From Serpula lacrymans var. lacrymans S7.9 (Eukaryota > Basidiomycota > Agaricomycetes > Boletales > Serpulaceae), in NCBI RefSeq assembly GCF_000218685.1, contig NW_006763303.1, positions 1 through 64,000 on the forward strand: a stretch of 64,000 nucleotides of DNA, read 5' to 3'. The notes below the pieces were generated by a model. The model was not told where the DNA came from. It saw only the letters and a program-made list of their open reading frames with translations, and ran no database searches. This document shows positions 1 through 64,000 of this stretch, piece by piece (the first letter of the stretch is position 1; each line of letters opens with the position of its first letter). A program made the position numbers and the translations under genes.

Positions 1-1805
1 TGGGGCGTCCTGGTAAAAGTAGATTATTAAAGTGACTTGACTTGGTGATTGATTGCGAAGACCTCGTCTTTTTTGTCTTCGTTTGTCCTTATTTTGCTTT
101 GTATTATTGCCCAGAATGTCTCGCATGATCCCGGGGATATGTCCTATATCGGTCGGTCGTGGGTGGTTGTCCTTTTGACTTGGTGGTGATTGCGAAAATC
201 TTGTTTTCTTTTGGCCTTTGTCTTGCTTTATTTGGTGTGGGACCTACCCTTAACCTGCTAACCTGGCCCCCCAACCCCCCAAGGGGGGCTTTGTCTCTAC
301 GTTCCCATGACACTGAGTTAACGAGCCTTTGATCAACTTCCCCCCGGTTTTTTTGTCAAAGTCCTGTTTTTTTTTGCCTTGATTCGTGTCCTATAAACCC
401 GAGCTTTGTTGACACTGATCCCGGGCTTGGACGGGATATACTCGTTATTTTTTCGGATTTATTGACCGCTCTATTCGTTTGTATTTCCTATCACAAGTCT
501 TGTATCTTGAGACTGACAATTTTCGCGTTTTTTGACTCGTTTTGTGTTTGTAAACTTGTCTCAAACTGGTGGGAACGTTTGGTCTCGTCATCTTTCCCAC
601 TGACAGTGGTTTGGACTTATTCGTTCCCTTGGTCGTCTCTGATGACTCACTCGACGGCTGGGTGGTCGTTTTTTTTGCAAAAATCCTGTTTTGTTTGGCT
701 TTGTTGTGTCCTGATACGTCGTACTGACATGTGGCTGGGTGGTCGTCACTTTTGCAAAAACCTTGTGTTTTTTTTTCGGATTTGTTTGCCCATGTCTTGT
801 CCTGATCATCGCTGGAATAGTGGTCGTGACTTGTCCCTTTGACTTGGTGGTTTATTGCGAAAATCTCATTTTTTTCGTCTTTGTTTGGTTTTATTTGGCT
901 CTGTATTGGGCCTAGAATGTGTCACATGATCCCGGGGATATCTCATTTTTTTTTTCGTATTTGTTTGTTTTTATTTGCCTCTATATTATTGCCCGGAATG
1001 TGCCACATGTATGTCGTGGGTTGTCGTCCCTTTGACTTGGTGATGATTGTGAAAAACTTGTTTTTTTTTGCATTTGTTTGGCTCCGTTCGACCTTGTATT
1101 GTCGTCCCCTTTGACTTGGTGGTCATTGCAAAAATCTCATTTTTTTTCGTGTTTGTTTGGCTTTATTTGGTTCTGTATCGTTGCCCGGGACGTGTCACAT
1201 GATCCCGGGGATATGTCCTAGTTGTCGTCCCTTTGACTTGGTGGTTATCGCGAAAATCTCATTTTTTTGTCTTTGTTTGGCTCTGTATTGTTGCCTGGTT
1301 TGTGCCACATGATCCCGGGCTTATATCCTGATTCGGTCGTGGGAATAGCTTCCCATATACGTCTGTCATGTGACCATTATACGGTCGCGAGGTTCTGCTG
1401 TCTGAACTTTCCCTGTCTGAACCGTCTGAACCTTTGAGTACGAGTGGTAATCCAAGGATCTAATAGCTAGGTCCATTTGAAATCATGATCTCAATCGGAC
1501 AGTTCGAGTGTGACAAATAGTCCATTTGAAACCATGATCTCAATCGGACCTTTTGGCACTCAGACTGTTCATTTGAGATCATGAGTGTAATTGGACTTTT
1601 GGTACTAGTTAAATGGTGAAAACCTCTAATATATATCTTTTTTTTTGACCAGAAGTAAAGACTGACACATATCTTACCCTCACATATTTAGAAAATCATG
1701 GTACAATCCGAGGATCTAATAGCTAGGTTGCGGACAGGTTGCGGATATGACTAATAGGTTGCGGATGCTTGCAACTACCATATAAGGAAGTTGCGGATAC
1801 CAGGA
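1..1805 (+). repeat. Satellite monomer 1 of an 1,805 bp tandem array
   Basis: First complete unit of a head-to-tail array that probably continues beyond the left edge. The unit is T-rich on this strand. It is built from degenerate sub-repeats: several about 100 bp blocks around GACTTGGTGGT and GATCCCGGGGATATGTCC, three blocks around CATGATCTCAATCGGAC near 1480-1600, and four GTTGCGGA motifs at 1725-1800. It differs from copies 2 and 3 by two G-to-A changes noticed by eye (near 567 and 819). The short open frames inside the unit recur only because the unit recurs; none resembles a protein. I do not recognise the family. Confidence 0.97.
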
Positions 1806-3610
1806 TGGGGCGTCCTGGTAAAAGTAGATTATTAAAGTGACTTGACTTGGTGATTGATTGCGAAGACCTCGTCTTTTTTGTCTTCGTTTGTCCTTATTTT
1901 GCTTTGTATTATTGCCCAGAATGTCTCGCATGATCCCGGGGATATGTCCTATATCGGTCGGTCGTGGGTGGTTGTCCTTTTGACTTGGTGGTGATTGCGA
2001 AAATCTTGTTTTCTTTTGGCCTTTGTCTTGCTTTATTTGGTGTGGGACCTACCCTTAACCTGCTAACCTGGCCCCCCAACCCCCCAAGGGGGGCTTTGTC
2101 TCTACGTTCCCATGACACTGAGTTAACGAGCCTTTGATCAACTTCCCCCCGGTTTTTTTGTCAAAGTCCTGTTTTTTTTTGCCTTGATTCGTGTCCTATA
2201 AACCCGAGCTTTGTTGACACTGATCCCGGGCTTGGACGGGATATACTCGTTATTTTTTCGGATTTATTGACCGCTCTATTCGTTTGTATTTCCTATCACA
2301 AGTCTTGTATCTTGAGACTGACAATTTTCGCGTTTTTTGACTCGTTTTGTGTTTGTAAACTTGTCTCAGACTGGTGGGAACGTTTGGTCTCGTCATCTTT
2401 CCCACTGACAGTGGTTTGGACTTATTCGTTCCCTTGGTCGTCTCTGATGACTCACTCGACGGCTGGGTGGTCGTTTTTTTTGCAAAAATCCTGTTTTGTT
2501 TGGCTTTGTTGTGTCCTGATACGTCGTACTGACATGTGGCTGGGTGGTCGTCACTTTTGCAAAAACCTTGTGTTTTTTTTTCGGATTTGTTTGCCCATGT
2601 CTTGTCCTGATCATCGCTGGAGTAGTGGTCGTGACTTGTCCCTTTGACTTGGTGGTTTATTGCGAAAATCTCATTTTTTTCGTCTTTGTTTGGTTTTATT
2701 TGGCTCTGTATTGGGCCTAGAATGTGTCACATGATCCCGGGGATATCTCATTTTTTTTTTCGTATTTGTTTGTTTTTATTTGCCTCTATATTATTGCCCG
2801 GAATGTGCCACATGTATGTCGTGGGTTGTCGTCCCTTTGACTTGGTGATGATTGTGAAAAACTTGTTTTTTTTTGCATTTGTTTGGCTCCGTTCGACCTT
2901 GTATTGTCGTCCCCTTTGACTTGGTGGTCATTGCAAAAATCTCATTTTTTTTCGTGTTTGTTTGGCTTTATTTGGTTCTGTATCGTTGCCCGGGACGTGT
3001 CACATGATCCCGGGGATATGTCCTAGTTGTCGTCCCTTTGACTTGGTGGTTATCGCGAAAATCTCATTTTTTTGTCTTTGTTTGGCTCTGTATTGTTGCC
3101 TGGTTTGTGCCACATGATCCCGGGCTTATATCCTGATTCGGTCGTGGGAATAGCTTCCCATATACGTCTGTCATGTGACCATTATACGGTCGCGAGGTTC
3201 TGCTGTCTGAACTTTCCCTGTCTGAACCGTCTGAACCTTTGAGTACGAGTGGTAATCCAAGGATCTAATAGCTAGGTCCATTTGAAATCATGATCTCAAT
3301 CGGACAGTTCGAGTGTGACAAATAGTCCATTTGAAACCATGATCTCAATCGGACCTTTTGGCACTCAGACTGTTCATTTGAGATCATGAGTGTAATTGGA
3401 CTTTTGGTACTAGTTAAATGGTGAAAACCTCTAATATATATCTTTTTTTTTGACCAGAAGTAAAGACTGACACATATCTTACCCTCACATATTTAGAAAA
3501 TCATGGTACAATCCGAGGATCTAATAGCTAGGTTGCGGACAGGTTGCGGATATGACTAATAGGTTGCGGATGCTTGCAACTACCATATAAGGAAGTTGCG
3601 GATACCAGGA
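1806..3610 (+). repeat. Satellite monomer 2
   Basis: Second complete 1,805 bp unit, apparently identical to monomer 3 by eye. The near identity of successive units implies recent amplification or continuous homogenisation. Confidence 0.97.
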
Positions 3611-5415
3611 TGGGGCGTCCTGGTAAAAGTAGATTATTAAAGTGACTTGACTTGGTGATTGATTGCGAAGACCTCGTCTTTTTTGTCTTCGTTTGTCCTT
3701 ATTTTGCTTTGTATTATTGCCCAGAATGTCTCGCATGATCCCGGGGATATGTCCTATATCGGTCGGTCGTGGGTGGTTGTCCTTTTGACTTGGTGGTGAT
3801 TGCGAAAATCTTGTTTTCTTTTGGCCTTTGTCTTGCTTTATTTGGTGTGGGACCTACCCTTAACCTGCTAACCTGGCCCCCCAACCCCCCAAGGGGGGCT
3901 TTGTCTCTACGTTCCCATGACACTGAGTTAACGAGCCTTTGATCAACTTCCCCCCGGTTTTTTTGTCAAAGTCCTGTTTTTTTTTGCCTTGATTCGTGTC
4001 CTATAAACCCGAGCTTTGTTGACACTGATCCCGGGCTTGGACGGGATATACTCGTTATTTTTTCGGATTTATTGACCGCTCTATTCGTTTGTATTTCCTA
4101 TCACAAGTCTTGTATCTTGAGACTGACAATTTTCGCGTTTTTTGACTCGTTTTGTGTTTGTAAACTTGTCTCAGACTGGTGGGAACGTTTGGTCTCGTCA
4201 TCTTTCCCACTGACAGTGGTTTGGACTTATTCGTTCCCTTGGTCGTCTCTGATGACTCACTCGACGGCTGGGTGGTCGTTTTTTTTGCAAAAATCCTGTT
4301 TTGTTTGGCTTTGTTGTGTCCTGATACGTCGTACTGACATGTGGCTGGGTGGTCGTCACTTTTGCAAAAACCTTGTGTTTTTTTTTCGGATTTGTTTGCC
4401 CATGTCTTGTCCTGATCATCGCTGGAGTAGTGGTCGTGACTTGTCCCTTTGACTTGGTGGTTTATTGCGAAAATCTCATTTTTTTCGTCTTTGTTTGGTT
4501 TTATTTGGCTCTGTATTGGGCCTAGAATGTGTCACATGATCCCGGGGATATCTCATTTTTTTTTTCGTATTTGTTTGTTTTTATTTGCCTCTATATTATT
4601 GCCCGGAATGTGCCACATGTATGTCGTGGGTTGTCGTCCCTTTGACTTGGTGATGATTGTGAAAAACTTGTTTTTTTTTGCATTTGTTTGGCTCCGTTCG
4701 ACCTTGTATTGTCGTCCCCTTTGACTTGGTGGTCATTGCAAAAATCTCATTTTTTTTCGTGTTTGTTTGGCTTTATTTGGTTCTGTATCGTTGCCCGGGA
4801 CGTGTCACATGATCCCGGGGATATGTCCTAGTTGTCGTCCCTTTGACTTGGTGGTTATCGCGAAAATCTCATTTTTTTGTCTTTGTTTGGCTCTGTATTG
4901 TTGCCTGGTTTGTGCCACATGATCCCGGGCTTATATCCTGATTCGGTCGTGGGAATAGCTTCCCATATACGTCTGTCATGTGACCATTATACGGTCGCGA
5001 GGTTCTGCTGTCTGAACTTTCCCTGTCTGAACCGTCTGAACCTTTGAGTACGAGTGGTAATCCAAGGATCTAATAGCTAGGTCCATTTGAAATCATGATC
5101 TCAATCGGACAGTTCGAGTGTGACAAATAGTCCATTTGAAACCATGATCTCAATCGGACCTTTTGGCACTCAGACTGTTCATTTGAGATCATGAGTGTAA
5201 TTGGACTTTTGGTACTAGTTAAATGGTGAAAACCTCTAATATATATCTTTTTTTTTGACCAGAAGTAAAGACTGACACATATCTTACCCTCACATATTTA
5301 GAAAATCATGGTACAATCCGAGGATCTAATAGCTAGGTTGCGGACAGGTTGCGGATATGACTAATAGGTTGCGGATGCTTGCAACTACCATATAAGGAAG
5401 TTGCGGATACCAGGA
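3611..5415 (+). repeat. Satellite monomer 3
   Basis: Third complete 1,805 bp unit in the same orientation as the first two. Confidence 0.97.
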
Positions 5416-5613
5416 TGGGGCGTCCTGGTAAAAGTAGATTATTAAAGTGACTTGACTTGGTGATTGATTGCGAAGACCTCGTCTTTTTTGTCTTCGTTTG
5501 TCCTTATTTTGCTTTGTATTATTGCCCAGAATGTCTCGCATGATCCCGGGGATATGTCCTATATCGGTCGGTCGTGGGTGGTTGTCCTTTTGACTTGGTG
5601 GTGATTGCGAAAA
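5416..5613 (+). repeat. Partial satellite monomer 4, array end
   Basis: The fourth unit runs for 198 bp and stops abruptly after GATTGCGAAAA. The next bases are coding sequence of a decarboxylase gene read on the minus strand. The break lies at the same place in the unit, within a few bases, as the ends of the lone inverted monomer at 51966-53784. Confidence 0.95.
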
Positions 5614-5975
5614 CTTGTGTCTGAAGCCATGTGTGCCACATAACGCTGAGAGTAAAATGGCACGCTGGTTTTCGATAACCATTGAATGACCATGTCGAGA
5701 TTTTTGTAAAGCTTCGCCTGGTTTTCTATGAAACTTTCAGTCAGCCTCATGTCTTATGTGATCGTTGGCTGGTTGGATAAAGAGTCAACGTGTCTGATGC
5801 ATTAGAGCTATCATAGCAGATCACTGACTTCATCTTCTGAACTATAGCCTAGTCTGGTTTGCATGATCGTCTCAACCATGTTCATGATACTGCGTCTCAT
5901 CACAGTAGCATTCTCCGCCTTTGGGCCTAGAAACCATGCGCCGATACCGTCTCTTCGTGCTCGAAACGAACGCAT
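5614..5975 (-). pseudogene. 5' half of a group II (aromatic amino acid type) decarboxylase gene
   Basis: Two exons on the minus strand: 5975-5825, an intron of 72 bp (5824-5753), then 5752-5614. The translation starts MRSFRARRDGIGAWFLGPKA and ends PFYSQRYVAHMASDTS. The last part is the conserved region that precedes the MLGYIAALLYNPNN block in PLP-dependent group II decarboxylases. The frame then runs into satellite DNA and is lost. Exon 2 ends two bases into a codon. The missing remainder starts at 53785 on the plus strand with the next conserved residues in matching phase. The ATG at 5975 is chosen because the frame upstream of it shows no family similarity. Promoter sequence should lie at 5976-6400. 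In the present arrangement this fragment can only make a truncated product without PLP-binding residues. Confidence 0.8.
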
Positions 5976-7083
5976 GCCAGCAGAAGAACCTGAGTCGGAA
6001 GAAACGTGGTGTGAGGCTAATACGTTACAACTGAATGACCTGGGTATACTTTGAGCAACATAGTAGACGTGCTGGGCCGCCTATTTGAATATTTCGGTAC
6101 AGTGGGAAGAGGATCCGCTTTTCGGTTCCAGGAAGAGTTAGGACGTATTCGGGCACAACTAGGACATAGGAATTGGAGTTATAGAAGACATAGTCCAGTG
6201 GTGAAACTTGGCTGTATGTGTGCCATGACCGAGTAACCATTCGGAGCTCGAGTATCACTCGAGTATTGTTGTCCGTCACATTATGTCCAGTCTGAATTGC
6301 AGGCAGGATCCAAGCTTAGAAGAGTTGGTACGACTTGAAAAGCTTGAACACTTATGTAACATTTTGTTTCTGAAAATTTGTTCCGAACAACCTGAGTGAA
6401 AACCAATATTCAATGTTCGTCGAAATTCAAGCTACCTCGTTTCGCGTAAATATATCGGCCTAGCTCCAGCCAGGCTCCTCAAATCATCTTCGTGTGTATA
6501 TCTACTAGAAAGTGTCTCACCAAATTGCAGTTTATTGCGTTAACCGCACGTCACGCACCGCGTGTCACTCGAGTGTCGCCGTCACTCGTTACGCATCCGA
6601 GTCCTTTCCCATTCAAGTTGTTGGATGACGCACTCGCAATAGAAACTGGCCAGACTCGTCACTCTGTCCCTTTTGAATTCAAAACCAAAGGATCAACCTG
6701 GACGTGAAGGTTCAAAAAATTGAAGCCATCTCCATGCTCTCTTTGTAAGTAAAATGCAGGTTGTACAAAGCACAACAAGACAGGGGAAGGAAAGAATATG
6801 TCACGTACCATACTTGCTTATTGATGACCGTTGAACCAAATGTACGTTTTTAAAACATGACACCGGTGACATACAATCCGTTTGCTAGCTTAACTACCTG
6901 TGATGGTATCGAATCGTCGAATCGTCGCGCCTAGGATCAACAGTGCATATGCTAGTCTAGGCACGAAGTTGATATAAAATTTGTGGTCGCAACATTTTGA
7001 TAGGGTGAATTAACCTTGAAATATTGGCAAAAATTGAAACATAGAACTCTGGATTATGTCACTCCTCGGTGAATCGTCAGGAC
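5976..7083. other. Intergenic region, presumed decarboxylase promoter and monooxygenase 3' region
   Basis: No gene recognised. Several short open frames on both strands show no family resemblance. By position it holds the upstream region of the decarboxylase 5' half and the 3' flank of the monooxygenase gene, both of which read on the minus strand. Confidence 0.5.
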
Positions 7084-9327
7084 TCAATTTCTGGTTGTAT
7101 TTGACGCTCTCAATATGGCCCGTTCCTCGCCTAGAGCCTTGATTTCCTTCGAGGAAATGGGTATAAATGGCCATGTAAACCAGTTACCTCCACTGCGCAG
7201 GATGGGAAGACCCATGTCTTCTAGGAGATCGTCCGACGCTTGTGCATAGCTGATCCATGAACAATTAATGAGACAGAGAATATATAATAAATCAGCCAAA
7301 AGGATGCGTACTCGAAAAAATTAAGCCCACTGCTGTAGCTCTCGTTCACCCATTTTAACATACCCGGATTCCGAATATTGACCCATCTCGCGACTCGTTC
7401 TGTCTCCACGAGCGCATCTTCCGGGGAGGAAGGGAGACGGAGAAAGGGATCAGATAGGAGATACGACGATATCCAGTGGGAGGACACTTCAAAAATGTGA
7501 GCTGGACTCGTGGTGAACTAAGACAGGTGGTCGACATCAATATTAGTTCGAGATGTGATAAAACAAAGACTACCTACCACTGCACCATTGATAGCAAAAT
7601 CACGTCGTTGGATATTGCGAGCTGGAACAAGACCTCGATAAATTGACGACATCCACTGTCCTTGATTACCCAAAGGCAATTGCGGAGGATTCTGCAGCGT
7701 CTTATAAAACTGCCATTCCGACTCCTTAATACCCACATCGCTCAAACAATCATTTCGAACTCGTTCAAGGCCGAAATCACGGAGTATCTCTTCTAAAAGC
7801 AACCGTTAGATGAATGTACAAATCATGACATAACAAAATATCATACCGTCAAATATCCCTTTCCAAGAAGAAGTGTAACCGGTTGAAAGCACAACCACAT
7901 CAGCTCTCACAGAGCTTCCGTCCCGTAGAACGACTGAGTGTCCATCCGGTCCAAAACTAGATACGCGATTAGAAGCGACTAGCTGAATTTTACCCGCATT
8001 AACAAGTGCATGAAAACCATTTGATCGAGGGGAGCCTTCGTCATTGGTTCGAATGCCCCAGAAGAGCGAGTGGGATGTGAGTAGAGGAGAAGTACTGGGT
8101 ATCGAAAGGAATTTTCCCTTTTAGAAGGATAATGAGTCGCTGCAAACGCAGGAGGAGTGGGGTCATACTGAAGCCCAACTGAGTGTGTCCCAAAAACCAG
8201 AAACGATTTTACTACCTAACCAGGTAGTATGTAAAAATTTTCTGCAATTAATATTGATCAATTGCGATAGTTCACATCTAAAAAAATATATGGATACCGA
8301 CTCTAATGCAGTCCTCAGATGAATATGTGTTGCCATGAGACCGAGGAGCCTACATAGTGAAGATACTGATAGTTTAGAAGAAACACCAAATATCAGCGTA
8401 GAAACCTGCCTGCTCTTGCGAATGAAGTGGGGAAGAGGGATAGGCGCGGCTATGATTCCATCTGCAGTCTCGAATGCGATCGAAACTTTCCGGCCCTCGT
8501 TCGCCAAGTACGCAGCGATACTACAAATCTCAATAAGTGTGCGGTACTACCATTCGAATCGGAGCCGCACATACTCTTGGGCTGACTTTCCGCCTCCGAC
8601 CACTACTACGTGACCTGGGTTGGGATCATCTATAGGCTTGACTGCAGAGATGATGTCGTCCAGTCGAGAAGCGAATTCGAACGAGTGAACCACTTGACCA
8701 ACAAAACCCGCCTTCTGGGCGGCTGCGCTTGAAAGTTCGGGGGGTATTCGTGGTAGACTGCATCCCTTCACAATAAGATGAGACCACAGACCCAACACTA
8801 CAATGCCTGCAATGCAGATCTCACTCCTGAACAAAGGACGACGATATCATAGAACAACTGCTCCGCCGTTCCATCACTGTTCTGCACCGAAATGGCCCAT
8901 CCCTTAACAGCTTCTTGGTTGTTACCTTGGTCCCATCGATGGATGTTAACAACTTGCGTATTGAATCGAATCTTGCCATTGAGGAAACGATCTGCGAAAG
9001 CTTCCATGTACTGGCGCATCTCCGTACCTGAAGGACGTTCCTTGATACGTTGCAGATGCATAGGCATCGCCGAGAATTCGTATTCCCCATTGACGCTGGA
9101 ACATTGATTTTTTGTTCAGTATCATGATCTTTCCAGCTGTCTGTTCACACGCGCAGTGCTCACTTGTTTGTATACAGCCCCGGGTAAACTCTATCAGCTG
9201 CCCACACTCCTCCAGCAGTGCGGTCTTTCGAAAGGATCTCAACAGCAAACCCATCGTCGAGGAGCGTCTTCGCAGTGATCAAACCTGCGGCACCAGAGCC
9301 CACAACACAAACTGTTTTCGCCGCCAT
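7084..9327 (-). CDS. Flavin-containing monooxygenase (class B type)
   Basis: Multi-exon gene whose product should use FAD and NADPH to oxygenate a small molecule. The N-terminus has the FAD Rossmann motif GSGAAG (about residues 10-15), then GVWAADRVYPGLYTN and GEYEFSAMPMHL. The FMO-identifying pattern FxGxxxHxxxF appears as FVGQVVHSFEF, followed by the NADPH motif VVVGGGKSAQD. Later segments include FLHTTWLGSKIV, DVVVLSTGYTSSW and GLVPARNI, ending ILRASNTTRN at 7084. Introns are short: 9096-9163 restores NNVNGEYEF, and another restores GKSAQDIAAYLANEG. The tryptophan of the Baeyer-Villiger motif is absent, so an FMO or N-hydroxylating or YUCCA-like enzyme is more likely. No disabling change was seen. 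Exact exon borders in 7800-8500 are uncertain. It lies 1.1 kb upstream of the decarboxylase 5' half on the same strand. Confidence 0.85.
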
Positions 9328-9969
9328 AGGACAAACGGTGGGGGAAAAAATGAAATGAAAACATGTCCAATGATTACCGATTACATACTAGTGGGTCACG
9401 GGAGATCTGGTGCAGGGATGGTATTCGTTTTCTTCAACTTCGGAACCTTGTGGTGGCTGAGAAAGGGGTGTGAAAACTACCTTGGTCTTGCGCACACGGG
9501 TGTGCCCTTCAGAGTTGTTCAACCATTAATATCTTCAAGGATACTACGGTCGCGTTTGATGCTTTTAACGTGAGCCACAGCCAGTCCTTACCTTCAAATT
9601 CCCAGCTGAGTGTTGTTGTATCCAAGCTTCATCAATGTCTACAGCGTTGGGTAAAAAATTCTTTTGCTCAAATACATACGTACTATACAGTCAACAATGT
9701 GCCCTGGATTTTACACAATATCAACGCCATGACTTCAGCGGTAGCATAATTGCTCCGAGAAGCAAGGTTGGGATTAATGAATGTCAATGTTGTACAATTA
9801 CTTACCGAACTGGCGTGAAGCTGAGGCTGGTCTGCACCATCACCAATGGCCCCTACCAGACTCCTGACAAAAAGCCACTCTTCTGTTGTGCTCTTTCGAA
9901 TTTTTTTTTCGCGACTGACGCCAGTGCAAAACCCTTGCAAAGCCCTCACAATGACTCAGACGCATTTTC
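9328..9969. other. Intergenic, monooxygenase promoter region
   Basis: Between the stop of the F-box gene (9970) and the start of the monooxygenase (9327), both on the minus strand. It must contain the F-box gene 3' end and the monooxygenase promoter. No coding sequence recognised. Confidence 0.5.
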
Positions 9970-12230
9970 TTACACATCTGATCCTACCATCTCTGTCATC
10001 TCATAGTCCATCGGAACGTCCTTCCTCTCCAACCATGCCGCATCTTCGCTTCCCAGATCTACACCTTTCCCGCAGTCCAACCTTCTCCGCGCTGGCAACT
10101 CTCGCAGATCGACGACAGGACACCCGATGGTCGAACAGCTTCTGGCGATGACGTAATGCTCTCCGTGCCAGCCCATGAAGTCGAGCGAGGGTGCGGCAAC
10201 GGCCACGCTTTGTGCACTTGATATCCAGATGTCAGTTTGGACACGGAAATCTTTTTCGGATAGGAGATTTGGTTGTGGTCGACGTATAGAGAGATCGCGA
10301 AGGTGGAGGAAAGACAGAGAAGGGAAGATGCTGAAGAATGATGTGAACTCGTTCTTTTGGGCGTAAAGTGGTCAGTGAAGAGATGCGAATGATATAAAAG
10401 AACGTACGATGGGTTTTGCAGAGCGATGCGCGGTTATGTGTATGGCTACCATCTGTTTTGGGATAGCTTTCGCAAGTAATCTAACATTATCCTGATTTAA
10501 CTCCGAAAACTGTACTCGTAGCACACGCAGGCCCGTCAGCTCTGGCAACACATCCATAACAAACCTCCACGGACAACATCCAAGGTCCAACTTCCTTATC
10601 CTCTTTCTGCGGCGCAAGAAGTGTACCACAGCTTCAAATAGTTCGTAGTCATCGTCGTGGTCCACGAGAACCAGCCGGAAATTTTCCAGATACGGCAAGA
10701 ACGTATGCTTTTCGTCGATTATGTGATCACTACTAAACATCACAGACGCCGAGCTCGTCTGTTCAAACGTCCCGTGGAGAGTTAGACCCCGGAGATTGTG
10801 TGCGTGGGCAATGCGTGCTAGGACGACGGACGATATTCGTGTGTCCACGAGGTCTAGTTGGGTGAGGTTTTTGATAGTTGACGACTGGAACGCATTATCC
10901 CAAGAGTGATCGCGTTTGAGGTATGCCCCGAGGCAGAGATGGCGTAGACCATCATTCCTGTCTAAGACTGTTCGTACTTCACCAATGTCGGCAAAACCGT
11001 CGTCGTCCTCGGCGCGAAGAGTGAATTTGTACAAGTTGCGAAAGGCAGAAACGCCTTCGGCATCGAAGTGCCATCCCCTATGGTGTATGTGAGGATATGA
11101 AAGAGGATAGTGACTGAAAGGGGTACTGACATCAAGCCTAGACAACGGATATGTGGATGGCTGGCAAGCAACGATGAGACCATGTCTGCTCGCATTTCTG
11201 GGTAGCCTATCCACTCGAACTCGCGGAGGGCCTTGAACTCCGGCAATGCAGCACGGAACATGCCTGACAAAGGTCAGAAATTATGTTTAGACGTAGGTAC
11301 GGATAAACACACGAGAGACCAATTCCAAAGGCTCCCCTTCCTCATAAGACCAATGTATCCTCAGAACCTTGACGCGATTGGCAAATACAGGGTCACTTCT
11401 TACACGATCAAGAATGTCGAGGCCTCTATGTAAACCTTCTAGATCTTCGCCAAAGTATAAATCCAAGGTGCGAAATATAAGCCGGGTGGCGATATCCCGA
11501 AGAAACGAAGAAACGAAGAGCCAGGTACGGAGGTGGTAGCGAGGGATGTAGCGGGCGATGCGTTCCCAAATTTCTGGTGGGGCACGACGAGAAGCGACGT
11601 CGTTTGAAAAGTGAATCTGAAGCGCCATTGAGCAATAGTCCGTTATTACTGGGGGGATAGAGAAGAAAGAAGACACACGAGTTTATCTCTGCGTACAACT
11701 GACTGCAGTTCGCGATTTGAGGGATCGAGAAGGGAAGCGGATTGATAGTCTGCAAAAGTATAGTGAATACTAAATGACGAGTGATGTGGAACACAATGAG
11801 ATGATGGCATGTTCATGACTCAGATTCTTAGTGGTACGACGATAGCAGAGATCAGAGGATTATGAAAGGGATAGATACCTTGGTGAGACTTGCCGAGTAG
11901 ACACTGACCAGCAGCTCTGCGTGCGTTGCCCCTTGCGATGAGGGCTCTTGCGGCGTCATGGTGGGGTAGACGAGGAGTGCGAAGATAGACGTCTAGATAG
12001 TTTTCGACCTTTGGGCCATAGCTGTGGATGATGGGTGATGTGAGATGGTTTATTTTAGTGAAGTAAGTGAGAACGAACTGTCCGGCGCCGATAAGGGCAA
12101 TAGAAGTATCCAAGAGGAAATTTGCTTTGCTGTTGGGGGGCAAGGAGCACAGGGCATCGATTGCAGCGAGAGTGAGTTCATCCAGCGAACTCGGATCTGC
12201 AATCCTCGTCTGCGGGTCTGAGCAGGTCAT
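9970..12230 (-). CDS. F-box protein with N-terminal SLDELTLAAIDAL block and leucine-rich C-terminal part
   Basis: A single basidiomycete-type gene in several exons. The N-terminal exon (12230 to about 11870) encodes MTCSDPQTRIAD, SLDELTLAAIDALCSLPPNS and ARGNARRAAGQ. An exon around 11690-11760 continues with DYQSASLLDPSNREL. The F-box core follows near 11600: APPEIWERIARYIPRYHL, then WLFVSSFLRDIATRLIFRTL. Downstream are leucine-rich-like segments: LREFEWIGYP, LRHLCLGAYL, LTQLDLVDTRISSVVL and LRVLRVQF. The last exon ends with GWHGEHYVI and RKDVPMDYEMTEM at 9970. An intron at 10354-10407 joins the last two exons in frame. F-box proteins recruit substrates to SCF ubiquitin ligases; the substrate here is unknown. 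I treat the N-terminal exon and the F-box part as one gene because related basidiomycete proteins, as I recall them, carry both; the splice near 11640-11700 is uncertain. Confidence 0.75.
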
Positions 12231-12480
12231 TGTGAGCAAAACATGAATCTAACGTTCCATCCAGAAAAGAACAGCGAATTTGATTGCTCGTCAATTACAA
12301 TTTCAAATTCACCCCTCTCCTCGGTCCGTTCCCGCGGCTTTCTGCGATGATGTAATCCGTAATTCACTTGCCTCTCACCTCTCGCTGGGAGAAACTATAC
12401 TCCTGCACTTAGTATACCGACTCACAGATGGCGTGCTCTACTTCTCAGCACCTAATCTCGTCCGTATATATATCCCACCC
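12231..12480. promoter_or_regulatory. Shared promoter between divergent F-box and dehydrogenase genes
   Basis: 250 bp separate the divergent start codons of the F-box gene and the MDR dehydrogenase. TATATATA at about 12466 is only about 15 bp before the dehydrogenase ATG, so it may lie in the transcript rather than act as a TATA box. Confidence 0.4.
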
Positions 12481-14095
12481 ATGGCTGCAGAGACCCACCA
12501 CCCCGCCATGTTCATCCCCAAATCCACCCGTGAATACCGCAGCCAGGTCTCTGTTTGAATTCATCTAATCCAAGCCCTCACTAACCAGGTTTTTGCTTAG
12601 GGCGACGAGTACAAGAACTTGAAGCTGCAGGAGTCTCCTCTTACTCCGCCAAAAGCTACAGAAGTCTTGCTCAAGGTTCATGCCGTCTCGTTGCAGGTAT
12701 GTACCGCCTAGACATTGCTCACCCTAATGGCTAAACATACTCGTTATCGTAGTACCGTGACCTTATGGTTTCCAAGGGTCGTTATCCCCAGTAAGCCTTT
12801 CACTCCATTGTAATACTGGTTTCTTACCACGATTTGGTAAATAGCCAAAAGAAAAATGTCGTCCCTTGCTCCGACATGGCTGGTGAAATAATCGCAGTAG
12901 GCCAGGACGTTAAGGACTACAAAGTCGGTGATCGTGTATGCCCAAACTTTGCCCTCGACCATATCCACGGAGACCCCACAAAAGAGACTCAGGCCACAGG
13001 TCTCGGCGGCCCTATCGATGGTGTCTTAAAAGAGTACATCAATGTACCCGCTCATGTAGGTCATCATTTCCTCTAGTTCGTCACATAATCTAACTCGTCG
13101 CTCTCTAGTCGCTCGTACGTGTTCCGGAGCACCTATCATATGAAGAAGCTTCGACTTTGCCGTGTGTTTTATTTCAATGTGCCTCTTATTTCCCGCTTAC
13201 AATCACCCTAGGTGTGCCGCGTTGACAGCATACAACGCTCTTATGGGCCCAGTGCCCCTCAAAGGGGGCGATTATGTTCTCGTACTCGGCACTGGGGGTG
13301 TCTCAATGTAAGGCTTATTCATATCTCGACGTTTTCCATCTCCGACTCACTGGACTCTGTTCTTAGTTTTGGTCTCCAGCTAGCGATTGCTTCCGGAGCT
13401 ACCGTGATTGCCACCTCTTCGTCAGACGAGAAGCTCAAGATAGCTAGCAAACTCGGAGCCAAACACATCATCAATTACAACAAAAATCCAAACTGGGACG
13501 ACGAAATACTCGAAATTGTATGTTTCGTTCTATTACATACATCTTGAGAAATGTATTCATGAGTATTCAAGACTGAAGGCAGAGGTGTGGACCACGTTAT
13601 CGAGGTAGTCATCTCTTGTGCCTTTCGAGGCTAATCACTCACCCTTTTTTATTTCAGGTTGGCGGTCCTGGGACAATTGGAAAATGCGCCAAAGCGACCA
13701 AATACGCCGGATACATTAACATCATTGGATTTGTCGCACAGGTGGAATTCTTTCTCGCTCATTATTCGTGCAACGGGCTCTGACATGATTCTTATTCAAG
13801 GGCAGTGAAGGTATCGACATTCGAAGCGCAATTGGCAAAGCTCTCATCTATCGCGGAATCCAGATCGGGTCTGTCAACCAGTGAGTTTGGCTTAGATCAC
13901 GACCTCTTTTAAAGTGTTGAGTATACTTATCACCTTCTGCGTAGATTTGAAGATATGAACCGCCTCATCAAGGCTCATCAGATCCATCCTGTCGTTGACA
14001 AGGTGTTCTCGTTTGAGCAAGCTATTGATGCATATGCCTATCTCGAGTCTCAGAAGCATGTAGGAAAAATCGTCATTAGTGTATCGAAGACTTGA
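12481..14095 (+). CDS. Medium-chain NAD(P)-dependent alcohol dehydrogenase / quinone oxidoreductase-like
   Basis: Multi-exon MDR family gene. Segments in order: MAAETHHPAMFIPKSTREYR; YKNLKLQESPLTPPKATEVL with LLKVHAVSLQ; YRDLMVSKGRYP; VVPCSDMAGEIIAVGQDVKD with YKVGDRV; a long exon with NFALDHIHGDP; LVRVPEHLSYEEASTLP; then the nucleotide-binding motif VLVLGTGGVSIFGLQLA. These are followed by LGAKHIINYN, GRGVDHVIEVGGPGTIGKC, YINIIGFVAQ and FEDMNRLIKAHQIHPVVDKV. The frame ends GKIVISVSKT at 14095. The zinc-ligand pattern of classical alcohol dehydrogenases is not evident. It more likely acts as an NADPH-dependent reductase or aldehyde/alcohol dehydrogenase of unknown substrate. Introns are short, and no disabling mutation was seen. 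Confidence 0.85.
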
Positions 14096-15475
14096 GTCGG
14101 GTGTGTCGGAGGAGAAAGAGACTGTTTTCTGCATGAATATTTAGTCAATATATGGTAAATGTATTCTAGTTTGTATTCTTAAGACTGTCTGATTTCAATT
14201 AGTCTTGTCAATCGCAAAATTTTGGACCGTTCCTTCTAGCGAGGTATTAGATTGAAGAGGCCTACGCCATTCCAGTACGATTTGATTCAGGTTGCGCTAA
14301 GGAAATTCTGCACACGGACTTGGATCATCTCATTCAAGTTTTTATCTCCCTTGCTTTCGCCGAGTACTCATCAATCAAGCGTCACCTCGACATCACGTTA
14401 CTTATAGCTTGTAAGGTTGCCATACTAGTGCAGTACGCCAAGCTACGAAGCTCAAAAGCTGTGATAGTTAGCCTCCCTTGGATGGATCTGAGACTTTGGA
14501 GGCCATGTGAGCTATTCTCGCCACCTGTGAATCCCATGTAACACTTCTAACGAGTTCCAACCCGTGGCTCTGCCACTGTGGTGCGATGTTTTTGCTATAT
14601 GATAATCAATAATAATAATAATAATAATACAGTTAAGTGATAAAAATGTTAAGTCAGTGAACTTGTGCTGTCTGTAAAGTATGTTAAGTCTTTGAATCGT
14701 ATGATGCATGTTTGACTTGCTGTTCAGTCGATGAATGGTCTTATAAGCCTGCCCTAAACTTGTGCACAGTACTGTAGAGTTGGTCACACTTAGGTTCACA
14801 TGTTCGGAGATGCATGTGACTGGTGACGAACATCTGTTTACACAGCCCGAGAGTCCAAGCATCGAATTAATATATACCGAAAGATGCCGACTGGACCAGC
14901 CTGTCAAGATTTGAAAGCTCTCGACACAAGCCAGGTGCAATAAAGTTCTGTAACATCTGATTAGTATCAGGGATCCATGGTAGTCACTTTGGGTAATTGT
15001 GTGCCACATTTTTATTGTCTGGGAAGGCTTCTATATAATAGTAGACTATAATACAAGACTAATGAGCCCTTTTCTGTAAAGATTGGTGGTTCCAATCATG
15101 AGATATTTGCATTACAAGTTTTGCATAATGCCTATGCCTATATATGGCAATTGTCACTTCCGACATGGACTTTAGGAACTAATGTCTCATATGGGCCATA
15201 TTGGAATGGGAAATGATACACAGAGGATCATTCAGACAATACCAAAATTAAGTTACCCCAACCAAGAGGGGAGGGGGGGCACCTCACATGGAATTTGTAA
15301 ATCAACGCAAATATAAATATATATAATAGCAAGACGGGGAAATCGATTCCAGGACAATAACATAAGTTGTTTACTAGAAATATTCAATATAAGGGGGTGC
15401 TGACAAGCACATCACACTGAGTGTGCACATTTTGCTGCACTGCTTAGGTGGCTAGCTATTAGATTATTCGATTAT
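14096..15475. other. Intergenic, no gene seen
   Basis: Contains the dehydrogenase 3' flank and a short (AAT)n microsatellite at about 14609-14629. A 165-codon open frame on the minus strand has low-complexity isoleucine runs and no family resemblance. A G-rich run lies at about 15269-15281. Confidence 0.5.
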
Positions 15476-15725
15476 GACTCGTACTTGAAGGTTCAGATGG
15501 TTCAGACGGTTCAGACGGGCGGTTCAGACACCGGGTTCAGACGAAAGGGCTCAGATGGGCGGTTCAGACAGTGGAACTGTCTCCAAGGAGGTTCAGACAG
15601 GCAGTTCAGACAGCGGAACTGTCTCCAAGGAGGTTCAGACAGTTCAGACGGACAGTTCAGACACCGGGTTCAGACACAAGGGTTTAGACGGGCGGTTATG
15701 AGACATCGTAGGTTGGTTCAGACCC
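15476..15725 (+). repeat. GTTCAGAC minisatellite, related to part of the satellite unit
   Basis: Irregular array of GGTTCAGACGG-type octamers and decamers with two longer interspersed units containing GGAACTGTCTCCAAGGAGG. The entry sequence CTCGTACTTGAAGGTTCAGA resembles the satellite at about 52537-52560 (CTCGTACTCAAAGGTTCAGA), so it looks like an expanded, diverged relic of that part of the 1,805 bp unit. Confidence 0.75.
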
Positions 15726-16339
15726 ATTCCTAGGGTTGGAATTTACCCAAATTATCATGCTTTGAGTGCATGGATATACATATACATTCATGCAAACAGT
15801 TGCCCACTGTCATGGGAGCAAGGCATGTAAAGGGGCTTCTTGGACGCCCCAAACTGCACTCGTGGTATGCCGCAAGATGCAAAACCATGCGGGCTGTATA
15901 TAGGCGTCCAGGATGCCTGGATTGCGCTTCTCTGACATTGCCACTCTATCATGTTGTTTGGCGCAGATGGGCGTCGAAGACGCCCCAATCTCCATACTGA
16001 CAATTTGCAAAAATAGATCATCGGACAATATGAGCAATAAATCTGTTTGCATTGCTTGCAGACAGGTGGGAATTGCTTTGGGCGTTGAGGATGCCTGTCA
16101 TTGCAACACAAGCTTTATTCACTGTATCATCTATGCTCGTTCAAGCGAGACTCAAGCCCTTTGCTTTGCTAAGCGCCCTAAGTCTCTGGACCCTCCTATG
16201 GTCAGGAACACCCAACAATGTGGTCACATGATGTTGGTTTTTGTGACAAGGTAGATAATGAAATGCTTTGGACAAGTGGTAGCTAGGGGAATAATAGGTT
16301 GTCTAGGACAAACAAAATGCAGTTGGTAGCTTAGCGCCG
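15726..16339. other. Non-coding region with scattered GGGCGTC motifs
   Basis: No gene recognised. Short motifs such as GGACGCC, GGGCGTC and GGCGTCCAGGATGCC recur. They look like isolated copies of the core of the degenerate tandem array at 16340-16870. Confidence 0.5.
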
Positions 16340-16870
16340 TGATGCCTGTGCGGCTCTGGGGCGTCGCGGAAGCTTGTAAAGTGCTGATGAACACTTTAAC
16401 GCTTAAACAAGCAATGCCAAAGCCCTGTGCCACTGTGGGCGTCCTGAAAGCCCGGAACGTATACAGTGGTGCTTTGTCAAACTAACAAATAAAGATTTGC
16501 ACAGTGAGTCTCACGTAGTGCCATGGGTGGGCGTCCCGGAAGCCCACAAAGCACTTGTTCCACGCGCTTTGATCTCTGTTGGGTGGCAAGTAAATATTTT
16601 GTATGGGTAAACCCAAAATATACCACAATAACACTTTACAAAGGGATTTTCAGTGTCATGCCACGGGTGAGTGTCCGGGAAGCCCACAAAGCCCTTGTTT
16701 CACCCGCTTTGATCTCTGTTGGGTGGCAAGTAAATATTTTGATTGTGTGAACCCAAAATATACCACAATAATGCTTTACAAAGGGATTCTCAGTGTTGTG
16801 CCACGGGTGGGCGTCCGGGAAGCCCACAAAGCGCTTACTTACCCGCTTTGATCTATGTTGCTTGCTGAGC
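16340..16870 (+). repeat. Degenerate ~140 bp tandem repeat with GGGCGTCCGGAAGCCC core
   Basis: The best-preserved part (about 16510-16870) has two full units and one partial unit with a period of about 140 bp. Markers are GATCTCTGTTGGGTGGCAAG at 16571 and 16711, with a diverged third copy near 16850. Each unit has a GGGCGTCCGGAAGCCCACAA core. Upstream, at about 16358 and 16437, more diverged cores occur without the full unit. Confidence 0.8.
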
Positions 16871-17098
16871 AGGTAATTGCTTTGTTAATATTCCAGTGTC
16901 CATCGAATGGTACGATAATAAATGAGACATTACATTGCTTTAGTTGCCTTGAGGTATCACGGTGTCAGGATAATATCCTTGTGTATGTGGTCAAAGGGGT
17001 CGGACTTTAAAACGCTGAATAAATTGAGTCTGTGAAAGTGCTGTTCCCCCAAACTCACCCATTCCATTTTACCTCATACTGAATACATTGAGACAACC

Positions 17099-17999
17099 AT
17101 GCCCTCCTTCACCATTGCGGGTGCGCTGCTTGCTCTCGCCAATCCCGACAATGATCCTTGAGGCTGGGGTCGTTGGCAAGCGATTACCGGCTACCCCACC
17201 GCACCCTGGCTCGTAGAAGATGGCGCTCAAAATATTGTCCATTGGAGCGTCCAAATGCGTGAAGTGATTTCATCATTTGTGGCGTCATTCTTTGCAGCAC
17301 CGGCAAGCAAAAAGCTTCGAGTCACTCAGCGCAAATCGGACGCACATGTAGAAGGCCGCACAGCTTGGACGTCCTTTGTCAGCGCAAACTGGAAGTCTGT
17401 TTGGAAGGCTCAAGATATCATTGACGCGACGTTGAAGGAGCAATCCTGTGGCCCTTACAAGGCAATGGGCCGGAGGAAATCCCGCAATGTAAGTCTTGCG
17501 AATGTCAAGAGAGTGCTATTGATGATTCCACACGCTCACACTCAAACCACTCCTTTAGCTTCCGACTTTAGAAAGAGCTCAGGTTCACAAGGCTTATCCA
17601 TTCCTCGCATACGCACTCTTTGGTGAAGACAGTGCCGCCAATGCCACTGCGACGTTCCTCAAAGACAATGTTCAAGACTTCCTCGAGCGGATCATGGCAT
17701 GCATGTGGAACCGATACTGGAAAAATTTAAATCGCGAGCGGGTCAAAATGGTGGAACTTCAGGCCACAGTGAAAACATCTTGGCTAGGTATGTTTAATGT
17801 CGTCGCTATTCAGTCTGATCACTAGTTAACCACGCTTGTATTTTGCATTCTCTTACAAAATTGACTACAAGCAACACTACACCAACATCAGCTCGCATAC
17901 GACACTATCTGGCTAGTTCAGACAAATTAATCACGTTGTTGAAACGATACAACGATCCGGAATCTGTCAAACAGATCAAAGATCAGCGTCAACAAATTT
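17099..17999 (+). pseudogene. Truncated hypothetical protein gene with premature stop
   Basis: The ATG at 17099 opens a frame MPSFTIAGALLALANPDNDP that meets TGA at 17159-17161. The same frame continues with GWGRWQAITGYPTAPWLVED and on through SSFVASFFAAPASKKL. An intron (about 17488-17558) leads to an exon encoding LPTLERAQVHKAYPFLAYAL and NRYWKNLNRERVKMVE. A second intron (about 17788-17890) leads to LASSDKLITLLKRYND, after which the sequence passes into a diverged satellite fragment at about 18000. I do not recognise the family. The coding quality, the intron signals, the single internal stop and the abrupt 3' end suggest a formerly functional gene. The TGA could be a TGG-to-TGA change. 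Confidence 0.6.
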
Positions 18000-18190
18000 G
18001 TACCATGATTTTCTAAATATGTCAGGGTAAGATATATGTCAGTCTTTACTTCTGGTCAAAAAAAAAAGATATATATTAGAGGTTTTCACCATAATAGTAT
18101 CTAACTAGTACCAAAAGTCCAATTACACTCATGATCTCAATTGGAAAATTTGAGTGTGACAAAAAGTCCAATTGAGATCATGATTTTAAT
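18000..18190 (-). repeat. Diverged satellite fragment
   Basis: Begins TTGTACCATGATTTTCTAAA and matches, with substitutions and small indels, the satellite portion at about 52275-52420. That portion includes the AGATATATATTAGAGGTTTT motif and ACTAGTACCAAAAGTCCAAT. It is in the same orientation as the inverted monomer at 51966-53784. The divergence is clearly greater than among the tandem copies, so this is an older copy. Confidence 0.85.
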
Positions 18191-18871
18191 TCAACATCTT
18201 GTGCTTGTTATGCAAAATAGTTCCATATAGCCATTTGATGTTTAGCATAGCATTTTAGCCCAAATATCTTCATGGAATTGTTACACTGGCATTGTCAAGT
18301 CTTCACTTGATGTCAGAAAAAGTTGACAGTCCAATGCATTTTGTGCTGGACAAGTAATTCTTCTTCTTTCCATTTGTCAAGTTTGGCCTTGGGCCCTCAA
18401 CCAGTGTACTCTGTATACTTTATTGTAATGAGAAGGAGGCTTTTGGAATATGAAAGAGAGAAACTCATATTCTTTCATCCGTGTGTTTTGAGCTGAGTCA
18501 ACCTGTAGTATATCTGTTGTTCAGAACCAAGGCAACACAGTGTTTCTTTGTCCTGGCACACTTGGATCCATGAGCTGAGTGCTTGTCTTGAGATGTTCTT
18601 TCTTAATTTCTTGGTGTTTCTGAAGTAGTGTTGAGTTTTTATTCCCTAGTGAGATCATGGCTTGTTGGGCATGTGTACATATGGAGAGTTGATTCCAATC
18701 CTAATCTCTTTGATTAGTGGACCCTCTAGAACTTATGACCATTGTCCAGAATAAAAAGGATTTGTGCCCCAGACAAATGCTAAGTTGGTGAAGTACATTG
18801 TTGGCCTGACCTTGTCTGAGCATCATTTCAACATCCAAAAGGGACTGAAAGCCTTCTGCCAAACATGATTC
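18191..18871. other. AT-rich non-coding DNA
   Basis: Start of an AT-rich island. No gene, RNA or clear repeat recognised. Confidence 0.4.
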
Positions 18872-19866
18872 TCATCTCAGATCAGAAGGAGGAGTCAATG
18901 TGGTGAGCTCCACCAAACTATTTTCCTTGCTTGAAGGTTTAGTGGAAAATGTATTAAGATCGATGTCTTCAAACTCATCCCCAAGCGAGGGATTGTCATC
19001 CTCCAAAATTAGTAATTGAGACACATGAGTGTCACCATTCAATGATCCCATGTGTTTCTCAACTCCTTTTTGAAAGGCCTCCACTCTCAAGGAGAGTTGT
19101 TGTCTTCTTTCTTCCACATCTAATTTATCTGTGACAGAAAGGAACTTTCCTAGTTTTTTGACACATAATTGCAGTTGTAACCTAAGATTGATTAGCTGGA
19201 AAATCAAAACCAATTTTAACTCACCCACTGTGCTTCTTGAATTTCAAGACAGGCCAAAAGCCAATATGCAACTCCTTTGGCAGAATTTCCCTTGTTCTCT
19301 TTCTCTGTGAGTTGGAGTTGGATTTCTACTCTGGTGATGGGCTTCTTTTCTATCACATCATAAAGGTCCAGGGTCTTGACATTGTCTGCTCTGACATTCT
19401 GCACTTTACTTTCATACGAGGTACATGTAGCAATATCAAGAGGATCTGCTCCTTCATTGATAGCATCAAAGGCCTTTTGGCTTTATAGAAGTCCTTTCTG
19501 AACATTCTTCCATTTCCGGCAAAGTGCTGGCACTGTCAGACTCCTCTCAGTAGCTAGAAAGATATAGACAGATTGTCACAAACCCATTCTGATGATTTTC
19601 TTCTGATTGGAATCTCCCATGTGATCATCAAGTATTTCTCTTCTGTGAGCTGCTGTCATACCCCTGGTACTGCTGGTGATGTTATTGAGAGGGGCCCACA
19701 GTGTTTCCAGTATCTCTCCATCAACCTGACTTGCACAAGGTATGAAACTGGGTGGATACCAAGGAAAAAATTTGTCCTGGTGTCTATGGATGTGGAAGAG
19801 GCCTATTTCTTGCCTAAGCTCTGTTGACATATATGATATGCTATGCATCATCATTTTACTATACAT
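18872..19866 (-). pseudogene. KDZ-type transposase relic (C-terminal part)
   Basis: Minus-strand pieces resemble the KDZ (Kyakuja-Dileera-Zisupton) transposases of basidiomycetes. From 19866 downward: a segment with GLFHIHRHQDKFFPWYPPSF and SQVDGEILETLWAPLN, then MTAAHRREILDDHMGDSN. Next come ALCRKWKNVQKGLL, a stop, and AFDAINEGADPLD. The following piece has VEIQLQLTEKENKGNSAKGV and ACLEIQEAQ. After a probable intron comes RQQLSLRVEAFQKGVEKHMG with an acidic tail ending at 18872. The N-terminal part and any catalytic residues upstream of this region are missing. Internal stops and frame changes mark it as dead. Family assignment is from remembered sequence pattern only. Confidence 0.65.
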
Positions 19867-20540
19867 CTTTTATTATAATATTTCTACTGATCTTTCTCTA
19901 CCAAATGATCTTATCATTTTCGACTTTCCTAGTATTACATAATAGTTTACTTCTCACGCACTCAACCAAAACTCGGACATGTTCCTTTTTGAGCCTCAGT
20001 CTTCATTTACCAGACTGAGGTATGCTAACATTCTCATAATTCTTACAACACTTACTGACAGTACCTTAGTCTTAACATTATTTCTATAGCTTATAATCTC
20101 TAGCCCATCTAGAACTTGCAAGTAAGGGCCATCCTCCATACATCGCCAGCAGTGCTTCCCATACTGGCACATAATGTCATACAGAATAATAACAGAGGAG
20201 ATGCCAGCCTATATTGAGAGGGCTTAGCTTGAAGAATAATCCATGTTCATTTTCCTGACTTATCACGAGTAAAAGTATTTTGAAAGGCATTGCTGTGGGG
20301 CAACCAGTGAGCAAGCTGTATAGCAACAATAATAGATACTACTAAGTATCAGGTATTGAGCAGTAGATAATATGCTACTGAGTATGAAGAGCATGCAAGT
20401 AGGTGCAAATCGCTGTAATATTAAGCTAGAGGGATTCATACAAACAATCTGTTAAGGTTTATATAGTGAACAGAGTTTGAGTTGGGCCAAAAGGGGAAAA
20501 AGGAGAAAGTACCACTTGCTGTGTAAGGGAGGCTATCACT

Positions 20541-20650
20541 TCAGGCAACTACTTTTGACCAGCATTTAGCTTGATCATATTGTGGTAACATATCCAGCTA
20601 AAAGCTCCTAGTCTCATGGGCTATTGTGGTCTATTTCACCAATATGTGGG
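20541..20650 (+). repeat. Left arm of a 110 bp inverted repeat pair
   Basis: This arm, starting TCAGGCAACTACTTTTGACC, is matched in reverse complement at 25904-26013 with about five differences by eye. Just upstream (about 20370-20530) is sequence resembling a decayed copy of the LTR family seen at 21317 and 30036, so the arms may derive from oppositely oriented copies of one element. Confidence 0.75.
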
Positions 20651-21316
20651 TGTCCCTATGTCCCTTATCCCATCTAGGGAATGGTCCATGAGACCTTAAG
20701 AGGGATATTCCCTCCCCATTAAACACATGAGAATACCCCTCCATTTGTCACATGTCACAAGATGTTAGCTCAAACTTGTGAGATTATGTTACAAAACTGC
20801 TACAAAAGAAATATCCTTCTCAAGTGAATGCTCTGGGACATAAATATATATATGTACATTACATACAGCTATTTGGTAATCCTTCAAACACAGCTTTCAA
20901 ATCTGCACTACACATTTTCTATGGAATACTTCATAATCATAGCTAATATTGCTAGATTCATTAAGTTCTGGTTTTTGTCTGAACCTGTTTGAACCTCTCA
21001 ACCAATTAAGACTGGAAATTTTCCAAAATTGGCCATTTCTGTGGCTGTGTGGCCATAATTACTAGTTTTGCAGTGTATACCTTATAAGGCAATAACTGGT
21101 CACAGCAGCATGCAGCTAGTCTAGTATGTGATGGTGCTACATCTGGATGCCACACAAAGCAATTATGAAAGTAGTGGGGTGGCAGTTATAGATGTGGGAT
21201 CTGTAAAGCAGTTGCAAGCTTGAGCAAGTCTTGATGGTATACACAAACAATGTGATTATTACATTGTTTGCAAGTACCATTGAGACAGGCTCTAATAGTG
21301 GTTTTTGTGGTACAAG

Positions 21317-21951
21317 TGTAAGGCAACGAACTCGAAGCTATATAACAACAACACCTAGAGCAATAAGTCTTGTTGAGGCAAGCGGTAAAGCTGAGAGGGA
21401 GTTGCTGAAGAGTATCAGGGTAGGTGTGAATCTTAATTAATATTGAACTAAGGATCTAATACATCAAGTATCTAGTCCTTATATAGTGAATAGCAAGGAT
21501 CAGGCCGAGAAGGGAAAACAATAGAAAAGTAGCCTGATCCTAAAATCAACCAATAGAAAAAGAGAAAGCGAAGTGGTACAACTATCATAATCAATCAGCG
21601 CATGAGATAATTCCGATAGAGGGGAATGTGTGATTGGCTAAAGCAGCAGTCCTATTATAAGACACTGTGCTGTTAGTCATACTCATTGATCTATCTTTCC
21701 GGGGTTACTCCTTATGCGAAGTTCGTCAGCTAGACTTGCATTAATGGAATACTCCCTGATGATACTGAAGGAGTTCTTCAGCATTGTAAGTACAATAGTA
21801 AGTAGAGATGAAAGGAAAAGAAAAAGAAGAAAGCAATGAGAAGAAGGACACCAGCTGTGACTTCTAGTCCAACAGCTAACAGAGTAGTAGGAAGAGGATT
21901 GGAAAACCATGACATGATAGGAATGCAATGATGAAAAATTGATTCCTCACA
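21317..21951 (+). mobile_element. Solo LTR, copy A, with 5 bp target duplication
   Basis: A 635 bp element beginning TGTAAGGCAAC and ending GATTCCTCACA (TG...CA termini). It is flanked on both sides by the perfect 5 bp direct repeat ACAAG (21312-21316 and 21952-21956). It is clearly homologous to copy B at 30036-30702. No internal retrotransposon genes adjoin it, so it is a solo LTR left by recombination. It has a TATATAG-type box near 21480. The flanks also share AACAATGTGATT motifs on both sides (about 21245 and 21974). Confidence 0.85.
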
Positions 21952-22039
21952 ACAAGCAAGTCTTGGTGGTGGAGACAAACAATGTGATTGTGTTATTCAT
22001 ATCTGCTATTAAGACAATAACTGCTGGTAGTAAATGGTG

Positions 22040-22235
22040 GTAGTTGGGAGGTCCAGTTCACAGTTCAAACAGTTCAGATTGAGTCTGCACAATCAGGTGT
22101 ATTGACCAGACCACAGATCAAACCAAAGTCCAGAAGTAGAGGACTGGACTGGACCAAACCAGAACCTAGGGTTTGGTTTGGCAGTTCTTAATTCTGAGCC
22201 ATTTGGCTGAACAGAACTTTGGCATCTTTATCTCC
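22040..22235. repeat. hAT-like terminal sequence fragment
   Basis: Region rich in GTTCAG and GGTTTGG motifs ending GAACAGAACTTTGGCATCTT. The end resembles that at 37981-38015 (GAACTTTGGCAACTCTTTG) beside the hAT transposase fragment, so it may be an orphan end of a related hAT element. Confidence 0.4.
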
Positions 22236-23739
22236 TATGAAAAAATCACAATTATGTCAGTGGTACTATATTGATGCCTTAAGTTGCTATTTGACAATAA
22301 ACATGTAAAAATTGAGAGGGACTGGCTTTACTCTATTTAGAGAACTATGTTCAATGGATAATAGTAATTGAGACAATAGCTATTTGTTGTTTTATATTGT
22401 ATCATCATGATAAAGATATTTAGATTAAAAAAGATATTTCAATCTTGATACTATAACAAGTTGAATGAAAAACATTTAAGCTGTTGAGCCTGTTAAAATA
22501 CTTTTATCTGTGTTATAAATAGATAGCACAATTTCAGTCGCTACCTCCTCTCTCTTCAGCAGCTTGTATAGAGGGTCATGGAAACAGTCTTGGGTAAAAT
22601 AATAACATACAGATTATTCCTTTTGTGTTAGAGGAATTTTATTGTGCAGTGAAAAGTCTGGTGGGTTCATCTCATTGAATAGGGAGTAGTGTGATAGCTA
22701 TGCACATCCAAAATATTTCTGGAAAATATTTCAAATTGTGGTTCCTCTGTTGCTGCTATTTGTTGACTAAAAAACCTATGAGTAGGGGTGTGTGTTACCT
22801 TGTGCTGCATATATATTATGTTGTCTTTTGAAATTATCAGTAGAATATTATAAATATTCCTGTTGGGGGTTAATTCTATATAGATAGTTGTAGAAGAACA
22901 AATACTAGGGGTATCTGGTATGAAAATGGGATATATTATTATGTGGGTGAGTATTCCATCCTTTGAGATGGGAAATAGGTGTATCCTGTCTTGTAAAAGA
23001 ATATTTCATCCTATGAAATAATGAATTTGTGTGTGGGGAATATCACATCATGTTCTATTATTGGAGGTTGAATATAAGAGTACCCCATGTTTCAATGGAA
23101 GATTCCCACCCTGCCAGGTTATAGGTGGGATTGTCTAATGTTGTAGTAAGAAAGCCTCATGTCATATGTAAGAATGTCCCATTCTATGAGGCCATATGTA
23201 GGACCATCCTATATTTTAGTAGGAGTGTCCGATTTTTGTAGTTATATATAAAAATATCCTATATAATATATTGGAGATTCCCATCTTTCAGTGGGAATAT
23301 CAGAAACTTGGGCTTTTAGGACATTTTATAACAGTTCTATTGGGCTGAGGTTGGGAGGATGGGTGGGGGATTTGACTCAGAAACTTGGTTGAGCCATTAA
23401 AGCAACTTTGCTTTGATAGAAAGAGGCTCTATCTTTAATAGCAAGTATCTCTACACCTTTCACAGCCTTTATTTCATGCATACACCCTGATGGAGGCCTA
23501 TTCAAAACTAGCTTAATATAATTGAACCTAATCAATGCTATTCTTTTTCCCACTTAGTCTGATGGTTGAAGGCTACATTCAAGTGTTCCCTTGATGTTCT
23601 GGGCTATGTAACCTGAAGAGATTATTCTCCTGGAGTGTACTTTTGATAAACACATTATATTTTGTGCTATCAAGGTGCTGGCCTATAGCCATAACGACAT
23701 ATAATATTGGTATATATGTCATCAGGTATACCTTAGATA
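22236..23739. other. AT-rich non-coding DNA with weak GGGAT/ATCCC motifs
   Basis: No gene recognised. From about 22905 to 23300 the sequence contains degenerate alternating motifs such as GAGATGGGAAATAGG, TATTCCATCC and GGGATTGTC, apparently a decayed version of the cluster at 23740-23995. Confidence 0.45.
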
Positions 23740-23995
23740 TTATCATATGGGATATTTTCAGTAAGGTATGGGATTGTCCCACATATAGCATGGGATGTTC
23801 CCACACATGGCCTCACAGGATGGGACATTCCCATTAAGATATGGGATTGTCCCACATATAACATGGGATGTTCCCACTAAGGTATAGGATGGTCCAGTAT
23901 ATAACATGGGACATTCCCACTAAGGTACAAGATGGTCCTACATATAACATGGGAGGTTCCCATATATGGCCTCACAGGATGGGATATTCCCAGCT
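23740..23995 (+). repeat. Palindromic minisatellite, TGGGATTGTCCCACATATA type
   Basis: About six units spaced roughly 40 bp apart. Each unit contains near-palindromic cores such as TGGGATTGTCCCA, TGGGATGTTCCCA and TGGGACATTCCCA, separated by CTAAGGTA or CACATATA. The phrase TGGCCTCACAGGATGGGA appears twice (about 23808 and 23966), so a longer unit was duplicated as well. Confidence 0.8.
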
Positions 23996-25857
23996 CCCAC
24001 AAAACTCTCAACAAACCCTAGGCAGCTTGTCAGCAAATCTGAGAGGAGCCTTCACTTAAAGACAACAATAAGCAAAAATTGAAGATGGTAGCTTAAGTTT
24101 TAGCTATTTACAATGCTAATGGCCTTCATAACAGGTTAACTACTCCAATGTATTGCTTTACTCTGTTTGATCAATGTTGTTGTGCAGCTGTTAAAATTGT
24201 ATCTTGTATTTTGCCTAAAACCTGTCCAGCTGTGTCATGCTTTTGTGTTTCCATACTTGCCTCAACCACACTTACCCCTTATATATTTGAGTACAAGTTG
24301 AATGTCAGACATAGCTGATAATCCAAATTCAAAGAGCTTAGAATCCACATTTATAAAATATAAATCTGTTGGTCTCCTTTTAGAGCTTTCTATCTTAGGT
24401 AAGATCTTCATCTGAGAAGTTGATCTATCTACTAAGATATCTTATTATAAATTAAGAAACTAGAAGTAGTGGCCCCAGTCCAAAGTCTGTTTTTCAACTC
24501 TTCTGATAGCACTCACATACTATTAAGCAAAACCTAGTATGTATAGATGTAGTGTATTTTAATGTATTTTCTCTTGCTGGGTTCAGATCTGGTGTCAGTT
24601 TTGTGGCAAGAATACTATTTACATCCATTACCAAAATTGTCAATCTTGTTTGTTTATAACTGTTTACAATTGAAAATCACAAATAGAGATTAAATAGACA
24701 AGGAGAAATAAGGGTGTTGAAATAAAGGAAAAAACTAATACAACCCTAAAATTTATTTGTAGCACTACTTCATTTCCTTTATCTATGTTTTGAGCCTGGT
24801 TCTTCTGTGGCTTCTACTATTCAAAATTAGCTTGATGTTTTATAAGTGGGCTCTGTATTAAGGGCAGTGGTTTTTAGTTTGTCACCTAGAGCAAGAATGC
24901 TCAGAAAATATACTGTAATAGGAGCTGTTTACTATCACATTAACACTATAGCCAGTTCCATCTTTTGTATTTCCTGACAATATTTGTCCATGATCTGTAG
25001 AAGTTAACATATATATTGAATTACAGTATATGTTACTGGCTACTTTGCTGTTACATAGAGTATTTGTTTTTGTTGTGAAGTTATCTCCCCCCAAATAATG
25101 TACTATAGTAGAAGAGAATACAGTTTTGAAGAAGCAATTACATTATATATTTGGATTTCTTCATAGTTTACTGTTGTTACAGAGAAAAACAACTATCTTT
25201 AAACTAGATGCAACAAGGAGGTGAGACTTACTTTGCTTAGCATGGCAATGCTTTCATGAAGAGTAGGTGGATCTCATATGTTTCTTACATAGTTTTTGTA
25301 TTCTTTTTTGATTATGCTCACATGTTTCCCACATGGGATATTATTAATAGTCATCTGAGCCTAAAGTCTTTATTTGGCACTAATTAAGGTGGAGATTGAA
25401 AATAGTGGTAGAACTCTAATCTGGAGGGTGAGCTTTTGCACTTGGAATAGACACCAAGAGTGGAAGTGTTACCTTAAATAGTAGGGATGAGGGGTGCTAT
25501 AGCATCTTACTGAGTATTGTAGTGGTGTGAAGTTGATGATGGTTCTGAGGGCACTTTAAATAGAAGGTTTGAGGGTGCTGAAGGCATTTGACCCAGGGCA
25601 CTGCAGGTATTCACCCATAGCACTGCTGAAATGAGTTGAAGGACTCAATTTATTGAGGGGTTAATATAGTCTCTCTGTAAAATGTGCAATTATATTATAA
25701 ATCATCAAATCTTCTGGTTCACAGTTGTGGATTTAATATAATTTTGCATATTCAGATAATAAAGTCAGTTAATCATATCCACATCAAACTGTAGAATTTT
25801 TCAGCCCCCCAATACCTCATCACATATGACAAATGAAGTGTTTCTATATGATATCTG
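23996..25857. other. AT-rich non-coding DNA
   Basis: No gene, RNA or recognisable element. Short open frames only. Confidence 0.4.
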
Positions 25858-25912
25858 GAGGGATGCTCCCACGGGGGGATATCCCATCTATGCATGGGAC
25901 AATCCCACATGT
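25858..25912. repeat. GGGATATCCC-type palindrome cluster adjoining inverted arm
   Basis: GGGGGGATATCCCATCT followed by TGGGACAATCCCACATG, directly beside the right inverted arm. The left arm continues into a comparable cluster (TGTCCCTATGTCCCTTATCC at about 20651). Confidence 0.65.
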
Positions 25913-26013
25913 TGGTGAAATAGACCACAATAGCCCATGGGACTAGAAGCTTTTAGCTGTATATGTTACCACAATATGATCAAGCTAAATGCTGGTCAAA
26001 AGTGGTTGCCTGA
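25904..26013 (-). repeat. Right arm of the 110 bp inverted repeat pair
   Basis: Reverse complement of 20541-20650 at about 95 percent identity by eye. The 5.25 kb between the arms contains solo LTR A, a hAT-like end and the palindromic minisatellite. A third, partial match (GATCAAGCTAAATGCTAGTC) occurs near 29851. Confidence 0.75.
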
Positions 26014-26549
26014 AATGGAGGCTATCCCCTTAGAAGAAACCCTCTAGGGGCATCAGCCAAAGTACCAGCACTTCATTAGCCCACAAAGCACTAATCAGGC
26101 ATAGCCACACAAGCCTCTATTAATACTTTTCCTTCTCACAGTATGACAAAAGGACAATAGTGGTACCACTTCTATTTCTCTTCCCCATTGACTACTAGAA
26201 GTTGAACCACTTTTCTTTTCCTTATTCTTTTTCTCATTGTTCAAATTCCTATTCACTATAAAAGCCCGTCACATCTGTAGCTATCTCTTTGGTTTAATAT
26301 TACTTGAGAACTCCTGCATAAAAGGTCCCTCCCATCCTAAACTATATTGTCCTCCTCTTGTCAAATTTATCAATTTTTGTTAAGCCTGCTTTGTGTTTCC
26401 TAACAATTTGGTGCTGGAAAATAATGAGAGAACAACTACCAACTTGTATTTGCATACAGTAGCAAGACTTTATGCTGGCAATAATTAGGATCATCATATA
26501 AACACATGGACACTGTCTCTTAACCTTGTTGTTTGTGAGACTGATATTC

Positions 26550-26905
26550 TCATTTATGGCCATGTCCCAATATTTGATGCTGACAAACAATCAACTACTA
26601 AACAAATGCTTTTATATACAACACAATAAAAGCATTGTATGTATACTCAGTGAGTAACACTTGCAACATAACAGCAACACCTATAGACATCTTGCAAACA
26701 CATAGAAACTGTTAGGAATCATATTGCTATGGTTGGGTGATATTTCCATATATGGTTATGTGCCAAGGTTTGGCTCCAGCAAAAAATCAATGATAGAATA
26801 CCAGGTATGTCTGTATACTTAGTGAGTAACACTTGCAGTATGCTGGTGACAAAATTAGACATCCTGTAAATACATACAGTAAAAACAATCAGGAATCATG
26901 TTACA
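26550..26905 (+). repeat. Degenerate ~172 bp tandem duplication
   Basis: Two adjacent units, the first from about 26641 with GTATACTCAGTGAGTAACAC and the second from 26813 with GTATACTTAGTGAGTAACAC, each followed by AGGAATCAT about 80 bp later. A weaker partial copy precedes them from about 26550. No coding meaning seen. Confidence 0.7.
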
Positions 26906-28757
26906 TAAAAAAAGAGGGGGGTCATTTGTACCTTGCCAATTATTTCATCAATGCTCTCCTTGTGCGGGTACTGTCTCCTCCTGAGGTAGCAATGAGATCA
27001 ATGAGATCTGTAAGACAAGAAGTGAAGCGAGTAAAATTATGCTGAAAGAAAATGAGGAAACATACCTTCTTTCAATTTCTTTGATCCAGCAAATGGTAAG
27101 TTGTGGTACTTGATCCAATCTTTCAGCTTATCTTGAGTAAGTGCCTGGTTAAATTAATCATCTGTTTCATAGTATTTGAAACAGAGAAAAGGGGAAAAAC
27201 TGATCTGCAACTGTTTACAAAGACCGCTTGGTCTAGTAGCTGTGTCTGAGACTCTGATGGGCTGCTTGTTAATTGTGAATTAGGAGGATTGATGCCTTGG
27301 ACTTCAGAGGTATCTGTTGGCAACAGATGGTCATCATCTGGTGGTGTGGGTGCTTTTTCCTCATGAGAATTTTGTAAGTGTTAGTACATTAGAAAATAAT
27401 TGACAGAAAAGTAAAAAAAAACTGTACCCCTCCAGCTTGTTTCCACAGACTCCAGAAGTGTTCACCAGTTGTTTGAAGATACACTATCATATATGAATTT
27501 GTTTCATGTATGGACATGGCAACATATGACATATTCTATGCTATCAAAAGTACCTCATCTTGAAGTACACATTCCATAGCACTATGTCACAAAGTCTTAT
27601 AATATGATGACCGCTAGTTCTGGAGATATGAGCCAAACAAGAATGCTTGTATCACTTACTGTCAGCCACATTGGCAGAGTATCCACTGAACTGAGACAAG
27701 GCTTATGTGTGAGTGTCTTGAAATGGCAAACTAGCATAACAAATGTTCAGAGCCTAGCCACAGTAAACCTATGATTGAAACATTACACTTACTCTGAGCT
27801 CCCCTTACTGATATGTACATCTTAGGTTCTGGGGACATCTTATAGCCTGTGAGAGATTATCCTTGACTGGAATGGTCCCACAGTGGTTATGGGATGTCCC
27901 GTTTGTGAGCTGGGATGGTCCTAGATAAGTTAGTTCTAAATCTTGCACTTTTTTAGCTAGGCCACAATTTGTTGAAATGAGAAGTTGGGAAATCTGGTAC
28001 TATTGTTGTATATATACAGTTGCTGAAGACAATATTTATAACCAAAGCCCTTAAAGGCCAGAATTATCTGCTGTATTGTACTTTGGGATAGACTTACACA
28101 GACAGATTACCTTCACTCAAATTTTCTACAAATGTTTAGGGAGCTGCATAAGGTGTGATGATCAGCTCCACTATGACTTTTCAAGCTTCTAGTTTCCCAG
28201 GGTTTTAGTGCAGCCAAGAAAGTAACCTGTGAGAAAATGTAAACTAGCTGGTCAAGGATTGTGAAACATTGAGCTAACAGTGCACCATTATATATTGAGG
28301 AAGAATTGATTCTGCAGTATCTGATGTATTATAAAATAGTATGAGAATATCAGATGGCAATGACATATAGCCTAAAGCAAGCCAAATAATATATCGACTG
28401 AGGTACTCTTGTGATCTCCTGGGTCATAATTTAACCTTGTAATCTTCTCATACAATAGCCCTCCAGAGTAGATGTGGAACCAGCTGCCTACAATATACAA
28501 GACCTGCATTGAGCCTGTGAAAAGAGGATAAAGGCTGGGCTGGAGAGGTAGTGACAAAGAAAAAACCTGATGATCTAACTTTATTTGACTAATCAAATAA
28601 AGTGTCTGAAATAATTGCAAAGGATATTTGTATTTTGGAGATCTTGGAAAGATTATTTCCCTGCCATGCTAGTAGTACTTTTGTCACAAATAGTTTGGGA
28701 TTTAGGTAAAACACTAAGTTTAAATGTCTTGAAGTTAAATTAGTGGTGGATCTATTT
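26906..28757. other. AT-rich non-coding DNA
   Basis: No gene recognised. One GGGAT/TCCC motif cluster lies at about 27868-27925 (GGTCCCACAGTGGTTATGGG and GATGTCCCG). A minus-strand open frame near 27123-27323 is Ser/Pro/Gln-rich but matches nothing I know. Confidence 0.4.
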
Positions 28758-29000
28758 GGGATGACCTGTCACCACTATGGGACCATCCTAGCTTGCATGT
28801 GGGATGTCCCATCATCACTATGGGACTATCCCAGATTGTACATGGATCATCCCATGACCACTGTAGGACTTCCCATGATGTATATGAGACACCCTATGTC
28901 CTATTACAGGATCATCCTAGACTGCATCCAGAACACCCCACAACTACTCTGGGACCATTCTAGCTTGCATATAAAACATCCCACAACCTATCCAAAATTG
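28758..29000 (+). repeat. Palindromic minisatellite, ATGGGACCATCC / TGGGATGTCCCATCA type
   Basis: Irregular array of alternating ACTATGGGACTATCCCAG, GTGGGATGTCCCATCA and GGATCATCC units. It is open in one frame by chance, giving a Trp/Tyr/His-rich translation that I do not take as a protein. Confidence 0.75.
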
Positions 29001-30035
29001 TCCTTTCAAAACTTCCTCACTCTTTATATGAGATGTTCCATTACTCACCTGCAAGCCTTCTCTTTTCACAATCTTGGACATTGCATCCTTAAGCCTGGCC
29101 TGCACTCCCACTCATGTACACCATTTTGTTTTGGTAACATTGTCTATCTTTCTTGAAGTACATCATACTCCTTTGAAAATCTTGTTTTTGCTATAAACCT
29201 AGATTGATATAAGCTTTTCTGTGATAATGGCACCCTCTACTTTTAATTTCCACACACTATAAAAACAAAACAACAATGGTAGACTTTCTCAAGCAGACAG
29301 CCAAGAAATTTTCCAAGTCCCTATGTGACTGTTTGATTTGTTATTATCCAACAACAAAGCAAGCCTACATTCAATTGTTTATTATTTTATAAAAAGGGCC
29401 ATATTAACTTTGCAACATGCTGCTGTAATCTCTGCAAGGGATAGAAGTTTTTGGCAGCATTGTTACAAAGGCTGAATTGTCAATCTGAGGAGCTTTATGA
29501 AGTTTAGTGGTTATTACATTCAAAATATCCCTTACATCTGTTCTGTTGTTAATTTTACCAATATGTAATGTAACACATGAGAGCCATTGATAAACAATAA
29601 TTTGAAGCATAGCTTCCTTTTTCAGAACAACATTTATATTATGTATATGCAGCATGATTACTAATAGTACTTTATAAGACTAGGCTTCAAAGTACATAAT
29701 TTAATGAAGTGGAATCTATCCTGTAAAATGCAAAGTATTATGTGGGAGGTAATTGGAGTCACTCAAGTACTGGGATCATCCCAGATGCAAAAACAATGGG
29801 ACAGACCAGGAAAAATCCACCTCTTAGGTGGATAGATGTACAGTAGGTGATCAAGCTAAATGCTAGTCTTCTGTGGATGCCCGAAGTGTTTGAGCCATAC
29901 ATCTATTACATCAACACTCCATCACCATCACTCAACAGGAACCTGAGGAAGCCGAACAACTACTTGTCACATTTGTGGTGGAGTACAAATTAATTTATTA
30001 CCAATGTAAAGCAAACCGACTCCACTTTGTCCATC
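29001..30035. other. AT-rich non-coding DNA
   Basis: No gene recognised. One TGGGATCATCCCAG palindrome lies at about 29768, and a partial copy of the inverted-repeat arm near 29851. Confidence 0.4.
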
Positions 30036-30702
30036 TGTAAGGCAACCAAAACGAAGCTATATAACAACAAGTCCAACAGGCTAGGTCTTCAACCTCGACA
30101 AAAGGCAAGCGATAGAACTGAGTGGAGGTTGCTGAAGAGTATCAGAGTAGGCGCGAATCTTAACTAATATTGAACTGAAGAACTACTACTACAACTGAGT
30201 ACTACTTATATAGGGAACAGAGAGGATCCAGCGGGAAAGTAAGTGCTGAAGTAAGTAAGGGGCTGGATCCTATAATAGGCAACTGAGTAAGAAGATGAAT
30301 AAGGGAACGAGTTAGCGCTTAGGAATCATATAACAAAGCGCTGAGGTAATGTGAGAAAGAATGAGTAAAGGATATATGATTGGCTGATACAGCTACCCTT
30401 ATGAATCAGGCTCTGTCATGCAGCCAGCTCGCTTATCGATCTAACTCCGGAGTATTCCCATGGCGGCTAATGGTTCAGCCTACAACCGTTAGCGGGATAT
30501 CTCCCGGGAGTACCTGAGGAACTATCCTCCTAGAATGTAAGTAACGAAATAGTCTTTGAGGTAATTGGAAAAAGAAAAGAAACAAAATGACTAGAAGTAT
30601 ACCAAATGTAACTTCGAGTCCAATAGCTAAGGGTGTTACCGGGAATTCTTCTGACAACCAAGGCATGACGGGAATGCGATGATGAAAAATTGATTCCTCA
30701 CA
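30036..30702 (+). mobile_element. Solo LTR, copy B, with 5 bp target duplication
   Basis: A 667 bp element beginning TGTAAGGCAACC and ending GATTCCTCACA, flanked by the perfect 5 bp direct repeat CCATC (30031-30035 and 30703-30707). It is homologous to copy A but visibly diverged and with indels. No retrotransposon genes adjoin it. The clean target duplications on both copies show two independent insertions of one LTR family followed by internal deletion. Confidence 0.85.
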
Positions 30703-32115
30703 CCATCCATCTATCCATTCCCTCCTACACATTGCCTCTGAAACACATTGCACTGGACCTGGGATATGTTCTTCTCAATGGACCATGGAGCGGACAATTG
30801 GAATCCTTGGTCAAGAGATCCGTCTTCACTCCAATCCATATCAGAATCTCTCACAGTATGCAGTCTTACGTGCGCAAATTAATGCTCTCAAGGCTATGAT
30901 ACTGGATCTTGAAGCTGATAACTTATGACAGGTGGGGGGCCCATAAAACCTGGCAGAGGGCAGTAGGCAGGGTTTGTTATGATTGGTCTTTCCTTGTATT
31001 ACCAGAGCCTATCAGGGACTCTTATTTCATTTATGCAGTAGCTAGATACCGCTACTTACCTAATCCCTACACGTGTTGCTGTTACTATATTCGTTGCTTA
31101 CCTGTAGCCCTGGCACAACCCAGGAGACTTGCCCTAAAGGGGCTGTAGTACTATATAACTTCTGCCTGTACATAGTACAAACTCCAATACAGATATACAC
31201 TTTCAACAGCAATAACTTATTATTCACAGAAAGACCCTCTCGTCTCAGAACTGCACTCTCTAACCTCGTTAGAGGCTCAGCAAGATAGCTCAATTATAAC
31301 CACTGAACGATATCCAGATATCTCCCCATCTCTGTGTTAACTACTCATTGCACTATGAGTGTAACAGGGTTATAGTGTCATACAAGAAGTCAAGATGGCT
31401 GAGCACATATATGAAGATCTGGTTCACGGCAATGAATCTGCATGAGTTCACTTTGGCTACTCTCAGAAGCTGAGGCCGGTGGTATAAGAACATCATAAGG
31501 CTCTGATATCATTTAGCAAAGCATAGATCATGATGTGGATGGCAAATACCTTGTTTGATTGAGATTTGCCCAAGGTTTTTAATATCAAGGCTATCGGCTG
31601 GTTTGATCTCTTCCAGAGTTTGCTTGATTTTGAGGACTACAGTCTAAGTTTAAATTGTATTTGATTAAAGGCCATGTCAATATACAACATAGAATAACTT
31701 ACCAGAGGGCCTGGATGATTTGGAGTCACCGTAAAAGAGTAAGTCTTGAAATCAACCATGAGGTTGTTGACGTATACCACTACAACACTTTTGATGTGAG
31801 ATATCTTTGCCTCTATTAAATTTCTGGTAGTCATAGTAGCGAGAATAATTGCAGAGATAATATCAGAGGCAAAGATATACTGTAGTGTTGTCAAAGAAAT
31901 CCTGGTCACAAGACCAGTGCCCCAACACATCTGGTCCCCCAACACATTAGATGCCCTTCTTGGCTCATACCACCACTACAAGATGTTGGATTTATCTTTA
32001 CCCACTCCTTCTAGTGATAGTGACTCAGAACTATTTTTTCCATTGGTGTGAGACACAACAAGTTCCTCGGCTAGATCAGATGAGATATTGAAAGTAAGTG
32101 GGTGGACTCTTAATT
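30703..32115. other. Non-coding DNA with possible gag-like fragment and decayed LTR
   Basis: At about 30780-30900 a plus-strand frame contains NLSQYAVLRAQINALKAMIL, faintly reminiscent of a retrotransposon gag N-terminus. GCTCTGATATCAT at about 31501 is the reverse complement of a primer-binding-site-like TATCAGAGC. Neither is enough to define an element. No intact gene. Confidence 0.3.
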
Positions 32116-33394
32116 CATTTTATCTTATCTTTTTTAGGAGAGCTATATGCGTCTTCCCGATCTCAAATATAGTAAAGGCACAAGCAAGAAAACACACGAC
32201 TCCTACAAAACTTTACTAAGGAAATACGAGAAGACCAAAAATAAGTTGGTATTGATAACAGGGAAATATACTAACCTACAGTGAGTTTAAGTATATATTT
32301 ATCATGAGTAGGATTAACAAGGAGAAGGTAAAATTTCAATACACTTGCACAGTCAACTTCAAGCCTTAGTATGACCAAGGAGCCATGCAAATTTGTCATG
32401 AATCAGTACAAACACAAAGATTTTCCAATGATATCATTTTGGATTGCAAAGGATTGGAGGGTGTTCTTTGATGCCAAGAAAAACACATCAGATATAATCA
32501 AGGCTGCCAGACCGAAAGGACCCAGTTGCTGTGCCAATGGTGTGAATGTTGCCACAAGACTCATTCGGTTCAGTGATGGAGAAGTCATTAATGGCCATTG
32601 TGCAGCTGCAATTCAAAAGGTTATATGAAATTTCTTCAATGAGCTTCGGAACAATGTGGTTGTTCCTGTTTTTTTTTTGCAATGCCATGTCAATTTTCAA
32701 AACACATGTTCCCTCAAAGCAATTGATTCTTACCCAGAACTGGCTTACTGTACAGATAACTGGAAAATCTCCAAGATTGCTTGTGAGTCGTACTGGGTGT
32801 GGAAATGTTACCACATTGATGGCAAAAATGAAAAAGAGGTCAAATCCAAGGAGAGCTCCAAAACTTTATTAGGGAAATGTAAGGAATCCAAAACAGAAGG
32901 ACACAAGGATGCGTCAATCAAGAAGGCCAGGCTGGAGACTGGCAATTTGTCAGACTTGGACTTGATTGACTTGCACACCGACATTGTTGGATGTTCTGCA
33001 GACTCCAGTAAAGTAGCCAAACTTCATGCAACCAGCAAGGACACCACCACAAACAATGTACTAGACAATGCAAAGGCCCCATGTTTGAAAATCAGGTATA
33101 AAAAGCCCATGTACGTATATTATTTTGTTTTATTCTACTGACAATAACCATTCTCATAGTGCGTCAACCATATCAGCCACTCACCCCGTCCCACCAATTC
33201 CATCCAGCTCAGCCACTCTATACATTGCATCTGCTGAGAACTGTGCCTTACAAGTGGGCACCTCCGACATCATATCAGCAGCATTATTGCTGACATCAGC
33301 TGTGGAGAAAACTAAGAAAGTAAAAGAAGGTGCTAAGAAGATATCATCAAGTAAGGACTATCTGAAAGTAACAGTTGCCATCACACCAAGGTAA
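32116..33394 (+). pseudogene. Degenerate hypothetical protein gene in the AT-rich island
   Basis: One frame encodes SYMRLPDLKYSKGTSKKTHD near 32140, then MTKEPCKFVMNQYKHKDF from 32371. It is broken by TGA at 32626-32628 and resumes with NFFNELRNNVVVP and SYPELAYCTDNWKISKIACE, followed by a Lys-rich segment. A plausible intron (about 33096-33160, GTATAA...CATAG) leads to a final piece ending at 33394 (KDYLKVTVAITPR). I do not recognise a function. The pattern of a short conserved core and a charged tail is seen in genes carried by basidiomycete DNA transposons, but that link is inference. Confidence 0.4.
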
Positions 33395-33819
33395 CGCTTG
33401 TTCGTTGTATGATACACTTACTGATTTTTTGTAGAAATTTATGTGAAAAGTTAATACCTAGTGCTCTTTGTAATCTATGTATCTGTTATTAGGTAGTTGT
33501 CTCTACTTTCCTCTGCCAGAGAAAACCAATTGTTGTAGTTCATCACATCATGATGTCACAATAGCTAACAAGTGCACCAACATGTTATCACAATATGCCA
33601 CACTGCAAACCCCACAAACATAGGGTCAAAATGATACAGTATATATGTACCACTTTATGACATGTATTCCACAATAACTATGGAAAGTCCTGATATAACT
33701 TTAAATTTGTCTGTTTCAGTACTCTAGTCAATTTAAAGTTATTACTGGGCTTTGCTCAATTTCCAAGTGAATCAATACAATGCTATGGTATTCCATTCCA
33801 AACCAAATAATGATACTGC
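33395..33819. other. Non-coding DNA
   Basis: No gene or clear repeat recognised. Confidence 0.4.
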
Positions 33820-33930
33820 ACTCATGGGATATCCCAGTTATCATTGCTGGGACATCCCAGCACTTATGGGCTATCCCAGCACTCATGGGTTATCCCAGTC
33901 AACATTTCTGGGATATCCCAGCTAACTTGA
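33820..33930 (+). repeat. GGGATATCCCAG palindromic minisatellite
   Basis: Five units in about 110 bp: ATGGGATATCCCAG, TGGGACATCCCAG, TGGGCTATCCCAG, TGGGTTATCCCAG and TGGGATATCCCAG, each separated by 12-18 bp. The arms GGG/CCC are constant while the centre varies, suggesting that the palindrome itself is conserved. Confidence 0.8.
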
Positions 33931-34989
33931 AAGTATACCATGGTACACCATACTCCAGGGAGCTACTAGCCCCTTAGGTTTGGAGATTATGTACAAGCTA
34001 AGAGCCCTAAAACATAGGTTGCCTGAAGTGCTAAAATAGGAAAAAGTCTTTTGTACAGTTTGTCTGTGGAAACACTGTGCACCTACAGTTCAACAAAACT
34101 TGATCACAACCACCAAAATCTCAGCTTTGAAGCTTCAAAAAGGTGGGTATAAACTGTGACACAGTATGAATAGCTTTATTTGAAAGTTTGTGTGACAACT
34201 TGGTACATCACCCTGCATTTGGATCATCCCATCCTACCTTTGGGACAAACCTTGGATTGTAATAATCAAGGCAAAAGAGGGCTTCACATGGGTTGTCATA
34301 TGTTAGAACAACCAGTGAATAACCCTGCTCTGGTTGTGGTAATTAATTGACTAGAAATACTAAGAAGAAGCTCAGTCAATTGTAGAATGACTGTTTATTC
34401 AATAATTACCTAGAAATATTAAGAAGAAGCTATAGTACTATCAGTAAAATATTTTTAATGAATGTAGCTATGACATACCTCAGTCAATTGTAGAATGACT
34501 GAGGTAAAACTAGTATGAGGATAGAAATGAAGTGTATTGCAAGGTTGTCTAAGTCCAAAATCAAATAAAGAAGGTATTTCTCACATGTTGAATAAACGCG
34601 TCACGGCTATCAACAAGTTCTTTCTAATCAATGATAGCAAGTGTGTAGTGTAGGCTCAACTTTGTTTTTCCAAGCCCAACACCTGCATATATCAGTTTTC
34701 CATGATCCTACTTGCTGTTTTTCTTTCTTTCACAGCTAGGTTAGTGTTGGAAAACTAGTCAAAAACTGCACACAGCATATGTTGTCTCAGATCAACTGCA
34801 ATAATAACTGTTTCACATCTTTTTGAGGATCATATCTCCTTTTTTTTCAATTCCTAACTAGCACTGTAACAGTGACACATTTGAGCTAATTATCTATTGA
34901 GTAGGTTGTTGAACAGTTAGTGAAAATTTGAATATTGCTCCAATATTGGATGGATAGATAGAACACTCTACAACATGACTATGCTGTAA
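33931..34989. other. AT-rich non-coding DNA
   Basis: No gene. GGATCATCCCATCC lies at about 34219, and a small local duplication of CTCAGTCAATTGTAGAATGA at about 34372 and 34478. Confidence 0.4.
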
Positions 34990-36379
34990 TTACAATTCAT
35001 CAGATATTCCCCTTGCCCTTTTCCTTGGTGAACCAATACTTTTACTGGGGGATACCAAGTAGCTCAAATGAGCCATGACTACATTTCCCTCGTCCCAATC
35101 ATCCATCCACACATTTGAGCTGCCATGATACTCATCTATTAATGTGACATATTTGGCCATTTTGAACAATTCCCCATCAGCTTTTGAAATGGAGTCACCC
35201 TCTTCCAAACTGGCCCCATCACCGGCTTCATTGAGAGTATCAGAACCTGCACCGCCAGGTGTGCTTTCATATGCAGTGTTTTGCATGTTAAAAGCCACAT
35301 TATTAAGATCATCTGCTAATAGCCCCCAGCTCTCTGGTAGAGGCTATGCTCCTTCTATCTCATCAACCTTGGATTTCCACTTGACACACAGCTTACAGAG
35401 CTTGTCAGCTTGGCAATCCAGCTGATATTGAATATCACAGTTGTTGCCTAACAATAATAAAAGTCAATTTCTCTCAAATATTATTTGGCCAGATTTATCA
35501 CATATCTCCATGGCTTTTTGGAGACTTTGCCATTCCTCCATAAGCCACAGCTGTAAGGCACATTTTTCTACCTTTAAATGCTTCTCTTCTTCTATACATC
35601 TGTCCAGCTCCAGCGTGTACCAAATACCTTCTCTAATATGCTCGTTTGAAAGCTAGCCAGGTGGTGATTGGTCCTCAGAAAATTTGTCTAGTCCAATGTC
35701 TTGCCATATGTTGTTGTCTATGTCCAGCTGAAATAGTGTTTCTTTTGCTATGCATTGAGGTGGAACCACAGTGCAAGGGGCTTTGCACTGAGTAATGAGC
35801 TTACTGAGCTCATCACATAATTTGTTGTAAGCGGCAACCAGTTTGGGGGCTCCTGGCTCACAACGCTTGGCAGATGTTTTAATATGACTGTGAAGTTTGT
35901 GTACTACACTGTTTCAGTAATAATTTAAATCTGTGAAGTAAAAAGGTATGTACCACTGCTTGTGCGCCAATAGGACCGCTCAAGCCTTTCTATCTCAAAC
36001 TTCCACTGGCGTAAATGATCTCTAATTCATTGTTTGAGGGCCAAGGCATTCATGCAAGTTCACATATAAGTATTTTTATTGAGTTTATCCAGGTTGATGT
36101 AACACCAAGGGCAGACATCAAGTGAGTGATCTTGCTTTCTAAAGAATGACATTTGAGTTGAAGCTCTGAAATATGTATATCTAGATCAAAAGTATTGATA
36201 TCAGTGTGATTTTGTCCAAATAAGGTAGATTCCATATCTTGTAGCTGTTTGCGATTGACTTCTAAGTTCTTTTGTAGAGTGAGAATGATTTGATGGCTTG
36301 ACTTCCTCTGTTGTGATTTCAACCTGTTATTATGTTCCATCATGTCACTAAATATGGATGTGGGGTGTAAGTTACTCAC
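34990..36379 (-). pseudogene. Second KDZ-type transposase relic (C-terminal part)
   Basis: Minus strand. From 36379: KNLEVNRKQLQDMESTLFG, then SLESKITHLMSALGVTS. Next is MNALALKQ, a stop and IRDHLRQWKFEIERLERSYW. After a probable intron (about 35887-35960): CEPGAPKLVAAYNKLCDELS, then LFQLDIDNNIWQDIGLD. Later segments are IREGIWYTLELDRC and WLMEEWQSLQKAMEICDKSG, ending GSPRKRARGISDEL at 34990. This order matches the C-terminal region of a KDZ transposase subfamily different from the relic at 18872-19866. Several TAG stops are in frame. The catalytic N-terminal two thirds are absent. Confidence 0.6.
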
Positions 36380-36981
36380 AAGGTAAAGGTTTTGTCTGTT
36401 CTTTCACTTGACTATACTATTCCACACACAAAAGTTTGGGCTCCAGTTTGACGTCCCAAAGGGCAGATTCTGTGGCTAGCTTTCTCGTTTTACATTGTTT
36501 CCACCTCCAATTTAATCACTGACTGAGTCCCATAAACAATCAATCAGTTAAAAACTGAACTTGGTTGTCAATTACAAATAGACGCTGAAAATGCTGTCAG
36601 GTGATAATAGTAAGCAGTGGAGAATATAAATAAGTACAAGAAAGCTCACACTGGAGACATATAAGAAGGGATGAATTTTTGAACCGCACTCCAGAAGTGT
36701 TCACATCCTATCACAGGTATGTCTTGTTATCTCTGTATTTTCCTTAGAAAATAATAACTCAGTCTGATAGTAAAAGACTGAGGTGTTAGGTTCCATAAAC
36801 AAGCATAAAAATGGAAGGGGAAGATTCCGAAGATTGTTGTTTAAATAAGGAAGGAGTTTCTCACAGTTAGAAGTGACAAACTCGTACTAAAAGAAATGTA
36901 TCTAAAAGCTAGTATGTAGGATCAAAACATAGACTGAAAATTATAGAGTGTTGTTCTATCATTGTAGGTAATATATTCAAC
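36380..36981. other. Non-coding DNA
   Basis: No gene recognised between the KDZ relic and the hAT fragment. Confidence 0.4.
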
Positions 36982-37509
36982 ATGTCTAATGCAACACTCA
37001 AGTACTATGATAACTTGCATAATCAAGCTACCCCAATGGCCAATCAAGGTAACGGTGCCTTGTGGCTCTGTTCAGCACTTGCTTCTAGAGTTAACCATGA
37101 GACTGCATCTCACAAGCCCTGTCAAGAACTTGAGGATTATCTTTGTAGTCTATTAGAGAATAATGTTGCTGACATAATCAGATGGTGGGGTGTAAGTACT
37201 GATTTTAATTGGTATTGCAAAGCACAGTAACTAATCTGGTTATAGTACCACTCAGCTCAGTATCCAGTGCTATCATTGATGGCATGTGACTACCTGGCTA
37301 TCCAGGGCTCCTCTGTTGCAGCTGAGAGAGCATTCTCTAGTGGTGGAAGGACAGGTACTGTATTGAGAAACAGGCTTCTTCCAGAAACATTTGAAGCTTT
37401 ACAGATTCTCAAAGATGGGTACAGGACTGGCTTACTGGATGTTGAAGAGGAAGCTACTTTACATAAGAAGAAGCCCTTCAAATTAGCTAGTGTTAGTGTG
37501 TTAGTGTAA
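36982..37509 (+). pseudogene. hAT transposase fragment with C-terminal dimerisation domain
   Basis: The segment ending WWGV, an apparent short intron (about 37190-37250) and YPVLSLMACDYLAIQGSSVA, then AERAFSSGG and RNRLLPETFEALQILKDGYR, is the hallmark hAT C-terminal dimerisation region. The first exon begins MSNATLKYYDNLHNQATPM. The BED zinc finger and catalytic core that should precede it are absent, so this is only the last part of a transposase. About 480 bp downstream lies a hAT-like terminus (37850-38015). Confidence 0.8.
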
Positions 37510-37849
37510 AATTGTTTGTGAAATAACATCTGAGTATGAGTAGCTGTGTTTCCTGATAAACCAGTTCTTAGGTTCTGACTAGTTTGAACCAGAACTGAAC
37601 CTATTGAACAATTATGTAAGCAAGGCTTACTGATGGGTCCCACCAATGGCATCCTCATGACATCATGTTGAACTGCCATCTTGTATTCTGGAATGCTAAA
37701 AATGTATAAAACCCTATTGTTTCACTGCCTTGTACAGTAGACTAGTTTCCCCCCCTTTTCCATCACACTCTGATTCCAATTCTGCTTCTGTCTGATGAAC
37801 TGAGTGTTTCCACCTTACAGTGGTCTTCCACATTAATTTAAAATTCCCA

Positions 37850-38015
37850 CAGTCTTAAATGGTTCAGAGGTTCAAACTAGTTCGAACCTGAACTGAACCA
37901 ACTGAGCCAGGAACCTACCTGAACCTGGTTCAGTTGGTTCAGTTCAGGTTCAATTCAGAGTTCGGAGAAAAATGCCTCTGAACTGAACTGAACTGAACTG
38001 AACTTTGGCAACTCT
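37850..38015. repeat. hAT-like terminus with (GAACT)n
   Basis: Dense GGTTCAG and CTGAAC motifs, a perfect CTGAACTGAACTGAACTGAA microsatellite, and the edge GAACTTTGGCAACTCTTTG. Placed directly after the hAT coding fragment, this is probably the subterminal and terminal inverted repeat region of that element. No matching left end or 8 bp target duplication could be located. Confidence 0.5.
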
Positions 38016-38807
38016 TTGACTTCAATATGATGGGGAACACAAAATGTGCTCAAAGAAATAGAGAAGCTGTATGCCTGTAGAGTGAAATGCATTGAGGACA
38101 GTTTCAACATGACATTGCACTGTGTCTGATCTACTGATGTGTTTGGCCAGCCTTTGTATGATAAGCATCATGGTATGTGTATTTTTTATTTTATTTTATT
38201 CTCAAAATGGAAGGAGCTTCGAGAATATACAAATCTGTCCATTTTTTTTTGTAGTCTGCAGTCACCATCACTGTGGCTGGCCAATGTTTACAAATGTTAA
38301 GTGCAAGCCGCTGTGGAGAGAGCGAGGATCAAGGTTACTCTGGGTTTGAAAATTTTATTATCTCAACATATCTTGTCATTCTTGCTGTAGCAATTATCCT
38401 CCTCTCTCAAACCAGTGTGGCTTGGGAGGAGGCCTGCTGTTTTATTAGGTATTGAATTAAGAGTGCCCTAGTCAAGACAAGATAAATTTGAAACACTCCC
38501 CCACCAATAGTATGATTGCATCATATAGGTGCTGAACCGTGGGAACATTATCCCCGCAACCATTTCTATTCTTCTGGACGAAATGGCAGTGCCAGTGGGC
38601 CTGTGGGACCTTTCTTACAACTGCCACCACACCATCCTTGCCATGAGCATCCTAGCAAGCTCAAAACTGGAATTTTGTCCCTATCACTCTGCATTTCTTT
38701 CTCCTGCCCATAATGGTGTTAGGCAAGCAGGTGACGGAGGAGCGAAAGCTCCTTTCGGGGTGTTAACTAAACATACACAGTCACGGTTTTCACTGAAAAG
38801 TGGAGCT
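38016..38807. other. No gene recognised
   Basis: Right border of the AT-rich island. The frame of the next gene is open upstream to 38529, but that portion shows no recognised domain. Confidence 0.4.
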
Positions 38808-40329
38808 ATGGAGCCATCTTCAAGAAGCTCCAGGATCGCTGATCCAGATAGAAAAACAAACATTGTAGAGGGAGAATTGATAAACTCAATCCAAAAAGAA
38901 TCAATGGACCCTGATCAGAGCGAGTCAACAGAGGGCGAAGATCGAGTTTCTGCATTGCTGGAAGCCAGATTTAAAGGTTGTGATAGTGATGATTTGAGAA
39001 TAGGCGAGTATATGTCATCGTCGTTATAATTATTTAATTGAAGCTCTTTGCTAGAACATTGCAAGAGGATATTGGATTGTTTATTAAACCCTTCACTGGA
39101 GGGCGTTGTACGTAGCCAGAGTCTCATTGCCCAATGTAGTAATACTCACTTCCCACAGGTTATTTGTAATGTCACAGTTGCCGAACACGCGGTAGTCATA
39201 CAACTGATAGCGGAGGAAAAGATCGAGGTGAAGGGCAAGTAAGTGATAATCGTATTGTTGAAGTCATTCTCTTAGTCATCCGCCCAACTTTCTAGACTTA
39301 CATATTTCCCCAATACCCTCGAACTGTTCGTGATGTGTCCATACCCCATCCATGAAAGGCCTATCGCACACCTCTGTGCCTCTCTTCACTACTTCATTCA
39401 CGGCATCGAACACGATCAGACTTTAGTCGAGGTCCAAGTATTGACCAACCATCGCATCCATTCTGACGATATCACTGCCAACCCCGATCTCCAGGTTGTC
39501 ATCATCCCATATCCTCTCGACTCCGTGGGCCAGCCTGAGACGCTTTGGGTCGGAGAAGTGGGATTTGCACAGCATAAAAATGCCATGGTTCAAAAATTGA
39601 AGATGGTGTTAAAGAAGACGCCTTCAATTGGTCTTGTCCTGCTCGTCGTCATCAGAGAGACTGAGAAGTGGAGCTCTCCTCTAGAAAATAGCTCTACTGC
39701 CATCACACTGCGGAAGAAGCCGAAGGATGTCATTCCGTGAGTTCTGTCCGTCGAGGAGAGAGACCGGTATTTTTGGGCCCGTTGTAGTGGAGGGATTCAG
39801 CTGGTTGAACGTAGAAGTGATCGAATATCACGTCTTCAAACGAGGGCAACATGACAATGCTCCCATCGATCTTGAGACTACTGATCCCGCCAATACTGTG
39901 AGTGGAGTAAGTACGACATAGCGGACCCATTTAATTTTTCTAACCATATCTCAGACCCTTTATCCAACCTGTGATATGACTCGAGTTGAGCGTTTGTTAC
40001 GTGAAGGGGCACAAAGTATCAAATCGGCTGTTATTTGACATCTCGAAGATCTCAAAGTTGATCAGGCCAAAGTTGACATCGTCCATGCATCACATCCTGA
40101 ACTAGAACTCAACTGGGACCGGATTCGGACGCACATGTCAAATGTGATTTATTCCACCGCTCATTTCCGTTACGCCGATTGGTACGACCGTAAATTTATT
40201 AAACGCAAGAAGGTTGACAACGTCCAAGAATCGTCCATGGTGCCTGATGCCTTAGCTGGAGGAGCTGAAGCAGCGCATGCTCAAGTTAAGAAGCTGAGGC
40301 TCGAAGCTGCAACTAACCCGGCTGAGTGA
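38808..40329 (+). pseudogene. Hypothetical fungal gene, possible PD-(D/E)XK-like fold, one in-frame stop
   Basis: Exons inferred by splice consensus and frame: 38808-39007, 39044-39238, 39296 to about 39737, about 39801-39897, and about 39952-40329. Segments: MEPSSRSSRIADPDRK; acidic SESTEGEDRVSALLEARF; SLLEHCKRILDCLLNPSLEG; LTYFPNTLELFVMCPYPI; LQVVIIPYPLDSVG; WVGEVGFAQHKNAMV; IGLVLLVVIRETEKW; WLNVEVIEYHVFKRG; MTRVERLLREGAQSIKSAV; then TGA at 40036-40038. The same frame resumes with HLEDLKVDQAKVDIVHASHP, THMSNVIYSTAHFRYADWYD and a basic tail to 40329. The order of an E in a beta strand, a helix and a VLLVVI strand recalls the restriction-endonuclease-like fold seen in many agaric hypothetical proteins, but this is a guess. 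The TGA replaces what is probably CGA, a C-to-T change at a CpG. Confidence 0.55.
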
Positions 40330-41480
40330 TGGGGTACGTTTCTCTCACTTTGAAAATGGATCCGCATTGAATGCTAAGTAAGTTACAGAGTATCTGGAAG
40401 GTCAATCAAACTCGTGTATGCCTTTAACCACGTTGTATGTTTTGGTCCAATCTGTACGAGTAATGGTTGTAACGAACATTGTGATTACTTGTATCTCACT
40501 TTTTGTGTACAATTAATGTATCCGTCTTTGATTTTTTCTCGCAGTGTGGAACTTTGAAATGTACATGTTCGCTGGGATTCTGTATAAAGATTGGTGTTCG
40601 GTGTTCCAAGCACCACTTTACAATGTTTCAGATGCACTATAGCAAGTGCAGCGCAGATATCAGCTCAAAAATGCCTGGATGTTCCAGGCAGTAGTACTGA
40701 CATGGGGCTGAGAAACACACATCTATATATTTGTGTTGTGTTCCCAAGAGAAATGAGACTCTTTCGAATCGAAGAGATATCTAGGCCGCGTTTCTCACTC
40801 TTCGGATTTCATCCAACTTTCTGCTTTCCTAGCAGCACGGGGCGGCGCTTCTGGATTAGATAATGGATCATGCTTGGAGCCCATATTGTTGGCAGTTTTT
40901 TTAGTTTTTTTAGTTTGATACCTGAATCACAATCGAGTAGTATAAACAAACTATTATACATCCTTTGGATAGCATATGAATCTCAGTTCTCTAATTATCC
41001 GGTGTTACGACCTTGAAGTTGGCAGCGCGACAATTATTTTGTCGAGGATAAGACATACTATCTCCAAGCAACTTGCTCGACTGACTTTGCGAGCGTTTCG
41101 CTCGCGGGATCTCTGCCTTATCATAATTATCTAGGACAAGATATTAGCATACATATATAGTAAGTTAATACTAGTAACAACAGTGTTCATCGTCTAACTT
41201 GCGCTTGGGACATTCTGAAATTGAGTGAGTGCATCGTGTTACCAGAAATCTCTCCAGTCTAACGTACGGGGTGTTGCCGCTACAATAATTTGTCCGATTG
41301 TGTGATCTTTATCAGAATATTCAAGGTATGTGTCATCATTAACTTGGCTAGCATTGAGCGCTACATAAAAAATTCAGTTGTAAGCTAGCTCAGTCAAAAA
41401 AGTGACTAGTACTTACGCTCATCGTTCATATCTATATCAACCTCACCATGCAAATTAACGATCCCATCTACTGAGATTTC
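40330..41480. other. Intergenic, no gene recognised
   Basis: A 63-codon Cys-rich frame near 40503 has no signal peptide or known spacing. A 17 bp perfect palindrome GCGAGCGTTTCGCTCGC lies at 41089-41105. Confidence 0.45.
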
Positions 41481-42807
41481 TACAAGTGATACGATCTTGG
41501 TCCAACAAAATACATAGAGCTGTGTATGACGTACGGTCTGAAGCTACATCATCAATGAGGCCAACTTCGTTGTCAGTCTCTACCTGATTGTAAGTTAGAC
41601 AACAGTGACAAGGAGGAGTCACTCGCTCACCAACGGTGGCGGTTCACGAAGCTGTGTACATTAGTTATAATTAGAAAAAGTATTAATAGTGACTAAAAAA
41701 ATGACCTTAGGCTTTGGGAGGGGGTGGCGTTCTTGAATGCTCGCTACGTTATCATTGTCGCTTTCTACCTGTTTGTAAATTAGACAGTGGCGACAGAGAG
41801 GATTTAGTTAACCATTCACCAACATTGGATGTTTACGACGCTATGAAACTAGTCAGAAAAATAATTGAAGATAGTGACTAGTAACGACCCTAGGTTTGGG
41901 GGGGGACTGGCGTTCTTGAATATTCGCCATATCTTCGTGTATCACTTTCCCCCTGTTTAAAAGTTAGACAGCAGCGACAGAAATTAATTAATTACTCACC
42001 AACATTGGATGTGCACAAAGCTATGTAGCTAGTTAGAAAATTGAATGAAGATAGTGACTAAAAGTAACCTTGGGCTGGGGTGGGTCCCTTTCTTGAATGC
42101 TCCCTGCGTCTTTGTTGTCGCTTTCTACCTGATTGTGGCTTATAAGAAAGACAGGATACTAGGTATGATAGATGCTCGAGAAAAATATTTACTGTTCTCT
42201 TGTTTGATAATGAATCCGAATCTTCATCATCGCTTTCTATCTGTTTGATGGTGAGCGGACATAGCTGCAATGAGATCAGGTACTTACCACTGCCTTCTTA
42301 TGATGCTATAAAACTGGTCAGACGGATTGGATAGTTTAAATGATAGAATTCACCTGAAGCCGATGGATGATTCGTTTTGTTTTAGGCACATGGACCTAAA
42401 TGCAGATATTGATTTAATTGAAGTAACTCGCGGGCAAAATATACATACATGCTTGTCTTCGATTGCTTGAGATGATTTGCTGGCCGGGCTACCAGAACGC
42501 GCTAAGCTAATTTTAACTGGGCAGAATTCGTGAAAAGCAAACGGGGAACTTCGTCCCTTTGACTCCTGCTTACGATATTCAACATTGAATTGCAGGGCCT
42601 AACCACACTATTAGTCTAACTTCACCACAAATTGTTGAAACGCACCGTGGACAATGCTTCTAAAGCATTCGAAACGTAGGATCTTTGGTTTTTCCATACC
42701 ATCCTATGTTCAGCATACGGGAATCTTACTTCTGGAACGTCCGAGGAGCATGGCACTCGTATCTTGACCATGAAAACACATTTCCGATGTACAAATGAGA
42801 GAACCAC
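41481..42807 (-). CDS. Tentative hypothetical gene with internally duplicated segments
   Basis: Minus-strand coding-like segments: MVKIRVPCSSDVPEVRFPYA (start about 42771), then LQFNVEYRKQESKGRSSPFA with SLARSGSPASKSSQAIEDKH (about 42600-42460). An intron with GTATGT...TTTAG borders follows, then VHVPKTKRIIHRL. After that come repeated acidic segments QIESDDEDSDSLSNKRT, QVESDNKDAGSIQERDPPQ, GESDTRRYGEYSRTPVPPQT, QVESDNDNVASIQERHP and QVETDNEVGLIDDV, one in each ~180 bp unit of the duplication at 41577-42300. Exon borders and frame through the duplicated region could not be settled, and both of two frames are open over single units. No known domain. Confidence 0.3.
41577..42300. repeat. ~180 bp tandem duplication, four to five units
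   Basis: Units begin at CTCTACCTGATTGTAAGTTA (41577), CTTTCTACCTGTTTGTAAAT (41761), CTTTCCCCCTGTTTAAAAGT (41945), CTTTCTACCTGATTGTGGCT (42121) and CTTTCTATCTG (42233). Spacings are 184, 184, 176 and 112. Each of the first three units contains a CACCAACR(T)TGG block, a TAGTGACTA block and GTTCTTGAATGCTCGC or a relative. Confidence 0.8.
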
Positions 42808-42869
42808 AGATCAGGAGATATATTATTACGGCGGCTTTTTCAAAAATTATATCTAGAAGGGGACGACAT

Positions 42870-44827
42870 TCAAGAGAAAAGTTCGGCTTTGAATCCAACT
42901 ATTTCATTGCAAGCTCCGTCACAACGATGGCTCTCCCCTAATCCGAAATCGAGGATAGTACAATTGCCTTTCTCGTCCTTCACCACATTCCTCGGGGCCA
43001 AGTCATTGTGACAAACTCCGAGGGCGTGAATTTTTCGGAGACCTTGAGCAAGCAGACGACTGCAACAAAAGTTAGCCTTGGACGTCAAACCGCCTCCCAG
43101 GAAGCCTACCTCTGTACTGTGCTCAACTCGTCGAAAGAGTTCAACGATGAGCCGCAATCGCGAGTGACCAGTAAATAGGTCGTTCCTTCCCAGAGATACA
43201 GTCCCAAACATTTTGGAATGACCGTTCCCTGGAGGGACGACAGAGCTTGATAGAAAGAGAATTCTCTGACCATCGACTGGATGGCGTCTTCATCATCCTT
43301 GACCATTTTGATGAACACTTTCTGACCATCAAATATACCTCTGTAAATGGAACAGGATTCGGTGGACTCGGAGGACTTTTCCATGACGAACAAAGTTCTG
43401 TGGCGAGTTTTGAGAGTATATCTAGGTCGCCAGAGGGTGGTCAGCCTATAAGGGAGGGTTGGTACTCCAGTCGTGCAAAAGACCAGTCTGCCTGCGATGG
43501 ATGGCAAAGCCGTCTGGAGAAGTTGCGACACGAAACCTCTAAACGTCATTCCTTGGGTCGATTGACTCTAATCGCAAAAGTCAGTCGAGGACTATGAGTA
43601 TAGAGTGGATACTTGCCTTCGAGTTGGACTCCTCTGAGGTGTCCTGTGTATCGTTGGCACCGTCACCAGACGGGCCCTCCGACGGGGGTTCGTCTTGTCC
43701 TATGTACCTGCTCAGCGGCTTTGGAGCCGAATGTAGTCGATAAGGTCCATCAGGACCATCTGGGAAGTGAGTGTGGAGGGCGTGAGCTAGGAAAACGGAA
43801 GTTTGGACGAAGACGTCTTTTCTCTTTTGGATTTCCAAGGAATACCATTGAAAGGGCTTGGAGACCCACAAAGTATTACCGTCTCTCAGGCACATCATGA
43901 ACTGGAGTTCTGTGCTGAAGATGAGGTGGGTGATCTGCCTGGAGACGCTCTGGTTCCACAACTGACGAAAGGTGTCAACGGAGCGACTTTAGCATAGTCG
44001 TGGAGATACGTTACCTGATGTACCATTTCGGAGGCTTTCTTGCGCCAATCTCCGGTCTGGCTAGGCTTTGAGGGAAACTCGCGAACGATTTCGAATTCCC
44101 CGTGGGTCCCCAGGAAAGAGTGAAGCTGTTCGAGGAGGTTGACTTTCCTGCGGTCGTCGGGAGCAAGAATCGATCCGCAAACCGAGGAAGGCTTGAGTTC
44201 CACCATGAGAACTCCTCGGTTGACTGTTTGAGGTGTACGTGAGTCGACCTGCGACTCCGGATATGAAAACATTCGATCGGTACGACCGGAATCACCGGAG
44301 GTGACGGTGTGGAGCAACACCTTGGATGAAGATTGAGGCAAGGAGTAGACGTCAAACCGTGTGAGGAGGAAAAGCAGCTCCCCGGAGTATTTGATGCGGT
44401 TCCATTGAAACATATCTGTGTGAACGCCGACGTCCCCTTCGCATGTGATGTGATTGGTGTCGAGTAAATAACTGTCGGGTGGCGGACGAAAATCATGGGC
44501 GGACCCGAAGCTGGGACCCAGCAAATTGAGAATATCTGCAGCCCAATGAAAATCGCGACCGTCAGGTAAAGTAAGTTCACCGAAGTCACGAAGCTTGAGA
44601 GACTCGAGGCTGCGCGCCGACTCTATTTCGTCTGGATTGACTTTATGCAGAGTACAAGATTTACTGGAAGAGATTCTAAGGACAGGCGGTGGAGGGATCA
44701 AATGTCTGGCGTGACAAGCCGAGAAAGAAAAATCGGCCCTTTCGTCGGGTGCGTTGTGTTGCCAAAACGGGCCTCGATTTTGACTGTAAAAGTCGCGAAG
44801 AGAAATCTGCTGAGTGAATGCAGCCAT
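42870..44827 (-). CDS. Fungal protein kinase-like protein
   Basis: Four exons give one open frame of 601 codons: 44827-44015, 43961-43617, 43567-43110 and 43059-42870. Exon sizes (813, 345, 458, 190) sum to a multiple of three. The N-terminal half has no catalytic motif: MAAFTQQISLRDFYSQ, FHWAADILNLLG, GELLFLLTRFDVYSLPQSS, THLIFSTELQFMMCLRDGN, DVFVQTSVFLAHALHTHFP. The C-terminal half is kinase-like: SIYRGIFDGQKVFIKMVKDD, VREFSFYQALSSLQGTVIPK, TTYLLVTRDCGSSL, then the catalytic loop HNDLAPRNVV (HxDxxxxN) and the metal-binding LDFGLGES. The glycine loop is poorly defined and the domain ends about 20 residues after DFG, so it is short for a full kinase. The third intron from the left (43568-43616) has a GC donor. 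The family is common in agarics; substrate unknown. Confidence 0.7.
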
Positions 44828-45032
44828 GTATACTAGGACCTACAAGTTGAAGATTTTCGAAGAACGTATTTCATAAATGTGGTGGATGACATAAGCAACG
44901 CACTGCTTTAGAATCCGATAATCAATGTCTGTCTCCAAGGAGCGATAATCCCTCGAAATGTGACGTTAATCGAGGCTAAAGAATGAACGTGGGAAAACCA
45001 CGCGGAGGGAGACATCAGCTGGACGTCCTATA
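44828..45032. other. Kinase promoter side and left flank of the pogo element
   Basis: No gene. Ends with the TA at 45031-45032 that is duplicated at the other end of the element. Confidence 0.5.
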
Positions 45033-45074
45033 CTGTCGTTCCCAGTCAGTTCGTATTTGAGGTACAATTCGGAC
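45033..45074 (+). repeat. Left terminal inverted repeat of the pogo-like element
   Basis: 42 bp starting CTGTCGTTCCCAGTCAGTTC and ending CAATTCGGAC, preceded by TA. Exact reverse complement of 48348-48389. Confidence 0.93.
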
Positions 45075-45344
45075 ACTATCTGAAAACACCATATAGCACT
45101 TAGTACTTACTTTAGTTATTTTACCCAGTGAATTGAAAGACCTTGAAAATCCCTCCTGAAGTTTTTTCAGCTCGAAATATCAAGCCGTTCTTCTTTCCCT
45201 TCTTTCAAGCCATTTTTCGACCTGTAACAGCTATGTAATGCTCAAACAATAGAGCGGAAGCTCCCGAAAGTCAGATTCAGACCCAGGTGTACGTGCGCCA
45301 CAGGCTGTCGAACAATGTGTTTGACACACTTCAAGAGTCCTACA

Positions 45345-48160
45345 ATGGCCCGTCAGCGAAAATCAGCAGCAAAACGTCCCTACCGAGCGTCGAAGGACCT
45401 GGAATACGAGAATAGGATACAGGCAGCGATAGAGGGCTATAAACGGGGGCTCTACAAGTCATATGCAGAGGCTGCGAGGTTAAACAACGTGAGTGATTAG
45501 ATTTCTGATCGATTGATCAGATGAATGTGATCTGGAGTTTAGGTTGCCCGTCAAACACTTCATGATCGAGCGAAAGGAGTGCACAAGACATACCAACAAG
45601 GTCAAGAAAAGAAACAGCTCCTATCTGCAGCAGAAGAATCGGTTTTGCTCGATTGGACACAACACTATGGCACCATGGCCAACCCCATGTGTCCCAAGAA
45701 GCTTCGGTCGTGTGTGCGTGATATCTCGGGAAAAATCCCTGGAAAACATTGGCACTACAGGTTCATTAGCCGCAATCCATCACTTGTTCTCCGAAAGCCG
45801 CAGAAACTGGACCCGAAGAGAGCGAAGAACTTCAACCGGACAGTAGTGGCTGACTACTTTGCACAGCGAAAACAGTTGAATGATATGTATGGTGGGATTC
45901 CTCCGGAACATGACTGGAACATGGACGAGAAGGGGATTCAAATGGGAGGAGGCAGGAAAGGAGACGGGACAAAGTACTTTTATAATAGGAAGCAGAAGGG
46001 ATCATACCGCATCTCGGACGACAATTTGGAGCTTGTTACGGTGATAGAGTGCATTAGTGCTGCTGGAGTGTTGATGAAGCCTGGTTTCGTGTTGAAGGAG
46101 GGGCCACTGCCTGATTTAAGTGACGTCGAGGGCATAGGAAGGTCCGTTTTCTCCATTCCTCTGCCCATATCATTTTACTAACCTTTTCTTCCAGTATATC
46201 CCGTACAAAAACTGGCTGGACAAACCGTGGAATATGTGAGGAGTGGTTCAACAAGACATTTATCCCTGAGTCCCGAGCTTGCCGCATTGATGACAGGCCG
46301 GTCGTTCTTACTTTGGATGGCCATGACTCGCATGAGCAACCTGTCCTTCAAGCTCTAGCTTATGAACACAGCATCATTATCTATTGCCTCCCATCAAAAA
46401 CCACTCATAAATTACAGCCACTTGATGTTGTCGTGTTTGCCCCAGTTGGAAGGAGTTGGAGTTCGCACGCAAGCCGCCTTGCAATAGAAGGCATCAAAAT
46501 TGATCGTTACAACATTGTTCCAGAGTATCTTTCTATCCGTCATATTATTACACCAGAACTCATCCGCACGGCCTTCAAGGAGACTGGTATCTATCCGTTC
46601 AACCCGAATGTCTTCACGGAGGGGGACTTTGCGCCAAGCCAAGTAACGTCCACATCTGCTCACTTCCCTGATAGTTATCCAAGTGACGTTGACACAAGCG
46701 ACGAGTCTTTCCATACGAGCGACGGTAGTAATGAGTCAGACACCGAGTCAGATCTGATGCAGGATGACTCCCCCCCAGGACTGCTTGGTTTGACAACGCT
46801 CCCTGGCCCGACAGTTGAATTGGACGGATACCACGACCAAGAACCCTCTCAGGAGTATAGAGAGAACAACGATGAACAGGAAGACTCGTCTTCCTGTTCA
46901 TCTCCATTCTATCCTATTTTCCCCCACCTCTTTGCTTCTTCGCCTACTCAAGCTTCCTCCCCCACACGGGAGGGTTCAACACTTCCGCCTGAGCTCTTTT
47001 CCTGGCCGCGTTTCTCCAATACTCCACCACCATCTCCTTTGCAGATGTCTTTGCCGCCACTCCCTCCTGCTGATCCTTTCGTCAATAGCGCCTCTCGATC
47101 ACAAACTGGCAGTGCCCCATCTCCTTCTCCATCACAGCTTGGGCTTGATGTCTTTCCATCTCCTACACCATCTGACCGTGTGCGCACAAAAGCCACCTTT
47201 GCTCAAAGAAGGTGCAGCGGATACATGACTAGGTCTTCATCTGCGCAGTCTGTGGGGGCTGTTTTAAATAATGGGCAGAATGTGTCTCCAGAACAAGATC
47301 AACGGTGTTCGCACCCTGAGTTGTTGATGCAGTTGCAGAGCACTCAGTTGAAAGTCGGGCTCCTTGAGGATGAAAACACACAGCTGAAAGTGACGTTAGC
47401 ACAGCTCAAGGCTGAAAGGGATGCAGCCAATGCACATTGTACGCTTGCTCGACGTGATGCGGAAGACATACGGAAGCGCTCAGGAAACCATAGGAAGCCT
47501 CGACGAGGCACCACGAAACCGACTGCCCAGTTTCTCACTCATCCTGAATTAAAGGCCGTGTTCGAACAGCAGGAGATCGAGCGGAAGGAGAAAGCCCGCA
47601 TAGACACAGAAAAGGAGGCAAGTAAGCAGCAAGAAGACACCGCTCGTAACACACGAATAACAATAGAGACTGTGATGAAAGTCTTTGACAGATCTTTTGC
47701 GTCTTACAAGCGCAAGGAGGACCTCATTGTCATAGCCGGTGCTCTTGGTTTACCGATTGATGGGACAGTCAAAGCCCTCATTGAAAGGATCAAGTCTCAC
47801 CTTCAAGGACATAAGGAGTTAGCAGATAACCCCCAGTTTGCTGGCCTTTTTGGCCGTCGTATTCAGGCCCCTGAGGGTTCTAGTCACTCCGGACAATCAT
47901 CCCAATCACCCTTATATTCTAGTGTCAACTCATCTACTGCGTTTTCCCCCCAGTCTGTCCAGACTCCATCTTTTTTGGCCACACAATCGCAATTTCCTGG
48001 CCCCACATTTTACAACGGTTTCTCTGGCCCAGGCTGTAGTACTCCTGGGCCCTCATATAACTTCAATATCTCTGAGCGTGTTTTACCTCCCCCAACTGAT
48101 GAAAATGGTGTGACAATTACATATTATAATGAGTTGGGTCAACCGTACTATGTTTTGTAG
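45345..48160 (+). CDS. DDE-superfamily transposase (pogo/Fot1 type) with long C-terminal tail
   Basis: Three exons, 45345-45488, 45543-46141 and 46195-48160, give 902 residues. The start MARQRKSAAKRPYRASKD is chosen as the first Met with basic, transposase-like N-terminal residues; an upstream in-frame ATG at 45315 is possible. Residues 20-60 form a Psq/HTH-like region (AAIEGYKRGLYKSYAEAARL, then NNVARQTLHDR). A CENP-B-like second DNA-binding region follows (SAAEESVLLDWTQHYG). The acidic triad is visible as WNMDEKG (about D176), LTLDGHDSH (about D289) and KLQPLDVVVFAP (about D325), a DD35D spacing as in Fot1/pogo. After about residue 390 comes a long Ser/Pro/Asp-rich tail, a coiled coil (about 620-660) and a SAP-like segment (KEDLIVIAGALGLPIDGT, about 750-785). 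The enzyme should cut and paste the element at TA sites. Confidence 0.92.
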
Positions 48161-48347
48161 TTAAATATACTCTGAATCTGGTGAAACTGTTGTTTTGATT
48201 CTGAGTCAAGCATGAAAGCAATGCCTACTATTCTACTATTATTTGTTAGCAGTGGGACTTCGTCATTTTTTGAGGCTTTCCTCTGCCGAATCGGTGCTTC
48301 AATCCGGCATATGTGACCTTAGCGTTACTTTTTGTTACCTTTGTGAC

Positions 48348-48389
48348 GTCCGAATTGTACCTCAAATACGAACTGACTGGGAACGACAG
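48348..48389 (-). repeat. Right terminal inverted repeat of the pogo-like element
   Basis: 42 bp from GTCCGAATTG to GGGAACGACAG, followed by TA at 48390-48391. Confidence 0.93.
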
Positions 48390-48391
48390 TA

Positions 48392-48897
48392 CGGAGGATG
48401 TTGCCCGGAAAATAGGATGCAAACCTCCTTGGAAGGTGGAAGCAGAAACGACCCGGTGTCGATGATGAGAACTGTTGTTAGAAAACCACACACAAAACAA
48501 ACTAACACACAATCCTCCCAGATTCCACGGAACTTGTTTATGGGCTTTGCCTCCTAGAACAGTGGAGTGGTCTGGTTGTTCGTGGGGTGGTACGTATAAA
48601 GATCCTTCAAAGTAAAACCCAGTGGTGTATGAGTGTGGGTTTTGAGGAGGAGGGATAGTTGAATTTATAGAAAGATAGGGGGTTTGTGGCGAGTATAGAC
48701 GAGCACTACCTTGCTAATCGTAGCACAAGGTAGGTTTGAGAACAACGAGGATGACGAGGTGACGAGGTTCCCAGTGATAGCAGGCTCCTGACGCACAAAC
48801 TGTAGTGCTCAGAAGGACTCTAATCGAAGGGGATGACAATCACTTTCAAAAGTGACGAGTGACGATGACAGCAGTTAACAGTGGTAGAAGTGGGAAG
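48392..48897. other. Non-coding flank between pogo element and small LTR
   Basis: No gene recognised. The TGGGAAG at 48891-48897 is the left copy of a 7 bp direct repeat bordering the next feature. Confidence 0.4.
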
Positions 48898-49240
48898 TGT
48901 TGTGACCACACTGGATCACAAGTAGCAGTAAGAAGTGGACTTAAGATTAGAGAAGAAGTCTGGAATCGAGTTCTTGTTGTTTTTTTACAAGGTAAAATAC
49001 AGGGGTTTATATAGTAAAAGAGAAGTAGGCTATGCACAGTATAGCTGTGCAAAAAGAATGAGAAAGAATATGAAGGAAGGAATGTACGCTGACGAATCCT
49101 GCGTAGGTAGTACAGGATAAGATTATCAAAAAAAGAAAAGAAAGGGATAGAACAATAAATGCTGTGAGTAATATCACAGGTTTGTACAGCCATAAAGTAA
49201 AGTCCAATAGCAAAAAGAGAGCAGGAAAATCATGATGTCA
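48898..49240 (-). mobile_element. Probable small solo LTR (Copia-like)
   Basis: A 343 bp segment that on the minus strand begins TGACATCATGATTTTCCTGC and ends GTCACAACA (TG...CA). It has a CTATATAAACCCC box about 225 bp in. It is flanked by a perfect 7 bp direct repeat TGGGAAG (48891-48897 and 49241-49247). LTR elements usually duplicate 4-6 bp, so the 7 bp duplication is either two chance matching bases or points to another element class. Confidence 0.5.
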
Positions 49241-49423
49241 TGGGAAGATGCAGTAAAAAAAGAGCAAGGCAAAACACTATCAGTATCAACACAGTTCCTT
49301 TATTGTCAGTCAGGCATTCTAAAAAAATATGTGTCCATAAAAATGATTCAAAAATCAAAAATAATCGCACTGTAAATGAATGTTCTGCTGAAAAAAAAGA
49401 AACTGGAGCCACCGGTCCACCAC

Positions 49424-49966
49424 CTAGTCCAAATCTGACAGTTCCATGGCCTTACCAATGGACTGGTTGTGTTGGACCACCTGATCAAACGAGGGAGGGA
49501 GAGGAGTAGTTCCAATTTGGAACAAGTGAGTCCCAGGCAGCGTGTGGTAGGTGTAGCTGTAGCGAAGACGATGGACAAATGATAAGTGTACCCAAGTGAA
49601 TGGGACAGCGATGAACATGGGCGACGCAAGGGGATGAACCTTCTCCAGCTCAAAAATTACCCACCCACGCTCCAACCAGGCAAGACGAGCGACCGATGTT
49701 TTGATAGTATATGATGGCAGATCGACGTCATGAAGATGGACCTGTTGCCCTATTTGGACCGGCCGCCGGGGCTTTGCTGATATCAGCAGTGGCACGTGGT
49801 AGTCAACGGATCGGCGACGGAAGCGGATAGGAAGTGGTGACATCAGAAATGGTGGGGGTGCAAAGAAGATGAGGAGGAGGAGGGTGGAGGTGACGAGGAG
49901 GTGAACTAAAATGGGGACCCAGAAACGACCGTCGGGTGAGAATAAAAAGGAGAGGAAGGGGCCCAT
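49424..49966 (-). CDS. Hypothetical membrane-anchored protein
   Basis: Intronless frame of 180 codons. The start MGPFLSFLFSPDGRFWVPIL is followed by a hydrophobic stretch (about residues 16-36, LVHLLVTSTLLLLIFFAP). Then comes a basic segment (PIRFRRRSVDYHVPLLI) and a soluble part with RLAWLERGWVIFELEKVHPL and FTWVHLSFVHRLRYSYTYHT. It ends PPSFDQVVQHNQSIGKAMEL plus SDLD. This looks like a small protein with one N-terminal membrane anchor. The upstream in-frame ATG at 50104 is not used because the TGCCGAAA octamer repeat lies there. Composition and conserved-looking phrases support a real gene, but I cannot name a family. Confidence 0.5.
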   Translation of the reverse strand: MGPFLSFLFSPDGRFWVPILVHLLVTSTLLLLIFFAPPPFLMSPLPIRFRRRSVDYHVPLLISAKPRRPVQIGQQVHLHDVDLPSYTIKTSVARLAWLERGWVIFELEKVHPLASPMFIAVPFTWVHLSFVHRLRYSYTYHTLPGTHLFQIGTTPLPPSFDQVVQHNQSIGKAMELSDLD

Positions 49967-50052
49967 GGTGGGGCTAGGCAAAGGAAGGGGAGTAAGGGAA
50001 ACGACAAAAGTGAGGGCGCAATGCAATGTGTAGCCAGTGGCGACGCGAAAAT

Positions 50053-50084
50053 TTGCCGAAATGCCGAAATGCCGAAATGCCGAA
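50053..50084 (+). repeat. TGCCGAAA octamer, four tandem copies
   Basis: Four perfect copies of an 8 bp unit upstream of the hypothetical membrane protein start (49966, minus strand). Changes in copy number would alter the promoter or leader, not the protein, if 49966 is the start. Confidence 0.85.
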
Positions 50085-50585
50085 AGTACCGGATGGAAAA
50101 GCAAAGGTGAGCATGACTGGATTGCCTAATAGAGGTGGTGCTGATCAGCCACAAGTTCAAAAGGGGCAATATTAATTACTATTCCACGTGGCACTGTGCC
50201 TGTGTGGCGCAAAGGCGAGTCTTTTTGAATATTCGCTTCGTTATTGACACCTGTCCATGCTACCAATCAACTTTGGTGCATGACACCGGAAGAATCGAAA
50301 TTCATTTCGGCAAAACCGCGCCGGAACAATAAGCTTCTGCGGAGTATTTAAGGATCGCCGCATGTTGATATAGTTGTCCCGAGGTTGCAGAGGTGCTACA
50401 ATCAGGTTGACCGGAAAGTAGCTCGCTAAATCGTCACGTGTAGGTTCGTTATCTTCAGGGACAATTGCCGAGGAGTCCCACACCCGTTGGTCGGACTCGA
50501 TTATAAAGGTGTCTAAGAAGGTTCGGACCAGCACATTTCCTGATTCGCCCTTGCAGCATGTCCATCCACGACGATACATATAAAT

Positions 50586-51201
50586 ATGAATAGTCGTACA
50601 CAGCGCAAGCGTACAATGGAGCCAGATGGATATACCTTGGGGTCCACGCCACGAAAGCACATGGCGATAGAAGCAGACGACGACGATGACAGCGGCGAGG
50701 AGCCGTTCGACTTTGACCGAGACTACCAGCCACCTGCGGGGGAGGTGTTGATGGTCCCTTTTGTAGGCGTATCTTGAAAGTTGTGGCGCCCTAAACTGAC
50801 TAGCCGATCGGCAGGCGGTCCCTTGTAGCAGATGCCAATTGACTCCTGGGAAGGTGGAATGTATGCGTGAGGTCTCCACGGAGGAGACATTGTCGAAGCA
50901 CACGAGTTGCTCGCTGTGCGAACAGCGGGGGTCGCATTGCTTCTGGGGCACCCTTAAGCTTTGTGGAAATCTGGAAAAGGCACAAATGCAATCAGGTACG
51001 AGCAAGAGTCGAACGTAACCGTCCTAGGAAGGTCATCCGGTTTTTGCGCATTTTACAGAGAAATTGCTTGATCCCATGGGTCTGCTGAAGGAGGATACCA
51101 ACCAAGAACGCGAACAAGCGATCCAGCGCCACATGAAAGTATCTGCAGACCTCGCATCTACGGACAAAATGCTCTCCGAGGCAATTTCAAAGTTGATTTA
51201 G
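50586..51201 (+). CDS. Small Cys-rich hypothetical protein
   Basis: Three exons, 50586-50762, 50815-50995 and 51059-51201, total 501 bp (166 residues) in frame. The N-terminal third is acidic (MAIEADDDDDSGEEPFDFDR). The middle has regularly placed cysteines (VPCSRCQLTPGKVECM, then SCSLCEQRGSHCFWG and KLCGNLEKAQMQ). The C-terminus is helical and charged (REQAIQRHMKVSADLASTDK) and ends SEAISKLI. Cys-x2-Cys pairs with RGxxCxW resemble degenerate zinc-cluster proteins common in agaric genomes, often near retroelements. The last expected Cys pair is incomplete (CGNLEKAQMQS), so metal binding may be lost. A 254-codon open frame on the opposite strand overlaps it and is less protein-like. Support is exon phase consistency and motif spacing only. 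Confidence 0.5.
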
Positions 51202-51920
51202 CACGAGAAAACTGAACGACGTTCCCATTTGTTTTGCATTTTACAATAATGTTCAGCATAAGTTTTGACTTGGACTGGTAAGGGAATTGTGCAAAGTAAA
51301 AGTTTGACAGGATTGCATTAAATTATCCTGGACTACCTTTCAATGAATGGGATTCACATAAAAGAATGATTTCGGTGAACGACGGTGGAAATGCATAGCA
51401 GCGTAGAACGGTAAAATATAGACCAGTGTGATGCACGAATGCGGAGGGCTCTGGGGAAATAATAATGTTGAATGAATGCCACGTTTGTATCGCGAACGAT
51501 CCGGGGATGACCCAATGCTTGTGTGCAATGTGGTGCTCACAAGACGCCGCGGATCGAACGAACTCCTTGGAGGAACACTTTTGGACGGCTCATGAAATGA
51601 AAACGCGTAATTCGAGAGCATCAAAATATCATATATATTGTACAAAGGATAGATGCTGTGCTTTATACATTTGTTTTGAGATGAAGAATAAAACTGTGCA
51701 CTCAATGAAGCAAAGGAATTATGCCACACACGTAACGGAGCATGAAACTGATTAGAATGGCGGAAAGAAGAACCACGATATAGTATTCGGTATACACGAA
51801 TAGGGAGAGAAATCGATAAATAAAGGTCCATGGCATTGCAAATGTCCCAATACAAAGAAAGTAGTGTCGAGTGATGAGTTAGTTGAAAGAGATTGTGTCA
51901 GGCAGTCGGAAGGACTTATA
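51202..51920. other. Intergenic, no gene recognised
   Basis: Open frames on both strands (for example 51340-51855 minus) have no family resemblance. Confidence 0.45.
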
Positions 51921-51925
51921 AAACC

Positions 51926-51966
51926 AGGTTAAGGTTAAGTTAAGAGGTTAAGGTTAAGGTTAAGAA
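51926..51966. repeat. GGTTAA hexamer tract at the satellite border
   Basis: About six degenerate copies of GGTTAA (AGGTTAAGGTTAAGTTAAGA and so on), immediately left of the inverted satellite monomer. The satellite unit itself contains CCTTAACCTGCTAACCTGG nearby, so the tract may be an expanded piece of satellite. Confidence 0.7.
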
Positions 51967-53784
51967 GAAAACAAGATTTTCGCAATCACCACCAAGTCAA
52001 AAGGACAACCACCCACGACCGACCGATATAGGACATATCCCCGGGATCATGCGAGACATTCTGGGCAATAATGCAAAGCAAAATAAGGACAAACGAAGAC
52101 AAAAAAGACGAGGTCTTCGCAATCAATCACCAAGTCAAGTCACTTTAATAATCTACTTTTACCAGGACGCCCCATCCTGGTATCCGCAACTTCCTTATAT
52201 GGTAGTTGCAAGCATCCGCAACCTATTAGTCATATCCGCAACCTGTCCGCAACCTAGCTATTAGATCCTCGGATTGTACCATGATTTTCTAAATATGTGA
52301 GGGTAAGATATGTGTCAGTCTTTACTTCTGGTCAAAAAAAAAGATATATATTAGAGGTTTTCACCATTTAACTAGTACCAAAAGTCCAATTACACTCATG
52401 ATCTCAAATGAACAGTCTGAGTGCCAAAAGGTCCGATTGAGATCATGGTTTCAAATGGACTATTTGTCACACTCGAACTGTCCGATTGAGATCATGATTT
52501 CAAATGGACCTAGCTATTAGATCCTTGGATTACCACTCGTACTCAAAGGTTCAGACGGTTCAGACAGGGAAAGTTCAGACAGCAGAACCTCGCGACCGTA
52601 TAATGGTCACATGACAGACGTATATGGGAAGCTATTCCCACGACCGAATCAGGATATAAGCCCGGGATCATGTGGCACAAACCAGGCAACAATACAGAGC
52701 CAAACAAAGACAAAAAAATGAGATTTTCGCGATAACCACCAAGTCAAAGGGACGACAACTAGGACATATCCCCGGGATCATGTGACACGTCCCGGGCAAC
52801 GATACAGAACCAAATAAAGCCAAACAAACACGAAAAAAAATGAGATTTTTGCAATGACCACCAAGTCAAAGGGGACGACAATACAAGGTCGAACGGAGCC
52901 AAACAAATGCAAAAAAAAACAAGTTTTTCACAATCATCACCAAGTCAAAGGGACGACAACCCACGACATACATGTGGCACATTCCGGGCAATAATATAGA
53001 GGCAAATAAAAACAAACAAATACGAAAAAAAAAATGAGATATCCCCGGGATCATGTGACACATTCTAGGCCCAATACAGAGCCAAATAAAACCAAACAAA
53101 GACGAAAAAAATGAGATTTTCGCAATAAACCACCAAGTCAAAGGGACAAGTCACGACCACTACTCCAGCGATGATCAGGACAAGACATGGGCAAACAAAT
53201 CCGAAAAAAAAACACAAGGTTTTTGCAAAAGTGACGACCACCCAGCCACATGTCAGTACGACGTATCAGGACACAACAAAGCCAAACAAAACAGGATTTT
53301 TGCAAAAAAAACGACCACCCAGCCGTCGAGTGAGTCATCAGAGACGACCAAGGGAACGAATAAGTCCAAACCACTGTCAGTGGGAAAGATGACGAGACCA
53401 AACGTTCCCACCAGTCTGAGACAAGTTTACAAACACAAAACGAGTCAAAAAACGCGAAAATTGTCAGTCTCAAGATACAAGACTTGTGATAGGAAATACA
53501 AACGAATAGAGCGGTCAATAAATCCGAAAAAATAACGAGTATATCCCGTCCAAGCCCGGGATCAGTGTCAACAAAGCTCGGGTTTATAGGACACGAATCA
53601 AGGCAAAAAAAAACAGGACTTTGACAAAAAAACCGGGGGGAAGTTGATCAAAGGCTCGTTAACTCAGTGTCATGGGAACGTAGAGACAAAGCCCCCCTTG
53701 GGGGGTTGGGGGGCCAGGTTAGCAGGTTAAGGGTAGGTCCCACACCAAATAAAGCAAGACAAAGGCCAAAAGAAAACAAGATTT
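51966..53784 (-). repeat. Single inverted, circularly permuted satellite monomer
   Basis: One complete 1,805 bp unit in reverse orientation plus about 14 bp repeated at both ends (AAGAAAACAAGATTT). Its start point in the unit is different from that used to number the array, so it is a permuted monomer. By eye it is almost identical to the array units. It ends directly against decarboxylase coding sequence, which resumes TTACCCGGAATGCTGGGA. Confidence 0.95.
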
Positions 53785-56700
53785 ACCCGGAATGCTGGGA
53801 TACATAGCCGCTTTACTCTATAATCCAAATAATTGCTCCCCGGAAGCCAGTCCAGTCACGAGCTGCCTCGAGTTTCTTGTCGGTAAACAGCTCTGTGCCA
53901 TGGTTGGATATGAAGTCCGGTCGTCAATTGAAGAACCCGATCGGGATGAAATTGTGGGCTGGGGACATCTAACCTCAGGCGGTACAGTCGCCAATCTAGA
54001 ATCTATGTGGTATGTGGTATGCATAATCGTATCCGGAAATACACAATATCAATTCATTGTATTTTATCTTTTTTGCAGGGCTGGTCAGTACAGTCTTGCC
54101 TCAGCATAAGTATTGACATCAATGAGCTTTAAATGTATCTAGCTCGTAACTGCAAATTCTTTCCACTGTCACTGAAATGGGCATCTGAAGACGGCAATCC
54201 TCTGGCGTTGATCGCATCCTCATTCAACATCAATCTGTGTACAGGCACGAAGAAACTTCTTAGTGAATGCAGCACTTGGGAATTAATGAACATCACTCCC
54301 GATGAGGTCGTTGAACTGATAGATCGACTCTGCGAAGAATACGGATGTTCTCCAGAATACATACAAGATATTTTGAACCCCTACCTGGTTCAAACAACGG
54401 GAAGAGGAGTTTTAGAGAAGCATTTCAATATTAGGTGTCCGATAAGATATTTCGTTGGACAAACGCTTCATTACTCGTGGCCAAAAGCTGCAGGTAAAAT
54501 CTTAATGTCGCGCTATGTATCGGTAATGCGCTGGTTGCTAAGCTGATAATTTCCAGGGATCTCAGGGATTGGAGAGGAGAATGTAGTTGCAGTCCCTCTA
54601 TCTATCACAGGTCGCATTGACACCAACTTACTCGACGTTCATTTAAGTTACTGTTTGCAGCGCAAACAGGCTGTGTATGCTGTCGTAGTTATCATGGGGT
54701 GAGCTACTTACACGATCCCTAACCTCCAATACATCGTGTCAAAACCGGCTAATCTCCTCTCAGTTCAACAGAGCATGGACTGGTTGATCCACTTTCTTCC
54801 ATCATTCAACTGCGAACCAAGTATCGCAAACTTGGACTATCTTTTTTAGTCCATGCAGACGCTGCATGGGGAGGTTACTTTGCGACGCTTCTAGTCCCAG
54901 TACCCCTCAGCGAAAGTGATGACTGTCAAGTAGATGCGTTCGATCCTGAGTCTTTGATGTCGCCCTATGTCAGAGAAGAATTTTTACACTTACGCTACAC
55001 TGATTCTATCACCATCGATCCTCATAAATCTGGTTACATACCCTATCCCGCTGGTTCTCTTTGTTACCGGAATGGGAAACTGAAGAACATGGTGACCAAG
55101 TCGGCTTCTTACATTGTGAGCAGCATCGACAGCCGTGATAGCAAAATGGGCATCTATGGGGTGGAGGGGAGGTAAGTGTTGGCTTCTCTGGAACATTGGA
55201 CAGTCTGTAATAGTAGAATGCAGTAAACCAGGGGCTGCAGCTATGGCCGTGTGGTTATCAAATGAGACCATTGGCTTACACAAAGGTGGGTATGGCATGA
55301 TTCTGGGCGAGTCGATGTTTACTACCGTCAAGGTACACAGTCTCTGTTTTCATCGAGAGCCAGACCACCTAACTTTGCTTGTATAGATGTACAGCCATTA
55401 CGTGACGATGGGTATGAAAAGTTCTAGACTCATCGTCGTTCCATATATCATGTTGCCCAGCGAACAAGAGGGTAAGACACAAAGAGATATCATCGAAGAG
55501 AAGAAACATATCCTCGATGCCATCGTTGGTCGTTCAGATGACGAAATCATGACGAACCCGAAGACACGGGAACTTATGAGGAAATTAGGCCCCGATCTTA
55601 TTGTCTTCACGTTCTCATGTAACTTTATCTGCGCTGACGGCACAACGAACGAGGACGTTCAGGAAGCGTCCATCCTGAATGAGAACATTTACCAAAGGTT
55701 CTCTATACACAATCCTACCGATTCCGCAAAGGACTTTCGATACTTCATAGGATCATCGACGATGCAGCAGCGGAAATATGGACTAAGCTTAACGAACTTC
55801 AAACAGCGACTTGGACTTATCGGTGAAGAAGATCTCTTTGTGTTGGATAATGTTGCGATGACACCGTTTCCAAACAACACTGAACGTATTGCTCTGCTTG
55901 TCGAGGAATTTCGTACGGTCGCAGAAGATGAAGCAGAGGTGAGCATATAGATCCATAAGTGCTTGATGATGAGTTGAATCATGTTTCCAGAAATGCGCCT
56001 TGAGAAATACCGTTACTCCGACGTCACATGAATTCGTGGTACAGGGAGAAGACCGATTGTACCTGGTGTACAAAGCCTGTTTTAACACTGCCAGCTCCCG
56101 ATATCAACATGTGATCACCGGAGATATACCAATTACGTCGAAACAGGAGTATCTTGACAATAAAAGACGGATACCTTTCGCAACATTCACAGCAAGAACC
56201 CTGGAGAACATAGAGATCACATCTTTCATCAACAAAAATAGTTTTTCCATTGAGATCACATCAACGTCACCCACAGGGTACGAATCCCAAAATTTGTCCT
56301 GATAACGCTTACTCTTGGCTCACTTTATACAATTAAATCCAGTACGATAGCAATCTTAGAATGTGAAATCACCAATATCAACACCATCTACACTTGCCCT
56401 CTCTCCCGACGATATTTGGAGCCGGAATATCCTGATACGATGCTGTTCTATCTCTACGGAACGCCCGCGGAGACATTTATAGAACACATTCTCCTTCGTT
56501 CGCCAAACGTGCAGCTTAATGGACGAGTCGAGATCGACCTCCCTGGAGTCGACGAGAACAAGCTGAGAGCGGAATTCGAAAGGGGATTTATCATGAAGAC
56601 GGACATACTCGAGCGTGCACGACTTCCTTTCACGCCCTCTCATCGCCCGACGTTCTTTCAGCCTGGCCTCAAGGCCAAGATATCGCTTTTCCACAGAGAT

Positions 56701-56814
56701 TGCCACAAGTCTCGACTTTCCGACCATGTCAAGAATTACTTCGCGAAAGGCACGATGGTATTGAAAGATACAATATATGTGGACTTCGATCTTCTTAACC
56801 GCACCATGCATTGA
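53785..56814 (+). pseudogene. 3' half of a group II aromatic amino acid type decarboxylase gene with C-terminal appendage
   Basis: Begins in mid-codon after satellite DNA with LPGMLGYIAALLYNPNNC, then WGHLTSGGTVANLESMW. A 5 bp micro-exon (54079-54083) between introns 54010-54078 and 54084-54142 restores SMWAARNCKFF. Catalytic features are HADAAWGGY and the PLP-lysine motif SITIDPHKSGYIPYPAG. Further segments: SKPGAAAMAVWLSNETIGLH; GKTQRDIIEEKKHILDAIVG; KDFRYFIGSSTMQQRKYGLS. After about 55980 comes an appendage of some 220 residues containing GEDRLYLVYKACFNTASSRY, YPDTMLFYLYGTPAETFIEH and VEIDLPGVDENKLRAEFERG, ending DLLNRTMH at 56814. Such an appendage is known in the calcium-activatable non-canonical decarboxylase described from Psilocybe cubensis. 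All seen exons are open. The first ~97 residues and promoter are missing here and are found at 5614-5975. Confidence 0.85.
54079..54083 (+). other. Five-base micro-exon of the decarboxylase gene
   Basis: GGCTG lies between TTTTTTGCAG and GTCAGTACAG. The preceding exon ends two bases into a Trp codon (54009) and the next exon begins CTCGTAACTGC (54143). Only inclusion of GGCTG yields W-A-A-R-N, the sequence conserved at this place in group II decarboxylases, and keeps the frame. Confidence 0.75.
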
Positions 56815-57095
56815 TATAGCCTACAAGATTTTTTTCTCCCCTTTTTTCACATTTCTGCTATCACACGTGGTGTTTAGATCTCGTGTATTTCTTTCACTCC
56901 CATCAATCCATGAAACATAATGTACATTATTGTTATTATCTTGCTAGTATCCAACAAATCACTTTCTCGGTTTCTTGTATACACTATTCTTTGTCCATTG
57001 TACATCTTTTTGCGCGAAACACAAATCGGCAACAGGACTAAATCAGAAACGTACCAGTAGCAATGCGCATCTACGTAGCCATGCATACACTCCAC
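56815..57095. terminator. Convergent 3' region of decarboxylase and GPHR genes
   Basis: 281 bp between two stop codons of genes that face each other. T-rich stretches just after the decarboxylase stop (TTTTTTTCTCCCCTTTTTTC at about 56829) could serve 3' end formation. Confidence 0.4.
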
Positions 57096-59065
57096 TTACA
57101 TATCATCGCCACTCAGAATACCACCTGCCCATTTACCCAGAGCACACGCGCCAGCACCTAGGAGGAACGACCAATCAAAAAGTACGCCAAATAGCGAATA
57201 TGCAGGCAGCGTGGTGAAGACATTTGTGCTGTCGTCAGCAGTAGGGAATTGGCCGTCGTCAGACGATGGTGGTGGGGTGGTGAATGGTGGAAACGCGGTA
57301 CGTAGCTGGACTAGGGTTGAAAGAAGATATATACCCTAGGGAGTTGGAACGTCAGGTAGGAGCTATTGCAACGAGAAAATGTATATTTACCATGAGCTGT
57401 GCTAGAGTTAGGAGCATGAGAGACGCGGATAAATGGCGCGATGTGATGCGAAGCGCCTGGGGTTAGATGATCAGTGATGGATCACGACAGTCAGCGACTA
57501 ATGATCAAAACGCACCCTAGTGACGCCCCGCAGCACAACCCTTACGCTACTCAAGATGATGATTCCCACAAGCGCGAGACTGATTTGCCTAGAAAGAGAA
57601 GGAACATCCACTTTTAACTTCCCAACGTCGTCATAGCCTTCCGAAGAGAGAAGTGAAAAGATATATGCGAGAAGGTGGGCTATTATGTCACCATACGACG
57701 AAGGTGATGTTTCTGAGGAGGATGAAGGGGGAAATACAATGTTTATTATCGACTAGCCAGGCAATCCATGATCAGAAGGGGCAAATGGAGGAGTTGAAAC
57801 GTACATACACTACAAACCCGCCCAACACAATAAACAGCCCATATCCTAGTCAAAAGTTTTCCATGAAATGAATGTGCAAACCGGGCAGCTGATTGGTTGG
57901 ACTTGAGAGTAGACAGACGAGTAGACATTTCCGACTCAAGTGCTTGAAGTCCTATCACTTCTTGTTTCAAAGAACTGAGCTCTGTGCAAATATGAATTGG
58001 CGTTTGACAATATGATGGAATATAGCATACGAGAATCCCTGTTAAATGGCGCTATTCGTGAAACCCATGAAGCTGACTGATTTTGCTGTGAAATATGTGA
58101 GGAAAGCATATAAGGGTGTCGATTCAGCGGACATACAGGTGGTGGCTGATAATTATCCACTTCACGAGTGCGGTCGCCCAAGTCAGTCCTAACTCGGTCT
58201 AATGCATGCTCAGCAGTGGCAATAGATGAAGCAGAAGATAGCGGGCTGTAAGGGAAATATATGAGTTTAGCGATGCTACGCAATGTTCAAATGAAGCTCA
58301 CGCTTGGCGACCAAGCACTCCCCAGGCACCACTGACTGCACCGAGGCCTGAGAGCAAACCGAGGATAGTGGTTCCGAGGACGACGAGTCGACAGGTGACT
58401 GCTGAGAGAGGACTGTAAGAAGAGAGAGCAGCAGGGAGCGGGATGTAGGATAGGAGAGAGAGGAATAATCCAACTGGTAGCAGAACGAGAGCGATTCGTA
58501 TGAAAATAAAGCGGGTTTGAGAGCGGGTGGAAGTGTCTAAAGGTGCTGGGTTAATTGCTGGGTTAAGACGGACTTGGGGTGTATGACGAACCAGAGTGAA
58601 GAGTCAATGCGAAGCTGAACGAGATTGGTACAAGCAGGAGGATTGTGGATAGAAGAAGGAAAAGAGAGAAACGCCAGTTCAACATGCGAGAACTAGTGAA
58701 GTCGGGTCAGGTTGTACTACAGGAGAAAGAGAGGAATGACTGACGACGGGTCCATGAGATCCAAGCCTTGAAACATGAGAATCATGAACAGTATGCAATT
58801 CTCTGCAAAACATAGTGAAAAGCAAGTCTGTGCTAGTGTCGAGTGCAAGGCAGATGTTGCAGTTGGCTTTGGGATTGTAGTGGTGGAGGGCAACGTGTCC
58901 TGTGGTGCCAGATGCTGCAAATCATTGTACAATTTTTTCAACAAAAAGCGTCGACAGGCGAGAAACAACGCAGTTCTAGGTGTGATATGTTAGAGGAGGG
59001 TGTTTGGAGTGGAAGAAAGAGCGTACAGACCTTGCGAGTGCGATGAGGAGAACGGATTCAATCAT
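57096..59065 (-). CDS. Golgi pH regulator (GPHR/GPR89 family) membrane protein
   Basis: Multi-exon gene starting MIESVLLIALAR at 59065, spliced to TALFLACRRFLLKKLYNDLQ, then CFSLCFAENCILFMILMFQG. Next is the family signature VVLGTTILGLLSGLGAVSGA followed by WGVLGRQ, and a helical region VIGLQALESEMSTRLSTLKS. The C-terminal membrane part has DVPSLSRQISLALVGIIILS and VRVVLRGVTR, SASLMLLTLAQLM, GIYLLSTLVQLRTAFPP and LPAYSLFGVLFDWSFLLGAG, ending ILSGDDM at 57096. GPHR proteins are multi-pass Golgi anion channels needed for lumenal acidification. Length and segment order match the family, and no disabling change was seen. Several splice points (57470-57500, 58500-58720) were not resolved exactly. 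Confidence 0.8.
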
Positions 59066-59199
59066 GGGTGTTTCCGCATTGGGAGGATTACGTTATTTGC
59101 ATTGGGTGCAGGATGGGTGGCTGTGTGCACAGCAGAGACAGCCTCGGTCGGCGTTTGGAGACGGAGACGCCGACAACGACGTGAGCAACGACGACGACC
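59066..59199. promoter_or_regulatory. Bidirectional promoter between GPHR and Akr1-like genes
   Basis: Only 134 bp separate the two start codons of the divergent genes. It contains a GACGACGACGA-like purine-rich run next to the Akr1 ATG but no TATA box. Confidence 0.55.
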
Positions 59200-62067
59200 A
59201 TGGACGACCCATCCAGAAAATCTGACCCTTCCCTTCACCTCGACATCCAATCCGCAACTGCTGCAGACCTCTCCTTCACAAACCAGTCTCAGCCTCATGT
59301 CTGTCTTTTTCAATCCGCTTTTTTGTCGAGACTAATACCTCTTCTTAGGGAAACATCTTCGTAGCAGCACAGCGAGGAGACCTCGACGTCATCCGCGAGC
59401 TTGTCGAGTCGGGTCAGGCTACTGTCACAGACAGGGACGACCAGAACGTGTACGTTCATTTCGTCTTTCATTCACTTGTATATTCGCTTCTGACGATGCA
59501 CTGACGCCACAATAGTACTCCTCTTCACTGGGCTGCTATCAACGCACAGCTCGCTACTTGTCGCTACCTTCTCGAACAAGGGGCTGAAGTCGATGCTCTT
59601 GGTGGAGACCTCATTGCGACGCCCTTACAATGGGCAGCCCGCAATGGCTACATCTACATCATTCAACTCTTAATATCTTATAGCGCAGATCCTAGCATCG
59701 CAGACGCTCAAGGCTACAATGCTCTACACCTCGTCACCCACTCCTCCTCAGTCATGCCACTCTTGTATCTTCTTCATCAACCAGTCAACGTCGACTCGCG
59801 AGACTCGCAAGGTCACACGAGCCTCATGTGGGCTGCGTACCAAGGCGATGCCTTGTCTGTTGACTTGCTACTCAAACATGGCGCCAATCCCAATTTGGTG
59901 GACGATAGTGGTTTGACTCCCTTGCACTGGGCCGTAGTAAGAGGAAATAGAGTCTGTTTACGCAGATTGATTGAGATGGGTGGTGATATACACGCAAAGG
60001 ACACAGAAGGGCGTACCCCAAGAGATATGGCTGTTGAGTTGAAGAGCCTAGGCGCGTGGAAAAGAGCTCTAGAGGAAGGTGGTATGACAGAGTATGGAGT
60101 CCACAAGACGAAACCACTAAGTGAAGTATGCACGAATCATCATCTTCAGTCAATCAAACACACTCACCCCCTTCTCTTCAATCAGCGAAACACAAAAATG
60201 GCGATTTTCGTCCTTCCTACGCTGTTCTTCTATCTCATATTTACTACTTTATCTATCCTTCCCTGGTATACCGGTATTATACTCGCCTTGGCAGAATTCT
60301 TTGCCATGCATCATGTAAGTCTTCTTTATCTATCATATTCTGTCAGCAATTTTGAAAAATCGTTTATGTAGATCGTTACTCGTGTCCTTCTAAATAAAGA
60401 CACTTACACAGGCAGTGTCAACCAAAGTCCCTACTTCGCTGGTATAATTGGTGGGTCGATGACATGGGTGGGCTACTGCTGGATAACGCGACTCGTTCGA
60501 CGTGAGTGCTGATGTTTCCCCATGAATGTTTTTCTTATAAATGCAATTGCATGCTATGTTTAGACACTCCTCACCATGCCTTCCTCCATCTTTCATTCGC
60601 TCTGACATTTGGATTATGTGCCTACAACTTTTTCCGTGCCATAACACTTGATCCCGGCGCATGCCCTCGGCCTGCGAACGACGGTGAGCTCAAAGCGGTG
60701 AGCACTTTGCTTACTCGACCAAGTTTTAAATCTGACAGGAATTCATTCAATTGCATGATTACTATAATAAAATAAAAAGAACATCGAAGATCTCGCATCG
60801 GAAGGGCGGTTAAATGGACAAACCTTCTGCATACAATGCATGGTAAGTGTTGTATGTAAACGCCTCTGTCCTCTTTCTCTATATATCATTTCTAGGCGCG
60901 AAAGCCTCTGCGTTCAAAACATTGTCGAGTGTGCGACCGCTGTGTTGCGAGAAGTGACCAGTAAGTTGCGCAGCGTATTTGATTAAAGAGATGAAAGAAA
61001 TGATCATTTTTCTGTAGTCACTGCCCATGGGTTTGGAATTGTGGTACGTCACATTTTGTTCTTTTCTAAGCTTCAAAGATCATTTAATTAACGATTTTTT
61101 TTTATTCTAGTGGGAGCTAACAACCATCGTCAGTTCTTATTGTTCGTCACCACCCTTGTAATTGGGATAGCACTATTTGATTATCTCTGCTATGAATGTG
61201 AGTATCCATCCCCCCTCCTGAATGCGTAAAGGTTATTAATCTAATCATTCTTATCCAGTCTTCGCCCTCGAACCGATCTCCCCACCTTCGTCGTCGGAAT
61301 CGGAATGCTCCACCCCACTCTGCATACCCTCATCATCTGATCCCTTCCTCTTTTCGGTCGCAATGTGGGCTACCCTCCAACTCAGCTGGACCTTCGTCCT
61401 CCTCGTCACGCAGTATTGGCAAGTCGCACGACAACTCACCAGCTTCGAAGTGAGCAACCTCGGCCGATTCGGATTCATGGGCGGGCGTGGGTCACTCGCG
61501 GCCGGCGGGGGCGGTGCAGGCGTTCAAATGGGACACCGACACAATCACTCACACAGCATAGGCGCAGACGCCGATGCTGATGGATCGATGGATAGTGTCA
61601 GTGCATCCGGAGGGCACAGACACAAACACTCGCACGGCGGCTCCTGCTCGGCACTTACCGCCCCAGGCTCATGTACTTCGTTCCTGTTGAACCTCCTCGG
61701 ACTCGACAGGTTCACGCGTGGGCGTGCGGTAGCTGGCTTGGCGCTCGCATCGTCCTCGCCTGCGTCGTCGCGTGCGCGCAATCCATTTGATCTTGGTGTT
61801 GTGCGGAACTGCAGGGACTTTTGGGTGATGGGGAGGGAGGTGGGTGTAGAATATGGCAGGGTGTATGATGTGCCACTTGAGGGATTCGAGGAGGCGAAGA
61901 GGAGGAGGGAGGCGGACAAGGAGCGGGAGAGGGAGTTTGAGCATGAGCATGAGGGTAGCGGAATTGGGAATGGGAGGGGTAAGGGTCTGTTTGGTAAGTT
62001 GGGTCTGAGGATGAACATGGGTTCGGGAAGGAGAGGTTACGAGCCTCTAAACACGAGTCAAGTATAG
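59200..62067 (+). CDS. AKR1: Akr1-type ankyrin-repeat DHHC palmitoyltransferase
   Basis: Starts MDDPSRKSDPSLHLDIQSAT at 59200 and is spliced to six ankyrin repeats (GNIFVAAQRGDLDVIRELVE; TPLHWAAINAQLATCRYLLE; TPLQWAARNGYIYIIQLLIS; NALHLVTHSSSVMPLLYLLH; TSLMWAAYQGDALSVDLLLK; TPLHWAVVRGNRVCLRRLIE). Membrane segments follow (LPTLFFYLIFTTLSILPWYT and others). The Cys-rich DHHC domain reads RKPLRSKHCRVCDRCVARSD, then HHCPWVWNC and GANNHRQFLLFV. An intron splits Asp-His-His-Cys between the two His codons (60960-61018). The long cytosolic C-terminus is Gly/His-rich (MGHRHNHSHS) and ends CEP-like YEPLNTSQV at 62067. In yeast, Akr1 S-acylates vacuole- and membrane-targeted kinases at the Golgi. About ten short introns; all key residues are present. 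Confidence 0.9.
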
Positions 62068-62512
62068 AGGTATAGAGTCGGACCACCTTTCTTGAGCATT
62101 CATTCATTTCCTTCAAAGCTGCTCTTGCTATCACGTTCAACTTTCGTACTTTAGTTCTGACCAGCCACGAGTCGCCCAATGTGGATGAGAATTTCAGGTT
62201 TGTTTCAAGTCCATGTATCGAGAGATTCTGCCTATGTCTAGTTTGATTTGTAAAATACCGTCCTTCGTGACACTATTTATACTACTCTATCGGATCACTA
62301 GACTTTTCATAGTGTCTATTTTACCGACGGATCAACATGTGGTAGAGTATTCGTGTATGCACTGGGAGTATAACATGATACTTCTTGCATGTAATGCCGA
62401 CAGGCATTTGCAGGTGACGCGTCAACCGGACGCATATATTCATGTGTTTCTTCGAGTAATGCGAAAATCTCAGATTACCGGACAAGCTGAAGCCTCAATG
62501 CAACTCAAAAGT
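62068..62512. other. Intergenic, Akr1 3' flank
   Basis: No gene recognised. A 101-codon plus-strand frame at 62213-62518 has no family resemblance. Confidence 0.4.
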
Positions 62513-62959
62513 TCATAAACCGTACTGCATAAGATTTGAAAAAGCAAAGGACAAATAGCATGATAATGCAATACAGCACTCACAAGAGCGTAACACCTTG
62601 AAACGTTCTCCGCTCACTTCGCTGCCTGTAGGAGGGTCTACTGACGTTGAGAATTCAAATTCAAATAACCTTTGCGGTCGGATCAAGCGAGGTTTATTGG
62701 AGCACGAAAGCTTGCCCGAGCGAGTCGGCAGTATAAACTTGGGGACCTGAGTCAAACGAATGCTTCCGGCCATGAAATGATCGCACAGGGAGTAATTCGA
62801 GAGTACACGTCGGGGGCTCGGAGGTGCTGCTTCGACATCCGGATGACAATGATTAGTAGGCTCAGTAGATTCGGAGAAGTCGACGGAACGGGCAAAGATA
62901 AGCATAGTCACACGATTGATAGTGTCGCGATTGCGAGTATGTATGTACGGTGAAGTCAT
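62513..62959 (-). CDS. Hypothetical protein, weak candidate
   Basis: A 148-codon minus-strand frame with Pro/Ser-rich, protein-like composition (DVEAAPPSPRRVLSNYSL, LTQVPKFILPTRSGKLSC, FEFEFSTSVDPPTGSEVSG). No intron signals or domain were identified. It could be an exon of a longer minus-strand gene that includes 63750-63980, or chance. Confidence 0.25.
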   Translation of the reverse strand: MTSPYIHTRNRDTINRVTMLIFARSVDFSESTEPTNHCHPDVEAAPPSPRRVLSNYSLCDHFMAGSIRLTQVPKFILPTRSGKLSCSNKPRLIRPQRLFEFEFSTSVDPPTGSEVSGERFKVLRSCECCIALSCYLSFAFSNLMQYGL

Positions 62960-63749
62960 ATTCGCTGACTACATTCGTTGGTGTTGATAAGAAGGTTCAT
63001 GTAATATCACTGTTTAGGAGTGACAGGTCGTGAGCTTGGTATAGGAGACGGTGGAGGTGGTGGAGGGTTACAGCTACAGTACTTACTTTGACTGAGTCAT
63101 CGGTAGAATGACGCCGACGAGAAAATGAAAAGCGTCACTGCTGGTGCTCAGTTATTTGTGGGGTGATTTTGGTTCAGGCCCTTTTCATCTCCCGGAGAGC
63201 CCCATTGCGTCACACTCAATACGTATTCACCGTCGACTCAGATTGGCTTGCCCTATAAGGTACACTATGAGCTGTTTGCGATGACGCGATATGGTAACCT
63301 CATACACGGTGCTACATCAGATTCCGGCATGTCCTCTAATACGAATAAGACTTAACTTACCAGCACTCCATATTTGACAATCCATAATCCGGTCACGTTC
63401 ACCACGGATGTAAAGACAACAAAGGCGGAGGAGTGGCAGGACATGTGATATAATTGAACGAGTTGTGAGACCTGAATAGGTTAAAACGATGGCCCTGTGA
63501 TCAAAACATCGTGGAGTCTCGGGCTCTTTGTAGATATGATGATCAAATCGACGAAATGTCACGGCTCCGAGAGTGGCGACACGAACTTGAATGGCGTGAA
63601 TGGTAGGGGCGCCGTAGTACACGAATCAACTTTGTAGTGAGCTCAAAGAGTTTCAAAAGATAAAAAGAAAAAAATAAAAAAAGAGGATGGCCAAGAAATA
63701 CTGTAATAGTGTTTCAGCTCGTTGTCGAGACTCGTGTTCATGCCGCCCA
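62960..63749. other. No gene recognised
   Basis: Short open frames only; an A-rich tract at about 63659-63683. Confidence 0.4.
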
Positions 63750-63980
63750 TCATGGGAAGAAGAAGTGCGTTAATGAACCTTGAGAGTCTGATTCGCTTAT
63801 ACTGTCAGTGATATTGCTCTCACCGTCGCTGTGTGATGATGGTGAGTGCACACAGTCGTACGCAGCGTTGCGCAGCTGTGAGCGAGGAGCACTCACAAGG
63901 CGTCTAGGTGAGACAGCGCTGCGGGTCACTGCGCTGGTTGCCGACGGCGTGGCGGTACAAATGGTGTGAATATATGTCAA
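63750..63980 (-). CDS. Possible exon of a gene at the right edge, weak candidate
   Basis: Minus-strand frame with Ser/Thr-rich composition (SPSSHSDGESNITDSISESD) that looks like a disordered protein segment. Start at 63980 is formal; the gene, if real, may continue beyond the window. Confidence 0.25.
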   Translation of the reverse strand: MTYIHTICTATPSATSAVTRSAVSPRRLVSAPRSQLRNAAYDCVHSPSSHSDGESNITDSISESDSQGSLTHFFFP

Positions 63981-64000
63981 AACTGGCCGGGTGCACCGAT

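Follow-up and report, generated by a model that had tools for sequence, protein, structure and literature searches.

In the monokaryon S7.9 of Serpula lacrymans var. lacrymans, two gene fragments that lie on opposite strands near one contig end read as a single ancestral group II PLP-dependent decarboxylase gene, now split in two. We consider it likely that one conservative inversion of 48.2 kb, with one break in the gene and the other at the base of a satellite array, accounts for both joints with nothing lost. The window, that is, the whole stretch of 64,000 bp that was analyzed, was located by a search of the S7.9 assembly (42.6 Mb in 29 contigs) at bases 1-64000, the left end, of contig C14 (1,109,249 bp), and it contains no N. 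S7.9 and S7.3 are described as monokaryons with different mating types (PMC3564976). Apart from the decarboxylase and satellite features collected in Table 1, a Pfam scan of 14 ORFs inside the inverted segment matched in only two places, one being a DDE_1 transposase and the other an exon of a protein kinase, and Rfam gave no match at the gathering threshold anywhere in the window.

Table 1. Coordinates of the features at the left end of contig C14 (positions in the window).
Feature	Position	Strand	Remarks
Subtelomeric tandem array	1..5613	-	about 3.1 units of 1805 bp; A-rich strand towards the contig end; innermost base 5613
Left joint of the proposed inversion	5611..5614		gene ACAAG / TTT / TCGC satellite, minus-strand reading; TTT (5613-5611) shared
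Group II PLP-decarboxylase, 5' half	5614..5975	-	ATG at 5975; exons 5975-5825 and 5752-5614; intron 5824-5753 is the chosen splice
Proposed inverted segment, including the lone monomer	5614..53781		48,168 bp; exact phase and consecutive residues
Interstitial telomere-type tract	51926..51965	+	40 bp of TTAAGG and TTAAG units; points out of the segment as terminal tracts do
Lone satellite monomer	51966..53784	+	one unit of 1805 bp and a further 14 bp from the next, of which the final three are common to satellite and gene
Right joint of the proposed inversion	53781..53785		satellite ACAAGA / TTT / ACCC gene; TTT is 53782-53784
Decarboxylase, 3' half	53785..56814	+	carries the PLP lysine in DPHK; the annotated protein SERLADRAFT_452847 (847 aa) begins at an internal Met

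The frame of the 5' half is open with the chosen splice: once the 72-nt GT-AG intron is removed, it encodes 96 residues plus two bases and ends VAHMASDT+AG. This intron was selected from 14 splices that keep the frame, six of the other 13 being GC-AG, and the span between the AEN and AHM landmarks is 70 residues in the resulting Serpula sequence, compared to 74 in all seven relatives (7/7). The 3' half comprises nine exons and eight GT-AG introns, has no internal stop before the stop codon at 56814, and counts 849 residues from its first complete codon. It is identical to the public S7.9 record SERLADRAFT_452847, which stands for two member sequences, and the 5' half is represented in S7.9 by a separate record of 53 aa, SERLADRAFT_400120. 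In each of the six relatives tested, the last residue of the 5' half and the first of the 3' half correspond to neighboring positions, n and n+1 (147/148, 164/165, 126/127, 128/129, 124/125, and 109/110), which means that no codon is missing. These six were chosen from the eight sequences with an annotated N-terminus among 12 aligned, out of 120 hits listed. The consecutive residues in six of six relatives rule out a chance similarity of the two fragments, and they bear out the preliminary description, in which a decarboxylase was split in two on opposite strands; both fragments were found where it had placed them.

As judged from its sequence, the 3' half belongs to the group II PLP decarboxylases (PF00282). 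The annotated protein scores 48.5 bits against the Pyridoxal_deC model (cut-off, 27), and it carries the PLP lysine in a DPHK motif that is invariant in 12 of 12 aligned sequences, the Serpula 3' half included. The tyrosine decarboxylase C-terminal model (PF21391) reached 17.1 bits, below its cut-off of 27.2. With its Agaricomycete relatives among the fungal group II (L-tyrosine-type) decarboxylases, the Serpula gene has in common the Pyridoxal_deC domain, the DPHK motif, an N-terminal SPRY-AHM block, and a C-terminal extension. It differs from this class of enzymes in being split, with each half filed as a separate protein.

Both joints between gene and satellite are assembled gap-free and have the trinucleotide TTT in common, which is adjoined by ACAAG in gene and satellite alike. 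A single exchange within this TTT, between ACAAG-TTT-ACCC in the gene and ACAAGA-TTT-TCGC in the satellite, yields both joints with zero bases lost. When the segment 5614-53781 is turned, the codons of the gene become continuous and the lone monomer, which ends at the same phase where the left array begins, falls into exact phase with the array. A scripted comparison at period 1805 after turning found a single mismatch over 1936 bases with the joint placed exactly, compared to 82 to 94 mismatches when the joint was shifted by 1 to 9 bases either way (18 other shifts, -9 to +9), and this one mismatch is a base private to the lone monomer. An exact 100-base word applied as a direct phase test gave no phase because the word covers this private base, and the phase thus rests on the mismatch count. 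The two joints are reciprocal, and turning the segment restores both parent sequences, as indicated by the consecutive residues in six of six relatives and by the fit of shift 0 only among the 19 compared. Since exact phase and continuous codons are both obtained by turning 5614-53781, insertion of a monomer into the gene is not needed. It had been proposed earlier that flipping 5614-51965 and removing one monomer would restore the gene; the inversion is retained here, but the removal is unnecessary, as turning 5614-53781 returns the monomer to the array.

The 1805-bp repeat is taken as a subtelomeric satellite, being arranged in tandem at contig ends and in one orientation relative to the end. 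The period of 1805 bp holds at 99.95% along the C14 array, and the three full units differ from each other by 0 to 2 bases. A related array of 1747-bp units, with 93% identity, fills the first 5.2 kb of contig C2, and satellite fragments lie near the right ends of contigs C7 and C11. The satellite is on the minus strand at the left ends of C14 and C2 and on the plus strand at the right ends of C7 and C11, with the A-rich strand outward at all four contig ends; fragments inside contigs occur in either orientation. Among 45 satellite matches, arrays were found at two contig ends only (C14 and C2), and no second whole monomer was found alone in unique DNA, all matches outside the two arrays being partial. 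The longest of these partial copies (C10:1832249-1833284, 92%) begins 178 bases beyond a stretch of N and may belong to a longer copy. Compared with either of the two nearest array units, the lone monomer has one difference in 1805 bases; compared with the outermost full unit, it has three. Its private base, at 52073, does not occur at the four places on C14 and the two on C2 that match the flanking word. The best reading of this monomer is that it was the innermost array unit and travelled with the inverted segment. Satellite is present at both breaks in opposite orientation, as had been described, and the inverted arms, reported to be 100% complementary, are near-identical, with one base in 1805 different.

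The short tract adjoining the lone monomer matches the terminal telomere tracts found at seven contig ends. These seven, all ending in mainly TTAAGG tracts, were seen among 37 of 58 contig ends inspected (21 left and 16 right, one of which reads N). The 383 telomere units parsed comprised 276 TTAAGG, 37 TTAGG, 33 TTAAG, and 17 TTAAAGG. Three consecutive TTAGGG units were not found anywhere in the genome, and three TTAAGG units with up to two mismatches occurred 264 times, with positions listed for 100 places, versus 13 times for the reversed pattern. These observations indicate that the telomeres of the S7.9 assembly are mainly TTAAGG, not TTAGGG. The TTAAGG-dominated tracts came to light through the analysis of the split gene, and among the literature titles listed none describes this telomere repeat. 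Among the 80 matches listed, the tract at 51926-51965 was the only non-terminal copy; every other match to the tract alone lies within 0.5 kb of a contig end, and for this reason the tract is read as marking where the 46-kb block formerly met the array. The query was a 201-base sequence covering the tract, and 18 candidates were scored; the counts are lower bounds, and further internal tracts may exist.

Under the history that we favor, the ancestral left end would have consisted of the satellite array, a short internal telomere tract, 46 kb of other sequence, the decarboxylase gene, and the rest of the chromosome. Double-strand breaks would have occurred in the gene at ACAAG/TTTACCC and, one monomer outside the array base, in the array at ACAAGA/TTTTCGC, followed by crosswise rejoining of the broken ends via the 3-bp TTT overlap. 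The 48.2-kb piece would in this way have been turned round together with the innermost monomer, with zero net loss or gain of bases. The 5' upstream region and the first 96 to 97 codons would now face the array near the chromosome end, and the remaining codons, about 850, would lie 48 kb away behind a satellite monomer, without a start or an upstream region of their own. Parsimony suggests this direction of change, and we infer end-joining as the mechanism of the inversion. The break is probably recent, given that the lone monomer differs from its two nearest array units at only one base in 1805 and that both halves are still open.

Gene-breaking inversions in subtelomeres are known as a class. 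Like paracentric subtelomeric inversions attributed to end-joining or microhomology, the Serpula case has reciprocal joints, a 3-bp microhomology, no net loss, and one gene cut; it differs from them in that one breakpoint lies inside a tandem array of 1805-bp units, where the repeat phase pinpoints the exact site. Among the literature titles listed on Serpula lacrymans and on subtelomeric inversion, none describes such an exact reading of a breakpoint inside a satellite, or two open gene halves filed as separate proteins. Budding-yeast Y' elements are likewise tandem subtelomeric units and encode a helicase-like protein. The C14 satellite has in common with them the tandem units at a chromosome end and, in the reconstructed order, a position outside a short internal telomere tract. 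The likeness is one of arrangement: the longest stop-to-stop frames in the Serpula unit are 158 and 169 aa, apparently too short for a helicase-sized gene, the base of the C2 array has no telomere tract in the 300 bases inspected, and two contig ends only carry an array among the satellite matches. It is conceivable, though we regard it as improbable, that the array acts as a Y'-like buffer of chromosome ends whose divergent telomeres are TTAAGG. The subtelomeric array would then have captured the broken gene end on the same chromosome by means of a few bases common to both, and the freed 48-kb terminal block would have been put back in reverse; this would have rescued the chromosome end, but the genome would have paid for it with its last catalytically competent copy of the decarboxylase.

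The preliminary description had envisaged a gene broken by a satellite-flanked inversion, with a satellite insertion coming first and a satellite-mediated inversion of about 46 kb following. One gene and an inversion with satellite at both joints are retained here, but that order of events is not, because the satellite forms an array in the subtelomere, where the contig ends, and the exact phase and the tract fit a single inversion of 48.2 kb. Insertion of an arbitrary stretch of satellite into the gene was considered and is spoken against by the exact phase match, as such an insert would be in phase only by chance, a few times in 1805. The main rival to the single inversion is the insertion of whole monomers, followed either by an inversion or by a mis-oriented assembly. 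A two-step history requires an insert made up of complete monomers, since the lone monomer is in exact phase with the array. One or more whole monomers, for example, from an excised circle, could have been inserted at TTT, after which recombination with the terminal array would have inverted the 46 kb. An integral-unit insert of this kind gives identical joints and phase, and recombination could readily act on 1.8-kb inverted arms that are reported to be 100% complementary. We nevertheless judge it unlikely, as two events are required, the insert has to be opened and closed at the same base, and the 45 satellite matches include no other whole lone monomer in unique DNA, with the reservation that the C10 copy is possibly longer.

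Less probable still is an error of orientation in the assembly, whereby the real gene would be interrupted by satellite and uninverted, the assembler having turned the 46 kb between near-identical inverted stretches. The near-identity of the 1.8-kb arms and the fact that the assembly stops inside the array are in keeping with such an error. An integral-monomer insertion would still be required, however, with both gene-satellite joints gap-free, and the one-step inversion is unlike a turn caused by repeats in that one of its breakpoints lies outside repeats. The single inversion also has to be set against the annotation of related genes. The two best-scoring relatives, from Hygrophoropsis (P0002, 849 aa) and Leucogyrophana (P0003, 847 aa), have their annotated starts at the internal Met where the Serpula 3' protein also begins, and two Lactarius records (P0033 and P0047) start at a Met three residues earlier. 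An older split common to Hygrophoropsis and Leucogyrophana, with the 3' part being a gene of its own that starts at MLGYIAAL, would account for these starts and, if true, would contradict a recent event. We find this very hard to reconcile with the open frame of the S. lacrymans 5' half, which ends at the adjacent codon, with the near-identity of the lone monomer, which speaks for a recent break, and with the conserved core sequence that sits in the missing N-terminus. In addition, a protein search with the 5' half, using a slightly mis-spliced query, matched two proteins, the S7.9 record and a metagenome fragment, and none from Hygrophoropsis or Leucogyrophana. Our explanation is that the starts of P0002 and P0003 are truncated or copied gene models.

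With the single inversion as the preferred reading, the enzyme would appear to be lost, its SPRY-AHM N-terminal part having been separated from the part with the PLP lysine. DNA searches found each half to be single-copy in the genome. With the full-length relative P0006 as a protein query, 13 matches were obtained at two loci only, namely, the split gene and C6:2761577-2766534. At the latter locus, DPHL replaces DPHK, a conserved block contains an in-frame stop, and there is an interruption of about 1.5 kb; the locus looks like a relic. An intact copy elsewhere in the assembly was therefore rejected, the halves being single-copy and the C6 locus lacking the PLP lysine, carrying an in-frame stop, and being interrupted.

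These results indicate that SERLADRAFT_400120 and SERLADRAFT_452847 represent two parts of a single gene, and they raise the question of whether a truncated gene model has been copied to other Boletales. They also offer a base-resolved case of probable gene loss by subtelomeric inversion in which both halves are still open, so that simple PCR could show how old the event is and which other strains carry it. If the C6 locus is indeed a relic, the inversion would have removed, among the loci matching P0006, the last competent copy of this decarboxylase subfamily from S. lacrymans S7.9.

The telomere tracts of S. lacrymans S7.9 are built mainly from TTAAGG, which accounted for 276 of 383 units, with TTAGG, TTAAG and TTAAAGG occurring as variant units. 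A pattern search of the S7.9 genome assembly (G000) retrieved no run of three consecutive TTAGGG units. A TTAGGG telomere is reported for Phlebopus portentosus, also in the Boletales (PMC12411881), and for most of 21 Basidiomycota (PMC10100673). Among the literature matches listed, no title described a TTAAGG telomere in S. lacrymans. On its right side, contig C7 terminates in ~40 non-telomeric bases, which come after its telomere tract.

A paralogue of the broken group II PLP-decarboxylase gene was found on contig C6 (G000:C6:2761577-2766534), where DPHL replaces the PLP-lysine motif DPHK and the reading frame carries an in-frame stop as well as an interruption of ~1.5 kb; this locus is probably a relic. 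In the 3' half of the broken gene, a 5-nt exon (GGCTG, window 54079-54083) lies between two short introns, and the protein read through it matches its relatives in alignment. The annotated decarboxylases of Hygrophoropsis (P0002) and Leucogyrophana (P0003) start at the internal Met where the broken Serpula gene model begins, and those of Lactarius (P0033 and P0047) start three residues before it. All four could possibly be truncated or copied gene models.

Repeat and transposon-like features in the window and elsewhere in G000
Feature	Location	Match	Remarks
Mainly-TTAAGG tracts	Contig ends (L, left; R, right) C1L, C2R, C5L, C7L, C7R, C11R, C13R; window 51926-51965
Transposon-like stretch	Window 45031-48391		Inside inverted segment; 44-bp terminal inverted repeats starting TA; internal DDE_1 transposase ORF
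Older satellite fragment	Window 15452-15507	86%	Inside inverted segment
Older satellite fragment	Window 17998-18189	88%	Inside inverted segment
Partial satellite copy, 1 kb	G000:C10:1832249-1833284	92%	~145 kb from contig end

Because its terminal inverted repeats are perfect, the transposon-like stretch is suggested to be young. The partial satellite copy on contig C10 begins 178 bases past a run of N. The two older satellite fragments in the window are what subtelomeric mosaic DNA would be expected to contain.
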